Assembly: GCF_036417845.1 (NCBI RefSeq)
Contig: NC_089980.1
Location: forward strand, 44,266,501-44,330,500
From: Apteryx mantelli
Lineage: Eukaryota; Chordata; Aves; Apterygiformes; Apterygidae
Reading direction: 5' to 3'
Length of the DNA: 64,000 nt
Of this stretch, positions 1 to 64,000 are shown piece by piece. The notes beneath the pieces were generated by a model. The model ran no database searches and was not told the origin of the DNA. It saw only the letters and a program-made list of their open reading frames with translations. Made by a program: the position numbers and the translations under genes. How positions within the stretch are numbered: position 1 is the stretch's first letter; the number at the start of each line of letters is the position of its first letter.

Positions 1-1480
1 TTAGTGCCATCTGGAAAGCTCCTCTGCTCCAGGAAGACTTTCTCAGTGAGTGAGATGAGAGAAAGCCTACCTGTCCTTACTGGGAAAACAAGGCAACAGC
101 AGGAATAGCAGTGTTCAAGAGGGCTCACCAGTGTCCATGCTGCACTGTGATTTTATCAACAGCCCACAAGTCACCCTCAGACAGCCAGCAACCCCAAAGA
201 AAAGCATCCCTGCATAGTCACATCTTGAGTTAGCTTTGTAGTGAAGGCAGGCCCTGGGAAGCCCATGGCTGCCCAGCAGGTTGCTGGGGCTGACGAGCGG
301 AAAAGATGCAGCTGAGACGAGATGCAGTGCAGGAGGGGAGTGGGATTTCCTGTGTCGGCATTCACAGCACTCCTTCAATTGTGTTAACTTGCAACAGGCA
401 ACTCGGGGGCAGCGGAGCAGCTTCCTGCTTCAGATCAGCAAGGAAGCACATCCAGCTGTGGCCAACAGCTGCATAAATTCCTACTGCTGCCCCTAGCCCT
501 GGGGAATCTACAGGGCTCAAGGATATAGGCTCATTTGTCCACAATCCCACAGCCCTGGGGTTTGGCTACTGCTGACTTCCCACAGTCCGCAGCTCCACAG
601 CCCACCCCTGACAGGCAGATGTGAGCACTGGCGAGTATAGGCAGAGACTGTGTCAGTCAAGCCAACATTAGCACCTAGCAGGGAGGAGATTTAACCACAG
701 GGATGGGGAGGACAGCACAGAGGGCTCCACATGGAGCTATCTGTGCTCCTGCCTGGACCAGACTCTCTGTTAGCACAGTTCATCTGCGCAGGAACACAAA
801 GAAACACTTACTGAAACCTTCCACTGCATCCCACCACCAACTCGGAGCATTTCCTTGTGCAGGACCCAGTGTGACCTGCGACCAGGGCTCTGAAGCAAGA
901 GCCTCTCAAGCCCACCTGCTCCACCACCAGACAAGGGGGCTCTGCCTGCCTCCCTGCACAGCAACACGTGGTGCCCAGCCCGCACGCCCAGCTTGTGTGC
1001 CTTCCGGCAGGTTTACGCAGCACGTGCACGACTGCAGCAGTCTGGCAGCAACTGCTGTGCAAACACAGAAGCCTTGATCCTAACTGCCAGAGACGCACAT
1101 CTTCGCAGAGTGGGGACCACTGCACAGACCCCATGGCGAAATCCTGCATCTGGACACACTCGCCCAGCCTGCAGGGATCAGAGCATCAGTATGCCTTAGG
1201 TCCCTCAAACCACACACAGGCACTTGCTCCAGGAATAGCCGCAAAAGGGGATTTGTACTTCCAGTGGGAAGCAGCACTAACGGGCAGGAAGGAAAACACC
1301 GCACCCCAAAAGGCAATTACGGGATTAAACATCTTTCCCAAGACAGAGCCACGACCCAGACGCAGCCTCCCCCTCTGCTGGGGCACCGGAGTCCCGGCCA
1401 CATGCGCCGGGGAGCCTTGCAGCGCTGCTAGCGCTCGTTCGCTATCTGCTGTTAGCAAGAAGACCAGCCCCATTGCTTAG
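1..1480. other. Left flank, no gene recognised
   Basis: Both strands were read for exon-like segments. The open frames are short, rich in Cys, Trp and Ser, and flanked by no convincing splice-site pairs. If the CpG island just to the right is a minus-strand promoter, this stretch would be the start of that gene's first intron. This is inference from position only. Confidence 0.5.
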
Positions 1481-2120
1481 GGAGAGCCGGGGGAGAGACA
1501 AAAATTGAGAGATCCGGAGCCAATACCTTACGAACTGAAGGCGGCGGCCGCCGCCGCACGCCGCTTCCCAGTCCTTGCAGCCCCCTCGGTCCCCCTGCGC
1601 CGCCTGCGAATAACCCCCCCGTCGCCGCTTCTCCCAGAGCCCGGCCGCAAGCGCAGCGCGAGTCTCCTCCTCCCGCTTTTGCCGCCTTCAAACGCCGCCA
1701 ACGCCACGCGGTCCCCGCGCTCCCGGCCCCGGCTGCGTGTTTCGGGCAGGGGGTCCCCGTCTCACCGCGGGAGCGCGCGGCCGTGCCCGCCCCGCCGCGG
1801 CACCCACCTGCGCCCAGCTCCGCGCTCCGCTCCGCGCTCCGCGCCGCGCCGCACCGCACGGCCGGGGTGGGGAGCGCCGCGCCGCGCCGCGCCGGCCCTG
1901 GCCCTGCCCCCGGCCCTCCCCGTGGGCCTGGCCCTCCCCGTGGGACTGGCCCGCCGCCGGCCCCGCCTCCGCGCCGAAAACGCGCGGGCTCCGCCGGGCG
2001 CGCACAGAAAAAGAAAGGCAAAGAAAAAGAAAAGCCCTCTGCACGCCTAGGCGGCGCCCAGCTCGGGCTGCGCACCACTATCCCCGTGTCAGCAAGCACT
2101 GCACCTCTAAATGCAGTGAG
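1480..2120 (-). promoter_or_regulatory. CpG island, candidate promoter and first exon (possibly SLC29A1)
   Basis: A dense run of CpG dinucleotides and GC boxes contrasts sharply with the flanks. On the minus strand a good splice donor (AAG followed by GTATTG) ends a possible exon at about 1527, which would suit a mostly noncoding first exon of a gene extending left out of the window. In human, as I recall it, SLC29A1 follows CAPN11 and MYMX in the same direction, so SLC29A1 is the natural candidate. No coding sequence of that transporter is in the window, so the identity is inference. Several frames are open through the island, but only because it lacks A/T-rich stop codons. Confidence 0.45.
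1912..1947. repeat. Tandem duplication of an 18-bp GC-rich unit
   Basis: Two adjacent 18-bp copies beginning ggccctccccgtggg, differing at one base, lie inside the CpG island. It is probably a slippage duplication. Confidence 0.7.
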
Positions 2121-5100
2121 GCAGGCCCCAGTGAGCTACGCCGCACCCCCGCCCGCCCGCCAGGAAGACCCTCTGCTGCCGGGCACCGCGTGGATGGCGG
2201 TGGAGAAAGCTTTCCGCACTGTGTGTTCGTGGCTTTGCTACCTGGGAGGGGCCGGTCTGCAGACCCCCCAAAGTGTAACGATTCCTGTCTACAAGTAACA
2301 TCGCGCCAGCATCCCAAGGGCAGGCATCAACACCAAGGGGTCGTTCTTTCAGGTTGCCATCTCCAGGCTCCTTTTCACAGCCTATCATCAAGCAGAAAAG
2401 ATATCTATCTACTCATTACTAATTAAAAACTTTTTTTTCTTTTTTGCATAAGTGGTAAGGTGCAGTGGAATTCAGGGTACTTTGTCCCACAGCAAACCAT
2501 TTCAGAGGGCACGTGAGTTCAGTCCCATACCCAGCTGGCTAAACATCTGTAGAAATATTTCTGCATAGATCAGTGCTTCAGGGTGCTTCCGCACTCAGCA
2601 CATGGCCGTTTTTTTCTCTGTCTGTTCACCTATACAGCGCAGTTGCAGGCAGTGACACCAGGAAGTTCCTGCAACAGTTTATGCACTTACTGCCAGGTTT
2701 GACTGCTACAGGATTTTCTACATTAATAAGCAACCTCGGAAAATTCTCTCCAGACAGCAATCAGTTTTAGTTAGAAACTAAAATTAGAAGTTTAAAAACC
2801 CCATATCATCTTGTAGATTCCCATCTTCTCTACTCTGCGCAAGATGATCGTACATATTTCCCTGCTGAATCATATCCAAACATTAAGCTTTCATTTTAAA
2901 ATGGACCAGCAAAACACCTACATGTAAGCAAAGAGTGCACAAAGCCAGAGAAAAAGGCAGTGGGGACATGAGTGAGACAGCTGCCAGTGCTTTCTGAAGC
3001 CCAGTGGTGACACCGGAGTGTCACTGTTATGAAGTCACTTCTTCGCTGTCTCATTTGGCAGCAGCCTCTGGCTGCTGGATTTCTCCCACTGCCCTCATGG
3101 CATATATTTATGGCAATTACAGGTTTCTGGGGACAGATTCTAGGGTGCACTGAAAACAGGAAGTCAGCAGCATGAAATGCTCCCAAATAATAACACTGGG
3201 GGTGGTTATTCAAAGTGTGAAATTCATATTAGATCAAATTAGTTTTAAAAGCTGCCACCTCTAATTAAGCTCCTGCTGAATCTCCCATTGCTGCAGCCAG
3301 GCAAAGAAGGATCCAGAACTGGGGCCTGCCTTCCCCTGGCCTTTCCCTAAACCTCTCTGATCTGGATGGGCTTGTTCTGGGTGAGCTGCAAAGCAGGCAA
3401 AAGTCTCACCCTAGGGAAAAACATGAACCGAGATCATCTCAAAATCCACAAGGGAAAACAAAACAGAACAAAAACAATACAGTGGTCTAATGCCACCCCC
3501 TCTCCAGCTTTGACATCTGCCGCATGGTCACCTACCCAGTCCAGTGAGCTCCTTTGAAAGTCTGTGGGAACTCGGTGCCCCGGCTGCTCAGGCCCTGCCT
3601 TTCCCCTTGAGAAATCCACATTCAAAGCTTAGCAGCATTAGCTTAAATTTTAGCATCAATGAAATTTTATTTTTATATATAAAATCCAATTTTAGCACAG
3701 GCTAAAAGCTACGGTAACCAATCCACCATGGATTCCTCAGTGCTGGGTCCAGACTGTTGGTGCCCATTTGAACCGCTGGGTTTCCAGAAGCCAACACCAA
3801 AGTTTTTAGCACCATTAAGAGACTCAGACCACATGAGGAGGAGAAACACCACAAAGGCTACCTCTGACTGGATATTCCAGGAAGTCTCTGCATCAGGGCC
3901 AAGTGAGTATAGCTGCTGCCTCACCCCAGGCTTTTAGCAGCAGAGTGTTTAGCACTTACCATCATCAAAGTACTGGATTAAAAGTTATCTAATTCACAGC
4001 TCTTTTTTCCATCAATGCAGAAGCTCCCAAGGACTGGAATGAACATCTCTTAATAGAGATATCTCTTAATATGAGACATGGGGATTAAAATCCATTAGCA
4101 CCGAACAGCCTCGCAGCCATCAGGGACTGCAGGCAGATGGGAGACAGCTGAATACCCAAGAGTACTCCAAAGTACAGTGCAGTCCTCTCGCTGCTTCCTG
4201 TCACACAGATCCTCAGTCCACCAAATGTCTGCTTGCAGGGCTGGGTCCGACAAAATTTTCTGGGCAAGCAGGTCACTTGGCAGTAGCGGGACGCCTTGTG
4301 TCCTGCTATGGAAAGCTATAAGGCTATGGAAAGTCATCCTTTAAAATCCAGCCCTAAGAAGAGCTCACCTGCCTGATCCAGAATAGCAGAGATTTCATCA
4401 CCTGATGAGTCTCGTCTCATGAGAGGTGCTTCGGGGGCTCCCTGCAAGTAGGTCCGCTCCCAAGAGCGAGGCGCTGCTGCCCCAGGCACATACTCCTTAG
4501 GCAGTGCAATGCCTCAGGCCTGCGGTTAGAGCCGGGAAAGATACCTCCTCCATCAGGGAGGGCGATGAACAGACCATGATGCTGGTCACAACTCAGTTGT
4601 CACCACGCAGACGAATATGAGCCCTCGTGGGAGGGACAGCCACCTTACTTAATTTTGATGGGACATACAACCTTTGCTGAGTCCTCTGCTCCTAAGTGAC
4701 TCTCATGTCATCACATTCACTGTTGTGAGTAGAGGAACAAGCCTCCCAGAAGAAGCAAGCAGCTGTGGAAACTATTTCTGCTCCAAACTGGAAACGACTG
4801 GTGCTTTGCACAGCAACTGGTACCAGGACCATCACTATATGATATCATTACAGCATACATAGCTATTTTTTCTCTTGTATAATAATCAGCATAAAGAAAA
4901 AAACTAGCCTGAAATGAGGCCTGGGGGCTTGTTGCTCTTCCACCCTGTTCATCCACTAACCAGCAGGGTGTTGCCAAAATATGCTGCTGCTGTTGGCAGA
5001 TTGCTACGCTCCCCAGAGCAAAGGGAGAGGGAAGAAATGTACTTTCCAGGAGGAAGATGGCCAGCAAAGCCTCTCTCTTATATAACACAGTGAGTCCCGT

Positions 5101-5297
5101 CAGCATGCTCTACAGAAAAGCCACTCAGCTGACTGAGTTTTGTCTCTGAACCTCAAAAGTGTGCCATAGGCAAGAAAGCCATGACCTGGGACCCAATTTG
5201 TAGGCTATACTTACAACTAGATTTTAACAGGCATAACAAATAGGCAAAGTGCTTTCCTGTCAGGTACACTTGTTGCCAAACATGTTACAAAAGCTTC

Positions 5298-5311
5298 TTT
5301 TTTTTTTTTTT
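5298..5311. repeat. Poly-T tract
   Basis: A run of about 14 T is visible. There is no clear transposon body beside it, so it is listed as a simple repeat. Confidence 0.8.
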
Positions 5312-8300
5312 CCTTGTAGCAATTCCCTGCTCCAACTTAAGTGACTAAATCCAAAGGGGAAGGCAAAAAAACAGCTGTTTTTGAAAGCAAGAGCAAAAAG
5401 TGAGCTATATTCCAGGCAGTTGGTAATGCATCATATGATCTGAAGAAATACTTTCTGTGCCTCTTGGGCAATATTTGAGTCTTGGGGCCTGAGGAGCTAG
5501 TCAATATTTGTATGAACTTAGTGGTTCAAGAATCCTTTACCCTTTGCACCCACATAGAAACTTTTCCATGGAGATTTCCAGGCACTCTGCGACCACACAC
5601 AAATTAACCCACAAGCCCTCCTCCCACAGGTTAGAGGCACTTTCCTTTCCCCCTACCTTGCCTATGTTATGGGTGCAGAAAACTGAGGCCCAACAAGGCC
5701 TCAGGCTGCGAGGGGCACAGGTCATGGGGGCTCCAAATGGTCTCTCTCCTGTTTCCATCACAAAACCCTGCTTCCCTTCGCAACCCCAAAACAACCAGGA
5801 GCTCAGCTTGCCGCTTCCTGGCCTTGCTCACCACGAACAAGCAACCCTATCACTGAGCTAATAACAGAGCCTGAGACTGCCCTCCGGACCTCAGGCGCCT
5901 ACAGTGCCAGTCCGCTCCATCAGTGTCCGAAACAGAGGCTCTCTTATTCCAGGGGACTGGAACAATGGGCATTTAAACTGCAGGTTTCCCAGTTCTTATC
6001 AGTGGGATTCCCACTTCCCCACCTGACACATATTCACATGGGGAGTTTGCGAGTTTTCAGCCAACTCCCCTGCGGCCTTGTGCCCCCAAGGCAAAAGTTG
6101 TCTTCCCAGTCAGAGGCTCTTCAGAGACCTTGCCAAGGGTCTGAGCAGAGGCTGGGGCCAGAGACAGCGTTTGCTTTGAGCGATGGTCCTGCCAGGGCAG
6201 GGCTGAGGCAGACCGCTGCTGCCCATGCCGTCAAAGAGATCTTCTGTCTCAGAGCTGAGGCTGGGACCCAGCAGCACCAGGACTGCGCCAGGCTCGTCCC
6301 AGCTGGGCTGCAGGTCCGGCAGCCACGGGCACGGTGCTGATGCTGAGGCACCCCGCTTGCAAAGGACCCTTGCGAGAGCAAAGACAGCCATGGGAACCTG
6401 TGTCACCAGTGTCCTGCTTGCACAAACGCAAGGCCATAAAACGCACCTGGCATAACACAGTGCCTTGGCCCACTTCCAGGAGAGGTCCCCACTGCCTGCA
6501 GGCACTCGGAGCACAAGGTGAAGCTGTTTTGCCCTGCTTAGCCCTCAGCAGGGCTGAGGAAAACCAGAACTCGCCCTATTAGCATAACTGGTGGGGCACT
6601 GCAGAGCAGGCCCCTCTGCAGCGTGGTGGGGGAAAGTGGTGAGCACGTTCGGGGGGGCTGGAAGGCACTGGTGAGCCGTGCTCAGCAAAGGGCTGCGCCT
6701 CTCTTGCAATGTCCCCTGCAAGCCTTCAGCAGCTGCCTCCACCTGCGTCCAGGGACACCCACGCTGCCCCCTGAGAAGGCAGGGGTGCGACAGCTCAAAG
6801 ACCCTCTGCTCCAACCACAAGCACCACAGAAAACCCGAGGCTGCCAAGAAACAGAGACCCAGTGTGTTTAAAAGGCAGAGCAGGCAAGCAGGAGGGAGGG
6901 TGGCAAGCGGATTAGCAGCAGTATCCGATTTTTGTGCACGTGTGACAATCCACGGGAGTGGAGTCTTGCTGGAAAGGGGGGAGAAGGGTCATTTTAATCA
7001 GTCACATGGAGGGAAACGTAGAAGATGCTGGACCTCTGTCAAGTGCCAGCAGGGTATTAACCTATTAGCCAGTGGGGGAAAAAACCACTACAGGCTCCTG
7101 GAAATCCAGTTATAATGATACTGTAACAGTTCTGCATGCTTTGATTGTCAACAAAAATCAACTGCCTGAGCCTCTTGCAGTGGGGACGTGAGGTTCAGCA
7201 AATGAGTCAGGGACCACTTCAGTTTTGCTCTTCACTCACTCGCCCTGGCCAGCTAATGCAGGTACCCAGGGGCAGGGTCCTTGTTTCGGCACTGTCAGCC
7301 AGCCCTTTGGTGGTCCCCTGGGGATGCGGCGCCCTGCCCCTGCATCTGGGTGGACGTGCTGCGGGAGGTGGTGGGGCAGAGGTGGCACTCACCTGACCAC
7401 CAGCACCTCGCGGGGCCGCGGGGGACGGAGCGGGCTGTGAGTGCTCCTGAGCGTGGGAATCTGGCTGTGCGCGTCACTGCTCGCAGGGAGCCACGCAGGT
7501 GACCAGGGCACCACCGTCCCTCGGCTTTCTCACGTGAGCCGACCTGCCGTGATAAAGTTAGGCAGCTCGCTGTTTAAATCTTCCTCTCCAGTGACTGGTC
7601 TCTGGCTAAAGTTCCTGGGCCGCTGGCTACCGTGCCAGGCTCCCCGCTGAGCCAGGCACCGGGGACTCCTCCACTGTGTGGACTAAGGACGGCAGGAGCT
7701 CGCTGCCAGCAGAGGAGCAGCCCTGATGCCGCACACCCTGCTCTGCTCTGCTGCCCGCAGCTGCCTGCACAGGCTGCAGCCCAAAATGGGAATGAAGCAG
7801 AAATGGGGCTGCTCTGGTTAGCTGCTGGCACCTGCACCCCCTCCATCTGCGGCCTGACACCAGCCTCCACCTCTTCCTCCCCCAAGGGCTCTGTGCGAGG
7901 CAGACTCTTCGCCTTTCAGGCGGTGTTTTAGGGCTGGGTGGTGTGTTGCGCGTTCATTTTGGCGAGGCAGCCTCCCCGCCACCCTTCTCCCTGGTCTCCC
8001 CAGTAACACCAGGCCGGCTGCCAGCACCCTCGGAGGGGGAAGTGCTCATGCAGGGCGAAAAAAGAGCTTGTGCAGGGCACGTTAAGGCAGAAATGGGGGA
8101 AAACCTGCAATGCAGAGCCGGGGGAGAGGAAAGCATTTGCTGCAGATCAGCCTCGCTGTCTCCCCACTCCCCTCGGCATCCCTTTAGTGTTGATAACACT
8201 GAGATGCAATGGGCCGTCACTGCTACCCCCAAAACACTTGTGTCCATGGTAAGCAAACAGCCCTGAGACGCGGCAGGAGTGGCCTCAGCCCCCGGTACGG

Positions 8301-10816
8301 CCAGCCCCATGGCAGGTGAGGGGGGCCGCGGGCTCTGCCTTTCCAGCTCGGCAGGCAGGAACAAGCCCCGTTGTCTGCTGGGCGGGTGCAGCTCAGCAAG
8401 GGGCTGCCTCGAGGGGTCCGGGCCGTGCGGGGCCTGGGGCTGCTGCCAGAGCGGCACCGAGGTGCAGCCACATGCCAGCCTCTCTCAAACGGCCAGAGGG
8501 GAGGGCAGGGCCTGGCGCCCCTGCAGTAGCACCATCCCAGGGCGGAGAGGGCACCCGAGGCCCGTCCACGCACTGGACCGGTCCTCAGCCCCCCACATCT
8601 CAATGGGAGGCAGCGAGGAGAGGGCAGCCTGCTCCCAGGCATGGAGCAGGACGTAGCTGTTGCTCCCCCTGGCAGCCCTGCAACGTGCTCTCCTTCTCCC
8701 ACCGGGGCTGGAGGCACAACTTCCCCCCTGTGCAGCCAAAGCCACTGCTGAAGGTCTCCCGTCCCCGCTTGCTCTTGGAGGTGGTCTTCCCACAGCACTT
8801 CCTCCCTCCTCCATGTCCATCTCTGCCACCATCTCTGCAACCCACGCGTCCTCCCTCCCTCACCCTGACAGCCGCCCTGCTGCTGCCCTGTGCTCAGCCC
8901 TGGCTGCCCCTTTGCTCTCTCTTACAAGTGTTTACTGCCTAATGACACAGATTAGCCCTGGAGTTGCGAGGTGGCTAGTTACTGAGTGACAGCCGGGCAG
9001 CCACCAGGCCCAGGGTAAAGTGTTTTTCTCTCTCCTGCAGCAGGCAGTTTCCACCTGCAAGGGGTCGAGCTGAGATCGTGGCAAACTCAGGACACTAGTA
9101 CTGAGTTTGTACTAGTAATGCATGGGCTCACATTAGTATAGGAGGTGCTTGGCTTAAACCCTGGGAAAGCAGGGCCTTCCCTGGCTGCTCCAAGGCGAGG
9201 TGGGCAGGAACGCATTGCGGGATTCGGAAATCCCAGGCCTTGGGCACAGCCCACAACGAGTGCCCCTTCCCTCGCCACCCAGCATCAACACGGGGCTGCC
9301 CTTGGCAGAGGACGGAGCTGGCAGGCTGCTCTGGCAGGACCAGCGTGGGCACAGGGAGCCGCATGTACCTCCAAGGTCATCCAGCCCATTAAAGCTGGGC
9401 CTGGGGGCACAGCCAGCTCCTTGGCTGGCAGCACCAACGACCTGAGAAGGAGCAGGGCCATTGAGGAACGAGCCGGCTGGCACCCAGCCATGCTCGTAAA
9501 ACCTGACAGGGGAGCTGCGGGTGGCTGGGAAAGTGGGACGCTGCCAGGGCGAAGGGAGGGCTGGAGCCGCTGTGTGGTCCCGCTCCTGCCCCGTGATCCC
9601 TCTGGCGCCCCCAGTCCTCTGTGCCCATCCACACCCAAGAGGACCTGGGACGCAGGGATGCTCTTTTGATTGCCAGGCACGTCCTGCATCTTATTCACAC
9701 CCATTTGAAAGCCATAACAAGCCTTTCTGGGAGGGCACCTGAATCCCAGTGAGTACCACCGTGGTGGAGGGAGCTGGCTGCCCTCTGCGCGGGGTGGTGG
9801 GGCGGGAGCAAGGGCCACCGCTCTCCCACCCCACCCCTTCCTGGCATTGCTGGCCTGGAACAACAGGCTCCTATACCTGGACTGGCAATGCAGCCGTCAC
9901 GGTCCCGGGGACCCTCTCCTCCCTGCTCGTGCTCCAGCCTGGCACGTGGCCATGTACGGGGATGAGGGCTTGAAACAGCCCCAGTAGCTTTTGCAGTGGT
10001 GCCTGCCCGAGTCTGCGCCTGGCCTGACGCAGTCACTGGCTGTCGTGTAGGAATTCAGCTCTGTGTAAATGTCTGGCACGGCTGATTAAATCCTGTTTGG
10101 AGAATGAATTCTATCCTGTCATGCTTTTTCCCGTTGGGCAAATCAGTTGTGGAGCTGTGGCTGAATGCACCCAAACATCTTCTGGGGAGATATCCAGGAG
10201 GGATGTTTCCCACAGCTTCCAACAGTACAAGTTATTCATTATTTCACCTCCCCTGCCAGTCATGCTTTCATGTGTTCCTAAACCATAACATTGCCCCAAG
10301 GCCAACCAACAGAACACAGCCATGAGACATCAAACAAAGGGCAGGCCAAACCCATGACCTGCAGCCAAGCAACCCTCGCACGGCCAGCCCAGGGGAGAAG
10401 ATGGGCCTGCGCCTCATCAGATACCACTCCCGGGGAGATGGAAAACCTCATAAGCCGCCCTGTCAAGTACTAACAGCATTTGGCATTCAAATGTCGCCAG
10501 CTCCATCGGAGAGGCGCATGCAATGGAGCATGGCACATCACATGCTTTCTGAGATAGACCTCAAAATGAGTGGCACCTGCTTCTCTCTGGGTTTAAGACA
10601 AGCTGAGGCGGGTTATGCTGAGCCTTAGGGCTTGGCAATGATTATTCCTGCGCTGCACTTGGGAATGGCCTTATCCCTTTCCCTGAGATAAGGAGATGTG
10701 TTCATGTCAGGTGACAGGGAGCTATTGGGCTCTGGTCTCTGACTTGTCCCCAGGCTTGGCCATGCAGCCTGCAAGGGACACAGGGCGCAGCTTACATTTC
10801 TCTCCCCGGTGGCATT

Positions 10817-10835
10817 CCCCCCCCCCCCCCCCCCC
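10817..10835. repeat. Poly-C tract
   Basis: An uninterrupted run of about 19 C. Such tracts are polymorphic and error-prone in assembly. Confidence 0.85.
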
Positions 10836-13093
10836 AGCTCTCTGCTGCTTGCTGACTTTACCTATCACAAGGCCTGGTCGTGCCTTGGCACCTGCGCCAG
10901 AGGTGGAGACATTGCTCCTTCTCACAAGGCACAGGGGGGTCCTGGGCCCCTCATGCACAGGGTTGGGGCACATGGCCAGGAGGAAGCACCAATCCCACCT
11001 CTCCAATGAAGCGCCCCGTGCATGTGCTGCTGGCAGCCCTGGCAGAGCACCTAGGGGAGACACCCACTGCTGACCCCTGCCCACGTCTGGGCTGGAGCAC
11101 TTGCTTCAGAGCAGGCTGAACACAGGGAGACCCAGGATGGACTTTGCTGGGGACACTGCTAGTGCAATGGCAGCAGAGCATAGTGCACCGCTTCCCTGGG
11201 ACCCCCACCTCTTACCCACAGCAGCGTCTGCCAGTGCTATCTGGCGTGCATGCACCAAGGAGGCATGGGGACAGCCTGATGCTGCGGTGGGGCAGTGTTA
11301 GCATGGGTGACAAATTTTGCTCTGGTGAGGCATGTGCGCCATCAGGCTGGCTCGCTGAACCCTGATGGCTAGCCCTGCGGGGATTTCCACGGCACTGCCC
11401 ACACGCAAACCAGCCACTCTTCCCTGCTGTCAGGGTGCTCAGGAGAGGCGGCAGCAGGGGTGATCCCCTCCCTGCAGGAGCATGGGAACAAAGCACAGAC
11501 AAACTCATCGCAGGGAGGGAGCACGGGGAGGTGCTACCCTCTGCTGGCAGGAGCTGGCCTGCACAACCCTCATCCCAGCTGCCTTGGCCTCTTCTTCAGG
11601 GCCAGCTCTTGGGTGGCTGTGCCAGCTATGGGGCGCTGCTGCCAGCCCTGCCAGCCCACAGCCAGCTGGCAAATGCCCAGCCCGGAGAGCTCCGGCCTGA
11701 CCCTGCACATCCAAGCACAGGGCAGCAGGCTATGGCTCCCCTGGTTAGTGCAACCCTGCTCCTTTGGCTCAACCCCAGAGGGACTGCGGGGACCAGGAGA
11801 TGCTGGGCTCCTGTCAGCCCTGAGTGGCTGGCTTCACCCTTTGCAGCAGCAGGGCAGAGAAATGCAAAGTCTCCTGGGTACACAGAGTGTGCCTTCCAGC
11901 CCACTCTGCGCTTCCAGCCTTCGCTGGGATCAGAGGAGTATGGGAGGCTCACGGGGAACGGCTTAGATGGCCTATAGATTTAAATGCCTCTGCAACCAGA
12001 TGTATGCGGGAGGGAGGGTGAGAAAGCAGAAGGAGGCAGTGCCGGAGTGGCATGCAAGGAGGACCAAAAGAGGAGGGAGCTGATCCTTGGCAGGAGCGGA
12101 ACCTGGACACAGACACCAGTTCTGCCATGAAGCTCCCCAAACCACCCTCCGTGGGCACTGGACTAGCAAAGGCCAGGCAAGAACCAGCATGTTGAGCCAC
12201 TGTACCGCCAATGGTGCTGAGTCCAAACATGAGGGTGAGGGAGCAGGGAGATGCAAGTGTTACCAGCATCAGGATCTGTGTGTGCAAAGTGGGACTAGGG
12301 TCACCAAAGTACGGGCAGCAATTTGGAGGGCTTGTCCTGTGTGGCATGCTAATCCATGATGGGTAGAGTAGAGGACTGGGGAATGAGCGGTAGCCAGGAA
12401 GTCTGGGGTGTAAACAGGGAGATCCAAGGGCAAAAGCTCCAGCTCTTTGGTGAGAAGGAGCAGGGCAGTGTTCTCCTGTAGGTAATACACAGTGCAGAGG
12501 AGAGAGGGCAGTGACTGTGTTAGGAAGCAGAGTTTGGGGTCCTGCTGCCACTCTGGATAGATCAAGGCAGGACACAACACAGTGACAGTGCCTGTTGCAC
12601 TGAGCACGATACCTCTCCTGCAGAGCTATGCTTGCAGCTCAAATGCAGGCCACAGTGCAAGGGGTCCTGGCTAGTCCTCTGCTTGCTCTCTCTCACAGCG
12701 ATGGGACTGGCAAAGACAGGAGGTGCTCCTTACCTGGCCAACCACCTCAGTGTGGTTGACTTCTCAAAGGGCAACATGCAGTTAGACTGCTTTTCCCTGC
12801 TGCAGTGGAAGAAAAGGCAGCAAGGAGCAGGAACAAAGTTGGCCATTGCAACCAGGTGGCCTTGCGCTGCTGTCCAGTGCAGTAGGGACAGGAGGGACTT
12901 CTACTGCCTTCCCAGGGTCTTATGGTATAAGGTGGACTCAACACATCTGTTCTCACCTGACTGGGACTCACAGTCTTCAGGGAAGTGCAGCCTGCTCTGC
13001 TAACACTGTGACCTGGACCAAGTAAATCTTTCTGGCAAACCAGAAGGTGAAGGTCAGTCCTGAGAGCAGCAGTGGTCAGCTTCCCAGGAAGAG

Positions 13094-13108
13094 CCCCCCC
13101 CCCCCCCC
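13094..13108. repeat. Poly-C tract
   Basis: A run of about 15 C in intergenic DNA. Confidence 0.8.
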
Positions 13109-13353
13109 AAGAAGGATCTTCAGACATCATCTAGTCCCTGTTTTCTCCACTTTCCCTGCAGGACCTGGCATCTCCAGCCAGTGCAAATGGGTGCAAAAAC
13201 CTCGCCTAGCTTTTGCTAGTTCTGTGTCCAGTGCTGGCAGAGTTGGGAGGTTTTGCAGAAGAGCCAAGCTGTTGTGTGGCACTCAGCAGTGCTATTTCTG
13301 TGATGCTTCTGCCCTTGCTATACAGCTATAGCTACAGAGATGCTGGAATTCAT

Positions 13354-13380
13354 GCAAAAAGCCAGGCAAAAAGCCAGGCA
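13354..13380. repeat. Short tandem repeat, 12-bp unit
   Basis: The unit caaaaagccagg is present just over twice in tandem. No function is apparent. Confidence 0.7.
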
Positions 13381-16300
13381 GCTTGCTTTCCGAGAAGATA
13401 AAGAGCTCCACCAAAGGCAGACTTCCCAGCAAGCCCTGGAGCAACTCTTTGTTCCTGGCAGTCACCTGGCTCAGGTCAGCAGCTGTCCACACCGATGCAG
13501 AACTGCCTGCCCGGTCACTGCTGTCCTGCACTCCCCCCTTCCCACTGGTTACAGCTCCTTGCAGCTTGTCCTCAAAAATGCTCTGCCCCTGCTTGGCAAG
13601 GAGCAGGGTCTCCTTATATGTCTGTGCAATGCCCGGCTCAAGCAAGCCAGCGACAGCACGTGGCCACTGCATCCTCCGTCATCTTTTCAGCAAGGGCCCG
13701 GGGACCTCGGCAGAGGAGGCTCACAGCCCCGTGAGCCACTCCGCCACCCAGAGCCCCCAGTCCCATCTTGCATGGGGTGGCGGGATGGGGGACCCGGAGG
13801 TGCAGGAGGCTCAGGCAATGCCCACAGGCACAACCCAGGTGTCCTGGGCCCTAGTCACCCCCACCGACCATTAGATCCTTCCCAGCACCGTTTCCTACCA
13901 TCGACCCATGCTGGCTTCCGTCACGCCTTAGCTTTCCCCATACAGCCTCTACAGTGCCTGCTCCCTCCCGGAGGCAGCACCAGGGTGCGAGAGGGGACAG
14001 GAGCAGAGAGAAGCTGCCCCTGGAGTGGGGACCCTCCTCCCCACCCCCACCACGGAGAGGCCATGCACCACCTGTGCTAGGCCTTTAACAGGGTGGCCGA
14101 GCGGCGCGACTTTGCGAGGCACCTCGCGCAGCGGCTGCGGGGGCAAGGGGCACGCTGTGAACCCTTCTCGGCCCCTGCTTTAGTCTCTCGCCTCTGCACT
14201 CAGGGCAAACAAGCGAAGGGCTGAGCCTCGGGCCCCGGGGGCAGCCGGGATCATAGCCCCCTGGCCAAATCCCACTGAGGGCAGCATGGGAGAAGCGTGT
14301 GGGGAGAAAGGAGCCGGATGGGGAGTGTTGCAAGGGCTGAGGGCAGGCTACTGGCACTCAGCAGTCAGCCTACAAATGGAAAGGGTCATGGGAGAGTGCC
14401 CTGCTACGGGGCAGGCTAATCAAACGTGCACCCAGCTGGCCAGAGCCAGGGTACGAGAGGGGCCAGGAGGTGTTTGCCACCCTGGTGCCAGCTGTACCTT
14501 GCTGGACAGGTCCCATACACAGCACCGTGGTGGGGTCCCAGCCAAGGAGGGGACAGGAGCAGCACCCAGGAGTGCAGGTGCAAGCGCGTCTTTGCCAAAA
14601 GGGGTAAAAGCACACATCGGACAGCCCGCCACCCATGCAGCACGCTGACCCCAGCTGCCCTGCACTGCCACGGGACAGGTGCCAGAGTGAGCGCTGCTGA
14701 CGTCCTGGCTTTCCCAGCACCAGGCACAGGCGCTTAACCCCATGCCCTGTTTACCACCGGTGAGTCTCTGCAGCGCCAGTCCCTAGACCTCCCTGCTGGT
14801 GGCTGTCCCAGCCTGTGGGACACAGCGCAGGCAGAGCTTCTACGCCTTGGGGGTGGCCCGGGGCACAGCCACAGCTGCTTACATGCTTTTTCCGGTGGCT
14901 GCAGGGCCGGCAGGGAGGCTGCTTCCCCAGCGCTCCCGGCTGACAAGTCAGGATCCCGCACCGCTGGGCAGAGCTCTGCCGGCAACGCCTGCTGAGCACT
15001 CGCCAGGTCCTAGCGCACTGCCTGCCGCGTCAAGGACACGCTGCACGACGGTGCAGGACAGCTGTCACCTCCAGCACAGGGCTGGACAAGGGGCAGCCTG
15101 TCCCAGCAACCCAGCGCCCCCCACCGCTGCCTAACACTGCCTTGCACCCAGCACTTGCCCCCCACCACCACCCCAAACCGCAGCACGGGCATCTGCAAGA
15201 GAGATTCTGCCTCTGTCGCTGTGCTCCAGGCATCCCCAGCACAGGGATGTCACATGCTCTGTCTTTTGCCAGTGTCTCCTTTTCTCCTTGGACTTAGGGC
15301 TTCTTCTCCTGGTCCCACGGGCAGCGCTCGCTCCCACCACCATGCTCTGGTGGGGACAAAGCCCTCCAAGGGGGACCTGGCCAGGGCACCTATGCTGTGG
15401 GGCATCTCCCTGCTGTGAGCATTTGCCCACGTGAGGAGGGCATGGGGTGCCAGTGCTGCTCTCGCCTGCTCCCCGCCAGTCTTTTCACTTCCTCTCACAG
15501 CAGCGCCGGGCTCTGAATGCGCTCCCCAGCCATGGGGCTGGAAAGCCCCAGGTTTTGACTCAGCTCCCTGGGCTGGAGGTCAGTGCAGGGCCTTGGATGC
15601 AGGGTGACCTTGTGCCGAGACAGCCATGCTGCCAAAATGCAGGGCAAGTCCCTGGCTTCAGAGCCAGCCGCCTTCCCCAGGACCCTGGGTGCAAGCTCAG
15701 CGCTGGCAGCTCTCGCCCCTCTGCCTGCACCCTGCCCGTTACCTCGAGGGCTCGGCTCTCACGGCGTGGCTGGTGCTGCTGGTTCTCTCCTCCCTGCCTG
15801 GTGCTGCGCGGTGTCGGGGTCTCCTCCTGCGGAGGGGCTGGCCACAGAGCTGCCACCGTGCCGTGCACTCTGCAGCCGGAGTGGGTTTCAAAGCCTCGGC
15901 GCTGGCTGTGGCCGGCTCAGCACAGCTCCCGCTGGCTCAGCAGGTGGAGGCTGCGTGCACACACAGATTAGCAGGGGGAAGTGGCTTCTTCCATAGAAAC
16001 TGCAAGCGAGATTCGTCAGCGGGTTGTAGCGGGGCAGAGCGCCAGCGCGAGGAAAAGGGAGAGGGGAGCGCCGGAAGGCTGCGCGTGGGCAGCAGCCCCG
16101 CGGGAAAACATCGCTTGTGCTGGGGGACGGTGCCCTGCTGCACTGCCGCTGTCCCCACCGCACTGCTCTCAGTGCCGTGGGTGTCAGCACGCCTGGACTA
16201 TATCCAGGGCTGAAAGGTGCCCCATCCCTTTTCCTGTGGCACGTGTCACCCCATGCCGCTGCGCTGGACTCGGGCCATCGCAGGACACTTGCTGCGCCCA

Positions 16301-17776
16301 CACCCCACTGCTGTGGGTCAGCACCTCCCTTGAGGCTGCATCACGCACCCCGGGGCCGTGAGCCTGCAGTCGATCGCCCCAGACCCACGGCCCCTCGGCC
16401 GGGCTGCCAGGCATCACCAGAACGACCTGGCGCCTACGAGCAGCTGCTTGCCCAGCATGCACAGCCGGTGCTGCCAATCCCTCCCCTCGCTCGCCTCCCT
16501 GTCCTGGCTGGCACTGGCCTCAGCCCAGGCTGTGCCCCTTTGCCGGCCCCGAGGAGGCTGGCGAGCTGGTCCACTCATCTCTTCCCCTTAAGGCAGCGCA
16601 CGCGGATCGAGCTTCGGGGATGGAGGAAAACAGGTGATTGAGCCAAGAACGATGGAGCCAAGCAGAGCGCAGGGAGGCCCGAGGGGAGGCGGATGGGGCC
16701 GGGCTGCCAGGGCCCCAAACTCACCCCGTGCCTACAAGGCAGCACCCCTCACCTTCATCTCTTTCCACGTCCTCTTTAGGAGCACAAAGAAAGCCCCTTT
16801 CCAGGTGGCACTGATGTGCCCAATTGCTCCTCACTGCTCCTCCTGCTACCCCTTGCACCCACCGCAGTGCCTGCCCCCCGCCAGCACCGGGGGCCACAGC
16901 GAGGGGAGAGGAGGGGCAGGGGTGGGCAGCAGGAGCAACCCTGTGCCTGCAATTCAGATTTCCTCCCCTCCCAACACTTGCTGCAGCTCTGGGAAGCAGC
17001 CAGCAATTCTATTTTAAGCCCCATCCTGCATGTGTGGAGGAGAGGGGGTGTGCAAGGCCGAGACTTGGAGCCCGCGAGGGAGAGGCCCTGCTACTGCAGC
17101 AAGGATCGCAGGCCTGGGACACTTCCCCTTCTCCCCTCAGGGCTTGTGCATGCTCAGGGGGCAGTTTGTGCAAGCCACTATTTCCCCTTCCCAGCACAGA
17201 CAGGAACCGGAGTGGCTGAAGCCAGTGTAACCTAGAGAAGCTATTGCAAAATATCTGGGATGCCAGAAGACCCAGGGTCCAGCCAAACTCCCCTGGCCAC
17301 CTCCAAGCCACACACCACCGATATGGCAACTTTGGCTAGGGCCAGCCCGTGAGAGAGGAAGGAAAAGATGGGAGCTGCCTCTGTGCTGAGCATGCCGGGC
17401 AGGGCTGTGCGGGCCATGGGCTGCGCAGGCAGGATTCGCTCTCCAGGCAGTGACTTTTCCCCCCTGGTCCACTGAGCTCCCAGGGCAGGGAAAAGAGGCC
17501 CAGGCACCATGTGGGATTAGCTGGGCTGGATACATGCACAGGGAAACTGCAGGACAAAGCTTCCTTGTGAGAAAGGCCAGGCAGCTCAGACCACATCCCT
17601 GTGCAGGACTGAACCCAAGCTGCAGGAGCCCCCCTTCGCCTTTGAAGCCACCACCACCCCCCTTAGCAAGGGCCATCTTGCAGAGCCCCCTCCTTCTCTG
17701 CTGGCAGTGCAGGTGTGGGCCCCCAGCAGTGGCAGTGCTGGAGGAATATGCTCGCAGACTAAGCATTTGTTTGTTT

Positions 17777-17785
17777 TTTAATAAA
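17777..17785 (-). terminator. Candidate polyadenylation signal of the spectrin-repeat gene
   Basis: On the minus strand ATTAAA occupies 17777-17782, about 400 bases past the stop codon of the spectrin-repeat gene, a plausible 3' UTR length. The same A/T-rich stretch reads AATAAA on the plus strand at 17780-17785, so it could in principle serve a convergent plus-strand transcript too, although no such gene was found. An open minus frame continues through this region but looks like UTR, not coding sequence. Confidence 0.5.
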
Positions 17786-18178
17786 AATAACAACCCCCTC
17801 AACCCTGCTTGTGCTGCGTGTAGGAGGGATGCCTGGGGATCCAGCTGAATCAGCGGCAGGGAGAGCCACCACCAGCTTGGCGAGGGCAAGGAGAGTGCCC
17901 CTGCCTGCTGGGAAGGGGCCCGCGGGGCAGACAAGGGGCTCAGCGCCTGGCTGAGGAAGGCAGCGGCCGTGGCTGGGAGTGAGGAGCCCCCTGGGGCTGT
18001 GCTGAAGCAGAGCCGCTTGCTACAGCGTCTCTCCCCCTCGTAGTGCTGGGTGCCCCAAGGCGACGGCGAGCGGTGAGGGCTGGTGCTGGGAGGAGAGACT
18101 TTACTAAGGTTGCACCTGAAGCAGGCCTGAGAGGAGGAAAAGGGGCAGGCTTTTGCTTTTCTCCTCCTTGTCTGGGGC

Positions 18179-20818
18179 TCACTCCTTCTTCCCAAAGAAC
18201 TTCTTGAAGACGGATTTGTTCTTGGGACGAGGAGGGCCCTGGGTCTTCTCCCCCAGCACCTCCCGTGGGCTTCCCGGCCTGGCTACAAAGGAGTGGCAGC
18301 GTGTCCTGGGCATGGCTGGCGCTTGCTCCCCGATGTATAGTGTGATGGAGTAGCTGCTCCCGGCCTCCACGGGATCCTTGGGCACAGCTATGGGTGTGAT
18401 CTTCTGGTAGGTGGCTGCAAGAGAGGGAGCAGTGAGCAGGAAGGCCGAGGCATGAGCTGGGGTCTGCCAGCTCACCCAGGGACCTCTCTGAGCTGGGCAC
18501 GCGTGCAGGGCTCAGGGCGCTGGAGTCCGGGCTGCAAGGACGCAGGCACCAGGATGGCATCAGAGACAGCATTGCACCCTGTCCTGAGCACACCCTTCTT
18601 GCTCGCAGCGGTGGCTGTGGGGACAGGGGCATTGGTGCCACCTCCTGGCAGTGACAGTGAAACCAGGGTCTCGCCCAGGGAAGCCAGCTCACCACCTGTA
18701 ATACCTGTGGGGCTGAGCAGGGCTGCCTGACAGCATGCTTCAACCCCACACAAAGAGGCTGCACAGGAGATGGCTCCCAGTGGGATGGGTGCCAGTGACC
18801 GGCACGACTGGAGCAGATGCATGACTGACACTTGCGGGGAGCAGTCCAGGTGCAAGTGAAACACATCCTCCTGGCTCAGCATAAAGGCCACCCGGGCAGG
18901 GTGTCTCATGGGAACTCCAGAAAGCCAGAGCTTCCTCAGCCCAGATTTATCCCACGTGCTAACATAGCCTCAGCAGAAGTTGGGCCAGGACTGCCAGCAG
19001 GCAGCCCAAGCATGTAATGTCCCTTCTTCATGGACACAGAGCCCTGAGCCGTCAGCTTCCAGCTCCCCATGCTACCCCCTTCTCCAGCCTCCTCCTCCTT
19101 GCCAGGCTATGAGACCTCATGGGCTGCCCCTTACGCCAGGAGAGGAGGGGGGACGCCAGGTCAGGCAGCAGGCACATGGATTTACCATGCTGCATGAGGC
19201 AGCTGCTGCAGTACCAGGCAGCAGCCAGCGCACACCCCTCCAGCAGAACCCCCAGACATGATGCTCCTCCAGCCGCAGCTCCCACCCAGGGATGTGGGTC
19301 CCAGCTGGCCATCAGCTCATAGCTTGGGCTGGCCGATGGCTCCCAGGACTGGGCTGCAGGACGGCCTGTGTGCTGAGCAGACAAGTGATAGAGCAGAAGG
19401 GCACAGTGACCATTGGGCAAGGCTGCCCCATGCACGCATGCATATAGTCTCACACAGATGTACCTGAGGTGAACGAGTAGGACCTCCTCTTGTTGGCCAC
19501 CAGTCCGTAGTCATCTTCTGGGCAGCTCTTGTCCCATGACCCAGGGGACCCACTGGGTGACCACTGGTGCTCCCTGTGCCCAACTGCGTGGCCGGCAGCT
19601 CCACAAACATCCTCTGAAGCAGAACAGAGACATGTCAAGGAGGAGCTGAGACAAGTGAGGCAGGCGAACACATGCTCAGATGGCTCTAAAAGTAGGTTGC
19701 CTTGGCCCAAACCCAACATGTTCTGCAGATCCTGCCACTGCACTATGACACAAGGCAAGGTCACCATGGGACACCCTTATATCAGCCTCAGAAGGTGCTG
19801 GAAAACTTACACGGAGGCCTGGTTATCCTGGTAACTCCCAGGCAGTGAAGGGAGGTAACTTCTGTGAACCAGTCAAAAGACCTCCCTGTCCATCCCCCTT
19901 CCCCATTCCTGGGCAAAGGACCAAGGGACTACTGGCTCAGACACCACCAAATTCAAGACTGACCTATAACACTACAAATTTCCCTCTACCCCTCTCTGGG
20001 CTGGGGAGAAGAGTCAGGGAATAGCAGACTGTCCTGTTCGGCTCCTCTCCCCCCACTCCCCAGCACTGAATTCACTTGCTTACATCCTACCCACCCTGCC
20101 TGAGGATGCACTGGCACAGGCACAGGACGCCACAGTGGGCCTGCCTGTCTACCATGGACCCCCCCAGACAGGAGCAGAGCAACGGAAAGATCACCTAATA
20201 ACCCTGTATTCGTGTAGTGAGTACGGGAGACTCCATGGGCCCTGTGGCCAGGAGGCCCATGGGGCAGGAAAGTCACCTGCTGAGGATGCTGCCACATCTG
20301 CTGCGCCATCCTGGCTCCCAAAAGGCAGGTGCAGCCTGGCATTTGAGCAGGGTAGCACCACGATCTCTTGGCTCTTGGCAGTCATGGCCTGAGGGTGACC
20401 CTGAAGGTGGGAGCTTCCAGGCCCAGGGACCTTGCTGAAACTCAAAAATAGCAGAGATTTACCAAATCAGACTGGTCTGCAGAAGATCTGCTTGCTGCAG
20501 GCTGAGGAAGGCAGCTTGGACAGAGTTTTGGTCAAGAGGCTGAGGTGAGGAAGTAGCTAATGCCCACTTTCGGCACTCTGACCCCTCTGGGAGCAGAAGG
20601 GTGCACAGCAGCACCCTTATTACTATGGTGTTGACCACAAAATATGATAAGAGGAGACTGGCTTGCACCAGGAAGTGTGGGATATCATCATAACAAGGAG
20701 ACTTGGCTCTGGTCAAACTGAGACCTGGCTAGCCTGCTCCTGGCTACTCACCCCCCAGCAGAGCTGGTGCTCTCGACACTCTGTGCTGCTGCCTGGAAGT
20801 AATCCACTTCGGGGAAAC
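18179..20818 (-). other. C-terminal tail (exons 29-32)
   Basis: Exons 20818-20752, 20434-20277, 19613-19464 and 18414-18179 encode about 200 residues after the PH domain. They include [12 protein letters not shown], a segment [17 protein letters not shown] with possible phosphosites, and the terminal [13 protein letters not shown] before TGA at 18179-18181. Several beta-spectrins also end in a short basic KRFS-F-KKK-type tail, which supports kinship. Confidence 0.8.
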
Positions 20819-23800
20819 CTGGGGGAAAAGCAAACAACCCATTGGAGGGCAAGAGAGAAATGCTGCATCATTGGACAGTGCTGGAAGCAGCAGGACCACC
20901 CCACAGAGCCAGCCCGGGCTCTGGCTCCCTGCCCGACCGGCTGAACCATGGGGGTGCCCAGACTGCAGAGCTGGCTCCTCTGACCTCTAGTTCTAGGGCC
21001 TGCTGTTGCTCACACAAACCAACCTAGCATTTCATTACAGCGCCTGAGCCCCCTCGGTTAATGGTTATAGCAGAGGGAAGGCCTCAGTCTTGCAGATCTT
21101 CTTGCCTGGAAGGCAGGCAAGGGGCTTCCAGGCTCCACAAAAGAGACAGAGAAACAAGGGGCATGGGAAGACCAAGGCCCAATTATAATTTTCCTGACAC
21201 TGCTTTTATGCTGCTGAGACTCCACTGATATCAGTTGTGTTATTCCTGATTTATAACTGTGTATGTGGTGTGAAAACAAAGCCTCCAAATCCTGCCTGGC
21301 AAAGAACTGCAGTTCCCAAGGCAGGTTAGAAGACTGCATAAATCAGAGGCAGTGCTGTATTTCTTCTCTTCTGATCCCACATGCATCAGAGAGTTCAGAA
21401 CAGGCTACATGCACATAGTGAGCATGTGAAGATGACAGCAGAGTTGTACTCCCACCCCAGCTCTGCCTCTGCCCCTCACTCCTGCCGTGCAGCCCCTGCC
21501 AGCCCAGCCCATGCCCCATGTGCCCCACTGGGACCCTGCATGTCCCCCCTGCCCGTGACCGGAGGCTGCTCACCTGAGTTCTGCTGCAGCTTGGAGACCC
21601 ACTCATTCATGAGCAGCTGGGACGGGGCCCTCAGAAGATACTCAGAGCCATCCCGTAGCCTGAGGGAAGAACAGCAAGTCAGCAACAAGGAAAATGTGGG
21701 TTGCAGACATCACAGCCCCCACCAGCCTTGGAAAAAAGGGAAGCAGATGAGAAAGAAAGATATCATGATCCAGACACTGGGACCCCTCCATTCTCTGAGC
21801 TGGCCCTTGCTGGAGGTACCTACGTAACAGCAACGCACAGCCAGGTTTAACACACTTGCCTGAGCAGTGTAAAAGACCTTGGGGCTGCTTCTTCTCTAGG
21901 GAGTGCTGCAGCTGTAAAGTTTCCCACCCCCCTGGTGTCATGGGCTGGAGTTACTCACTGTAGCCTGAAGCAGTTGGTCTTTTTGGTGTACTCTGTGTCT
22001 GAGGTGCAGACCGCCCCAGAGAGGTTCAGGGGAAGGGCCACCACGGAGCTCTGCAGCACGGAGAACAGCAAAAGCAACAGTGGGGTTTGCTGGCTCCCCT
22101 TTCCAGAGCTGGCATAGACACAGGTGAGGGAGCCCCCTGGTAGCCCCCCGGCCGCACCGCTCCCCCCAGCCAGCCCCCTCCTGGCCCCAGAAGGGCCAGC
22201 TGGGCTCCCCAAGGCTGAAGGCATGGGAGAAGCAGGGAGAACGAATAAAGGACCCAAGTCTGCTTGGCTCCAGGCCTGGACGCTGCTGCCTTCCCCATCC
22301 TGCACCTGCTCCGTTCCTGCTGTGTCGCCCACCCCATGGTACCTTAAGGCTGTCCCTCCGGTCCTGGTAGAAGCACAGCGTCTGCCTCATCAGCACTGCA
22401 TGGAACAGGCTCCAGGCACGGCAGGTTGCCTATGGGACACAAACAGATGCCGGTGGTGAGGCAGGGCCCTGCCAGGTGAAGGTGCCTTTTTGCAGCAGAA
22501 GCCTATAATTATGCAGTGGTGGGAGCTGCCAGGGGACATCTGCCCCATCCCAGTCTGAGCAGTCCCATCGCCAGCCCGGCACCATCTCCCTGCAGTGGCA
22601 GGATGGACAGAGGCACTCAGGAGCAGCACGCCCAGGCGCCCCCCTTAGGGTTGTCCACACATGCCAGGGCAGCCCTGACTCTCCCAAAACCCTTCTTCTA
22701 GCCACTGCTAATCCCACATCCCATGCTGGTTGGAAGCATCAGCCAGGGAGTTTTGGCACAACTGTCCCCCTTTTGGGGCCATTCAGGCCAACACCTCCTT
22801 TTCACTACCCCCCCCTCCAGCCTCAGATTTACTGCTCAAGGTTTGGGAAAAGAGAAGCAGTCTGCTGCCAGTCAAAACACTCCTCAGACCCCTGTAAGCT
22901 GTGATCCCGGTGAGGCCAGCAACTGTGTAATGTTGGTGCAAGTAGCATCTCTGGTTTCAGTCCCTCCTTAAAACTTGAAAAGCCTTTGGGCCCCTGGGAG
23001 ACCAGGCAAAGGTGCTGCATGCACCCTTCCAGCAGTCATGTCTCCCCCGCAATGGGTGAGCAATGATGTCCCCAGCAGCTCTGCTGTGACATGGTACTGC
23101 TGCTCAGGAGGGCTGGGCAGGAGCAGAGACTATGAGAAGCTCCCCACTGAGGGCCAGTATCTTGAAGGGCTTTGAGCTTTGTGCTGAGGATACTGACCTC
23201 TGTTGCCTTCCCTGGAAAGCGCTCCTGTGTTTGGGAATGCAACAGTGACAGCCTTGTTGGTGCAATGACAAGTGACATTGGCAGGGGTGTAAGCTAGGGA
23301 TGCCCATATCAGGTCGGATGAAGTCCTTTCCAGGTGACATTTCTGCAATTCTGTGTGTGCTAGAGATAACGTATCTCTGCCCCCATGGCCTGGTGGCAGC
23401 CAGCTCCCAGGAGCTGTTGGCTTGGCTGAATTGTGCTTTTTTTTTTTTTTGGGGGGGGGGGGAAACACTGTTGTTTTGCCTTTGCAGGCTGGAGTCTGGC
23501 TGGCCAGCCAAGGGGAAAGTTCATTTTAAGTCAGTCTCCTCATTGGACAGCTGATTACCTGGGGTACAGGCCTGGCTGCCATGGCCCCTGTGCCCAGCTG
23601 CTCCCAGGAGGCTGCCCACCGGCAGCCCCCACACTCACACGTCACATATGTCCCTGCGCCCCAGGGCGTAAAGGAGCCACGCAGCCGTGATCCTACCTTT
23701 CTACCTCCTGTCTGCAGCACGTGCTTCCTCTCCAGTGTCCCCTCCATCATCTGAAACTCCATTTTACCGGAGGGAGCCTGCAAGGAGACAGAAGATGAGC

Positions 23801-26800
23801 AAAGCAGCCCTGGGCTAATGGTAACAGCTCAGCCCTGGGAACCGCAGAGTCTTTCTGACCTGTTGGTAACCTCAGCCCTGCCACCGTTGCCGGAGGTGTC
23901 CCTCGGCCTCAAAAGCAGTGTGTGCAATGGGGGGTACCTGCCTCCCAAACCCAAGTGCAGGCACACACAGCCCTTGTGCTGCTCAGAGGATGAGCTCGTG
24001 ACTCCCTCTTGCGTGGGACCGTGCAGCAGCCCGTGGTCACGGCACTGCTGCCCATGGTGGAGCGGGTGCTGGCAGTGTGGAGAAGCCACCAAGGGCCAGC
24101 GGCGCTATCTGAGGGCCATCCCAGCTATTACAGCCGATTCAGGGGCCGGGCTGAGGCTCCCCAAGCACCTCCCAGCTTGTTGCATGCGTCCCAGGGCACT
24201 GTGGCTCAGCGGGATCTGTGCCAGGCAGCAGAAATCCCGCTGCCTGGCCCTGCCATTCACATGGGGTTTGGGCAGCTATCTGACCCCCAGCAAGAGCGTG
24301 TCCAGCCCATGGCTCTGACCTTGCTGCCCTCTCGCTCCTCATCCTGATGTCGATCCCGTGTGCTGGGGCTCTCCGCCCATGCTGCGGACATGGACCGCCC
24401 CGTGCCATGGGGCGCCTCCGTGCAGGGAAGGGCTGCCCCACACCTGCTCGGGCTGCCACTGCCCTTGTGCCTGTCACTGGGGCCCTTTTCTCCAGCTGGG
24501 CTGTGGAGCAGCTGGGCAGAGGTGGGAAGGGTGAACTTGGCCACCAGCATGTTATTAGTTGCCGAGAGGATCAGGGGCCCGCCGGCAATGTCAGGGCTCT
24601 GTAGGCTGCCTGTCCCGCTGACCGGCATGGGTCGGGCGCTGCTCTCTGCCCGTGGGCTCGGCACCGTCTGCTCTTTTGCTTGGTCCCAGATGGCCTGCAG
24701 CTCCTCCTCCTCCTCCTCAAACAGCCTGTGGGCCGGGTGGCAGATCTCCGCCGGGCCCATGGTCTCAGGGCTGCGCTGCCGGCAGCCCAGCTCACAGGCG
24801 AACATGGAGAGCTGGGGGGTGGCTCGGGGGCCCCGGTTGGTGGCAGGAGGGGAGTCCGGGCCCCCACCGGACAGTCCCGCTAGGACTTCCTCGCCGGACT
24901 TCCCGCTGCCGGCGGGCCGCTCCGGCCGGGCAATGCCAGTGGCAGCACCCGCCCTGGTGGCCAGGGCGGTGGGAGAGGACCTGAGCTCAACGCAAGCAGC
25001 TTCCCGCAGCCTGGCCTTGCAGCCGGCTGCTCTCTCAGCTCCCGCAGTGCCGGAGCTGCCATCCCGGCCCAGCCTGGCTGCCAGCTCGTCCCACTCCTGG
25101 CCGACCTGCTTGTGCAGCACGCTGATGCGGGACAGTCGGTTCAGCCGGAAGTCCAGCAAATCTTCATCGGCGCTGCCGGGGCTCTTCCGCTCCTCCATGG
25201 TGCGGCAGGCCACCTCCAAGCCCCGTGCTTTCTGCCGGCTGTAGCTAGGGTTGAAGCTCACCTCTTCGAACCATGTTCCTCGCTCGCCCTTGGGGGGCTT
25301 CCCCAGGCCTTTGCCTGGCCCCTGGGGACTGTGTCCATGCACATCCTCCTTCTGCTGTCCAGGCCCGCTTGCTCCTGCAGCCTCCAACCGCTTTGCCCCC
25401 CTGCCCTGCCTCTTCTCCTTCCCCTCTGCCTCCTCCTGCCGTGCCACCACCGCGGTGCCTCGGAGGCAGCCCAGGACGGCCAAGTCCTTGGGCAGCTCCA
25501 GGCTGAGGACAGACCCGAGCGAGAGGTGGGGGCAGGTGTTTTTTGACCCGGCAGTGGGCTGCACGGCACTGGGCCCCCCGCCATGGTGGGGGAGGCTGGG
25601 TTTGGGGTCCCCGGGGGCAGCCCCGCACTCTGCGTCAATGTCCCGCACCAGCGGGTTCTTCACGTAGAGCAGCAGCTCCTCGAGCTGGGGGCCGGGCGTC
25701 CCCGGTGCCGCCTTCCTCCGGCCGCACTTCAAAGGCCACGTGTTGCTGGGGCCATGCCTCTCCTCGGGCAGGGGCTGCAGGGAGCTGGGGCCCATGATGC
25801 CCTGCAGCGTCAGCAGCCGCGCATGCTCAGCCTTCACCTTCTCCTTCCTCTGCAGGCTGTTGAAGATGGAGCTGGGGCCGGCCTTGGGCAGGGTGTGGGA
25901 GGCCACAGTGGCCACGGCGCTTGATGCCAGAGGGCGGCACACTGCGGCAGGTGCTTGCTTTGCTGGCTGCACCACGGCAGAGGTTTTCCAGGCCCCTTCT
26001 CCATAGCACTCCTCCATATGCAAAGAGGCGCAGGCCTGGGGACACAGCGAAGGGGAGAGGGGTGAGCTCCTTGCCAGGGGAGCCCCAGCTGTAGGCACCG
26101 CAACACAGGCCAGCCCTCGCTCACCCCACGCTGAGAGCCCTCTCCCCACACGGCAGCTGGGGGAGTGAGGAGTCGGGGGGCCAGACAGCCCCTGTCACGC
26201 TCCAAAACCGCTCGCCCTCGGCACTGGCACTGCTTCCAGCGCTGGGAGCTGCACAGCCTCGTCCTCAGCACCCAAGGGCTGCTCCCACCTCAGCACATGG
26301 TGGGAAGAGGCAGGAAGGGGGCACCCTGCTCATGTTACAGAGCCCCCCAGGTGTGTACCACTGCCCTGTCGTAAGGGGGCTGCCTACACTACAGAGCTCT
26401 CCTCCCTCACTTCTGCCCTCTAAGGGGCTACTTCTTGGGGTCTACAGAGATAGCGGTCACTGCGGTATGCTTGCAGCCACCTGTATGTGCCACCAGGCAG
26501 CAGCGCTGGGTGAATGCAAGGGCAGAGCATGTCCCTTTCCATTCTCTACACTCTCCTTTCCCATGAACATTGTCTCTGGACCTTCCCACTGCAGTCTCAG
26601 CCTCTCTTCTGGGTTTCTGTGGCTGCAAGGATGAAAGCAAATAACTTTGCCTGGCAGAGCTGGAACTGCATTTCCCTGTATACCCTAGGCTGCATGGTGC
26701 CTGTCACCCCAGGCCCTTCTGGTGGCTCTTCAGTCCTTCACCCTGCTGCAAGGCCCTCTGGCCTCTCTGGCACCTTCCCCACTACCCCTTCTTGGCAGCT

Positions 26801-29800
26801 CTGGCCTCTTCCCTTGGTCACCCAGCCTGGCTGTATGCAGGGAGGGCCCAGCACTGTTGGCATCAGGAGTTCCTCGCAAACAGCCCTTTGCGCAGGGTTC
26901 AGAGCAACAAGTGGATCCTGCATGGCTGCAGAGCCCCGGCAAAACGCCAGGCTCCCAGCGCTGGGGTTGCAAGCCTCGCACATACATCCCAGAGCAAGCT
27001 CCCCTCCCAACACACGCACACTCACATGCAAATGGCTGGCTCTGTGGCCCATTCACCCTTGCCCCCTTCACTCAGCTGCACAAGGGACTGCTCCTGCCTT
27101 CCTGCAACTAGAACGAGACCCTCCCACTGCACCTCCCACAGCCACCAAAACCACTTACCCCCAGGGCCAAACTGTGGCCAGACCCCTCCAGCCGAGACCG
27201 CTCTTTGCATGCCCCAGCTCCCACACTCTGGACCCCAGGGCACCAGCAGTATTTCCCTCTCCGCAAGGTGGCCCATTGCCATGTCTGCACCCACTGGCCC
27301 TGCCAGGGGGAAAGCTGACCCCAGGTGGCCTGCCAGGGCAGGGAATAGCACTGCAGAGAGGGCAAGGCAGGATGGCCAGGTGGGTTAGTAGCAGGCAGGT
27401 TCATGCCATGCAGCCGCTTTGCTCCCCATGCAGCCTCTCCGGGACGTTACCTCTTCCATGGACTGGTGAGACGGCTTTCTCTTTCGCTTTAAACTACCCC
27501 AAGTATTTCCTAAAAGCCCCTGGCAATGCTTCCAAAAGGTTTTACAGCTTGAGGGTTTAGTGGCAGGGAGCTGAGCATGGGGAGAGAGAGACACAAAGAG
27601 AGTTGAGGGAAGAGCGAGGGTGGCCAGCTACATAGAGGAGAGAGCAGGCAAAGAAGGTGCTACAAGCCAGTGCTTAGCCCTCAGGAATCACCCGACATCC
27701 AACAGAGCCAAAGGTCCCTCTCATCTTTCTGCTATGGCCTGGACAGCTCGCTTGGAAACGGCCTAGATGGATCCCACCCATGGGAGCAATCTGGGAGCCT
27801 ACATGCACTACACAGCTGCAGCCACCCTGTTTGCCTGCCACGTGAGGACGTCTGCATTGGGACGCAGCTCCCCATGGCAGCTCCAGAGAGCCACGGCAGT
27901 GGCCAGGCCCAAGGTGGGCACGGGGAGCTTCCGCGTGGCCCTGTTGACGCCACGGCCGCTGCACAGCCTCACGTACCATCTGTGGAGCCTCCTCCCCGGG
28001 CCGTTCTCCGCTCAACACCAGCTGTGGCTGCTTCTTCTCTCCCTTCTTGCTGATGCTCAGGATCAAGTTGACTGTCCCCCCCAGGCTGCCAGCCCCCCGT
28101 GGCGGCAGCAACATCATGGAGGTCTCGGAGGGATCCCAGATGAGACCCTCCTCCTCAGGGGGTCCCGCACCATGGGGCGCCGAGCTGCTGGGCTCCGGTC
28201 CCAACAGGGCATCCAAGAGGGGTGACACTGCAGGGGAGATGGCTGTTTCCTCCAGCACCTGCGGCTGCAGCTCTAATTCTTGCATAGATTCGGGCAGAGA
28301 GGAGGGTGCAAACCCTTTCAGGCTAAGGATGCTCTCTGCATGGGGCTGAATGCATAGGACTTGCTGCTCCTGGGAAGCAAGACAAGAGAAGGAATGTGGA
28401 GACTGGAGAAGAGGACTGCTCCAGGGTCCCCAAGCACTCTTCGAGGCTCACAGCCCCTGCTCATGCTCCCAGAGAGGCTCGGGGAGGAAAACAGTGGCAC
28501 AGAGATTGCCCAGGCTCCCCCTTGGAGGCAGGAAGCCCAGGCCAGCAGCTCAGGTGCTTTCTCTGGGCAGTCTTCCCTGCCTGCCCTGTCTGAACCTGAG
28601 AGTATTGGGGGTGTCACCCCCAAGGTGTGACATGTCCCTCCCCTACTTCCATGTCACCTACTCCATTAGATCACAGACAGATCCTCCCTCTTCCCTCATG
28701 GTCGTGATGCAGCCAGGTACTCACCTGGCCGGTGGAGGACGCACCCAAGGGACTTTCATGGTTCTTTCTGTCTTCCTGCTTGCTCCCAGGGTCCCACTGG
28801 TGTTTCTGCGCTCGCCAACGTACCAGCACCCAGCCCAGCATGCTCTGCAGCTCCTCCATGCGCTCCTTTATCTGAGGGGAGGAGAGATGCCAGGCAGTCC
28901 GCAAGGACACCCTGCTCAGACCCTCAGCCTGGGCTCAGGGACACAGACCCTACCAAGACAACTCCTACCAGGAATGGTTCAGGAGGTGTTGGGACCAGGA
29001 CTCAGTCAGTTGCACCCAGTACCAGTTGAAACACATTTCCAACCTTCTCCCAGCCGCAGGGTGACCCTGCCACCTGAGCCCTCAGCAGATATAGGGGAAG
29101 TGTGACTGGCTCTGGCCAGCTTGTTGGGGCTTTGTGTCCACAGCTTTCTCTCTCCTCCAGGGACCAGTCCCAGAGGGTTTCAGTGAGGTGCTGAGAAATG
29201 GCTCCCTGTCACTGTAAGGGGCCCAGGCTCCCTTCTACTTACCGTCTCGCTCAGATAGTGCTCCTCAGACACCAACGTATGCCCCACTGCCGCCAGTTCC
29301 TCAAACTCCTTGAACTTGCCTTCAATCTTCCTCTCCAGTTCCTCACACTGAGTGTCCAAAAGGCCATGGCTGCCTGGGCTTTCTGAGAAGATCTGAGCCC
29401 GTGTGTCCTCTGTCCAGGAGCTGAGAGCACAGGAAGGCCAGGTGTAATAATAATCCAGCTCATTCTCAGCCCTACAGGATCCCAGGCAAGCAATTCCCAA
29501 CCAGCCTCAGGCTGAGCCCTTGTCTTCCAGGGGGACGTGGCTCCCCACTAGTACCAAGCACTCCTAAAGCTGCCCTTCAGCTGCGGCGGCTGTGCAGGAT
29601 CCCAGGCCCTCCCTGCCATTCCCTCCTGCGGCTGAGCTGAGAACAGAGCTGCGAGTGCGCAAGGGGTGTTGAGATGTGTTACCTTTACGGACATGTTGTC
29701 TGTATGAACCCTGATACTTTTAATAAGGACTTGGCTTTTACTAGAAGTGGCCCCCGCTTTCCAGGCTGAGCTTTCCAAGCTGCACGGTGCCCTTGGTAAA

Positions 29801-32800
29801 GAAGGCTGCTATTTGCCAGAATCTGGTGCAAAGCAAGCAGGCTTCCCCCAGTAAAGGCAGTCACCATCTCAGTCGTCCACCTTGATCACCCAGCTCTCCA
29901 GTCTGAAAATAGGAACTGGGAGCAGGGCAGAGAAAGGGGACATGAAGGGTAAAAACCTAACAGGAGTGAAATACAGGAGGAGGGGACAGGTGAATGCCAG
30001 GAAAAGACAGCAAAGGGAAAAGTGAATGCAGCTGGATGGGGGCACTGCAAAGCTGTCAGGGCAAAGGCTGGGCTGGGTGAGAGGGGTCAGCTGGGAGCAC
30101 AGTCCCCATGGGGACATTGCAGGCAGGCTCAGGAGTACAGGGGTTGTGTGTTTGCATGTGTGTGTAGGAGAGCATGTTGAAGCACTGATCTCCTTTGGCA
30201 TAGCAGCTGGAAATCATCAGAAAATTCTGCTGCAGTTATCATTTATCTTCTGCCTGCTGTCACAGTCTTTAAGATAGCTTGGTGATGTGGTGGCCCATAG
30301 TAGGTGTGGGCCCTGCAGCAGGCTGTTTTGTCTGCGCAGTCCCAACGCACCCCTTCATTTCAGATTACAAACGGTCCCTGACTGGTTTCCACTCCACCAT
30401 CTGCTCACAGACTTGTGAACAGCCCAAACTCTGGGAACGCCACAGCCTCACCAGCTCCCCCCTCAGAGTAGCACCGCAAAGGCAACTCCAACTGCTCGTC
30501 ACCACTTACATCATGGCTAAATAATCCTTGAAGAACTGCCGCAGCCGGCCAGCCTGTTGCACGTGGGCCTTGTTCTCCCTTAGCAGCTTCTGCAGTCCTT
30601 CCCAGGCCTGCCGGGCTCCCTGCACCTCTGGGCTGACAGTACACATCCGAGCAGGGCAGAGCTTTTCCAAGCGGGCAGCAGCCCTCTCCAGCTCCTCCAG
30701 CTGCCCCTGCAGGGTCTCTGACACAGCAGACTAAGATCACAAGGCAAAAAAGGTTAGGACACTTAGAGTGATGTGGCAAGGGACACCTGACTCCTTTTCC
30801 TATCCTGCCCTAGGACACACTTTACCTGCTGATCAAGACACATCCAACCCATCCCATTTCCTTCTGCACAATAAGGTCATAGAAAGCACTAACCCTTTGT
30901 GGCAAGACTCCCCTGTGCCCCAGGATGCAGGGGATGGAAAGAGCATGCTGGAGGGGAACTCAGGGCTACTGTGGGGCACAGGGGGTCCAGGCTGTGGGGA
31001 GCAGGAAAAGCCACGCTCCATGGGGATGATGGGCAACATGAAGGGCTACAGGAGCGCAGAGGAACTTGATTTCTCCACACCAGCCTGCTCTGCCTGTATG
31101 AGTCACCTCCCTGCCGATGGAAAGATGAGCGAGGTGTTGGCAGCCTGGCGCTGGCACACGGGAGCTGACGCAATCCCTCTCCCCTTCCTTGGCCCAGGCC
31201 GGCAGAGGGGAGTGGGGCCAGGCTCGGCTCGGCTGGAAAATTCCAGCCCAGCCCTCTGCAGCGGGCCAAAGCTTACGACACCTGGGTCCCTGGGGGCCAG
31301 TACCTCCCCAGGACAGCCCCATCCAGCCGGGACATTTCCACACCATGTCTTCTGCCATGCGCTGAGTGGGCAGGGCGCCTCCCAATTCCCCAGTCTCACC
31401 TCCATCTCCCGCTGCCGGCTCAGCAAGCCGTGAAGCCCCTGGAGATCCTTCTCACTCTTCACCACAGCAAAACCACTCTCCGCTTGGGCAGTGTCTCGAG
31501 CCAGGGCTTCGGCTCTGCATCGGATGGCCTCCAAGCATGGGCACACCTCTGCCAGCTGAATGTGTGGGAGGAGAAAGATGAGCCCCAAGGTGGGAGCCCC
31601 GGTGCCACAGCTCGTGCTCCTCAGCCTCATCGTGCAGCCTGTGCCTGGCACAGCCACAGGGCAATCTGCTGCAGGGCACGGAGCACCAGCCACAGCAGGG
31701 ATGAGGTACTCTCCTTGCGCAGAGCGGGCCCTTGGCTGTCCTGGCTCTCTTGCGTCCCACTGGGACAGACCCAGCTGTGCTCCCCGTTCCAGCTAGGAGG
31801 CATGGCCAGCCTTGGACAAGCCACCCAGATCGCATTCCCAGATCCAGCCCCTACCAGGTGCTCCAGGCTCTCCATCTCCGCTGCCGCCTCCATGACACGC
31901 TCTCGCTCCTTCACTGCATCATTCAGCATCTCCACAGCCTCCTGCAGCTGTCCCAAGGGGCTGCTCATGTCCTCGCTGCTTGGTGGCTGCCTGGCTGGGG
32001 CCAAGAGCAGGGGCAAAGACCCCTGCGAGCCGCAATGCCCACTTCCTGGCTGAAGCCAACAGAGACACCAGGCGTGAGGGAGATGGGGAGCAACTGCCTA
32101 GAATGGGCTGGAGGGGGGACCCGTGGGGCCATAAATCGGCCCTCAGGTTGGTCCTGGCTGCTATGTGCTGATGGCAGCGGTACCAGACCCAAGTGCCTGC
32201 TGCAGTAAGGCGAGGGGAACCCCGAGAGGCAAATGGGCAGTGCCAGGCAATGCTGAGGGGTGCAGGCCCCAGCCCTGAGGCTCACCAGAGGGGGTCGGTG
32301 CCGGCTCCGCGCCTCCTCCTCCTCTTGCACATTCTGCAGGAACTTGGAGAGCACCAGGGAGTCACGCAGGTCCGCAGCCCGACGCTGCAGGGCTGTCTGC
32401 ACACGCGCCAGCCTGCCGGGGCACAGGCGTCACCCAAGTCTCACTCGGGTGCTGGGACTGCGCAGCCACCCCTCACAGGGAGCATCCTCCTCCTCCCTGC
32501 CCTCTGCCAAGGCCCAAGGGGGATGAGAGAGGAGGGAGCCTCCCCCAGGACTCACTTTTCCTCCACCATCTCCACCTTCCTCCGCATCTTTCTTGCCGCC
32601 TCATGCTCCATGGCAGGCTCATCTGCCACCTCCTCCCGCAGGGCCTGGAGTCTGAGGCCACAGACCAGGAGCTGCCTCTCCAGCTGCCCCATCTCTTCCA
32701 GGTCCCTGCGCAGCTCTGCGGGGCTTCTCATGGTGGCCGGTTCTGAGAGCGACTTGGCCACGGCTTGCAGCCACCGCTCAGCCTGGTCCAGCTCCCCCAC

Positions 32801-35800
32801 CAGCCTCAGGGCCTGCAGGGACAGCACGGAGGTGGGACTGACTCCATCAGCCTGACTCTGAGCCAAGGGAGGCAGGAGCCATGCTTGAGGCCAAGCATGG
32901 GGCAGGGCCCCATGGCAGGGTGCCTGGGGCACCAGCAGCTCCTACTCTGCTGTTCGGAGTGGCATGCAGGCCACAAGGCTATTGCCAGGCCAGCTAGAGA
33001 TGTTGCTGCCGATCCCATGGATCCTGTCCCCATGGGCACCAACCCCACTCGCTGATCCAAGTGGAGGTCAGGCCAGGTCTACACCCCCTTTGGCCAGGAG
33101 GACCAGAAGATGCAGGGGGCAAAGCCATCCCCAGTAGCCTGGTGTGATGGAGAGGTCTCTCCATGTCCATCCCCAAGCCCCGCTCTGGCACTGCCTCCAC
33201 GTACCTTATCGATTTCCCTCAGCACAGCCCCGTTCTCCTGGTGCTTCCTCTGCAAGTCCTCCCAGAGCTCCCCCAGCTCCTGCAGCATGGCCTCCGCCTG
33301 TGGACTCCCCCGGGCCCCTGCGCCCAGCAGCTTCTGCCCTTCCTAGAAGGAACGGATGGGTGTTACAACCAGCCCTGCTGGGTATCCCTCTTCCCGCCCT
33401 GCACTGGAGGGGGCTCACCAGGAGCACAGCCTCGATGCTGGAGCTGTTGTCCAGGATCTCTTGCTGCAGCACGACCTGCTGCATCTGCACTGTCTCCAGG
33501 CTCTCAGTATCCTCCATTGGACTCAGGTGGACACTGGGACCCACATTCTCCTTGAGCCGGGACATGGCCTGCCGAGGAGCAGGGAAGACACTGTGCATTA
33601 GTGCCCGGATCAGGGATGGGTGCGCATGTGCAAGCGTGTATGCACATAAGCAGAGGGAGGGTTGGGAAAGGGGATCCCCTGACACTGGGTCCCCTGGACA
33701 GGCTGGGAGTGAATGGGAAGTGGCAGGGGGATGCGCCTTGACTCTTGGGGAGACGTTACCACATTTGCAGCCTGGCAGAAGTCCTGCACCTGCGCCTCTG
33801 GCTCCTGGCTGCCCCACTCAGCCTCCGGGTGTCCCACCATCCTCCTCCTCCTGTGGGAATAAGGAAGGTCAGGCTCTCCCTTTGCCCAGGGACCCCTTTC
33901 TTCAGGATTTTCCAGAGGGAAGAGGGGCTGGGACCTGCCACAAAGGTTTCCCAGTTCAGAGCCCCTTTCTGTCCTCACAGCTAGCCTTCATCCCTGCCCT
34001 TTAGGGGCCGTGCAATAGGCCTGGGAACAGATCTTTATAACCGAGGAACAAGCTGGGTCCCAGCGAGTGCCCCTTGCTTCCGCCACCCTTCCCCAAGGTC
34101 ACAGCTCTCCCCTCTGCCCCTGCTCCTGGCAGCAGCCACCAGGAGCTGGTACCTCTTGCTGTCGCCTCCGGGAGGGGGTTGCCCGGCTGTGGGACAGCCA
34201 GGGCTGCTCTCCTCGCCTCTCGCATGCTCCGCCATGCTCCTTCCAACGTCCTTCTGCACCTACAGCACAAAGGCCCTGAATCCTCCTTTGTCCAGCCCAA
34301 AACATGCTTCTCTTTGATCCAGGCTTGGCACTTGTTGCCTCCCATGAGCAGTGGGGGCAGGTCAAGGGACTGACTGCTTTGGGTTTGGTGCAGAGGGTAT
34401 GATGGGTCACTGAGCCACGGTGGAGTGCTTGGGGTGTGCTTTGGCCAGCAGCCGAATACTTTCCCCCCACAAGTTCCCCCGTGTTTCTAAGCAGAGGCCA
34501 AGCCGCCATACTCACTGTGCTCCCAGGACCTCTTTTCTGCTTGTCTCCTGCTTCCTTGCCCACTGCCCCATGGCTGCTACCATCTCCTCGGGACTCATGG
34601 TTCAGAGCAGCAGCTTCACCCCCTGAGAAGCTGCTTGCTAGAGCCAGCACTGGAGACTTCTCGTTCCTGGAAAAGGGGCAGAAAAGGGATGTGAGGGAGG
34701 CCCAGGGGAGCAGTGGATGGAGAAAAGAGACCTAAGCTGAGCTGGTCCGCCAGAGAGCCTGCCAAGAACTAAATGCTAACCCAGGTTTTTCCCCAAGCCT
34801 CTGGCTCCAGTATTGGGATTTCTAGCACAGTCAATGGCAGAGACGTGGGAACAACTTTTCCTGTGGGTCAGTTTTCCTGGTGGCCTGGCCAACTTGGAGC
34901 TGCGTGAATGGGAGCCTAGAAAGATGGCATTTGCTTCCTGTGATAAATCAGCAGGCAGAGACCACTGCAGGGCGTGTTGGCCCTTCCACCTACTTCCTCC
35001 AACCAGCCACCCCTGCTTTTCATGCATGCAGCCCCTCCTGTAGCAGAGAGAGCCAGACCATCCCTTTCAGTGCATTTATGAGAAAATTGAGCCAAGCAAC
35101 AAGGTGGGGAGGTGCCCTCTAAGGTCAGGGAGCTGGCAACGTGACTAAGTCCAGACTCCTGAACTACACTTTAAACATAAGCTCTTCTTCTCAGCCTTGT
35201 CGGGAATCAGAAGTGGCTGCCCACTTCCACTTTGAACTTTGCAGGGAGCAGGGTTTGGACCCCAGGGCTCCTGCCAGGCTGTGTCCTACCTCAGTGCCTG
35301 CTGGAGCTGGGCCCAGCTTTCCTTGACGTCTCGGTGCTTGTGGGTGACTCGTGCTGTCAGGCTGGGCTGAAGGCTGAGGAGCTGGGACACAGTCACATCC
35401 AGCATCTGGAGGGGTGAGAGCGGCCTGGTGAGGGATGAGCCACATGTGGCAGCAGTGCCGAGTCTGTGACAGCAACACACTGCCAGCTATCCAGGAGCAA
35501 GAGAAGCAGTGGGAGCAGGGCTTGCCTCCCCAGTTCCCTGGCATTCCCAGCACTCACCATCACCTGGCTGGCCATGTCTCTGATGTCCCGATCCCGACCT
35601 GGCTCGGCCTCCCCTTGCTTCCCCATGCTGCAGACTCTCCTCCACTGCAAGAAGAAGCTGCAGTCAGTGGTGAAGAGAGGCCAGGCCCTGACCTCAGCGC
35701 CAGTATTCACATGTCGCTCCAGGAGAGAGGCACACCACAGAGCCATGTTTGCTGCTCTGGCTCCCCATCCCACGCTGGGTTCCAGCCCCCAGCTCTCCCT

Positions 35801-38800
35801 GACTTCGGTCCTCAGCAGCCTCCATGCAGGGGATGAGAGCTACATCCTCTCCACCCAGCCCTCGCTCTGGACATGCAGTAACTCAGCATGAGGCTGTGCA
35901 GTTCAGGGCTGACCTTGGCCTGCATGCTCAGTACCTTGGTGTGGATGGCCCCAAGAAGGGCATCTGCTTGCTGGAGGAAGGCAGCTACCTCCAAGGCCAG
36001 CTGCAGAGCCTCATGATGCTCCTTCAGGGTCCCCTGGAGCCGCAGCCACCTGCATGGGTAAATGGGAAGAGGTCAAGGCAGCCTGTGCCACAACATTGGC
36101 CGTTTCTGCAGAAAGCTGTTCAGAGGTGAGGAGAGGCAGGACAGGAGGCAGGAGATTTACGATGTCCTTCAGCTCCCTGTGCCTGGCTCTCCCCCTGCTC
36201 AGCTTGTATACCCTCCGCTCACATTTTGTTGAGGTGTTTGCGCTGGGCAGAGATGCTCCTGCTCTCACTTTTGCCTTGTTTCTCCAGCTTCTGGGCCAGG
36301 CTGTTCAACTCCTCATGTAGACTCTGGAACTGCTGCTCCTCCTGGCCCAAGCAGAGAGACAGAAACACCATCCCTCATCAGGGCCCGTCCTCCATCTGTC
36401 CCTCCTGCCACCCTCTCAGAGACCTCGCACTTGGGCCATGCCCCAGCATTGGGGTCCCAGGGCTGGTGGGGTTCAGGGTTCCTGGCATTATAGACTTTGG
36501 ATAGGTTTTGGAGAGCATGTTGGTGGTTTTGGTGACCCAGTTCATCACAGTGGTTGGACAGGGCTGGGTATTACTGGGCCACCCACTGCCCATATACTGT
36601 AAGATCTCACTCCTGGGCAGGAGTGGGGAGATGGAGTGGGACCTGGGTGGGGAGACCAAGCTCTTCCCCCAGGAGCTGCCCCCTCCAGAAGCATCCCAAG
36701 AGCCTCTTACCTGTTTCAAGTTGAGGATGCGGCGGGTGAGCTGGATCTTGTCCAGGTTTTCCTGCAGGAGGGCCTCCAGAGAGGGTTTCTCCTCCTGGAA
36801 CAGGGGAAGGGTGTGAGGAGGTGGCAAGAGCACAGGAGGACAGACACGGTGTCCCCCCTCTCCAGCCTAAGCCAAGCAGGGTGGCCAGGGCAATTATGGA
36901 GAGTAATTAAACCCGTCACTCCCACATTTCATTCCTGACTGACAGTCAAGAGCTTATGGGTAAGGATTAAAGGGCAGGCTAGCATGGGTGACACTGTTGT
37001 GGGTGTTTACTACAGGCCACCTGATCAGGATGAGGAAGTCGATGAGGCCTTCTACAGACAGCTGGAAGTAGCCTCACGATCCCAGGCCCTGGTTCTCATG
37101 GGGGACTTCAACCACCCCGATATCTGCTGGAAAGACAACACAGCTAGGCACAAACAGTCCCAGAGCTTCCTGCAGAGCATTGGTGACAACTTCTTGACAC
37201 AGGTGGTGGAGGAGCCAACAAGGAGAGGTGTGCTGCTGGACCTCGTACTAACAAACAAAGAAGGACTGGTGGAAGATGTGAAGGTTGGGAGCAGCCTTGG
37301 CTGCAGTGACCATGAGATGGTGGAGTTCAGGGTCCTGCGAGGAGGCAGCAGGGCACCAAGTAGGATCGCAACCCTGGACTTCAGGAGAGCAAACTTTGGC
37401 CTCTTCAGGGACCTACTTGGAGGAATCCCATGGGTTAGGGCCCTAGAAGGAAGGGGGGTTCAAGAGAGCTGGTTAATATTCAAACATCACCTCCTCCAGG
37501 CTCAAGAGCGGTGCATCCCTATGAGTAGGAAGTCAAGCAAAGGAGGTAGGAGACCTGCATGGATGAGCAAGGAGCTCCTGGCAAAACTCAACCAGAAGAA
37601 GGAAGTATACAGAAAGTGGAAAGGGGGACAGGCCACTTGGGAGGAATATAGGAACGTTGTCAGAGTATGCAGGGATGTGACGAGGAAGGCTAAGGCCCAT
37701 TTGGAATTAAATCTGGCTAGAGATGTCAAGGACAACAAGAAGGGCTTTTTCAAATACATCAGCAGCAAGAGGAAGACTAGGGAAAATGTGGGCCCTTTGC
37801 TGAATGGGGTGGGTGCCCTGGTGACGAAGGATGCAGAGAAGGCAGAGTTACTGAATGCCGCCTCTGCTTCAGTCTTTACTGCTCAGGCCAGCCCTCAGGA
37901 ACCCCAGACCCTGGAGGCAAGAGAGGAAGTCTGGAGAAAGGAAGACTTTCCCTTGGTGGAGGAGGATCGGGTTAGAGATCATTTAAGCAAACTTGATACC
38001 CACAAATCCATGGGCGCTGATGGGATGCACCCACGAGTGCTGAGGGAGCTGGCGGATGTCATTGCTAAGCCACTCTCCATCATCTTTGAAAGGTCATGGA
38101 GGACAGGAGAGGTGCCTGAGGACTGGAAGAAAGCCAATGTCACCCCAGTCTTCAAAAAGGGCAAGAAGGAGGACCCAGGGAACCACAGGCCAGTCAGCCT
38201 CACCTCCATCCCTGGAAAGGTGATGGAGCAGCTCATCCTGGAGGCCATCTCCAAGCATGTGGAGGAAAAGAAGGTGATCAGGAGTAGTCAGCATGGCTTC
38301 ACCAAGGGGAAATCATGCCTAACTAATCTGATAGCCTTCTATGATGGAATGACTGGCTGGGTAGATGAGGGGAGAGCAGTGGATGTTGTCTACCTTGACT
38401 TCAGCAAGGTTTTCGACACTGTCTCCCATAACATCCTCATAGGGAAGCTCAGGAAGTGTGGGCTAGATGAGTGGACAGTGAGGTGGATTGAGAACTGGCT
38501 GAATGGCAGAGCTCAGAGAGTTGTGATCAGTGGCACAGAGTCTAGTTGGAGGCCTGTAGCTAGCGGTGTCCCCCAGGGGCCAGTACTGGGTCCAGTCTTG
38601 TTCAACTTCTTCATCAATGACCTGGATGAAGGGACAGAGTGCACCCTCAGCAAGTTTGCTGACGATACCAAACTGGGAGGAGTGGCTGATACACCAGAGG
38701 GCTGTGCTGCCATTCAGAGAGACCTGGACAGGCTGGAGAGGTGGGTGGAGAGGAACCTCATGAAGTTCAACAAAGGGAAGTGCAGGGTCCTGCACCTGGG

Positions 38801-41800
38801 GAGGAATAACCCCAGTCACCAGTACAGGTTGGGGGCTGACCTGCTGGAAAGCAGCTCTGCGGAGAAGGACCTGGGAGTGCTGGTGGACATCAAGTTAAGC
38901 ATGAGGCAGCAATGTGCCCTTGTGGCCAAGAAGGCCAATGGTATCCTGGGGTGCATCAGGAAGAGTGTTGCCAGCAGGTCGAGGGAGGTGATTCTCCCCC
39001 TCTGCTCAGCTCTGCTGAGGCCACATCTGGAGTACTGCGTCCAGTTCTGGGCTCCCCAGTACAAGAGGGATGTGGCACTACCGGAGCAAGTCCAGCGAAG
39101 GGCTACAAAGATGATTAGGGGACTGGAGCATCTCTCTTATGAGGAAAGGCTGAGAGAGCTGGGCCTGTTTAGCCTAGAGAAGAGAAGGCTGAGAGGAGAT
39201 CTTATCAATGTGTACAAGTATGTGAAGGGAGGGTGTCGAGAGGATGGGACCAGACTCTTTTCAGTGGTGCCCAGCGACAGGACGCGAGGCAACGGGCACA
39301 GACTGAAACACAGACGCTTCCATCTGAACATGAGGAAAAACTTTTTCACTGTGAGGGTGACAGAGCACTGGAACAGGTTGCCCAGAGAGGTGGTGGAGTC
39401 TCCTTCTCTGGAGATATTCAAAACGCGCCTGGATGCAATCCTGTGCAATGTGCTCTAGGTGACCCTGCTTGAGCAGGAGGGTTGGACTAGATGATCTCCA
39501 GAGGTCCCTTCCAACCTCAGTGATTCTGTGATTCTGTGATTCTGTGACAGGATGATCACAGGTGCCACAAGTCCCTTCCTTATGCCTCTGTGTCTCCTTC
39601 TACCCCAGGGATAATACACTGAGCAGTGTCACCGCCTGCAAGAGAGCAGGGACCTGGATCTCGTAGAGGATCAGATATGCACCACATCTACAAGCAGGAG
39701 CATGAAGCTACAAGGTTTAAACACATTACTTTCTGCTGGAGCCCAAGATCCCTCTTCCATGGCCTTTCCCAAGGAACTGACGCCTGCTCCTGGGCTATGC
39801 AGCACAGGGCCTCGGGGACATGGCAGGTGGCCAGGCTGCTTACAGTACACACAGGGAGCAGCAGAAGGCCCTGTCCATCCCGGCCAACCCTGACCCAGCT
39901 GGGCTCTCGGCACACTGTACCTTCTGCCTGATCCACGCTTCCAGCCGCTCGGCCTTCCTGGTGAAGTCCTGCAGGCTCCGCAGCCCGCCCAGGGCTCTGC
40001 TCTGGCTGGCGGCCATCTGCCGGAGGAGCTGCCACTGCTCCCGCAGGGCCAGCAGCTGCCGCCGCACCGTCTCGGCGGTGGGGCTCGGCCAGCCCATCAG
40101 CTGCTCACCCATCTGTGGGGGCAAGGGACCCACTCAGGGGCAGGCACTGCCCCGGGGGCCCTGGCCCGCCAGGGAGGCACGGGAAGAGCACAGAGGCACC
40201 GACACTGCCTAGTTATGGCAGAGGAGAGCTCGGATGGGGAAGGTCCCTGCGGCGAGGGGGTCTGCGCTGCAGCCTGGCCTCACCTGGTTGAGCTTTATCA
40301 GCGTGTTCTCAAAATCCTTCATGTCCCTCTGCAGGGTCTGAGCCACCTGCTCCCAGTCCTGCATGTTGCAGCTGTCTTTCAGGTCCCGCAGCTTGCCTCG
40401 CACCCAGCCCTCCGCCTGCCACGCGAGGAAAAGCCATGAGCTGGGCGGTCTCTGGCTCTGCAAGAGCCCCGAGGCTGCGGCAGTGGGGATGGGAAGGTGA
40501 GTGGCATCTCTTTTTTCCACCTGCTCCAGCCCGGTGCAGGCTGACAGGAGAAGCCGCAGCAGGCCGAGCGGGGAGGCTCTGCACAAGACGTCCCCATGCA
40601 AGACATCTGCTCTCCTTGCCCATGCAAACGCGTGCATGCGCACGCGCGCCCCCTCCGGCATGCGGATGCAGCCCCTCTTCGCCATCCCTATTCCCATGCT
40701 GCTGGCGAGGGAAAGGGACCCGGGGGGGAGGAAGGGGGGGGGGATGTGTGTGTGCATGTGTGGAGGAAGCTGGGCCCTGGTGTGAGCTGACCCCCTCTCC
40801 CTGGGGCTGACAGCCAGGGAGAGGCAGCCAAAAATGATCTCATGCCACAACAATGGCTTCGCTCGAGGCCGAGAGTTCAGCCCTCCCCGCAGCGCACCCC
40901 ACCCCGCAGCTCACATGAAAGGCTCCCGCGCGCAGGCAGCCCCCTCGCCCCTCCGCCACAGCCGGGCTGCGGGCGCAGTCCGGCGGCCAGGGACCCCCAG
41001 CGGGGGCTCACCTGCAGCATCTCCCGGTTGAACTGGGCTATCAAGGGGCTCAGGTTGAGAAGGTTGGCCGGTCCCGCGCTGCTTCGCCCACCGCTTTTCA
41101 GTGCGGCGGGCTCCTTGCTCTTGGGGCTTTCTCTCTGAGGAGCCGCTGCGGGGCCTCCTGTGAGCTGGGGTGGGCAGAGGGGGGAAAAGTCAGCGTGCCT
41201 CCCTGAGGAGCCCTCCAAGAGCCTCTCCGGAGAGAGCTTGTCAGTGGCGTTTTGGAAGCCCAAATAAATTATGTCAGCCTCCCTCATCCCCGATCCTGTT
41301 GCTTCACTGACATATTTGGAGTGTTCTCACAGAGTCCTGAGGCACAATTTCCCTTTGCAGAAGCTGCGCTGGCTGCACTCACAGCCCTAGCAGGGGGGTT
41401 ACCAGACTGTTCTTCATTCCCAGGTCACTCCTAGCTGACAGGCTGGCATCTAACGCCTGGGCTTGTCCCAGCACCCTTGGCTGAGGCAGACACCGTGTTT
41501 GCTGCCCTTCTAGCCTGAAGCTGTGCATTTCTGCAAGGAGCATATGCATCTGTGGCATTCGCTCTGCATTGCCCTGGCAGGGCCCCCAGGTCACCCCAGG
41601 GCTCCCCATGGAGCCCCAAAGAGGATGAAGCAACCTGGGAGGGTTGTGCTGCTGCTCCCAAAGGCAAATGGAGCAGAGCTGGCAGTCAGCTCCCCAGCCA
41701 TTGCAGCCACTGCCGCATGAAAGACCCTGCCAGAGCTGCGGCCAGGGGCAGGGCCAGAGCCGGGGCATGGGGCTGGGTGCTGCGGGGCAGAGCTGGATCA

Positions 41801-44800
41801 TGGGGCCACGCTTGGAGAGGTTTCTCTAGGAGTAGTAAGGGTGTCACAGAGCTGTCTCAGAATGCTATTTGCTTTTCTCTTTGTGAACAATCCTCCTAAA
41901 ACATAGTCCCCAGTGAGACGGGGAGCTCCTGAAGAGGTCCCTGGCTCTGTAGCTGTCCTGCTTGCCCCTGCCCCGTCCCCTGCTGCATGCTGCCGGGCAC
42001 TGGGGACAGCCTTTCCCAGGACACACGTCCCGTCCCTCTGAGCGATGAGCCAAGTGATGAGGCAGGAGAGCTGCAGAAACAAAAGGGTGATTCTCCTAGC
42101 TGTCTCCCACCGTTGCCTACACGGTGCCAGGGCAGCCGTCGTTCCCGATGAGCTCAGTCCATGGCTTCTTCAGGGGCATCTGGAGACTCTTATTCTCAGC
42201 GAGTGGTGGTGGGGGGAGAGGCATGGCATTTCCCCTGGGCTTTGGTCTTGCAGGCAGCCGGCACTGACGAAATGCTCTGTTAGGGCTCCAGCCCCATCAG
42301 GGGCCACAGTGAAGGTCAGCCAGAGAAAGAGCTGGCCTTGTGCCAAGCTCAGCCCTGGACCCAGCTGCAGAAATCCCTGAGGAAGGCGCAGCCTCAGAAG
42401 CGGTTGCTGCCCAGCATAGCTGAAGAGCCCAGGGCCCCACTGCTGCCCAGGGACAGAGCTGCCCCTGGGGCCTGGTCTTGTCCAAAGCACCACTTTCAAA
42501 GCAGGGGGTCACATTAACCCAGAGCTGAGCTCGAGTTTCACGCAAGGTCAAGCCAGGACCCAGCCAGGTGGCTGTATGCTCTCCCCCAGGCCTCAGCAGT
42601 CATACTTTCTGCATCCCAGGTTAAGTCAGGCCAAGCGCTTGACCACATGATGGTCAATGCTAAGCTAAGGTAAACAGGACACCGAGCACTGAAACATTTT
42701 GCTGGAGAAACCTCTCCCAAGTCAAACCCCAAGCCCAGCCAAGCAGGGAAGTGCAGGACTCTGCTTGCTGCCTCCTCTGATCAGGCAGCAACTGCTCCCT
42801 TGATCTGCACTGGAAAACAGTCCACCGCCAAGGGCAGGCTCTGCTGGTGGGCTCAGCTGGAGGGCTTGGCTGTGATCTGCCCTGCTGGGGGTCCCAGCTG
42901 TACCCAGCAGCCTGCCAGGGTGGTATCTCTGGGGAGTCTGTGGAGCAGCAGGTTTCAGGCAACTGTTTCAGGCTCTCTAACCACTCTGGCATGTGTCACC
43001 CCGCTGATGACATGGCAGTCACTTTTCAAAGCCTTTCTGCCTAACCACAAGAACTAGAGAAATTCTTTCCCCTGCCCCCCCCTTGTTTTTTTGTAGAAAC
43101 ACAGATTCTCAGACCCTCCTATCACTTCAGGATCTTCAGTCTCCAGTCTTCAGATCTCCAGCCATCCTTGTCCCCAGGCACACCACCAGCCCATAGCGGG
43201 TATGTCTCACTGCTCTGACTGCACACTACAGCTTTGGCAGCTGACTTGCAGCCCTCCTTTGCTCAGCCCCCAAACCAGCCAGACTGCACTCCTCAGTAAG
43301 GCCTGTCTAGACCATGAGAGCTGGGGCACATACCACGTAGAAGGGGGAGCCTCGGTCCACCAGCGAGCAGAAACCACCAGCATGGGGGCTCCTGGCCTCC
43401 TGCTTCTCTTCCTCCACATCCAATTCCTTTCTGAGAAAGACCCAGAGGTGGGGAGATGCAGCCCCATGAGTCTTTCAGCATTTGACCCTCTGAGTGGCCA
43501 AGGAGTCCTAACATGTCACAGCAGCCTCCTCCTGCCCTGGGACAGAGAAGGCTGTTGATGATACCCAGACACAGCGTGGTGAGGCTCTTTCCCAGCCCTC
43601 TGCATTCATCCAGGCCAGGCCCCCCCCAGGCAGTGTCCACTAGCTCCCTCCATGCCTTCAGCAAGTGGCAAGGGCTTCTAAGGTGGCTTGCTCAGTGCCT
43701 TCCACATGTTAGCTTCCCCATACTTTTTCCTCTTGAACTGTCTCCAAAAGCAACAGAAACACATTCTGTGGCCTCCTCCAGCCCCTGGCAGTGTTAGCAT
43801 GACTTTCTCGCTGTGGGCAGGCATAGACCCCATTACCTCCTCATGACAGCGACGGCAAAGGGGTGCAGGGCACAGGAAAAGGTTGACACCATTGGCATGA
43901 ACTGCCTCAGCCACCAATACTTGACCGCAGCCTGGCTGGGAGGTAAGAGTTAAGAGGGTGGCTGACTCACAGAGAAGGGCTCCCCGGGGACACAGGCTGC
44001 GGGCGTGAGCAGGAGAGGCAGGAGGAAGGAAGTCCAGGAGCCATGGCCAGGCACAGAGAGGAGGTCCAGGATGAACTCTACATTACCTTATTGCTAATGG
44101 AGCCCAACCCCAGCACAAGAGATGCGTGGGATTGCTTGGATCATACACAGAGGCAGTCACCCTTATCCTCTACTTTTGGACATTTTCTTATACCATCAGA
44201 TATAGCAGGCCAGTTTAGGGACCTCCTTCCACCCCTTCCTCAGTGCCACTTTGCTTTCTCCATAATAGCCGTCCAAGCATTCACAATGAGACATGAGGTG
44301 CTGGGCTCTGTGTGCTGCCCTAACACCCACTCCCAAATCTCCCCTGAGGCCACAGCAAAGGAGGCAGCGAATCAGCTAGAACGAGAGTTGGCCCAGCACT
44401 GCTCGGACCACTCTGAACAAAGCAGGACTCGCTCCCTGAGCAGAAAGCAACTTCCTAGTGCCACAGCAGGACTCCAGGAGTTCCATAACTCAAGAGCTCC
44501 TGCCACCAGAAGGGCTCAGATCTCCATGAACAGCTCATGATCCTACAGCCTCCTGCCCCCACAGGCTCTACTTTACAGGAGAAGGAAAGTGTACTACGGG
44601 CCAGTGGGAAGCCTTGCCCGCCGTCACCTACAAATCTGTCCCTGGTTCTGGCACAGTCTGACATCAGGCACCCCTTGCTTAAGACACACTCTGGCCCAGA
44701 CCCCATTTACCCTCTTGCAAATGATTTCAGCAGGGCTCTCCGTAGCAGATGAGCACTACCAGGGGGCTGTCGAGCCTGGCTGGCCGGCAGAGCCTGCGCT

Positions 44801-47595
44801 GCTGGCTGCAGCCAGCCGACTGCAGCAGGCCACGCGACAGCATCCCATCCTGAGCAGGAAGAGCGGACAGGGAGCAAGACTGAGTCACAGAGCAGCCAAC
44901 GCAGCGAGAGCTTAGCGCTTCTGGCAGGGCCATGCCAGCAGCTGCGGGAAGCACGGCTCCCTTGCTAAGGAGACAGCACCTCCCTGCCCCGACTGCAGTG
45001 CCTAGAGGTTTGAATGCCTGTTTAGGGAACAGCAGGGAGCTAAAGACAAAAAGGTTGCTGGGCATGAGATCCTAGGAAGCCCTCTTCTCAGTGGCAGTGT
45101 CCCATGCTTGCTGCAGCTTGCAGGGCCCTTTCCCAGCCAGCACTCAGCCATGGGAAATAAGCCCGCAGGTGACACGGGAGCTTTATTTAAAGGCTGTATC
45201 TTGCGATCCATCAACTGCAGGAAAAGAGTGCTGTCAGCACAAGGATGACTTCATCCTTCCTGCGGAGCTGCTTCACTGGCACTGCCCCCACACACCTCCC
45301 CAAGCCCATCCAGCCAGAGGTGGGTCCTCGTTCGTGCAAAGCAACAAACTCTCCGAGGCCTCACACTGCCTTGGGGACTGAAGGCTGCGGATGAGGAACT
45401 GTGCCTCCCACTGCTGCTGCCCATGAAAATCAGCAAGGTCTAACCCAACAGCTCATTAGCCTCACACACATGTGCATCCACATACATGAACACACACACA
45501 CACAAGTGCGTTCTTGGCTCATGGCTAGGGATCCGATTAAAGACTTCTTCCTTGGGGCCTGTGAGGTAATGTGTTAACCGGTCACCAGCAGGAACCCAGA
45601 CTTCACAGACATTTAACAAGTGAAGTAAATGTAGTGGCCTCAGCTTCATTCTCTGAGGATGCTTTCTTCCCTTATTAAAAGCAAGCCAAATGTGGCACAT
45701 AAGCTCACTGCATTCCCTTAGAAAAGTAGGTGCCAATGACTTCATACGAGCAAGATGAGGAGGGCCAGACCCTTCCAGGCTGCTGCTGGGCTGTGCTAGT
45801 CCTGGCAGAGGTCCTGGATGCCAGGGAGGTGGGGCAGGCGTGAGGGGTAGGGGCACAGCTCGGGCAGTCGGGGCCAGGCTGGCAGAGGCCATGGGGCAGG
45901 AGCAGACTGGGGGGCTGGGGGCTGGGCTAGCAGGGGCTGTGTGGCAGGCTTGGGTAAGCCCTAGCAAGCTGCTCCGCCTGTGCTTCAGCCCAGCTCTTGT
46001 GCCTGGACTAGGGGAAAGCACTCCCCTCCTCTCCTCTCCCCTGGTTGCCACCCTACATAGCACGCTGTTTCTCCCACCGTGCCCTGGCTCTCTCACTCTT
46101 CCTCCCAAAGCTCCATCTTGTAGTCTTCCCCTCCAGTCCAGCTCCACACACCCCCCCCCCCAATGCTGCACAGACAGGAAGGCTGATCCTGGCAACCTCC
46201 AGAGTCCCAAAAAACACCACCATTACGAGCACATGTCCCCACTTTATATGAAAGAGGGGAGCCCTCAAGCAGATCCCCTTTGGGTTGCGCAGGCTGAAGC
46301 TACGCAGCGAGGACCTGCCTGTGTGCTGAAGCAATCAGCAGTTCTTGTGAGGCTGTGCCTAGCCTTTATTGGCAATGAAGAAGAAGGTTTTGGCAGTCAG
46401 CTGCACTGCTCTCCCTAGCACTATCCCACTGTGAAACCAGCTGCTGCAGGTCAGGGTTAAATCACAAGGAGTTCCTGTCTGTTCTTTCCAGCTATGAGGA
46501 GGAGGTCTCTGAGTTGCCTTCCTCCCTGTCCCAGCTACTCAGGGGTCTCCTGAGCTCCAGCTCTGACAGATGAGGACGTCTGTGTCTCCTAGCGCTGAAA
46601 CTGGGAGGGCGAGATGCCAGGACTCCTGGGTTCTGCTCCCAGCCAGGGCAGGGGACTGACAGGCAGGAGCCTCGTCCTGGCTCTGCCTCACTGTGTGGCC
46701 CTTCGTGAGTCACTTCCCTTCTCTGAGCCTCGGTTTCCCCACCGGTAAAAGGAAGAGCACGTTCCCAGTTCCCCTAACACAAATAGATCACAGGCATCCA
46801 AAGAGCAGAGCCCTACACAACTCAGGCTCTGGGGCAGAGCTTTTCTGTTTCATTTTAGTCTCAAGGAAAGCTCATTTCCAACTTTCCCCTCAAAGACCTC
46901 TTACCCTCCAGCCCCACGGTGCTGGGAAGAGAGGGCGTGGGAGGCAGAGAGGAAGCAAGCTATCCCAGGAGCCCTGTAGCAAATGCTCCCTGGAGACAGC
47001 GCTTTTCGGGGAGGGCAGAAAGAAGGTAGCAGAAATCCCCCTGCCTGGGCACAGCCTCCCCTAAGACCTACACATCCCCTTGCAGACAGGGATGGGGACT
47101 GCAGAGCAGAGGGGCCAGCCCTGAAGGGATGGGTAGAGCAGGGTGCAGGGTATGGGAAGTCCTTACCTTGAACTGAGCTTTCCCTGGTCTACTGTTGTTG
47201 TTGTTGTGGTTCCTCTCACCGCCAGTCTGGGCAGGGTCCCCGAGTCCCCCTGCATCACCTGGGACAGCTTCCCCATGCCAGTTGGACAGCGTGATCTTCT
47301 TAATGGAGCGGGCAAGAGAGTTGCGGTTAAGCCGGTCCTCATCGGTGACTCCTTCTTCCACAGGGCTGGTGCTGTGGGGCTGGCTGTCGGGGGGAGCGGG
47401 GTTGGCCCGGGCCCGGGCCAGGTAGAGGGAGATGCGCTCGTTGAGGTTGTGTCGAAGGCCGTGGTGGTTATCCAGAGCGGAGGCGAGAGCGATGCCAGGG
47501 CGAGCATCCCCAGAGAAGTCGGCGGCACACTTGGGCAGGGAGAGCTTGGTGCTTATGGTGAAGGGCTGGACCTTCCTCGCCGTGCTGCCAGACAT
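18179..47595 (-). CDS. CH-less beta-spectrin-like protein, 32 coding exons, 2,162 residues
   Basis: Exons, 5' to 3': 47595-47167, 41164-41012, 40415-40284, 40112-39921, 36794-36711, 36341-36223, 36049-35914, 35644-35558, 35405-35290, 34666-34516, 34259-34153, 33850-33760, 33568-33419, 33342-33205, 32812-32556, 32412-32286, 31986-31855, 31555-31400, 30730-30510, 29420-29243, 28871-28725, 28369-27977, 27570-27451, 26035-24320, 23777-23697, 22429-22343, 22050-21959, 21659-21574, 20818-20752, 20434-20277, 19613-19464, 18414-18179. Every junction has AG and GT and the phases agree; the total is 6,489 bases. Layout: novel N-terminus (1-194), about eight spectrin-type repeats (about 195-1100), two unassigned segments (1102-1272), disordered region (1273-1844), beta-spectrin-type PH domain (about 1850-1957), tail ending in lysine-rich [11 protein letters not shown] and tail indicate beta-spectrin kinship; the CH domains that bind actin are absent. 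A cytoskeletal or membrane-skeletal scaffold role is inferred. The gene was not recognised by name. Confidence 0.85.
21574..23777 (-). other. PH domain, beta-spectrin type (exons 25-28)
   Basis: Four exons (23777-23697, 22429-22343, 22050-21959, 21659-21574) encode a pleckstrin-homology domain. It begins [11 protein letters not shown], continues with [20 protein letters not shown], the [20 protein letters not shown] strand pair, and closes with the C-terminal helix [10 protein letters not shown] carrying the invariant Trp. The opening MEG-L-RKH, the TKK-x-x-CFRL segment and DGSEYL closely follow beta-spectrin PH domains, which bind inositol phospholipids at membranes. Confidence 0.9.
23437..23462. 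repeat. Poly-T then poly-G tract
   Basis: About 14 T followed directly by about 12 G in intron 25, between two PH-domain exons. Likely length-variable and hard to sequence accurately. Confidence 0.85.
24320..26035 (-). other. Exon 24: large exon, probably disordered, 572 residues
   Basis: One 1,716-base exon, far larger than the others, opens after an acceptor at 26036 and ends at a GTCAGA donor. The product is rich in Gly, Pro, Ser, Ala and charged residues and has little predicted order. There are short islands of possible constraint such as [40 protein letters not shown] and a Glu-rich helix with [18 protein letters not shown]. It joins the repeat region to the PH domain, where ordinary beta-spectrins have a much shorter linker. 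Confidence 0.75.
27451..28369 (-). other. Exons 22-23: unassigned segments after the rod
   Basis: Exon 22 (28369-27977, 131 residues) starts with a helical stretch, passes through acidic and Pro-rich sequence and then shows a compact motif, [17 protein letters not shown]. Exon 23 (27570-27451, 40 residues, both ends phase 0) encodes [20 protein letters not shown] followed by RKPSHQS. Both look constrained, with hydrophobic and basic patterning, and are not spectrin repeats. I do not recognise a family. A frame also continues past the exon 22 donor (GTACGT), but in-phase joining favours splicing there. Confidence 0.65.
36984..39458 (+). CDS. CR1 ORF2 fragment: endonuclease C-terminal part plus reverse transcriptase
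   Basis: An unbroken 824-codon frame. The endonuclease portion keeps [17 protein letters not shown] and the SDHEMVEF motif (Asp-His pair), but its N-terminal catalytic part is lost. The frame is open just upstream of this Met (VRIKGQAS), so the Met is arbitrary. The reverse transcriptase shows NHRPVSLTS, the palm Asp in [26 protein letters not shown] and the catalytic FADD box in [10 protein letters not shown], followed by the C-terminal region of CR1 ([22 protein letters not shown]). Two positions differ from what I recall as CR1 consensus: DFSKAFD reads DFSKVFD, and GVPQGS reads GVPQGP. Without the full endonuclease it is unlikely to mobilise on its own. The open frame suggests fairly recent insertion. 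Confidence 0.9.
39521..39546 (+). repeat. CR1 3'-terminal octamer repeat
   Basis: About three tandem copies of TGATTCTG end the CR1 element. This terminal microsatellite is a CR1 hallmark and marks the 3' boundary of the insertion. Confidence 0.9.
40722..40763. repeat. G-rich tract followed by TG repeat
   Basis: Runs of seven to ten G separated by short spacers, then a short TG repeat, in intron 2. G-quadruplex formation is possible but untested. Confidence 0.6.
45490..45504. repeat. CA dinucleotide repeat
   Basis: About seven CA units in a wider CA-rich stretch (about 45462-45504) in intron 1. Confidence 0.75.
46365..46370 (-). terminator. First canonical AATAAA downstream of MYMX
   Basis: Reading left from the MYMX stop, no AATAAA or ATTAAA was seen on the minus strand until this hexamer, about 1.7 kb away, inside intron 1 of the spectrin-repeat gene. 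It could end a MYMX transcript. Support is positional only. Confidence 0.3.
47167..47595 (-). other. Exon 1: N-terminal segment of the spectrin-repeat gene
   Basis: The exon encodes 143 residues from the first ATG after the CpG island to a clean donor (CAAG followed by GTAAGG). The segment is basic and Ser/Thr-rich near the start, has a central stretch containing [17 protein letters not shown] that could form an amphipathic helix, then [17 protein letters not shown], and ends with a short Asn run (HNNNN) coded by a CAA/AAC triplet repeat. No CH domain or other family is recognised. Upstream minus-strand sequence to the CAPN11 end was read for CH-domain exons and none was seen. Confidence 0.8.
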
Positions 47596-48081
47596 CCTCT
47601 CCCTCCCCCCGGCGGCCGGGGAGACGCTTGGGAGGGCGGCGGGGGGACGGCGCGGCCCCGGGGGTGCCGGCGGCAGGGCGGGGGCAATCCCGGGCCCAGC
47701 CCGGAGCCCCCGGGGAGCCGGGACAGCGCGGGGCCAACTCCGCCCCGGGCCGCCGGGCGACGGGGGCGGCCCCGGCCCCGGGCAGCGCCTCCCGGCCCCG
47801 GGAGGGCTCCGGCGGCCCCTGCCCGCGCGGGCGCTCAGCGAGGCGGCCCCGCGGAGAGGGGCAGCGGCGCGGGGGGCGGCCCGGCTCCCATGCCCGGAGC
47901 CGCAGGCACAGCGCGGCGCGGGCGGGCGGCCGTCCGGCCTCTTCTGCCGGCGGGCGGGCCCCCTCCGCCCCCGCCGGGGCTCGTCCCCTCCTCTGCCCGC
48001 GTCCCTCCTCCCGCGGCGGGCCGGGGGAGGCGGGGAAGAGCCGCCGCGCCCTTCCCCTTCCCCTCCCCGCGCCGGGCGGCC

Positions 48082-48270
48082 TCAGTCGTCCACTTTCTTG
48101 TGCAGGTTGAGGATGCAGAGCAGGCAGGTGAGCAGGGCCTGGCGGCTCTCCCGGGAGCGCAGACGGCCGCCCAGGCGGCGCAGCGGCGGCAGCAGGCGCT
48201 GGCGGGCCAGGCGCAGCAGGCGGCCGAGCAGGGCGCGCAGCAGCACGGCGGCGAGCAGCGGGGCGGGCAT
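48082..48270 (-). CDS. MYMX: Myomixer (minion/myomerger), myoblast fusion micropeptide
   Basis: A 62-codon ORF. Myomixer acts with myomaker (MYMK) at the plasma membrane of differentiating myoblasts and drives fusion-pore formation. The product starts [15 protein letters not shown], a hydrophobic N-terminal segment, followed by an Arg/Leu-rich amphipathic helix ([17 protein letters not shown]), then [15 protein letters not shown]. The last part contains ALLTCLL, fitting the conserved AxLyCxL motif described for the family, and the protein ends LHKKVDD. Mammalian myomixer has 84 residues as I recall, so the C-terminal tail is shorter here. The ATG has A at -3. A splice-acceptor-like sequence (GTGTGCCCGCAG) ends about 15 bases before the ATG, so an upstream noncoding exon is possible. 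The position beside CAPN11, same strand, agrees with human 6p21.1. Confidence 0.9.
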
Positions 48271-48452
48271 GCTGCGCCGCCGGCCCTGCGGGCACACGGT
48301 CAGCCGCGCTCCCGACGGGCTCTCCCGCACGCACGCACGCACGGCCCCGGCCGGCCCCGGCGGGCAGGGAGGTCTTTAGCGGGAGGAAGTGCTAGTGCTA
48401 GCCGGGGCCAAACGCGGCCTGCCCGCAGCCCGCCCGCCGCGCCGCGCCGCTC

Positions 48453-48458
48453 CACCTG
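48453..48458 (-). promoter_or_regulatory. E-box upstream of MYMX
   Basis: CACCTG (CAGGTG on the minus strand), a class bound by MyoD and myogenin, lies about 183 bases upstream of the MYMX start codon. MYMX is a known target of myogenic bHLH factors through proximal E-boxes. This particular site is a sequence match only. Confidence 0.45.
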
Positions 48459-48720
48459 CTGCCGCGCCGCCCGGCACCCCGGCCCGGCCCGGCCCGAGGG
48501 TCCCCCCACCGCCCCGCCGCTGTCCTGGCAACCCCCGCGACGCAGGCGGTGACGCACCGGGATCCCCCCAGCCCGCACCCCTTCCCCGGCCCGGCCCCGG
48601 GAGCACCCGCCGCGGGAGCCCCCCGCCTCGGGCCGTGCAAACCCGCATCCCCAAACGGGGCAGCGCTGGAGCCGGGCGCCCGTGGGACGGAGCCCCACGG
48701 GGCAGCCCCACGCCGCGATG

Positions 48721-51700
48721 GGAGCCTGGGGCTGCCGGGGGCAGCTCGGGGGAAAAGCACTAGGGAGAGCCGCTCTGCTCCTGGGAGCGGATGCAACTCT
48801 GCCGACTCTTACCGGCCTTGGGATCCTTCCTCCTGCGGGACACCGCTCTGTTTTCTCCAAGAGGAGCCTTTACCGCTCAGCTCCCCCCGCGCAGACCTGC
48901 CTCCAGCCCCAATGGCAAGAATGTCTGCACGGCAAGGGACAACAAAAATCTCCCGACTGCCCATTTAAATGCCCCCTCCTCCCAGCTCAGACCAGACACA
49001 TGCTCCCTGTAAGCGATACTGCCCTACAGCCGGGGACCCCATCTGTCAGGGTGACAGTGCCGGGGAGGAAGGGGGGTGAGGGAGGAACAACATCTGCCCA
49101 CCACAGTAATGTGGGCTGGCAGGGCAGGGTCCTGTCTCACTACAACGCCTCATTAAAACCCCTGAAGAGGCAGCCAGGTCCAAAATATGTCTGTTTGTCA
49201 TTCCCTCCCAGCCCCAGCAATTGCCACCCTGCTCCCACGAGGGACAGGAATGTGCACAAAGCAGATTGCCAAGGAGAGAGCGGGCAAGGGATGTCCCGAG
49301 ACGTGAAGCACAGAGGAGGCGATGGGGCTTTGGGAACTTGCAGGGCATCCCCAGAGGAAGAGCTGTGATCTGGCTCCATGTGGGGCTGCAGAGCAGACTG
49401 GTAACCAGTGTGGCCTGTGCCTTCCACCTGCGCTTTGCATGCCGGGTTGGCTTGGGGCAAGCAGCCAGGGCCCTGCAGGCCAGTGGACTGCAAGCCAGCC
49501 AGTGTGAGGGTGCAGGCAGGAAGGTCCATGTCTCATGTCTGTGCCCTTCCACTTCCCTCCTGTGTCTAACCTTTGTTTTGTTCCTGGTGGCTGTCTGGCT
49601 TCATTTCCTTCCCTTGTTCCCTTCAAAAACCCTGCCAAGGCCCTACTCTTGACTCTGGGTCAAGCAGAATTTAGGAGAATGAACAGGCATAAGGGACTGA
49701 AAGCTACTGCTCTCCTCTCCATCTTCCAGCTGCCTGATGCAAGCTGTCCCTTGCCCAGAGAGTCCCATCCAAGGGCAGCTGCAATTAGTTCAGGCAGGGT
49801 GACCTTTCCCAGCCCTGTAGATTTCTCTTGGGGAGCCAGCGACGCATGAGGAAAGAGGGCTGGCTGCGCCTCAGCACAGAGACACCATGTGCCTAAATCA
49901 GAAACAGCTCTTCAGCAGCCCTGCTCCAGGCCCAAGAGCTGCTGGATCAGGGGTGATGTGAGCCCCTTGGGACTGGCTTTCTGGAGCCTCCAGACCTTTG
50001 TGCATGTGAGGGTCGGAGGGCTCTTATATGCACACTGCCCCACTGCTCACTGCCTGTGTCCCCCGCAGGGGGGGACAGTGTTACAGGCAGCCAGAAGCGC
50101 CTCAGTGAAGGAAGCAGGAGCCAAAGGCTTTGCTGCAGCTATGTCAGGGTTTCCACTCTCCCAGGAGGGAGCTTCTCCCCTTTTGACAGGGAGGCAGTGA
50201 TTACAGCACTTGGCCTGGTGCTGAGACTCCGGGGTCTCATGGATGACCTTGGGCAAGTTGCTTCCTCTCTCAGTGCCTTGATTTCCCCACCAGCAGGAAT
50301 ATTTCCTTATCATGCAGAGGGCTCTTGCAGTGTCTCTTCGCCTGAGTGGGCTGGAGTCTGTGGAAATAAAAACTTTAGTATCACTGATCAGCAATAGGCA
50401 CTGTAGGGATGGAAGAGAACAGAGATCTTATTCCCTGGAGAGCCTTACCTTAGCACAAAGCTCTGCCCTAGCAGAGGTGAACCTCCCATCCTACAATGCC
50501 TAAGGGGGAAATCCTGTGTCACTCAATCCCATGGGAGAATGGGAGGTGCAGGCCCCGTGCAGAGTTGTTCCTGTGCGTTCCCAGGGGCATCATGTCTGCA
50601 GGTTACACAGCTCAGGGATAGTCTCAAAGGGTGGGGAATGGAAAAATCCTGGGGAACAAAGAGGCTTCAGTGTGTGCCTTCTGCAGGAACTTGTTCCTTT
50701 CTAGGGAACAAGTGCAGGTAACAGCAGAAGTAGTTATTCACACTACTGTACCAGCCAGACGCTTGCAACATCCCAGCACTCAGCTGAAAGTGGGGCAGGG
50801 CTTGTTTGCTAAACTGTTGGGACTCATGGTAAAGAGACTGATTTTTGTGCCAAAGATCCAGAGATTTACCAAGCCCTTTTCCCCATCTGGAAGGTCAGGC
50901 TCTTTGGCCTCATTTCATATTTGGGCAAAAGCACAGCACAAGGGGGAGGGGGTGAAGGGAATTAATCCTGGTCCTATAGTGGATCAGGCATAGAACTGGA
51001 AAGTACATGTAATCTGGAAAGAAAATGAAATCCCACCAACACCTACTTTTCAACTCCAAACACAAGATTTAGGGCACTGGAGTCCCATGAGCTTGTGTGT
51101 CTACTCTAATGCTAGGCCACATCCCCTCTTGGTCCTGATGTTTTACTCCTTGGAGCCAGCTTGTTCCTTGCACCATGCTGAAAACATGCTTGCTGATCTC
51201 CCCCTTCCCAAGGCAAAAGGACTTTGCAGCCCAAAGCTCAGTCTGCACCAGAGATGGCTTATCAGCAAGAGAAAGATTGGATGCCAGGTCTGTCAATTTA
51301 ATAATAACAGGGCCTGTGTGCTGGAGAGGGTGCCCATAGCTCCTTGCTGGTTTTTGGAACAGCCACGGCTACTATTTCTTCCCTCTCCTTAACATACAAA
51401 GAAGTTCCTCTCCAAGTCTTCCCTGACTACTGCTGGTTCTTCATCTCAAGGTCTCCATGGGCCAGAGCAAAGCCACTCTCAGTGCAGGTGGCTGGGGTGC
51501 TCTGGCAGAGGATCATTCGCACTCTGGATATGGGATAAGATGCTGGTGACTGCCCCTGTGTACTCTTTACCAAGGGGCTCAAAAACGCCTCATCAGGTAG
51601 CCCATTCCTTGTTTACCAGGTGCTTATAAGGGCCACTTTCAGGTATCCATTTTCTTTAGCACACCCACTGCACAACCAAGTATCCCTATTTATTTGCCAG

Positions 51701-54700
51701 TGAGGGCTGGGATCCACTTCCCCAGTCCAAACATGCATGTATACCCCTCCATCACTTATCTCTCTCTCTCTCCTCCTGGACACCTCTGGCAGTCAGTTAG
51801 CAGCTGGACATCAGAAAATGAGCAACACAAGATGTCCCTGGGTAGACTGAGGCAGACAAGGAGTCATGCAAAGCCCGCAGAAAGAGTAAGGACGTAAGTG
51901 GGAGAGAAGGGCTGGAAGAAGCACAGCTGGTGTGTGCATGACAAGGGCAGGGGCCATCCTCAAGGCATCGGCGGGACTGTGCAGAGCTGTCCTCTCCCCA
52001 GGACGCTACCCCGCCGCTGCAGGAGAGCATCTGCTGGATGCCAGGGCAGTGACACATCCCGCCGTGCTGCCATGGAGAATGGCCCCTTGTCCAGGCGGAG
52101 ATGGCTCTCGTGGCCCAGTTCCCTCGCCTGCTGATGGGCCGGCAGCAAGGCAGGACACCAGCCTGCCAATTGCACGGGAAAGTCCCAAAGCCCTGGGGAT
52201 TCGGCTTGCCCAAAGTCCAGCCCCTTCTTCCTGCTGAGCAAGGGTGAGCTCACAGCCCACATGCAATGTGGGCAGATCCCGGACTGGAGACAGCCAGTGC
52301 GACTGTCTCAGAGAAGATTATCCACAGGGGCAGGGGTCCTGGCCTGGCACGTCGGAGAGGGCACAATCAGAGGGCCAGGGCTGCCAGACGAGCCAGCCTT
52401 TGGAAAGGACATGGCTTTGTTACCTCCTGATGCAGCCCCTTTCCATCACCATTGCCCCACCCTCAGAGGGAGAGCCCTGTGCCTTGGCAGACAACGGAAA
52501 AATCTGGGAAGGGCTTCACACATCCGTTGAGGACAGTAGCGCTGCAGTGGGCTAGCCTGGCTTGCTGGGCTTTGCCCATGACGCTGTGAGAGGCAAAGGG
52601 GGCCGATGTGAGGAAGGTGGTGGGCTGGGGGCACAGCATGGGAGCAACCTGCCAGCACCCAGCCTGCTCGCTGGGCTGTAGCAGTCCCCGGGCACAGGGC
52701 AGCATCTCTGCTCCACAGGCAGGCAAGACTCTTTCTCTGCCTTAGAGGCTGGCTCCGGACAAAAAAAACTATTAACACCTGCCAATATTTAAGCAGCTCT
52801 CACATGTCCTAGTCTCCATAGGACTTAGCTCTGTACACATGGCACAGAGCACAGAGTAAGCGGGGGTGGATGCTGAGAAGATGAGCATGGCCCTAGGGCA
52901 TCAGGTGTGTAAAATTTATAGGGGTGACCCCCTGAGGGGACAAGGTGCCAGCAGAAAGCCTGGCTGCAGAGAACCATCCCACTGCTCTGGCCATAGCAGT
53001 GGGAACAGGACAGCAGAAAGGGGGAAGGAAGAAGGAGGATGAGAGTCCCTTCTCTGATGAGCTCCCAGCCCTGTTGGGAGGGGACTTGCCAGGCGCACGG
53101 GGTGGCAGCTGTGCTGGCAGGCGGTAGCTGAGAGAGCGTCTGCGGTGGCGGCGGGGAGTACCAGTGGCAATTGAGCACACAGGCCCTGCACAGGAAGAAT
53201 GCCGGCTATTTGTGCTAGAGGAGGGATGTGAGGACTATGAATAGTTCGTTTAATGCACTGTGTCCAGGGCTTGGAAAGCTCTCGGCCTATGCACATTCCC
53301 TGTTTTGCTGCTGGCGCTGAGATGGCAGCTGCTGAAAAAGGCCGAATGCAGCAGCTGCTGTGCCGTACTCTCAGCCCCCAACATCCAGGCCTGCAGCGGA
53401 GCAGACCCCGCTCTGCTCCCTCCCTCACTGTGCACCCTCCTTGCCGCTACCCTGCCAGCTCTGCGGGCCCCCAGCCCGCCTCCCATGGGAGCGTGCACCG
53501 CAGGCCCTCCATCCACCTTGCTGCGGAGCTCAGTCCCTTGGCAAGCAGGATGCCGCTCTGAGTCTCGCCAAGGAGGTGCCAGCTCTGCGGGGGAGCTGCG
53601 CTGGTATTTACCACTGCTCCCCACTCTGCGGGTGGCTGGTGGTGACGATCCCCATGCCACAAGCACTCGGGGCAGGAGAGACAGGGACGAGCCCCGGGTG
53701 GGAGGAGCTGCCAGTGCACGGTGGCTGCGGGGAGACTCCCGGTCCCTGCGGCAGGGAGCCTTGCAGGGGAGCCCGGGGCCAGCTAGCAAGCGCACAGGCC
53801 ACACTCTGCAGCATGGTGGCCACAGCAGCTGCTGCCCTTGCACGTGTCCGGGGCCAGCGGCTCTTCTCAGCTCAGTCCCTGCTTGGCACGCTGGGCCTGG
53901 CCGCATCCCCCCGCACCGCACCAGCCTCCTCTCACACAAAGGCCCCCTTGTGCCCATGGGCCCGGCATTCCCGCAGCTGTGGGCTGAGCGAAACACATCT
54001 GAGGGGGAGCCGGGGCCAGAGCCGGCTGCTGGGGCAGCTGGTGGGGACAGGTGGGCAGGGGCTGTGAGCCCCCACTGCCCTCTTGCCAGCAGACAGGCAT
54101 GCGGTGGGGCAGGAGGGACATGAGCAGCTGGAGGTAGATGGGGAGACACCCATGGGGTGGTCAGGGCGGCGGGAGAGCCCAGGTGGCTGCCGGCCTGTGG
54201 GAGGCAGGTTGATATGGGGGGCCAGTTGGGTGCAGGGACATGGGGTGCAAGGGAAGGCAAGCATCCTGCGGCACTGGGGAGCAGCACCAGCATGGGTGCA
54301 CAGCTGTGTGGGGCTGGAGCATGGCCCGCCAGCAAGTGCCACCTCCCCACCTCGCATACACTCTGGCCTAAGGCACAGGGGAGACCTGTCAAGCATGCAT
54401 AGAAAAAATGCAAATCCCAGGTGCAAGCAGGCACCGGGATGTGAGCGTCAGGCCCCTGCCATGAATGGAGCAAACCAGTGCCGGCTGCTTTGCACTGCTC
54501 ACAACCTCCCAGCCAGCTCAGAAGCAGAAAGCTCGCAGTGGCTCTGGCTGCCTAATACCCACCAGCCTCGAAGACTGGTGGTGCAAGAAAACCCTAAGCC
54601 AACAGCAGTTTTGGCCGCCTCTGGCTCCCCTGAGTTGCTCTTTCTCGTCTTCTTGCACCAGTGTCTAAGCACCCCGCTGGGCCTCCTGGTTGACCCCCTT

Positions 54701-56190
54701 TGGAAACAAGAGCTGGATGACTCTTTGTGGCATTAGTTGGCAGCTGGGGACCCTCCGCCTGCCGATCTCCTGCAAATACTGGGCTCAAAGCCACAGGGGC
54801 CGGCAGGGGAAGGAATCTGCCAGCTGGCACCTGCGGGGAGGGTGTTTCGGTAAGGCTGTGCCGGGACACCTGTCCTCCCAAAGCCGGGGCGACAGGGTGC
54901 CCCACAGCCGGGGGCTGTGTGCACGCGGCGTGGCCCTGCAGCTGGGCGGCAATGACAGCTAGTTGTGCCTGCCTCCCGGGGGCCTGGCTCGTGGGGCTCC
55001 CCCCCCTCCCCAGCAGCTTGGGGACCACATGCCACACTGCCGAGCAGGGAGCTGGGGTGGGCCAGCCCGGGGCACCTCCACCACATGCAGGGCAGCTTGG
55101 CTGTTTACGGGTAGCTGTGAGCCACGTGCAAGTAGGCTGCTGCGGTCTGGCCCAAGGGGAACTTACCGAGGAGAGGGGAATCCCCTGCTGACAGGGATGC
55201 TTCACTTTGCTTGAGCTGCATCCTGGAGGTGCCCATTAGTGCTAAGAGCAGAGCTGGTCCCTTGGCTCCCTCCATCCTCCAAGCTAGGTCAGATCTCCTC
55301 AGAGCTGGCACTGTTCCACCACTGGGAGAGTGGTCCAAGAGCCCTGGGCTAGCACGAAGGTGAGGGACATAAAGGTGCCAGGAGAAGCAAGACAGGTAAG
55401 CGCGCTCCTTTTCCACACACTAAGTACCCCTAGGGCTGTCTGAGCCATGACTCCCTTCTTCAGTATCAGCGACTGGCAGGAGCCAAACATTTTTGGCCCA
55501 ACTAAGGAGTGAATCTGGCTTTGAGCAATGCAGTTAAAATCCTGACCAACCTCCACTCCACTGCCTTTCTCTGTGCAGGTTTCCTGGAAGGTTTTTGCAT
55601 CCAGCTGTAATTTGCATGGCCTCAAAGGAAGGAGCGGGAAATACTGGCCTCCCATAGTTCCTATCCAGGGTCAGATGCCTTGTGTGGTCTCCTCTTCAGG
55701 GTCCAGGCTGCTCTCCAATCCCACCCACTCCATGCTTAACTCCATCCTCTCCAAGCAGCTCCCCTTTCCCCTCCCAGCCTTTCCCAAAGCACATATAGCC
55801 TGGCTTTTAAGAGAAGACCCCAGCTCTGCCACCAGCCCAAGGAAGCCTGGGTCCATGGTAAGAGACAGGGCACTTCAGTACTGACCCCAAAGCTCAGGGA
55901 TAGCAGTGAAATATGGGCAATGCTAATCTGCCTCAGCACAAAGTCCAGCAGTCCAAACCCAGCCTCACTAGCTGCCTTCACGGTAAAGCAGCTGTGTGCT
56001 GCTCAGATGGCACTAGGAAAGCACCGGGGACAGTGGCAATTTAAACTGCTCCAGCTGCTTGCAAAGTAACCACATGTTGTCAGTGTCCAGGAGCAGCCTT
56101 TGGCAAATTCTGGCCAGACCCAGGGCTCTCCTATCTTAAGAGAGCAAGCTGCACAAATATCCATTTGGCAGAGGCTGGGCTGAAACTTCC
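48721..56190. other. Intergenic DNA between CAPN11 and MYMX
   Basis: No gene is supported. Long open frames around 53.2-54.5 kb on both strands reflect high GC content. CAGCTG E-boxes occur at about 49727 and 49779 and again near 51798, compatible with muscle enhancers upstream of MYMX, but such hexamers are common by chance. A TC repeat lies near 51.76 kb. Confidence 0.5.
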
Positions 56191-56199
56191 CCCGTCCCG

Positions 56200-56560
56200 C
56201 CCCATTCCTGCCTGGCAGAAACGCGCTCCTACTCCCGCCCGCAGCGGGTGCCGAGTGCAGGCTTTTCCACTGCTGCAAAAAGCCTAGAAGTAGCCGACAG
56301 CCGTGTCCCCGGGCGGGCTCCCACCCGCACAACATGGGGTCTCGCTGCCCGGGCCTGGCCGCGCTGGGGCCCGCGGCTGCGCCCGGCGCCTCCTGCCTCG
56401 GCGCCGCCGCCGCCGCCGCCTCCCGGGCCGGGCTGGGCCCGCGGGGCAGCGCTGCCCCCTCCCGGCGGCCCCGGCCCGGGCACCCCCGGCGGGCACCCCG
56501 GTGGGCATCGCAACGCTCTCCACCGCACAAGGCTTGCGGGGCCGACAGCATACGCAGCCA
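56200..56560. promoter_or_regulatory. Small CpG island without an assigned gene
   Basis: About 350 bases of CpG-dense DNA with a GCC/CCG run, isolated between CAPN11 and MYMX. Frames are open on both strands, but none looks like a protein. It may be an alternative or noncoding-RNA promoter, or an orphan island. Confidence 0.5.
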
Positions 56561-57477
56561 CAGCAGCACCCAGCTCTCCCTGCCGGGAAGCGAACACGGC
56601 AGGGACATTTAGCTGTTATCAGCTGCACCCCAAAAACCTGGCCCTTGCGCTGTGGAGGAGCTTTCCCCTGCCCCGCGCCCCGTGTTGGGCTGTGCCCCAG
56701 CTGCCACATGCCCCTTGCTCGAAGCTTGTAACGTCAAAGTTTGCAGAAAAGGCATTTTTTACTAGTACTTGACCGCTTTAGGGAGGTTGCGCACATTTGT
56801 GTGTCTGTGCAGCCACCCTCATGGCACCTTGGCTGCCTACATCCAACCGCTTAGACATGGGCACATGGCAACTTGTGCTGAGCACAAAAAGCAGCATGTG
56901 GGAGAAAGCTATAGGGGCCTCTCCTCAGTAATGGCCATGCTTCCCACTGCCTATTCACATTTGGTATTATCTTGGAAATGAATAATGTGGCTTGTTCTTG
57001 AAGACCACTGCTCTCCAAAACCTCCTTTACGTTGTGCTGCTCCTGCACGTCAGCACTAAGACCCACATGCAAAGGAAGACGGAAGTGAGGTTCATAAAGC
57101 CCTGGTGGCGACGGATCCCTCTATCCCCATGGTAAGAGTAGTACCTGGTGTTGATCCTCCACTTGTGCCCAAGAGAATCAGCATATCCCAGCCTCTCATC
57201 CTCACCCTAGCCCAGGCCCAGCAGCCATCTACTGCCCCTTGCTCCAGTGCTGCCATACTTAGCATCTCTACTCCTGCCTAGGCTTGTGTGGAAACACATC
57301 AAACCACAGCCTGAAGTTGGACCCTGCTCCCACCCTCCCTGCAGAGTCCTCCTCTGCTCCACCTCTCTCTTGCAAGGCCCAGCCTAGCCTGGGAAGGCCA
57401 CAGCCCCACGAAGAGCAAGGATGTGCTGCCCCCATCCCTCTAGGCACTGCCTGGGCCATGTTTCCGACAGATCTCTG

Positions 57478-57483
57478 TTTATT
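57478..57483 (-). terminator. Candidate polyadenylation signal of CAPN11
   Basis: Minus-strand AATAAA about 1.43 kb past the CAPN11 stop codon. I saw no canonical hexamer nearer, so either the 3' UTR is long or a variant signal is used. Confidence 0.4.
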
Positions 57484-58911
57484 ATTTGGAGTACACAGTG
57501 AGCATGGAGAGGAAGCAGCTTTGCCAACAAGGCAGAGTGGTTATTGCTGCAGGCACATTTTCCAGCAGCGACAGGGGCATGGGGGAAAACGGAAGTGTCT
57601 TGCCTACATCTATAGGGCAAAGGATGGGCCTTTGCCCACTGCCAAGCTAGAGCCACCCCCTTACCACAGGAAAACAGTGAAGAGAGTGCAGGAGTGCGGA
57701 GAAGTGCAAATCAGTTTGCACAGGGGCCCATCTGTGCTGGGTAGAGGAGCCCAAAGGAGGAGGGGAGTGTAGCAGTGTGTGATGGTAGTGTAAAAAAGGA
57801 TGAGAACATCTGTGAGGAGAAAACCCCCCTCAAGCCAATCCCACCCCTTCCTGCTGAGCAGAGCTCCCCTCTGCTCCGTGGGAGGTAGCTCCCTGGTGGC
57901 ACCAGGCCCCTGCCCTGGCAGAGAGCCGTGAGCAGGCACAGTGGCAGGAAGGAAGGCAGGAGGCCAGGGCCAAGTGCCCACGGTAGTTCCTGCGCTGGCC
58001 TCAGTGCAGTGAACCTGCTGCTGTGGGAAAGCAGTGGCACTATGGTGGTGGCACTCCTGTGCCCACATGGGAAGAGACACCCAATGCACTGTGCTAGGGG
58101 GTGGCAGACGATCACGTGGTGGGAGAACTCCCCAAACATTCAGTGCTTAAGTTATGGGCTTGGCCCTACTGCAGGGCAAAGATAAGGTAGGAGGCATGTG
58201 TTCAAGGCCACACAAAAGGAGTCTGTGGGAGGAGGAACCAAATTGCTGGTGTCCTGATCCACACAGGACCCCATGCTTTGGTTATGTTACCCTTTAGAAA
58301 GCGTGTGGTGGTGATGAGTGCAGTGGAAAGAGTACGGGCCTTCCTCCTCCCTATGGCACGCACTCTCCTCCCACCAGGACGTTCCCAGGAGGCCAACCCT
58401 GGTGCCCCAGGGACCAGCTGCCTCTGTTGGAGCAACGTAATAGATGTTGATGCTCCCAGCATGAAGGTAACATATGCCAGGAGGAAGCAACACGAGTCGT
58501 CCCCCCTGCCTTCTCCCCACAGCTCCTTCCGCTCCCTGCTCTGGGGCCACGCTTGAGCCTGCTCCTTCACTCGCCTCCACAATGGTTGCCATAAAGCCAG
58601 GTACAGTGATGCACAGGCACTCCCCTGCTGCCTGCCCTCCTCCTGTTCTGGGGTGGGGAGAGAGGAGAGGGAAGAGCGGAAAAACAGCCCAGAAGAAGAG
58701 AAGGGCAGCCCCTGTCTGCCTTGGACCCTGCAAAATGGTCCACAGGAGATGGTGGGGTGAGTCTTGCCGGGAGGTAGGGCAGGGCTGGTGGCTCAGCATG
58801 GGATGGAGCAAGGGGAGGGAGAATATCCTGTGTCCATGAATCCAAGGGCAGGCACTTGGAGTTGGCCTGGCCCGCCGGGGTGTCCTAGCTGCAGTGGATC
58901 TGTTGTGGCTC

Positions 58912-61798
58912 TTAGCCGCACATCGTCAGCAACAGCCACTGCAAAAGAGAGGGAGACAGTATGAGTAAGGGGTGTTGGACTCCCAACATTTCGATAGCCC
59001 CCTGAGAGAAATGGAGTTTGAAGCAATCTCCTTTCCCATCTCTCTGGATCTTTCATGGGTTCTTTCCTTACCTTACCCAAGGGGATGGAGGGCTTTCCAC
59101 CTCCTGACCCAGTGCCTCAGCCCCAAGTCCCCGCACCCTCTGGACCCACGGCCCAGGGCTGCTGGGCTGAGCTCTCACCTCGGAGATGTTCATCACAGCA
59201 GTGCCGGTGCCTTCGGGGTCCATGCTGCGGAAGAACCCTGCAGGCCACAAGAGCAAGCTGAGCTATATGCCCTTCTCCCCCTGCCCTCCCTGTCCCAGGG
59301 CTGGCACTCACTGAACATGGCCTCCAGCTTGACCAGGCAGCTGACAAAGTTGTCGAAGTCCACACCCATGCTGGAGTCTGCATAGCGGGCTACCACCACC
59401 TGATGCAGCTTGTTGTTCAGCTTGAAACCTGAAAGGCAGAGCAGTCAGCACCCAGGGAAGTCAGGAGAGGAGGATGAGACTCCCAAAGCTCCCAACCAAG
59501 GGGAGGTGGTGAGCCCAGACTTAGCAGGAAGAAGGGATGCTCTCCACAGAGCTACAGACCATTGCTAGATGAACAGTTAAGCTCTGGATCAAACCCTATA
59601 GGTCGGAGAGGGACAGAAGTTGGGACCATCTTGCCTGGATCCCCGATCCCAAGGCTGCCAGCATTCAGCATGGCTGGGTTGGAGAGAGCCCAGCCCAGAC
59701 GTGGGCCCTAATCCCCCTACCACAACAGATTGGCTGAAAGCATGCAACAAAGGCCAGTATCGCACTTCTCCTGCATGGGATGGGGGTCCCACAGGGGTCC
59801 CACAGCAGGAGCCCCATTCCTTCACTCCCAGCCCAGCCTCATCCTTCTCTACACCCACCTGCTGACTCTAGAGCCATGCGCATTTCATATGAACTCATGG
59901 TGCCCGATTTATCCAGGTCGTGCTGACGGAAGATGTTCTGCAAAAAGATCACAGAGGATGTAAAGGGCAGGCTCTCCTCCTTTCTCCATTCCGGCCATTC
60001 CCTTGCAGGGTTTCCCACTGCACCATGTGTTGTGCCCCACTCTCCTTACCAGCCAGCTCCGGATCTTGTTCCACAGGATCTGGAACTCCACCAGCCCAAG
60101 GCGGGCGCTGCCATCTTTCTGGGGAGCAGCAAATCAAGGAAAAAACAAGCAAGCAAAAGGGGTGTAATAAAGGCATGTCCTGAGACAAAGCAATCAGACC
60201 CCAACCACCTTGGGTGAGAAAGGGCATTTCAGCCAGACCACATTCAATCTGGCCAGTTCCTTTTTAACTTCCCCTCTCCTTCCTGCACCATAAGGAAGAT
60301 CGGAGCCCGCAACCCATCAGGGAAAGTGCAATGCTTAGAACAGCTGCTGTGCTGTTCCCCAGAAAGGGCTGCACTTCTGCTCTGCACAGCACTCTGCTGC
60401 AGTGTTGTCAGAGCAACAGCAGGCTGGCACGCAGCTAAAAGGATGTTGCAGGGCCAGACTAAAGAAGGGGCCTGGAGCTATCCCTCTACCCTGGCCTCCA
60501 ACTGCATGTCCTTATGCAAGCAGGAACATAGACTGCTGCTGCAATTGTTTTTTCCCCTCATTTTTAACCATCAGTCAAGATGGATTTGGGGAGAGGACAC
60601 CCCTCTTTCCCTTTCAGGAATGCCTCAAAGCCTGCGCGATGTTATAGCTTATCATCCTAGGGTGAAGCAGGACCTCTGTCTGGTGTTTGTGAGCCCGTGG
60701 AGAAGTGAAGCATCGGGTCCAGAGGGGAAGGTTGAAAGCATGAGCACAGCCAGGCTGGGGTTCTGGCAGCAGAGAGGGAGCAGGCCAGGGCCCAAAACAA
60801 GCAGGAGAACTCACAGCTGTTTCCAGGAAACCAGCTACTGCAGCCCAGACGGTCCACAGAGCTACAGGCTAAATCCGCACGTGCATATAGCAGACATCCC
60901 TGAAGCCCTTGTGGGGCAGTTGCAAGGACCCCTTCCCTTCCCCCACTTGAAGAGCTAGGCAAGACCCCGCCACAGCTCCTGCGGAGAAAAGTTTCCCTGC
61001 CGGAAGGTTGAGTGCTAGGGAATCTGGCCCTTGCCCACAGTGCTGAGAGGATACATCCATCAGATTGACCATATTGCGGCAAGAATCCAGGCTGAATCCA
61101 TCTGTCTTCAGATCTTTGTCTAAGGAGGAGGGAGATTGTGTGCATCAAAACACTACCTGTCAACCAGGCAAGGGCCATAGGGAGAAAGAGCAGTACTTAC
61201 GCCTAGCGATGACTCTGTTCAGGATAGTCCTGAGCTCAAAGACACTGATTTCCATGTCCTGCAGCAAGAACAGAGTTAGTAGTACCCTTGTCTGCACCCA
61301 CCCCTTTTCCCTCTCCCAGCTGGGATGGAGGGCTGCTCTCCATCCCACTTGCAGCCCTTCCTCCATTGCTGCCCAAACACCTCCACCTTATTCACAAAAT
61401 ACCAGGGTGCTGTGAAGTTTCCTGCATGCCCAGAATGGTTCAGGCCACAGCTGGACTCTCCTTCCCCAAATCTGCTCCAGGCATGCCACCCCTGGGGGGA
61501 GCTGGGCCAAGCTGCAGCTACTTGTCTGCAGCCCTGGGGCTGAGTGAGCTTGGGGCAGGTAGAAGCTCGCTGGCTGGGAAGAAGTAGGTGGCACCAGGAG
61601 ACCCTGGGATGTCCAAGAGCCTCCAGGAGCCCTGCCTTAGGGAAGCCCCTACTCCTCAGTCTGTGCAGCTCTAACAGCCAGAGGTCCTGTCCCTTCCCCA
61701 TGCTTCCCAGAGCTTGCCGCAGCTATACCCACCTCCCCTGCCAGCTGCTGGAACATGTTCCTGAAGCCATCCTCTATGTCATCTTCAGAAATTTCCTC
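58912..61798 (-). other. CAPN11: PEF (penta-EF-hand) domain of the calpain
   Basis: EF1 is [14 protein letters not shown]2 is [14 protein letters not shown]3 is [12 protein letters not shown], a canonical loop with Asp1, Asp3, Ser5, Thr7 and Glu12. EF4 ([13 protein letters not shown]) is degenerate, as in other calpains. EF5 ([13 protein letters not shown]) lacks an acidic residue at position 12; in this family EF5 mediates pairing with the small subunit. In EF2 the usual Gly at loop position 6 is Ala. Confidence 0.85.
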
Positions 61799-63645
61799 CT
61801 GAAGCGACACAAGTCAGAAAAGGAGGTTAGCAAACAAAACTAGGCACTGCCCTACCCCTGAGGGTCAGCAAACTCATCTTTGTTCCCTTCCATGTCCCCA
61901 TCACCATGACATCTCCAGCCACAGCGACAGCCCAAACTCATGCAGCCAGCTTCTGCCTACAGCTTCCCCCTCCTCCAAGCCCCAGAGCCTTGGCACTGAC
62001 TGAATGAGAATAGTGGGTCTTACCTCATCTCCCAGATCTGCTGAGATCTCCTCATCCAGCTCCCTGGGGGCACAAAGGGGGAAACAGTGATGAGAGGGTG
62101 GTAGGTCCCCAGCCAGCAGGCTGCCTGCAGAGGAGGAGTCTCCCACAGCTCAAGGGTCCCCCTTGCCCAGGCAGGCTGGCCTGTGCTGTGATGTCCCCCT
62201 GGCCAGGCCAGGGGCTGAGATGCAGCAGCAGGCTTTGAGGAAGGGACTCACGCTGTGTCTGACTGCTTCTCGGTGAAGACCCGCAAGACGAAGTCGGCCT
62301 CCTTGTGTGGCTCAAAGGTGGAGGGCACAACGATGTACTCTCCGGGAGGCAGCCGGATCTGGTTGCTCACCTCCCGCAGGTTGATGAAGGTCTCAGATCG
62401 TGCCCGTGACTGGTTTCGCAGGAAGAAGTCCTTCTTCATGTGCACGTTCTGACAGCCCTGAGCCTGGGGGGGCAAATGCACCCATGGACAATGGCCCAGC
62501 CAGCAGCCACAGAGGGGGATCTGCAGGGAGCAGGGTGACCAAAACCTGCCCAATGGGGCAGAACATGCCCTGCCCCAGCCAGTCAACTCAGCAGCTCCTG
62601 CTGTAATGGGTCAGCCCAACTTGGCTCCACGCCATGGAGCAAGGTGGCAGCCCAGCAGCACCGGCACACTGTGGCCCAGCCTCACCCACGCAGCACACTG
62701 AGCTGGTATGGAGGCACGGTCCTGCTGCCCCCCAGCCCAGCAGCTGCTCTGCAGAGAGCAGAGAGCCCCTTGAGGTCCTGCCTGGTGTGACTCATCCTCC
62801 TGGCACAAGGGTGCCCAGCACCCTTTAGCACCCAGCCACTGCCAGGGCAATGGAAACTCCCATGCCAGGGGGTATGCATGCATGTTTGTGTGCATCAACC
62901 CCTTCCTGCCCACTTCTGTGCTCCTCTCCAAGAGGCAGTAAAGTCCAGTGGCTCAGGACATACCTCTTCAGGGACCTGCAGAGAGGAGAGAAGAGGGAAA
63001 TCAGAACCCCCCATTCCTGTGTATTATCTCTTACAGCAGCAGGGAGCACGGGGTGGGGGGCAAGGATTTGGTGGGGGGAAGGGGGGGGACTTTAACCCAC
63101 AGTCTGGCTAAAGTAGAAGAGAAAGGTGTCCTTGAGAATCATGGTGCCAGTCCCATGAGGGACTGGCAGGGCTAAGCTGGTCCCAAGGAAGCAGCAACAG
63201 GGTGGGGGGTTACCTCGTAGACAGCGAAGCCGATGGTGTGCATGTCGCCGCCCACCCGCCGCTCCCTCCGCCGATGCTTCTGCATCAGGGCCACTAGGAA
63301 GCTGCAGGCTACCTCGTCATCCCCAGGGTCGTCATCCTCTTCCAGGAGCTTGATCTTAAACTGGGGGTTGATCCAGAATGTGGCTGGGAGGGAAGGAGGG
63401 ACACGCGGATGAGACACCTGGCTCATTCCCTGCCGAGCTGTGTGGCTGCTCACCTGGGAGCAAAGGTGTGGGAGGGAGAGGTACCTGGGTGATTCCTGCA
63501 GCCCCCGGCCGTGCTCCCCCGGCGCCATGTGCCTTCAAACACCTGTGTGTGCCACTTGCTCAGCTCATCCTTGGTGAGAGCGTCGGGGGTTAGGTTACAG
63601 ATCTCCAGCCTGGAGAACTCTCTCATGAAGTCTCGGAAAGACATC
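58912..63645 (-). CDS. CAPN11: Calpain-11-like large subunit, C-terminal 377 residues (5' incomplete)
   Basis: Thirteen exons: 63645-63485, 63383-63214, 62975-62964, 62463-62252, 62063-62024, 61798-61733, 61258-61201, 61119-61055, 60118-60050, 59937-59859, 59428-59312, 59237-59179, 58938-58912. All phases agree and the stop is TAA. Calpains are calcium-activated cytosolic cysteine proteases. Present are the end of the protease core ([26 protein letters not shown]), the C2-like CBSW domain ([39 protein letters not shown]) and a five-EF-hand PEF domain ending WLLLTMCG. The catalytic Cys, His and Asn exons lie beyond the right edge. [32 protein letters not shown] and the TMCG end resemble CAPN11 more than CAPN1, CAPN2 or CAPN3 as I recall them. 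The MYMX neighbour agrees. CAPN1 is the main alternative. Confidence 0.88.
62964..62975 (-). other. CAPN11: 12-base microexon of the calpain
   Basis: A 12-base exon encoding VPEE sits between TCTGCAG and GTATGT. It restores the VYEVP-type sequence expected at this point of the CBSW domain. Other classical calpain genes have a comparable 12-base exon here, so it is a conserved structural feature that gene finders often miss. Confidence 0.85.
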
Positions 63646-64000
63646 CTGCAGGAGGCAGAGCAGGGGCTAAGGCCAGAGCACAGCTGGGGAGGGAGGGAGG
63701 AGGAAAGCAAGAAGCTCTGAACTCAGCAACTGGTACTTTTATTAGGTGAAAAAAGGAGAGGGGAACTACCCCAGGCTCCTTTCTCAGGGGACTCAGATGC
63801 CCTTTCAGGAACAGCCTCTGTCCAGCCCCTTCACCTCCAGGGGCTGGCTCTCTGGCTCTCCTTCTCAGAAAGGAAGAGATGCATTAATTTGAAAGGAAAG
63901 AGGGCAGAGCAGGGACAACAGTCCCTGCAGAGATGCAAGCTCCCTGCCTATCTCCTTCCATTAAGGCTGGGCATACAGCCACTGCACACACTGGGAGATG
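63646..64000 (-). other. Calpain intron upstream of the first visible exon
   Basis: Intron sequence to the window edge, with no further calpain exon seen. The next exon towards the 5' end should complete the codon whose last base opens exon 63645-63485. Confidence 0.6.

Follow-up and report, generated by a model that had tools for sequence, protein, structure and literature searches.

The Locus

The window analyzed here is a stretch of 64,000 nucleotides from Apteryx mantelli (C3:44266501-44330500), and the genome searches covered this one genome of 1.50 Gb. Its minus strand carries a real multi-exon gene of beta-spectrin type without CH domains, which reads from an ATG at 47595 toward a stop at 18179. 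The evidence supports the gene order CAPN11-MYMX-window gene-SLC29A1, all on the minus strand, with gene names given by position or resemblance.

A GC-rich stretch that starts off from exon 1 in the upstream direction contains, some 0.5 kb away, an intact 62-codon frame at 48270-48082 (minus strand), which is MYMX-like in its resemblance to the myomixer microprotein. Nucleoside-transporter exons at C3:44242282-44247584 are SLC29A1 by position; the location between MYMX and SLC29A1 that an earlier note on this DNA had given is supported for this genome. About 37 kb (window 1-18000 plus C3:44247600-44266500) separate the window gene from the transporter. On the other side, exons at about 59179-63644 (minus strand) have the look of a C-terminal calpain half, presumably of CAPN11 by position, and the catalytic exons of a calpain follow past the window's right end (C3:44.331-44.333 Mb), which places them upstream of the window gene by about 17 kb. 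An intron of the window gene harbors, antisense to it, an 839-codon LINE reverse-transcriptase frame (36939-39458, plus strand), presumably of CR1 type.

Gene Model

Between 47595 and 20752, 26 exons are in phase at every junction and give 5,690 bases or 1,896 codons with no stop, with AG at 25/25 acceptors and GT at 26/26 donors; read in the two other frames the same exons contain 55 and 49 stops. GC at codon positions 1, 2 and 3 is 0.66, 0.48 and 0.77, compared with 0.58 for the remainder of the span, and GC3 is at least 0.62 in 25 of the 26 exons. The exons were predicted by a small exon finder, supplied with a codon table and splice weights, and then selected by hand. The earlier note had described a real gene of 32 exons joined in one frame of 2,162 codons; the gene and its open frame are borne out, but not the full exon set, since the model reached 26 exons and 1,896 codons plus an unlinked last exon. 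This probable last exon (18414-18179) requires entering phase 1, whereas exon 20818-20752 exits in phase 2, so that at least one small exon must be missing or misread between them. The join of exon 1 to exon 2 across a 6-kb intron is made on phase alone, and exons 35558-35644, 34516-34666 and 31855-32049 are weakly supported. The gene would presumably make one single transcript. In the following list lengths and phases are set beside those of SPTBN5 (beta-V), the relative discussed below.

47167-47595, minus: exon 1 with the ATG (47595), encodes a unique N-terminus of 143 codons without a Pfam match, phase-only join
41012-41164, minus: exon 2, end of the N-terminus and probable start of the first spectrin helix, AG/GT, phase 0-0
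40284-40415, minus: spectrin repeat exon (segment A), 132 bases versus 156 in SPTBN5
39921-40112, minus: spectrin repeat exon, 192 bases as in SPTBN5
36711-36794, minus: spectrin repeat exon, 84 bases versus 96 in SPTBN5
36223-36341, minus: spectrin repeat exon, 119 bases and phase 0-2, both as in SPTBN5
35914-36049, minus: spectrin repeat exon, 136 bases versus 115 in SPTBN5, phase 2-0 in both
35558-35644, minus: exon weakly supported, by splice signals and codon score only
35290-35405, minus: exon, repeat-like
34516-34666, minus: doubtful exon, GC3 0.48
33419-33568, minus: spectrin repeat exon (segment B)
33205-33342, minus: spectrin repeat exon, 138 bases and phase 0-0, both as in SPTBN5
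32556-32812, minus: spectrin repeat exon, 257 bases and phase 0-2, both as in SPTBN5 (257 bases kept; other passes of the exon finder put 237 or 302)
32286-32412, minus: spectrin repeat exon
31855-32049, minus: exon, moderate support
31400-31555, minus: spectrin repeat exon (segment C)
30510-30730, minus: penultimate full repeat exon, 221 bases versus 218 in SPTBN5, phase 0-2 in both
29243-29420, minus: last full repeat exon, 178 bases versus 190 in SPTBN5, phase 2-0 in both
28725-28871, minus: exon ending the last repeat; the terminal partial repeat of SPTBN5 is absent here
27977-28369, minus: low-order linker exon
24320-26035, minus: 572-residue insert exon, without a Pfam family or another match in its own genome
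23697-23777, minus: PH exon 1
22343-22429, minus: PH exon 2, same length as in SPTBN5 (87 bases), carries the R-x-W motif
21959-22050, minus: PH exon 3, same length as in SPTBN5 (92 bases)
21574-21659, minus: PH exon 4, 86 bases and phase 2-1, both as in SPTBN5
20752-20818, minus: exon 3' of PH
18179-18414, minus: probable last exon, basic end, stop at 18179, phase not fitting the preceding exon

Among the exon-finder candidates judged doubtful and removed by hand were 46905-46921, 43334-43430, 45504-45558, 38394-38462, 31081-31110, 29865-29915, 20568-20586, 20277-20388 and, in another frame, 40915-41164.

Domains of the Predicted Protein

When the protein model, less 36 residues trimmed by hand from two exon starts, was compared with Pfam, Spectrin was found in 7 stretches (E 4.8e-36) and PH_9 at E 4.5e-15, in agreement with the spectrin repeats and the beta-spectrin-type PH domain that had been read from the letters; no family was found for the N-terminal exon, the insert or the last exon. 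The absence of CH domains, also claimed before, was confirmed in three ways: there was none in the Pfam scan of the window protein, none near the window among the 104 CH matches listed for the genome, and no trace of one in the window plus 16 kb of flanking DNA with one canonical CH query in tblastn. The solved structures closest to the PH domain are all PH domains of beta-spectrins, namely 1btn (2.4e-16), beta-III 1wjm (1.7e-13) and fly 1dro (3.5e-09), and the repeats match solved repeats of beta- and alpha-spectrins weakly (best E 2.7e-09). Where the R/K-x-W of the beta1-beta2 loop aligns, the PH domain carries R-A-W; in the available part of PMC3344901, R-x-W serves a non-canonical phosphoinositide site in the PH domains of beta-spectrin, Tiam1 and ArhGAP9.

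For the N-terminus encoded by exon 1, no relative was found in its own genome (best non-self match E 0.26). The 400 bases upstream of it have a GC content of 0.87 and a CpG o/e of 0.83, and its GC3 is 0.77 across the first 112 codons and 0.61 across the remainder. Exon 2 is taken as the counterpart of SPTBN5 exon C4:48005593-48005778, both leaving in phase 0.

The insert before the PH domain has exactly the 572 codons that had been proposed (exon 24320-26035), and the chance expectation of its 645-codon open frame in the window is about 0.002. No relative of it was found elsewhere in its own genome and no stray copies in one scan of prokaryote genomes. That the insert is disordered, as the earlier note stated, is borne out in part: disorder is likely by one propensity scale (0.22 for the insert, 0.11 for the repeats and 0.07 for PH) but not by charge and hydropathy, since a mean hydropathy of 0.433 at a net charge of 0.01 puts the insert on the folded side of the usual dividing line. 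A match to the tail at C21:6757352 (E 0.086) was rejected as a homologue because the frames there look intergenic.

The terminal partial repeat of beta-spectrins pairs with the alpha chain. The window gene lacks it, a point that the earlier note had overlooked: after the last full repeat SPTBN5 continues into the partial repeat, whereas the window gene turns to linker exons. Searched against the window and its flanks, the partial repeat of SPTBN5 gave as sole match with E < 0.2 another repeat of the window gene (1.7e-4), and canonical partial repeats gave weak low-complexity matches alone (best 0.089). Many SPTBN5 repeats are also missing, the 7 Pfam stretches falling short of the approximately 30 repeats of the beta-V class. 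A diverged counterpart of the ankyrin-binding repeat SR15 may be present, as a candidate by position.

Relationship to SPTBN5

CH, repeat and PH signals occur together at five loci of the genome (C3:29.3, C4:19.1, C35:1.15, C37:0.71 and C4:47.97-48.06 Mb), and the window gene is none of these. The gene at C4:47.967-48.063 Mb has small exons, at least 19 repeat pieces among those listed, a diverged PH domain and CH exons at C4:48.059-48.063 Mb. We named it SPTBN5 because of these features together with a calpain 0.5 Mb off, human CAPN3 likewise being a neighbor of SPTBN5.

In four aligned segments 10/10 comparable introns of the window gene match those of SPTBN5 in phase, nine in the same column and the tenth one column off beside a gap, and 7 of 14 paired exons are equal in length (192, 119, 138, 257, 87, 92 and 86 bases); the SPTBN5 segments were chosen by hand, and some of its exon boundaries were set by eye in knowledge of the match that was expected. 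Identities are 61/214, 33/131, 45/181 and, for PH, 43/112. The introns of the PH domain (column/phase) are at 67/0, 96/0 and 128/2 in both genes versus 70/2, 128/2 and 143/0 in SPTBN1 and SPTB, which is coincidence at 3/3 places with SPTBN5 and at 1/3 with the other two. The introns of SPTB in the last repeats also differ from those of the window gene, and one intron within the last repeat is common to the C35, C37 and C4:19.1 genes as well. An unrooted tree of nine PH sequences joined the window gene and SPTBN5 with a support of 98/99; PH identity is 42/103 with SPTBN5 and 33.0-38.5 percent with the genome's four canonical PH domains, two of them incomplete.

With the exons spliced and incomplete models as comparison genes, SPTBN5 tops all three repeat segments. 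Segment A gave 85.5 bits with SPTBN5 and 42.7 with the next gene in blastp (phmmer 76.3 versus 41.9), and segment C 50.1 with SPTBN5 and 48.9 with C35, a near tie (phmmer 45.6 versus 31.5). For segment B the best blastp match was not its positional counterpart (38.5) but segment A of SPTBN5 (40.0), with the next gene at 36.6 (phmmer 29.5 versus 16.4). In the unspliced genome search with repeats 4-8 the SPTBN4-like gene at C35 came first (1.1e-5) and SPTBN5 was absent among the 19 matches listed, whereas with repeats 1-2 SPTBN5 (7.6e-6) was narrowly ahead of SPTBN1 (1.5e-5); the unspliced search disadvantages SPTBN5 because its exons are short.

At the level of sequence comparison these results establish the kinship of the window gene with SPTBN5. 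The statement that the gene fits none of SPTB and SPTBN1-5 stands insofar as it is separate from the five loci, but it can be placed beside SPTBN5 by introns, PH tree and spliced alignments.

Comparison with Known Spectrins

Spectrins are defined by the cross-linking of actin via CH domains and by pairing with alpha-spectrin. SPTBN5 shares with the window gene the features of exons, introns and spliced alignment described above and a calpain nearby; it differs by its CH exons, its many repeats and its terminal partial repeat, and the window gene in turn by its unique N-terminus and the 572-residue insert. SPTB, SPTBN1, SPTBN2 and SPTBN4 have in common with it spectrin repeats and a C-terminal PH domain. 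Drosophila beta-heavy spectrin (karst) is a full-length protein. Beta-V is said to be its mammalian orthologue in the title of a paper of 2000 by Stabach and Morrow.

According to the accessible text of PMC6546920, human beta-spectrins number five, the canonical ones having CH domains and 17 repeats and the SPTBN5 protein 30 repeats, reports of beta-V come mainly from photoreceptors and hair cells, and the Sigma-6 isoform of beta-IV (SPTBN4) is a beta-spectrin product without CH domain. Sigma-6 is CH-less like the window gene, yet it is an isoform of a complete gene, whereas the window gene is a separate gene without the domain. The count of five fits an absence of the window gene from human but is no proof of it; the earlier note had conjectured that the gene may be kept in birds and reptiles and have disappeared from mammals. 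Among the matches listed in a literature search there was no report of a separate gene with this make-up. PMC10416458 does not mention spectrin, SPTB, SLC29A1 or CAPN11, and PMC11641596, in its available part, mentions CAPN11 and SLC29A1 once each and spectrin not at all. In automatic annotation databases the gene may already bear a placeholder name.

Proposed Origin and Function

We propose, with a probability of about 0.7, that the window gene arose as a paralogue of SPTBN5, has diverged from it and has been reduced to part of the rod, a linker with insert and the PH domain, and that its product is a membrane-held scaffold. It probably originated when a block of calpain and spectrin genes was duplicated, presumably long ago. 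Compared with SPTBN5 it lacks the 5' region that holds the tandem CH domains and most repeats. An unrelated N-terminus precedes about 7-8 repeats, whose homologues lie toward the C-terminal end of the beta-V rod. The place of the terminal partial repeat is taken by about 700 residues, of which the linker contributes 131 and the insert 572 in one exon each, and the PH domain and the basic end come after the insert.

It is rather unlikely that separate transcripts have been combined in the model, with exon 1 or the large insert coming from another gene or isoform. Such a fusion could explain why no counterpart of exon 1, the linker or the insert was found in SPTBN5 or the rest of the genome, and it would suit the phase-only join across the 6-kb intron and an upstream ATG in exon 2's own open frame; however, the insert both begins and ends in phase 0, and at least the repeat and PH exons belong together because SPTBN5 has the same order and the same introns. 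The 1,896 codons without stop, the intact splice dinucleotides and the high GC3 in 25/26 exons make a dying pseudogene or gene remnant improbable, even though CH domains, most repeats and the partial repeat are lost, the repeats have diverged and the join to the last exon does not close in phase. Least credible is that the ancestor was one of the canonical beta-spectrins (SPTBN1-, SPTBN2- or SPTBN4-like) and that fast change made the gene resemble SPTBN5: the near tie of segment C and the position of C35 as best non-self unspliced match for repeats 4-8 would agree with it, but segment A is strongly on the side of SPTBN5, the PH tree joins the two at 98/99, and the PH introns, unlike those of SPTBN1/SPTB at 2/3 places, equal those of SPTBN5 at 3/3.

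For the diverged SPTBN5 paralogue, the PH domain with its R-x-W and the basic end would hold the protein on phosphoinositide membranes, and the short rod and linker could be a docking arm for partners. Neither CH-based actin binding nor the closing of alpha-beta tetramers would be expected and, since CH domains and partial repeat are missing, an ordinary lattice strut is unlikely. Most likely the protein forms a rod that is attached to the membrane but stands apart from the actin-spectrin lattice, and it may act as a peripheral membrane scaffold or as a competitor for partners of beta-V. A retained gene minus both defining functions, with part of the rod and PH, would reveal what the remainder of a beta-spectrin does alone, and it would provide a second relative for work on the poorly known beta-V.

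More tentatively, and with chances somewhat short of even, the gene could be a sixth vertebrate beta-spectrin that the early whole-genome duplications produced from SPTBN5 and left beside CAPN11, and that survives in this lineage as a membrane scaffold deprived of actin binding and tetramer formation but is missing from human. It would then bring a sixth member to a family of five in human.

Calpains Near Beta-Spectrin Genes

A calpain lies within 0.5 Mb at 3/6 beta-spectrin loci. Besides the one upstream of the window gene, calpains are found at C4:48.544-48.549 Mb, where SPTBN5 lies on the other strand, and at C37:0.37 Mb, with the spectrin at 0.71 Mb; calpains also occur at C3:22.8-25.0 Mb, with SPTBN1 at C3:29.3 Mb, and there is none near the beta-spectrin loci C35 and C4:19.1 Mb. 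For the two families compared, this proximity fits copies of one calpain-spectrin block, against which it counts that the links differ in orientation between loci. Outside the window, seven calpain copies, some on each strand and with match scores that are the same or almost so, lie at C3:22.84-23.14 Mb, perhaps a recent local amplification.
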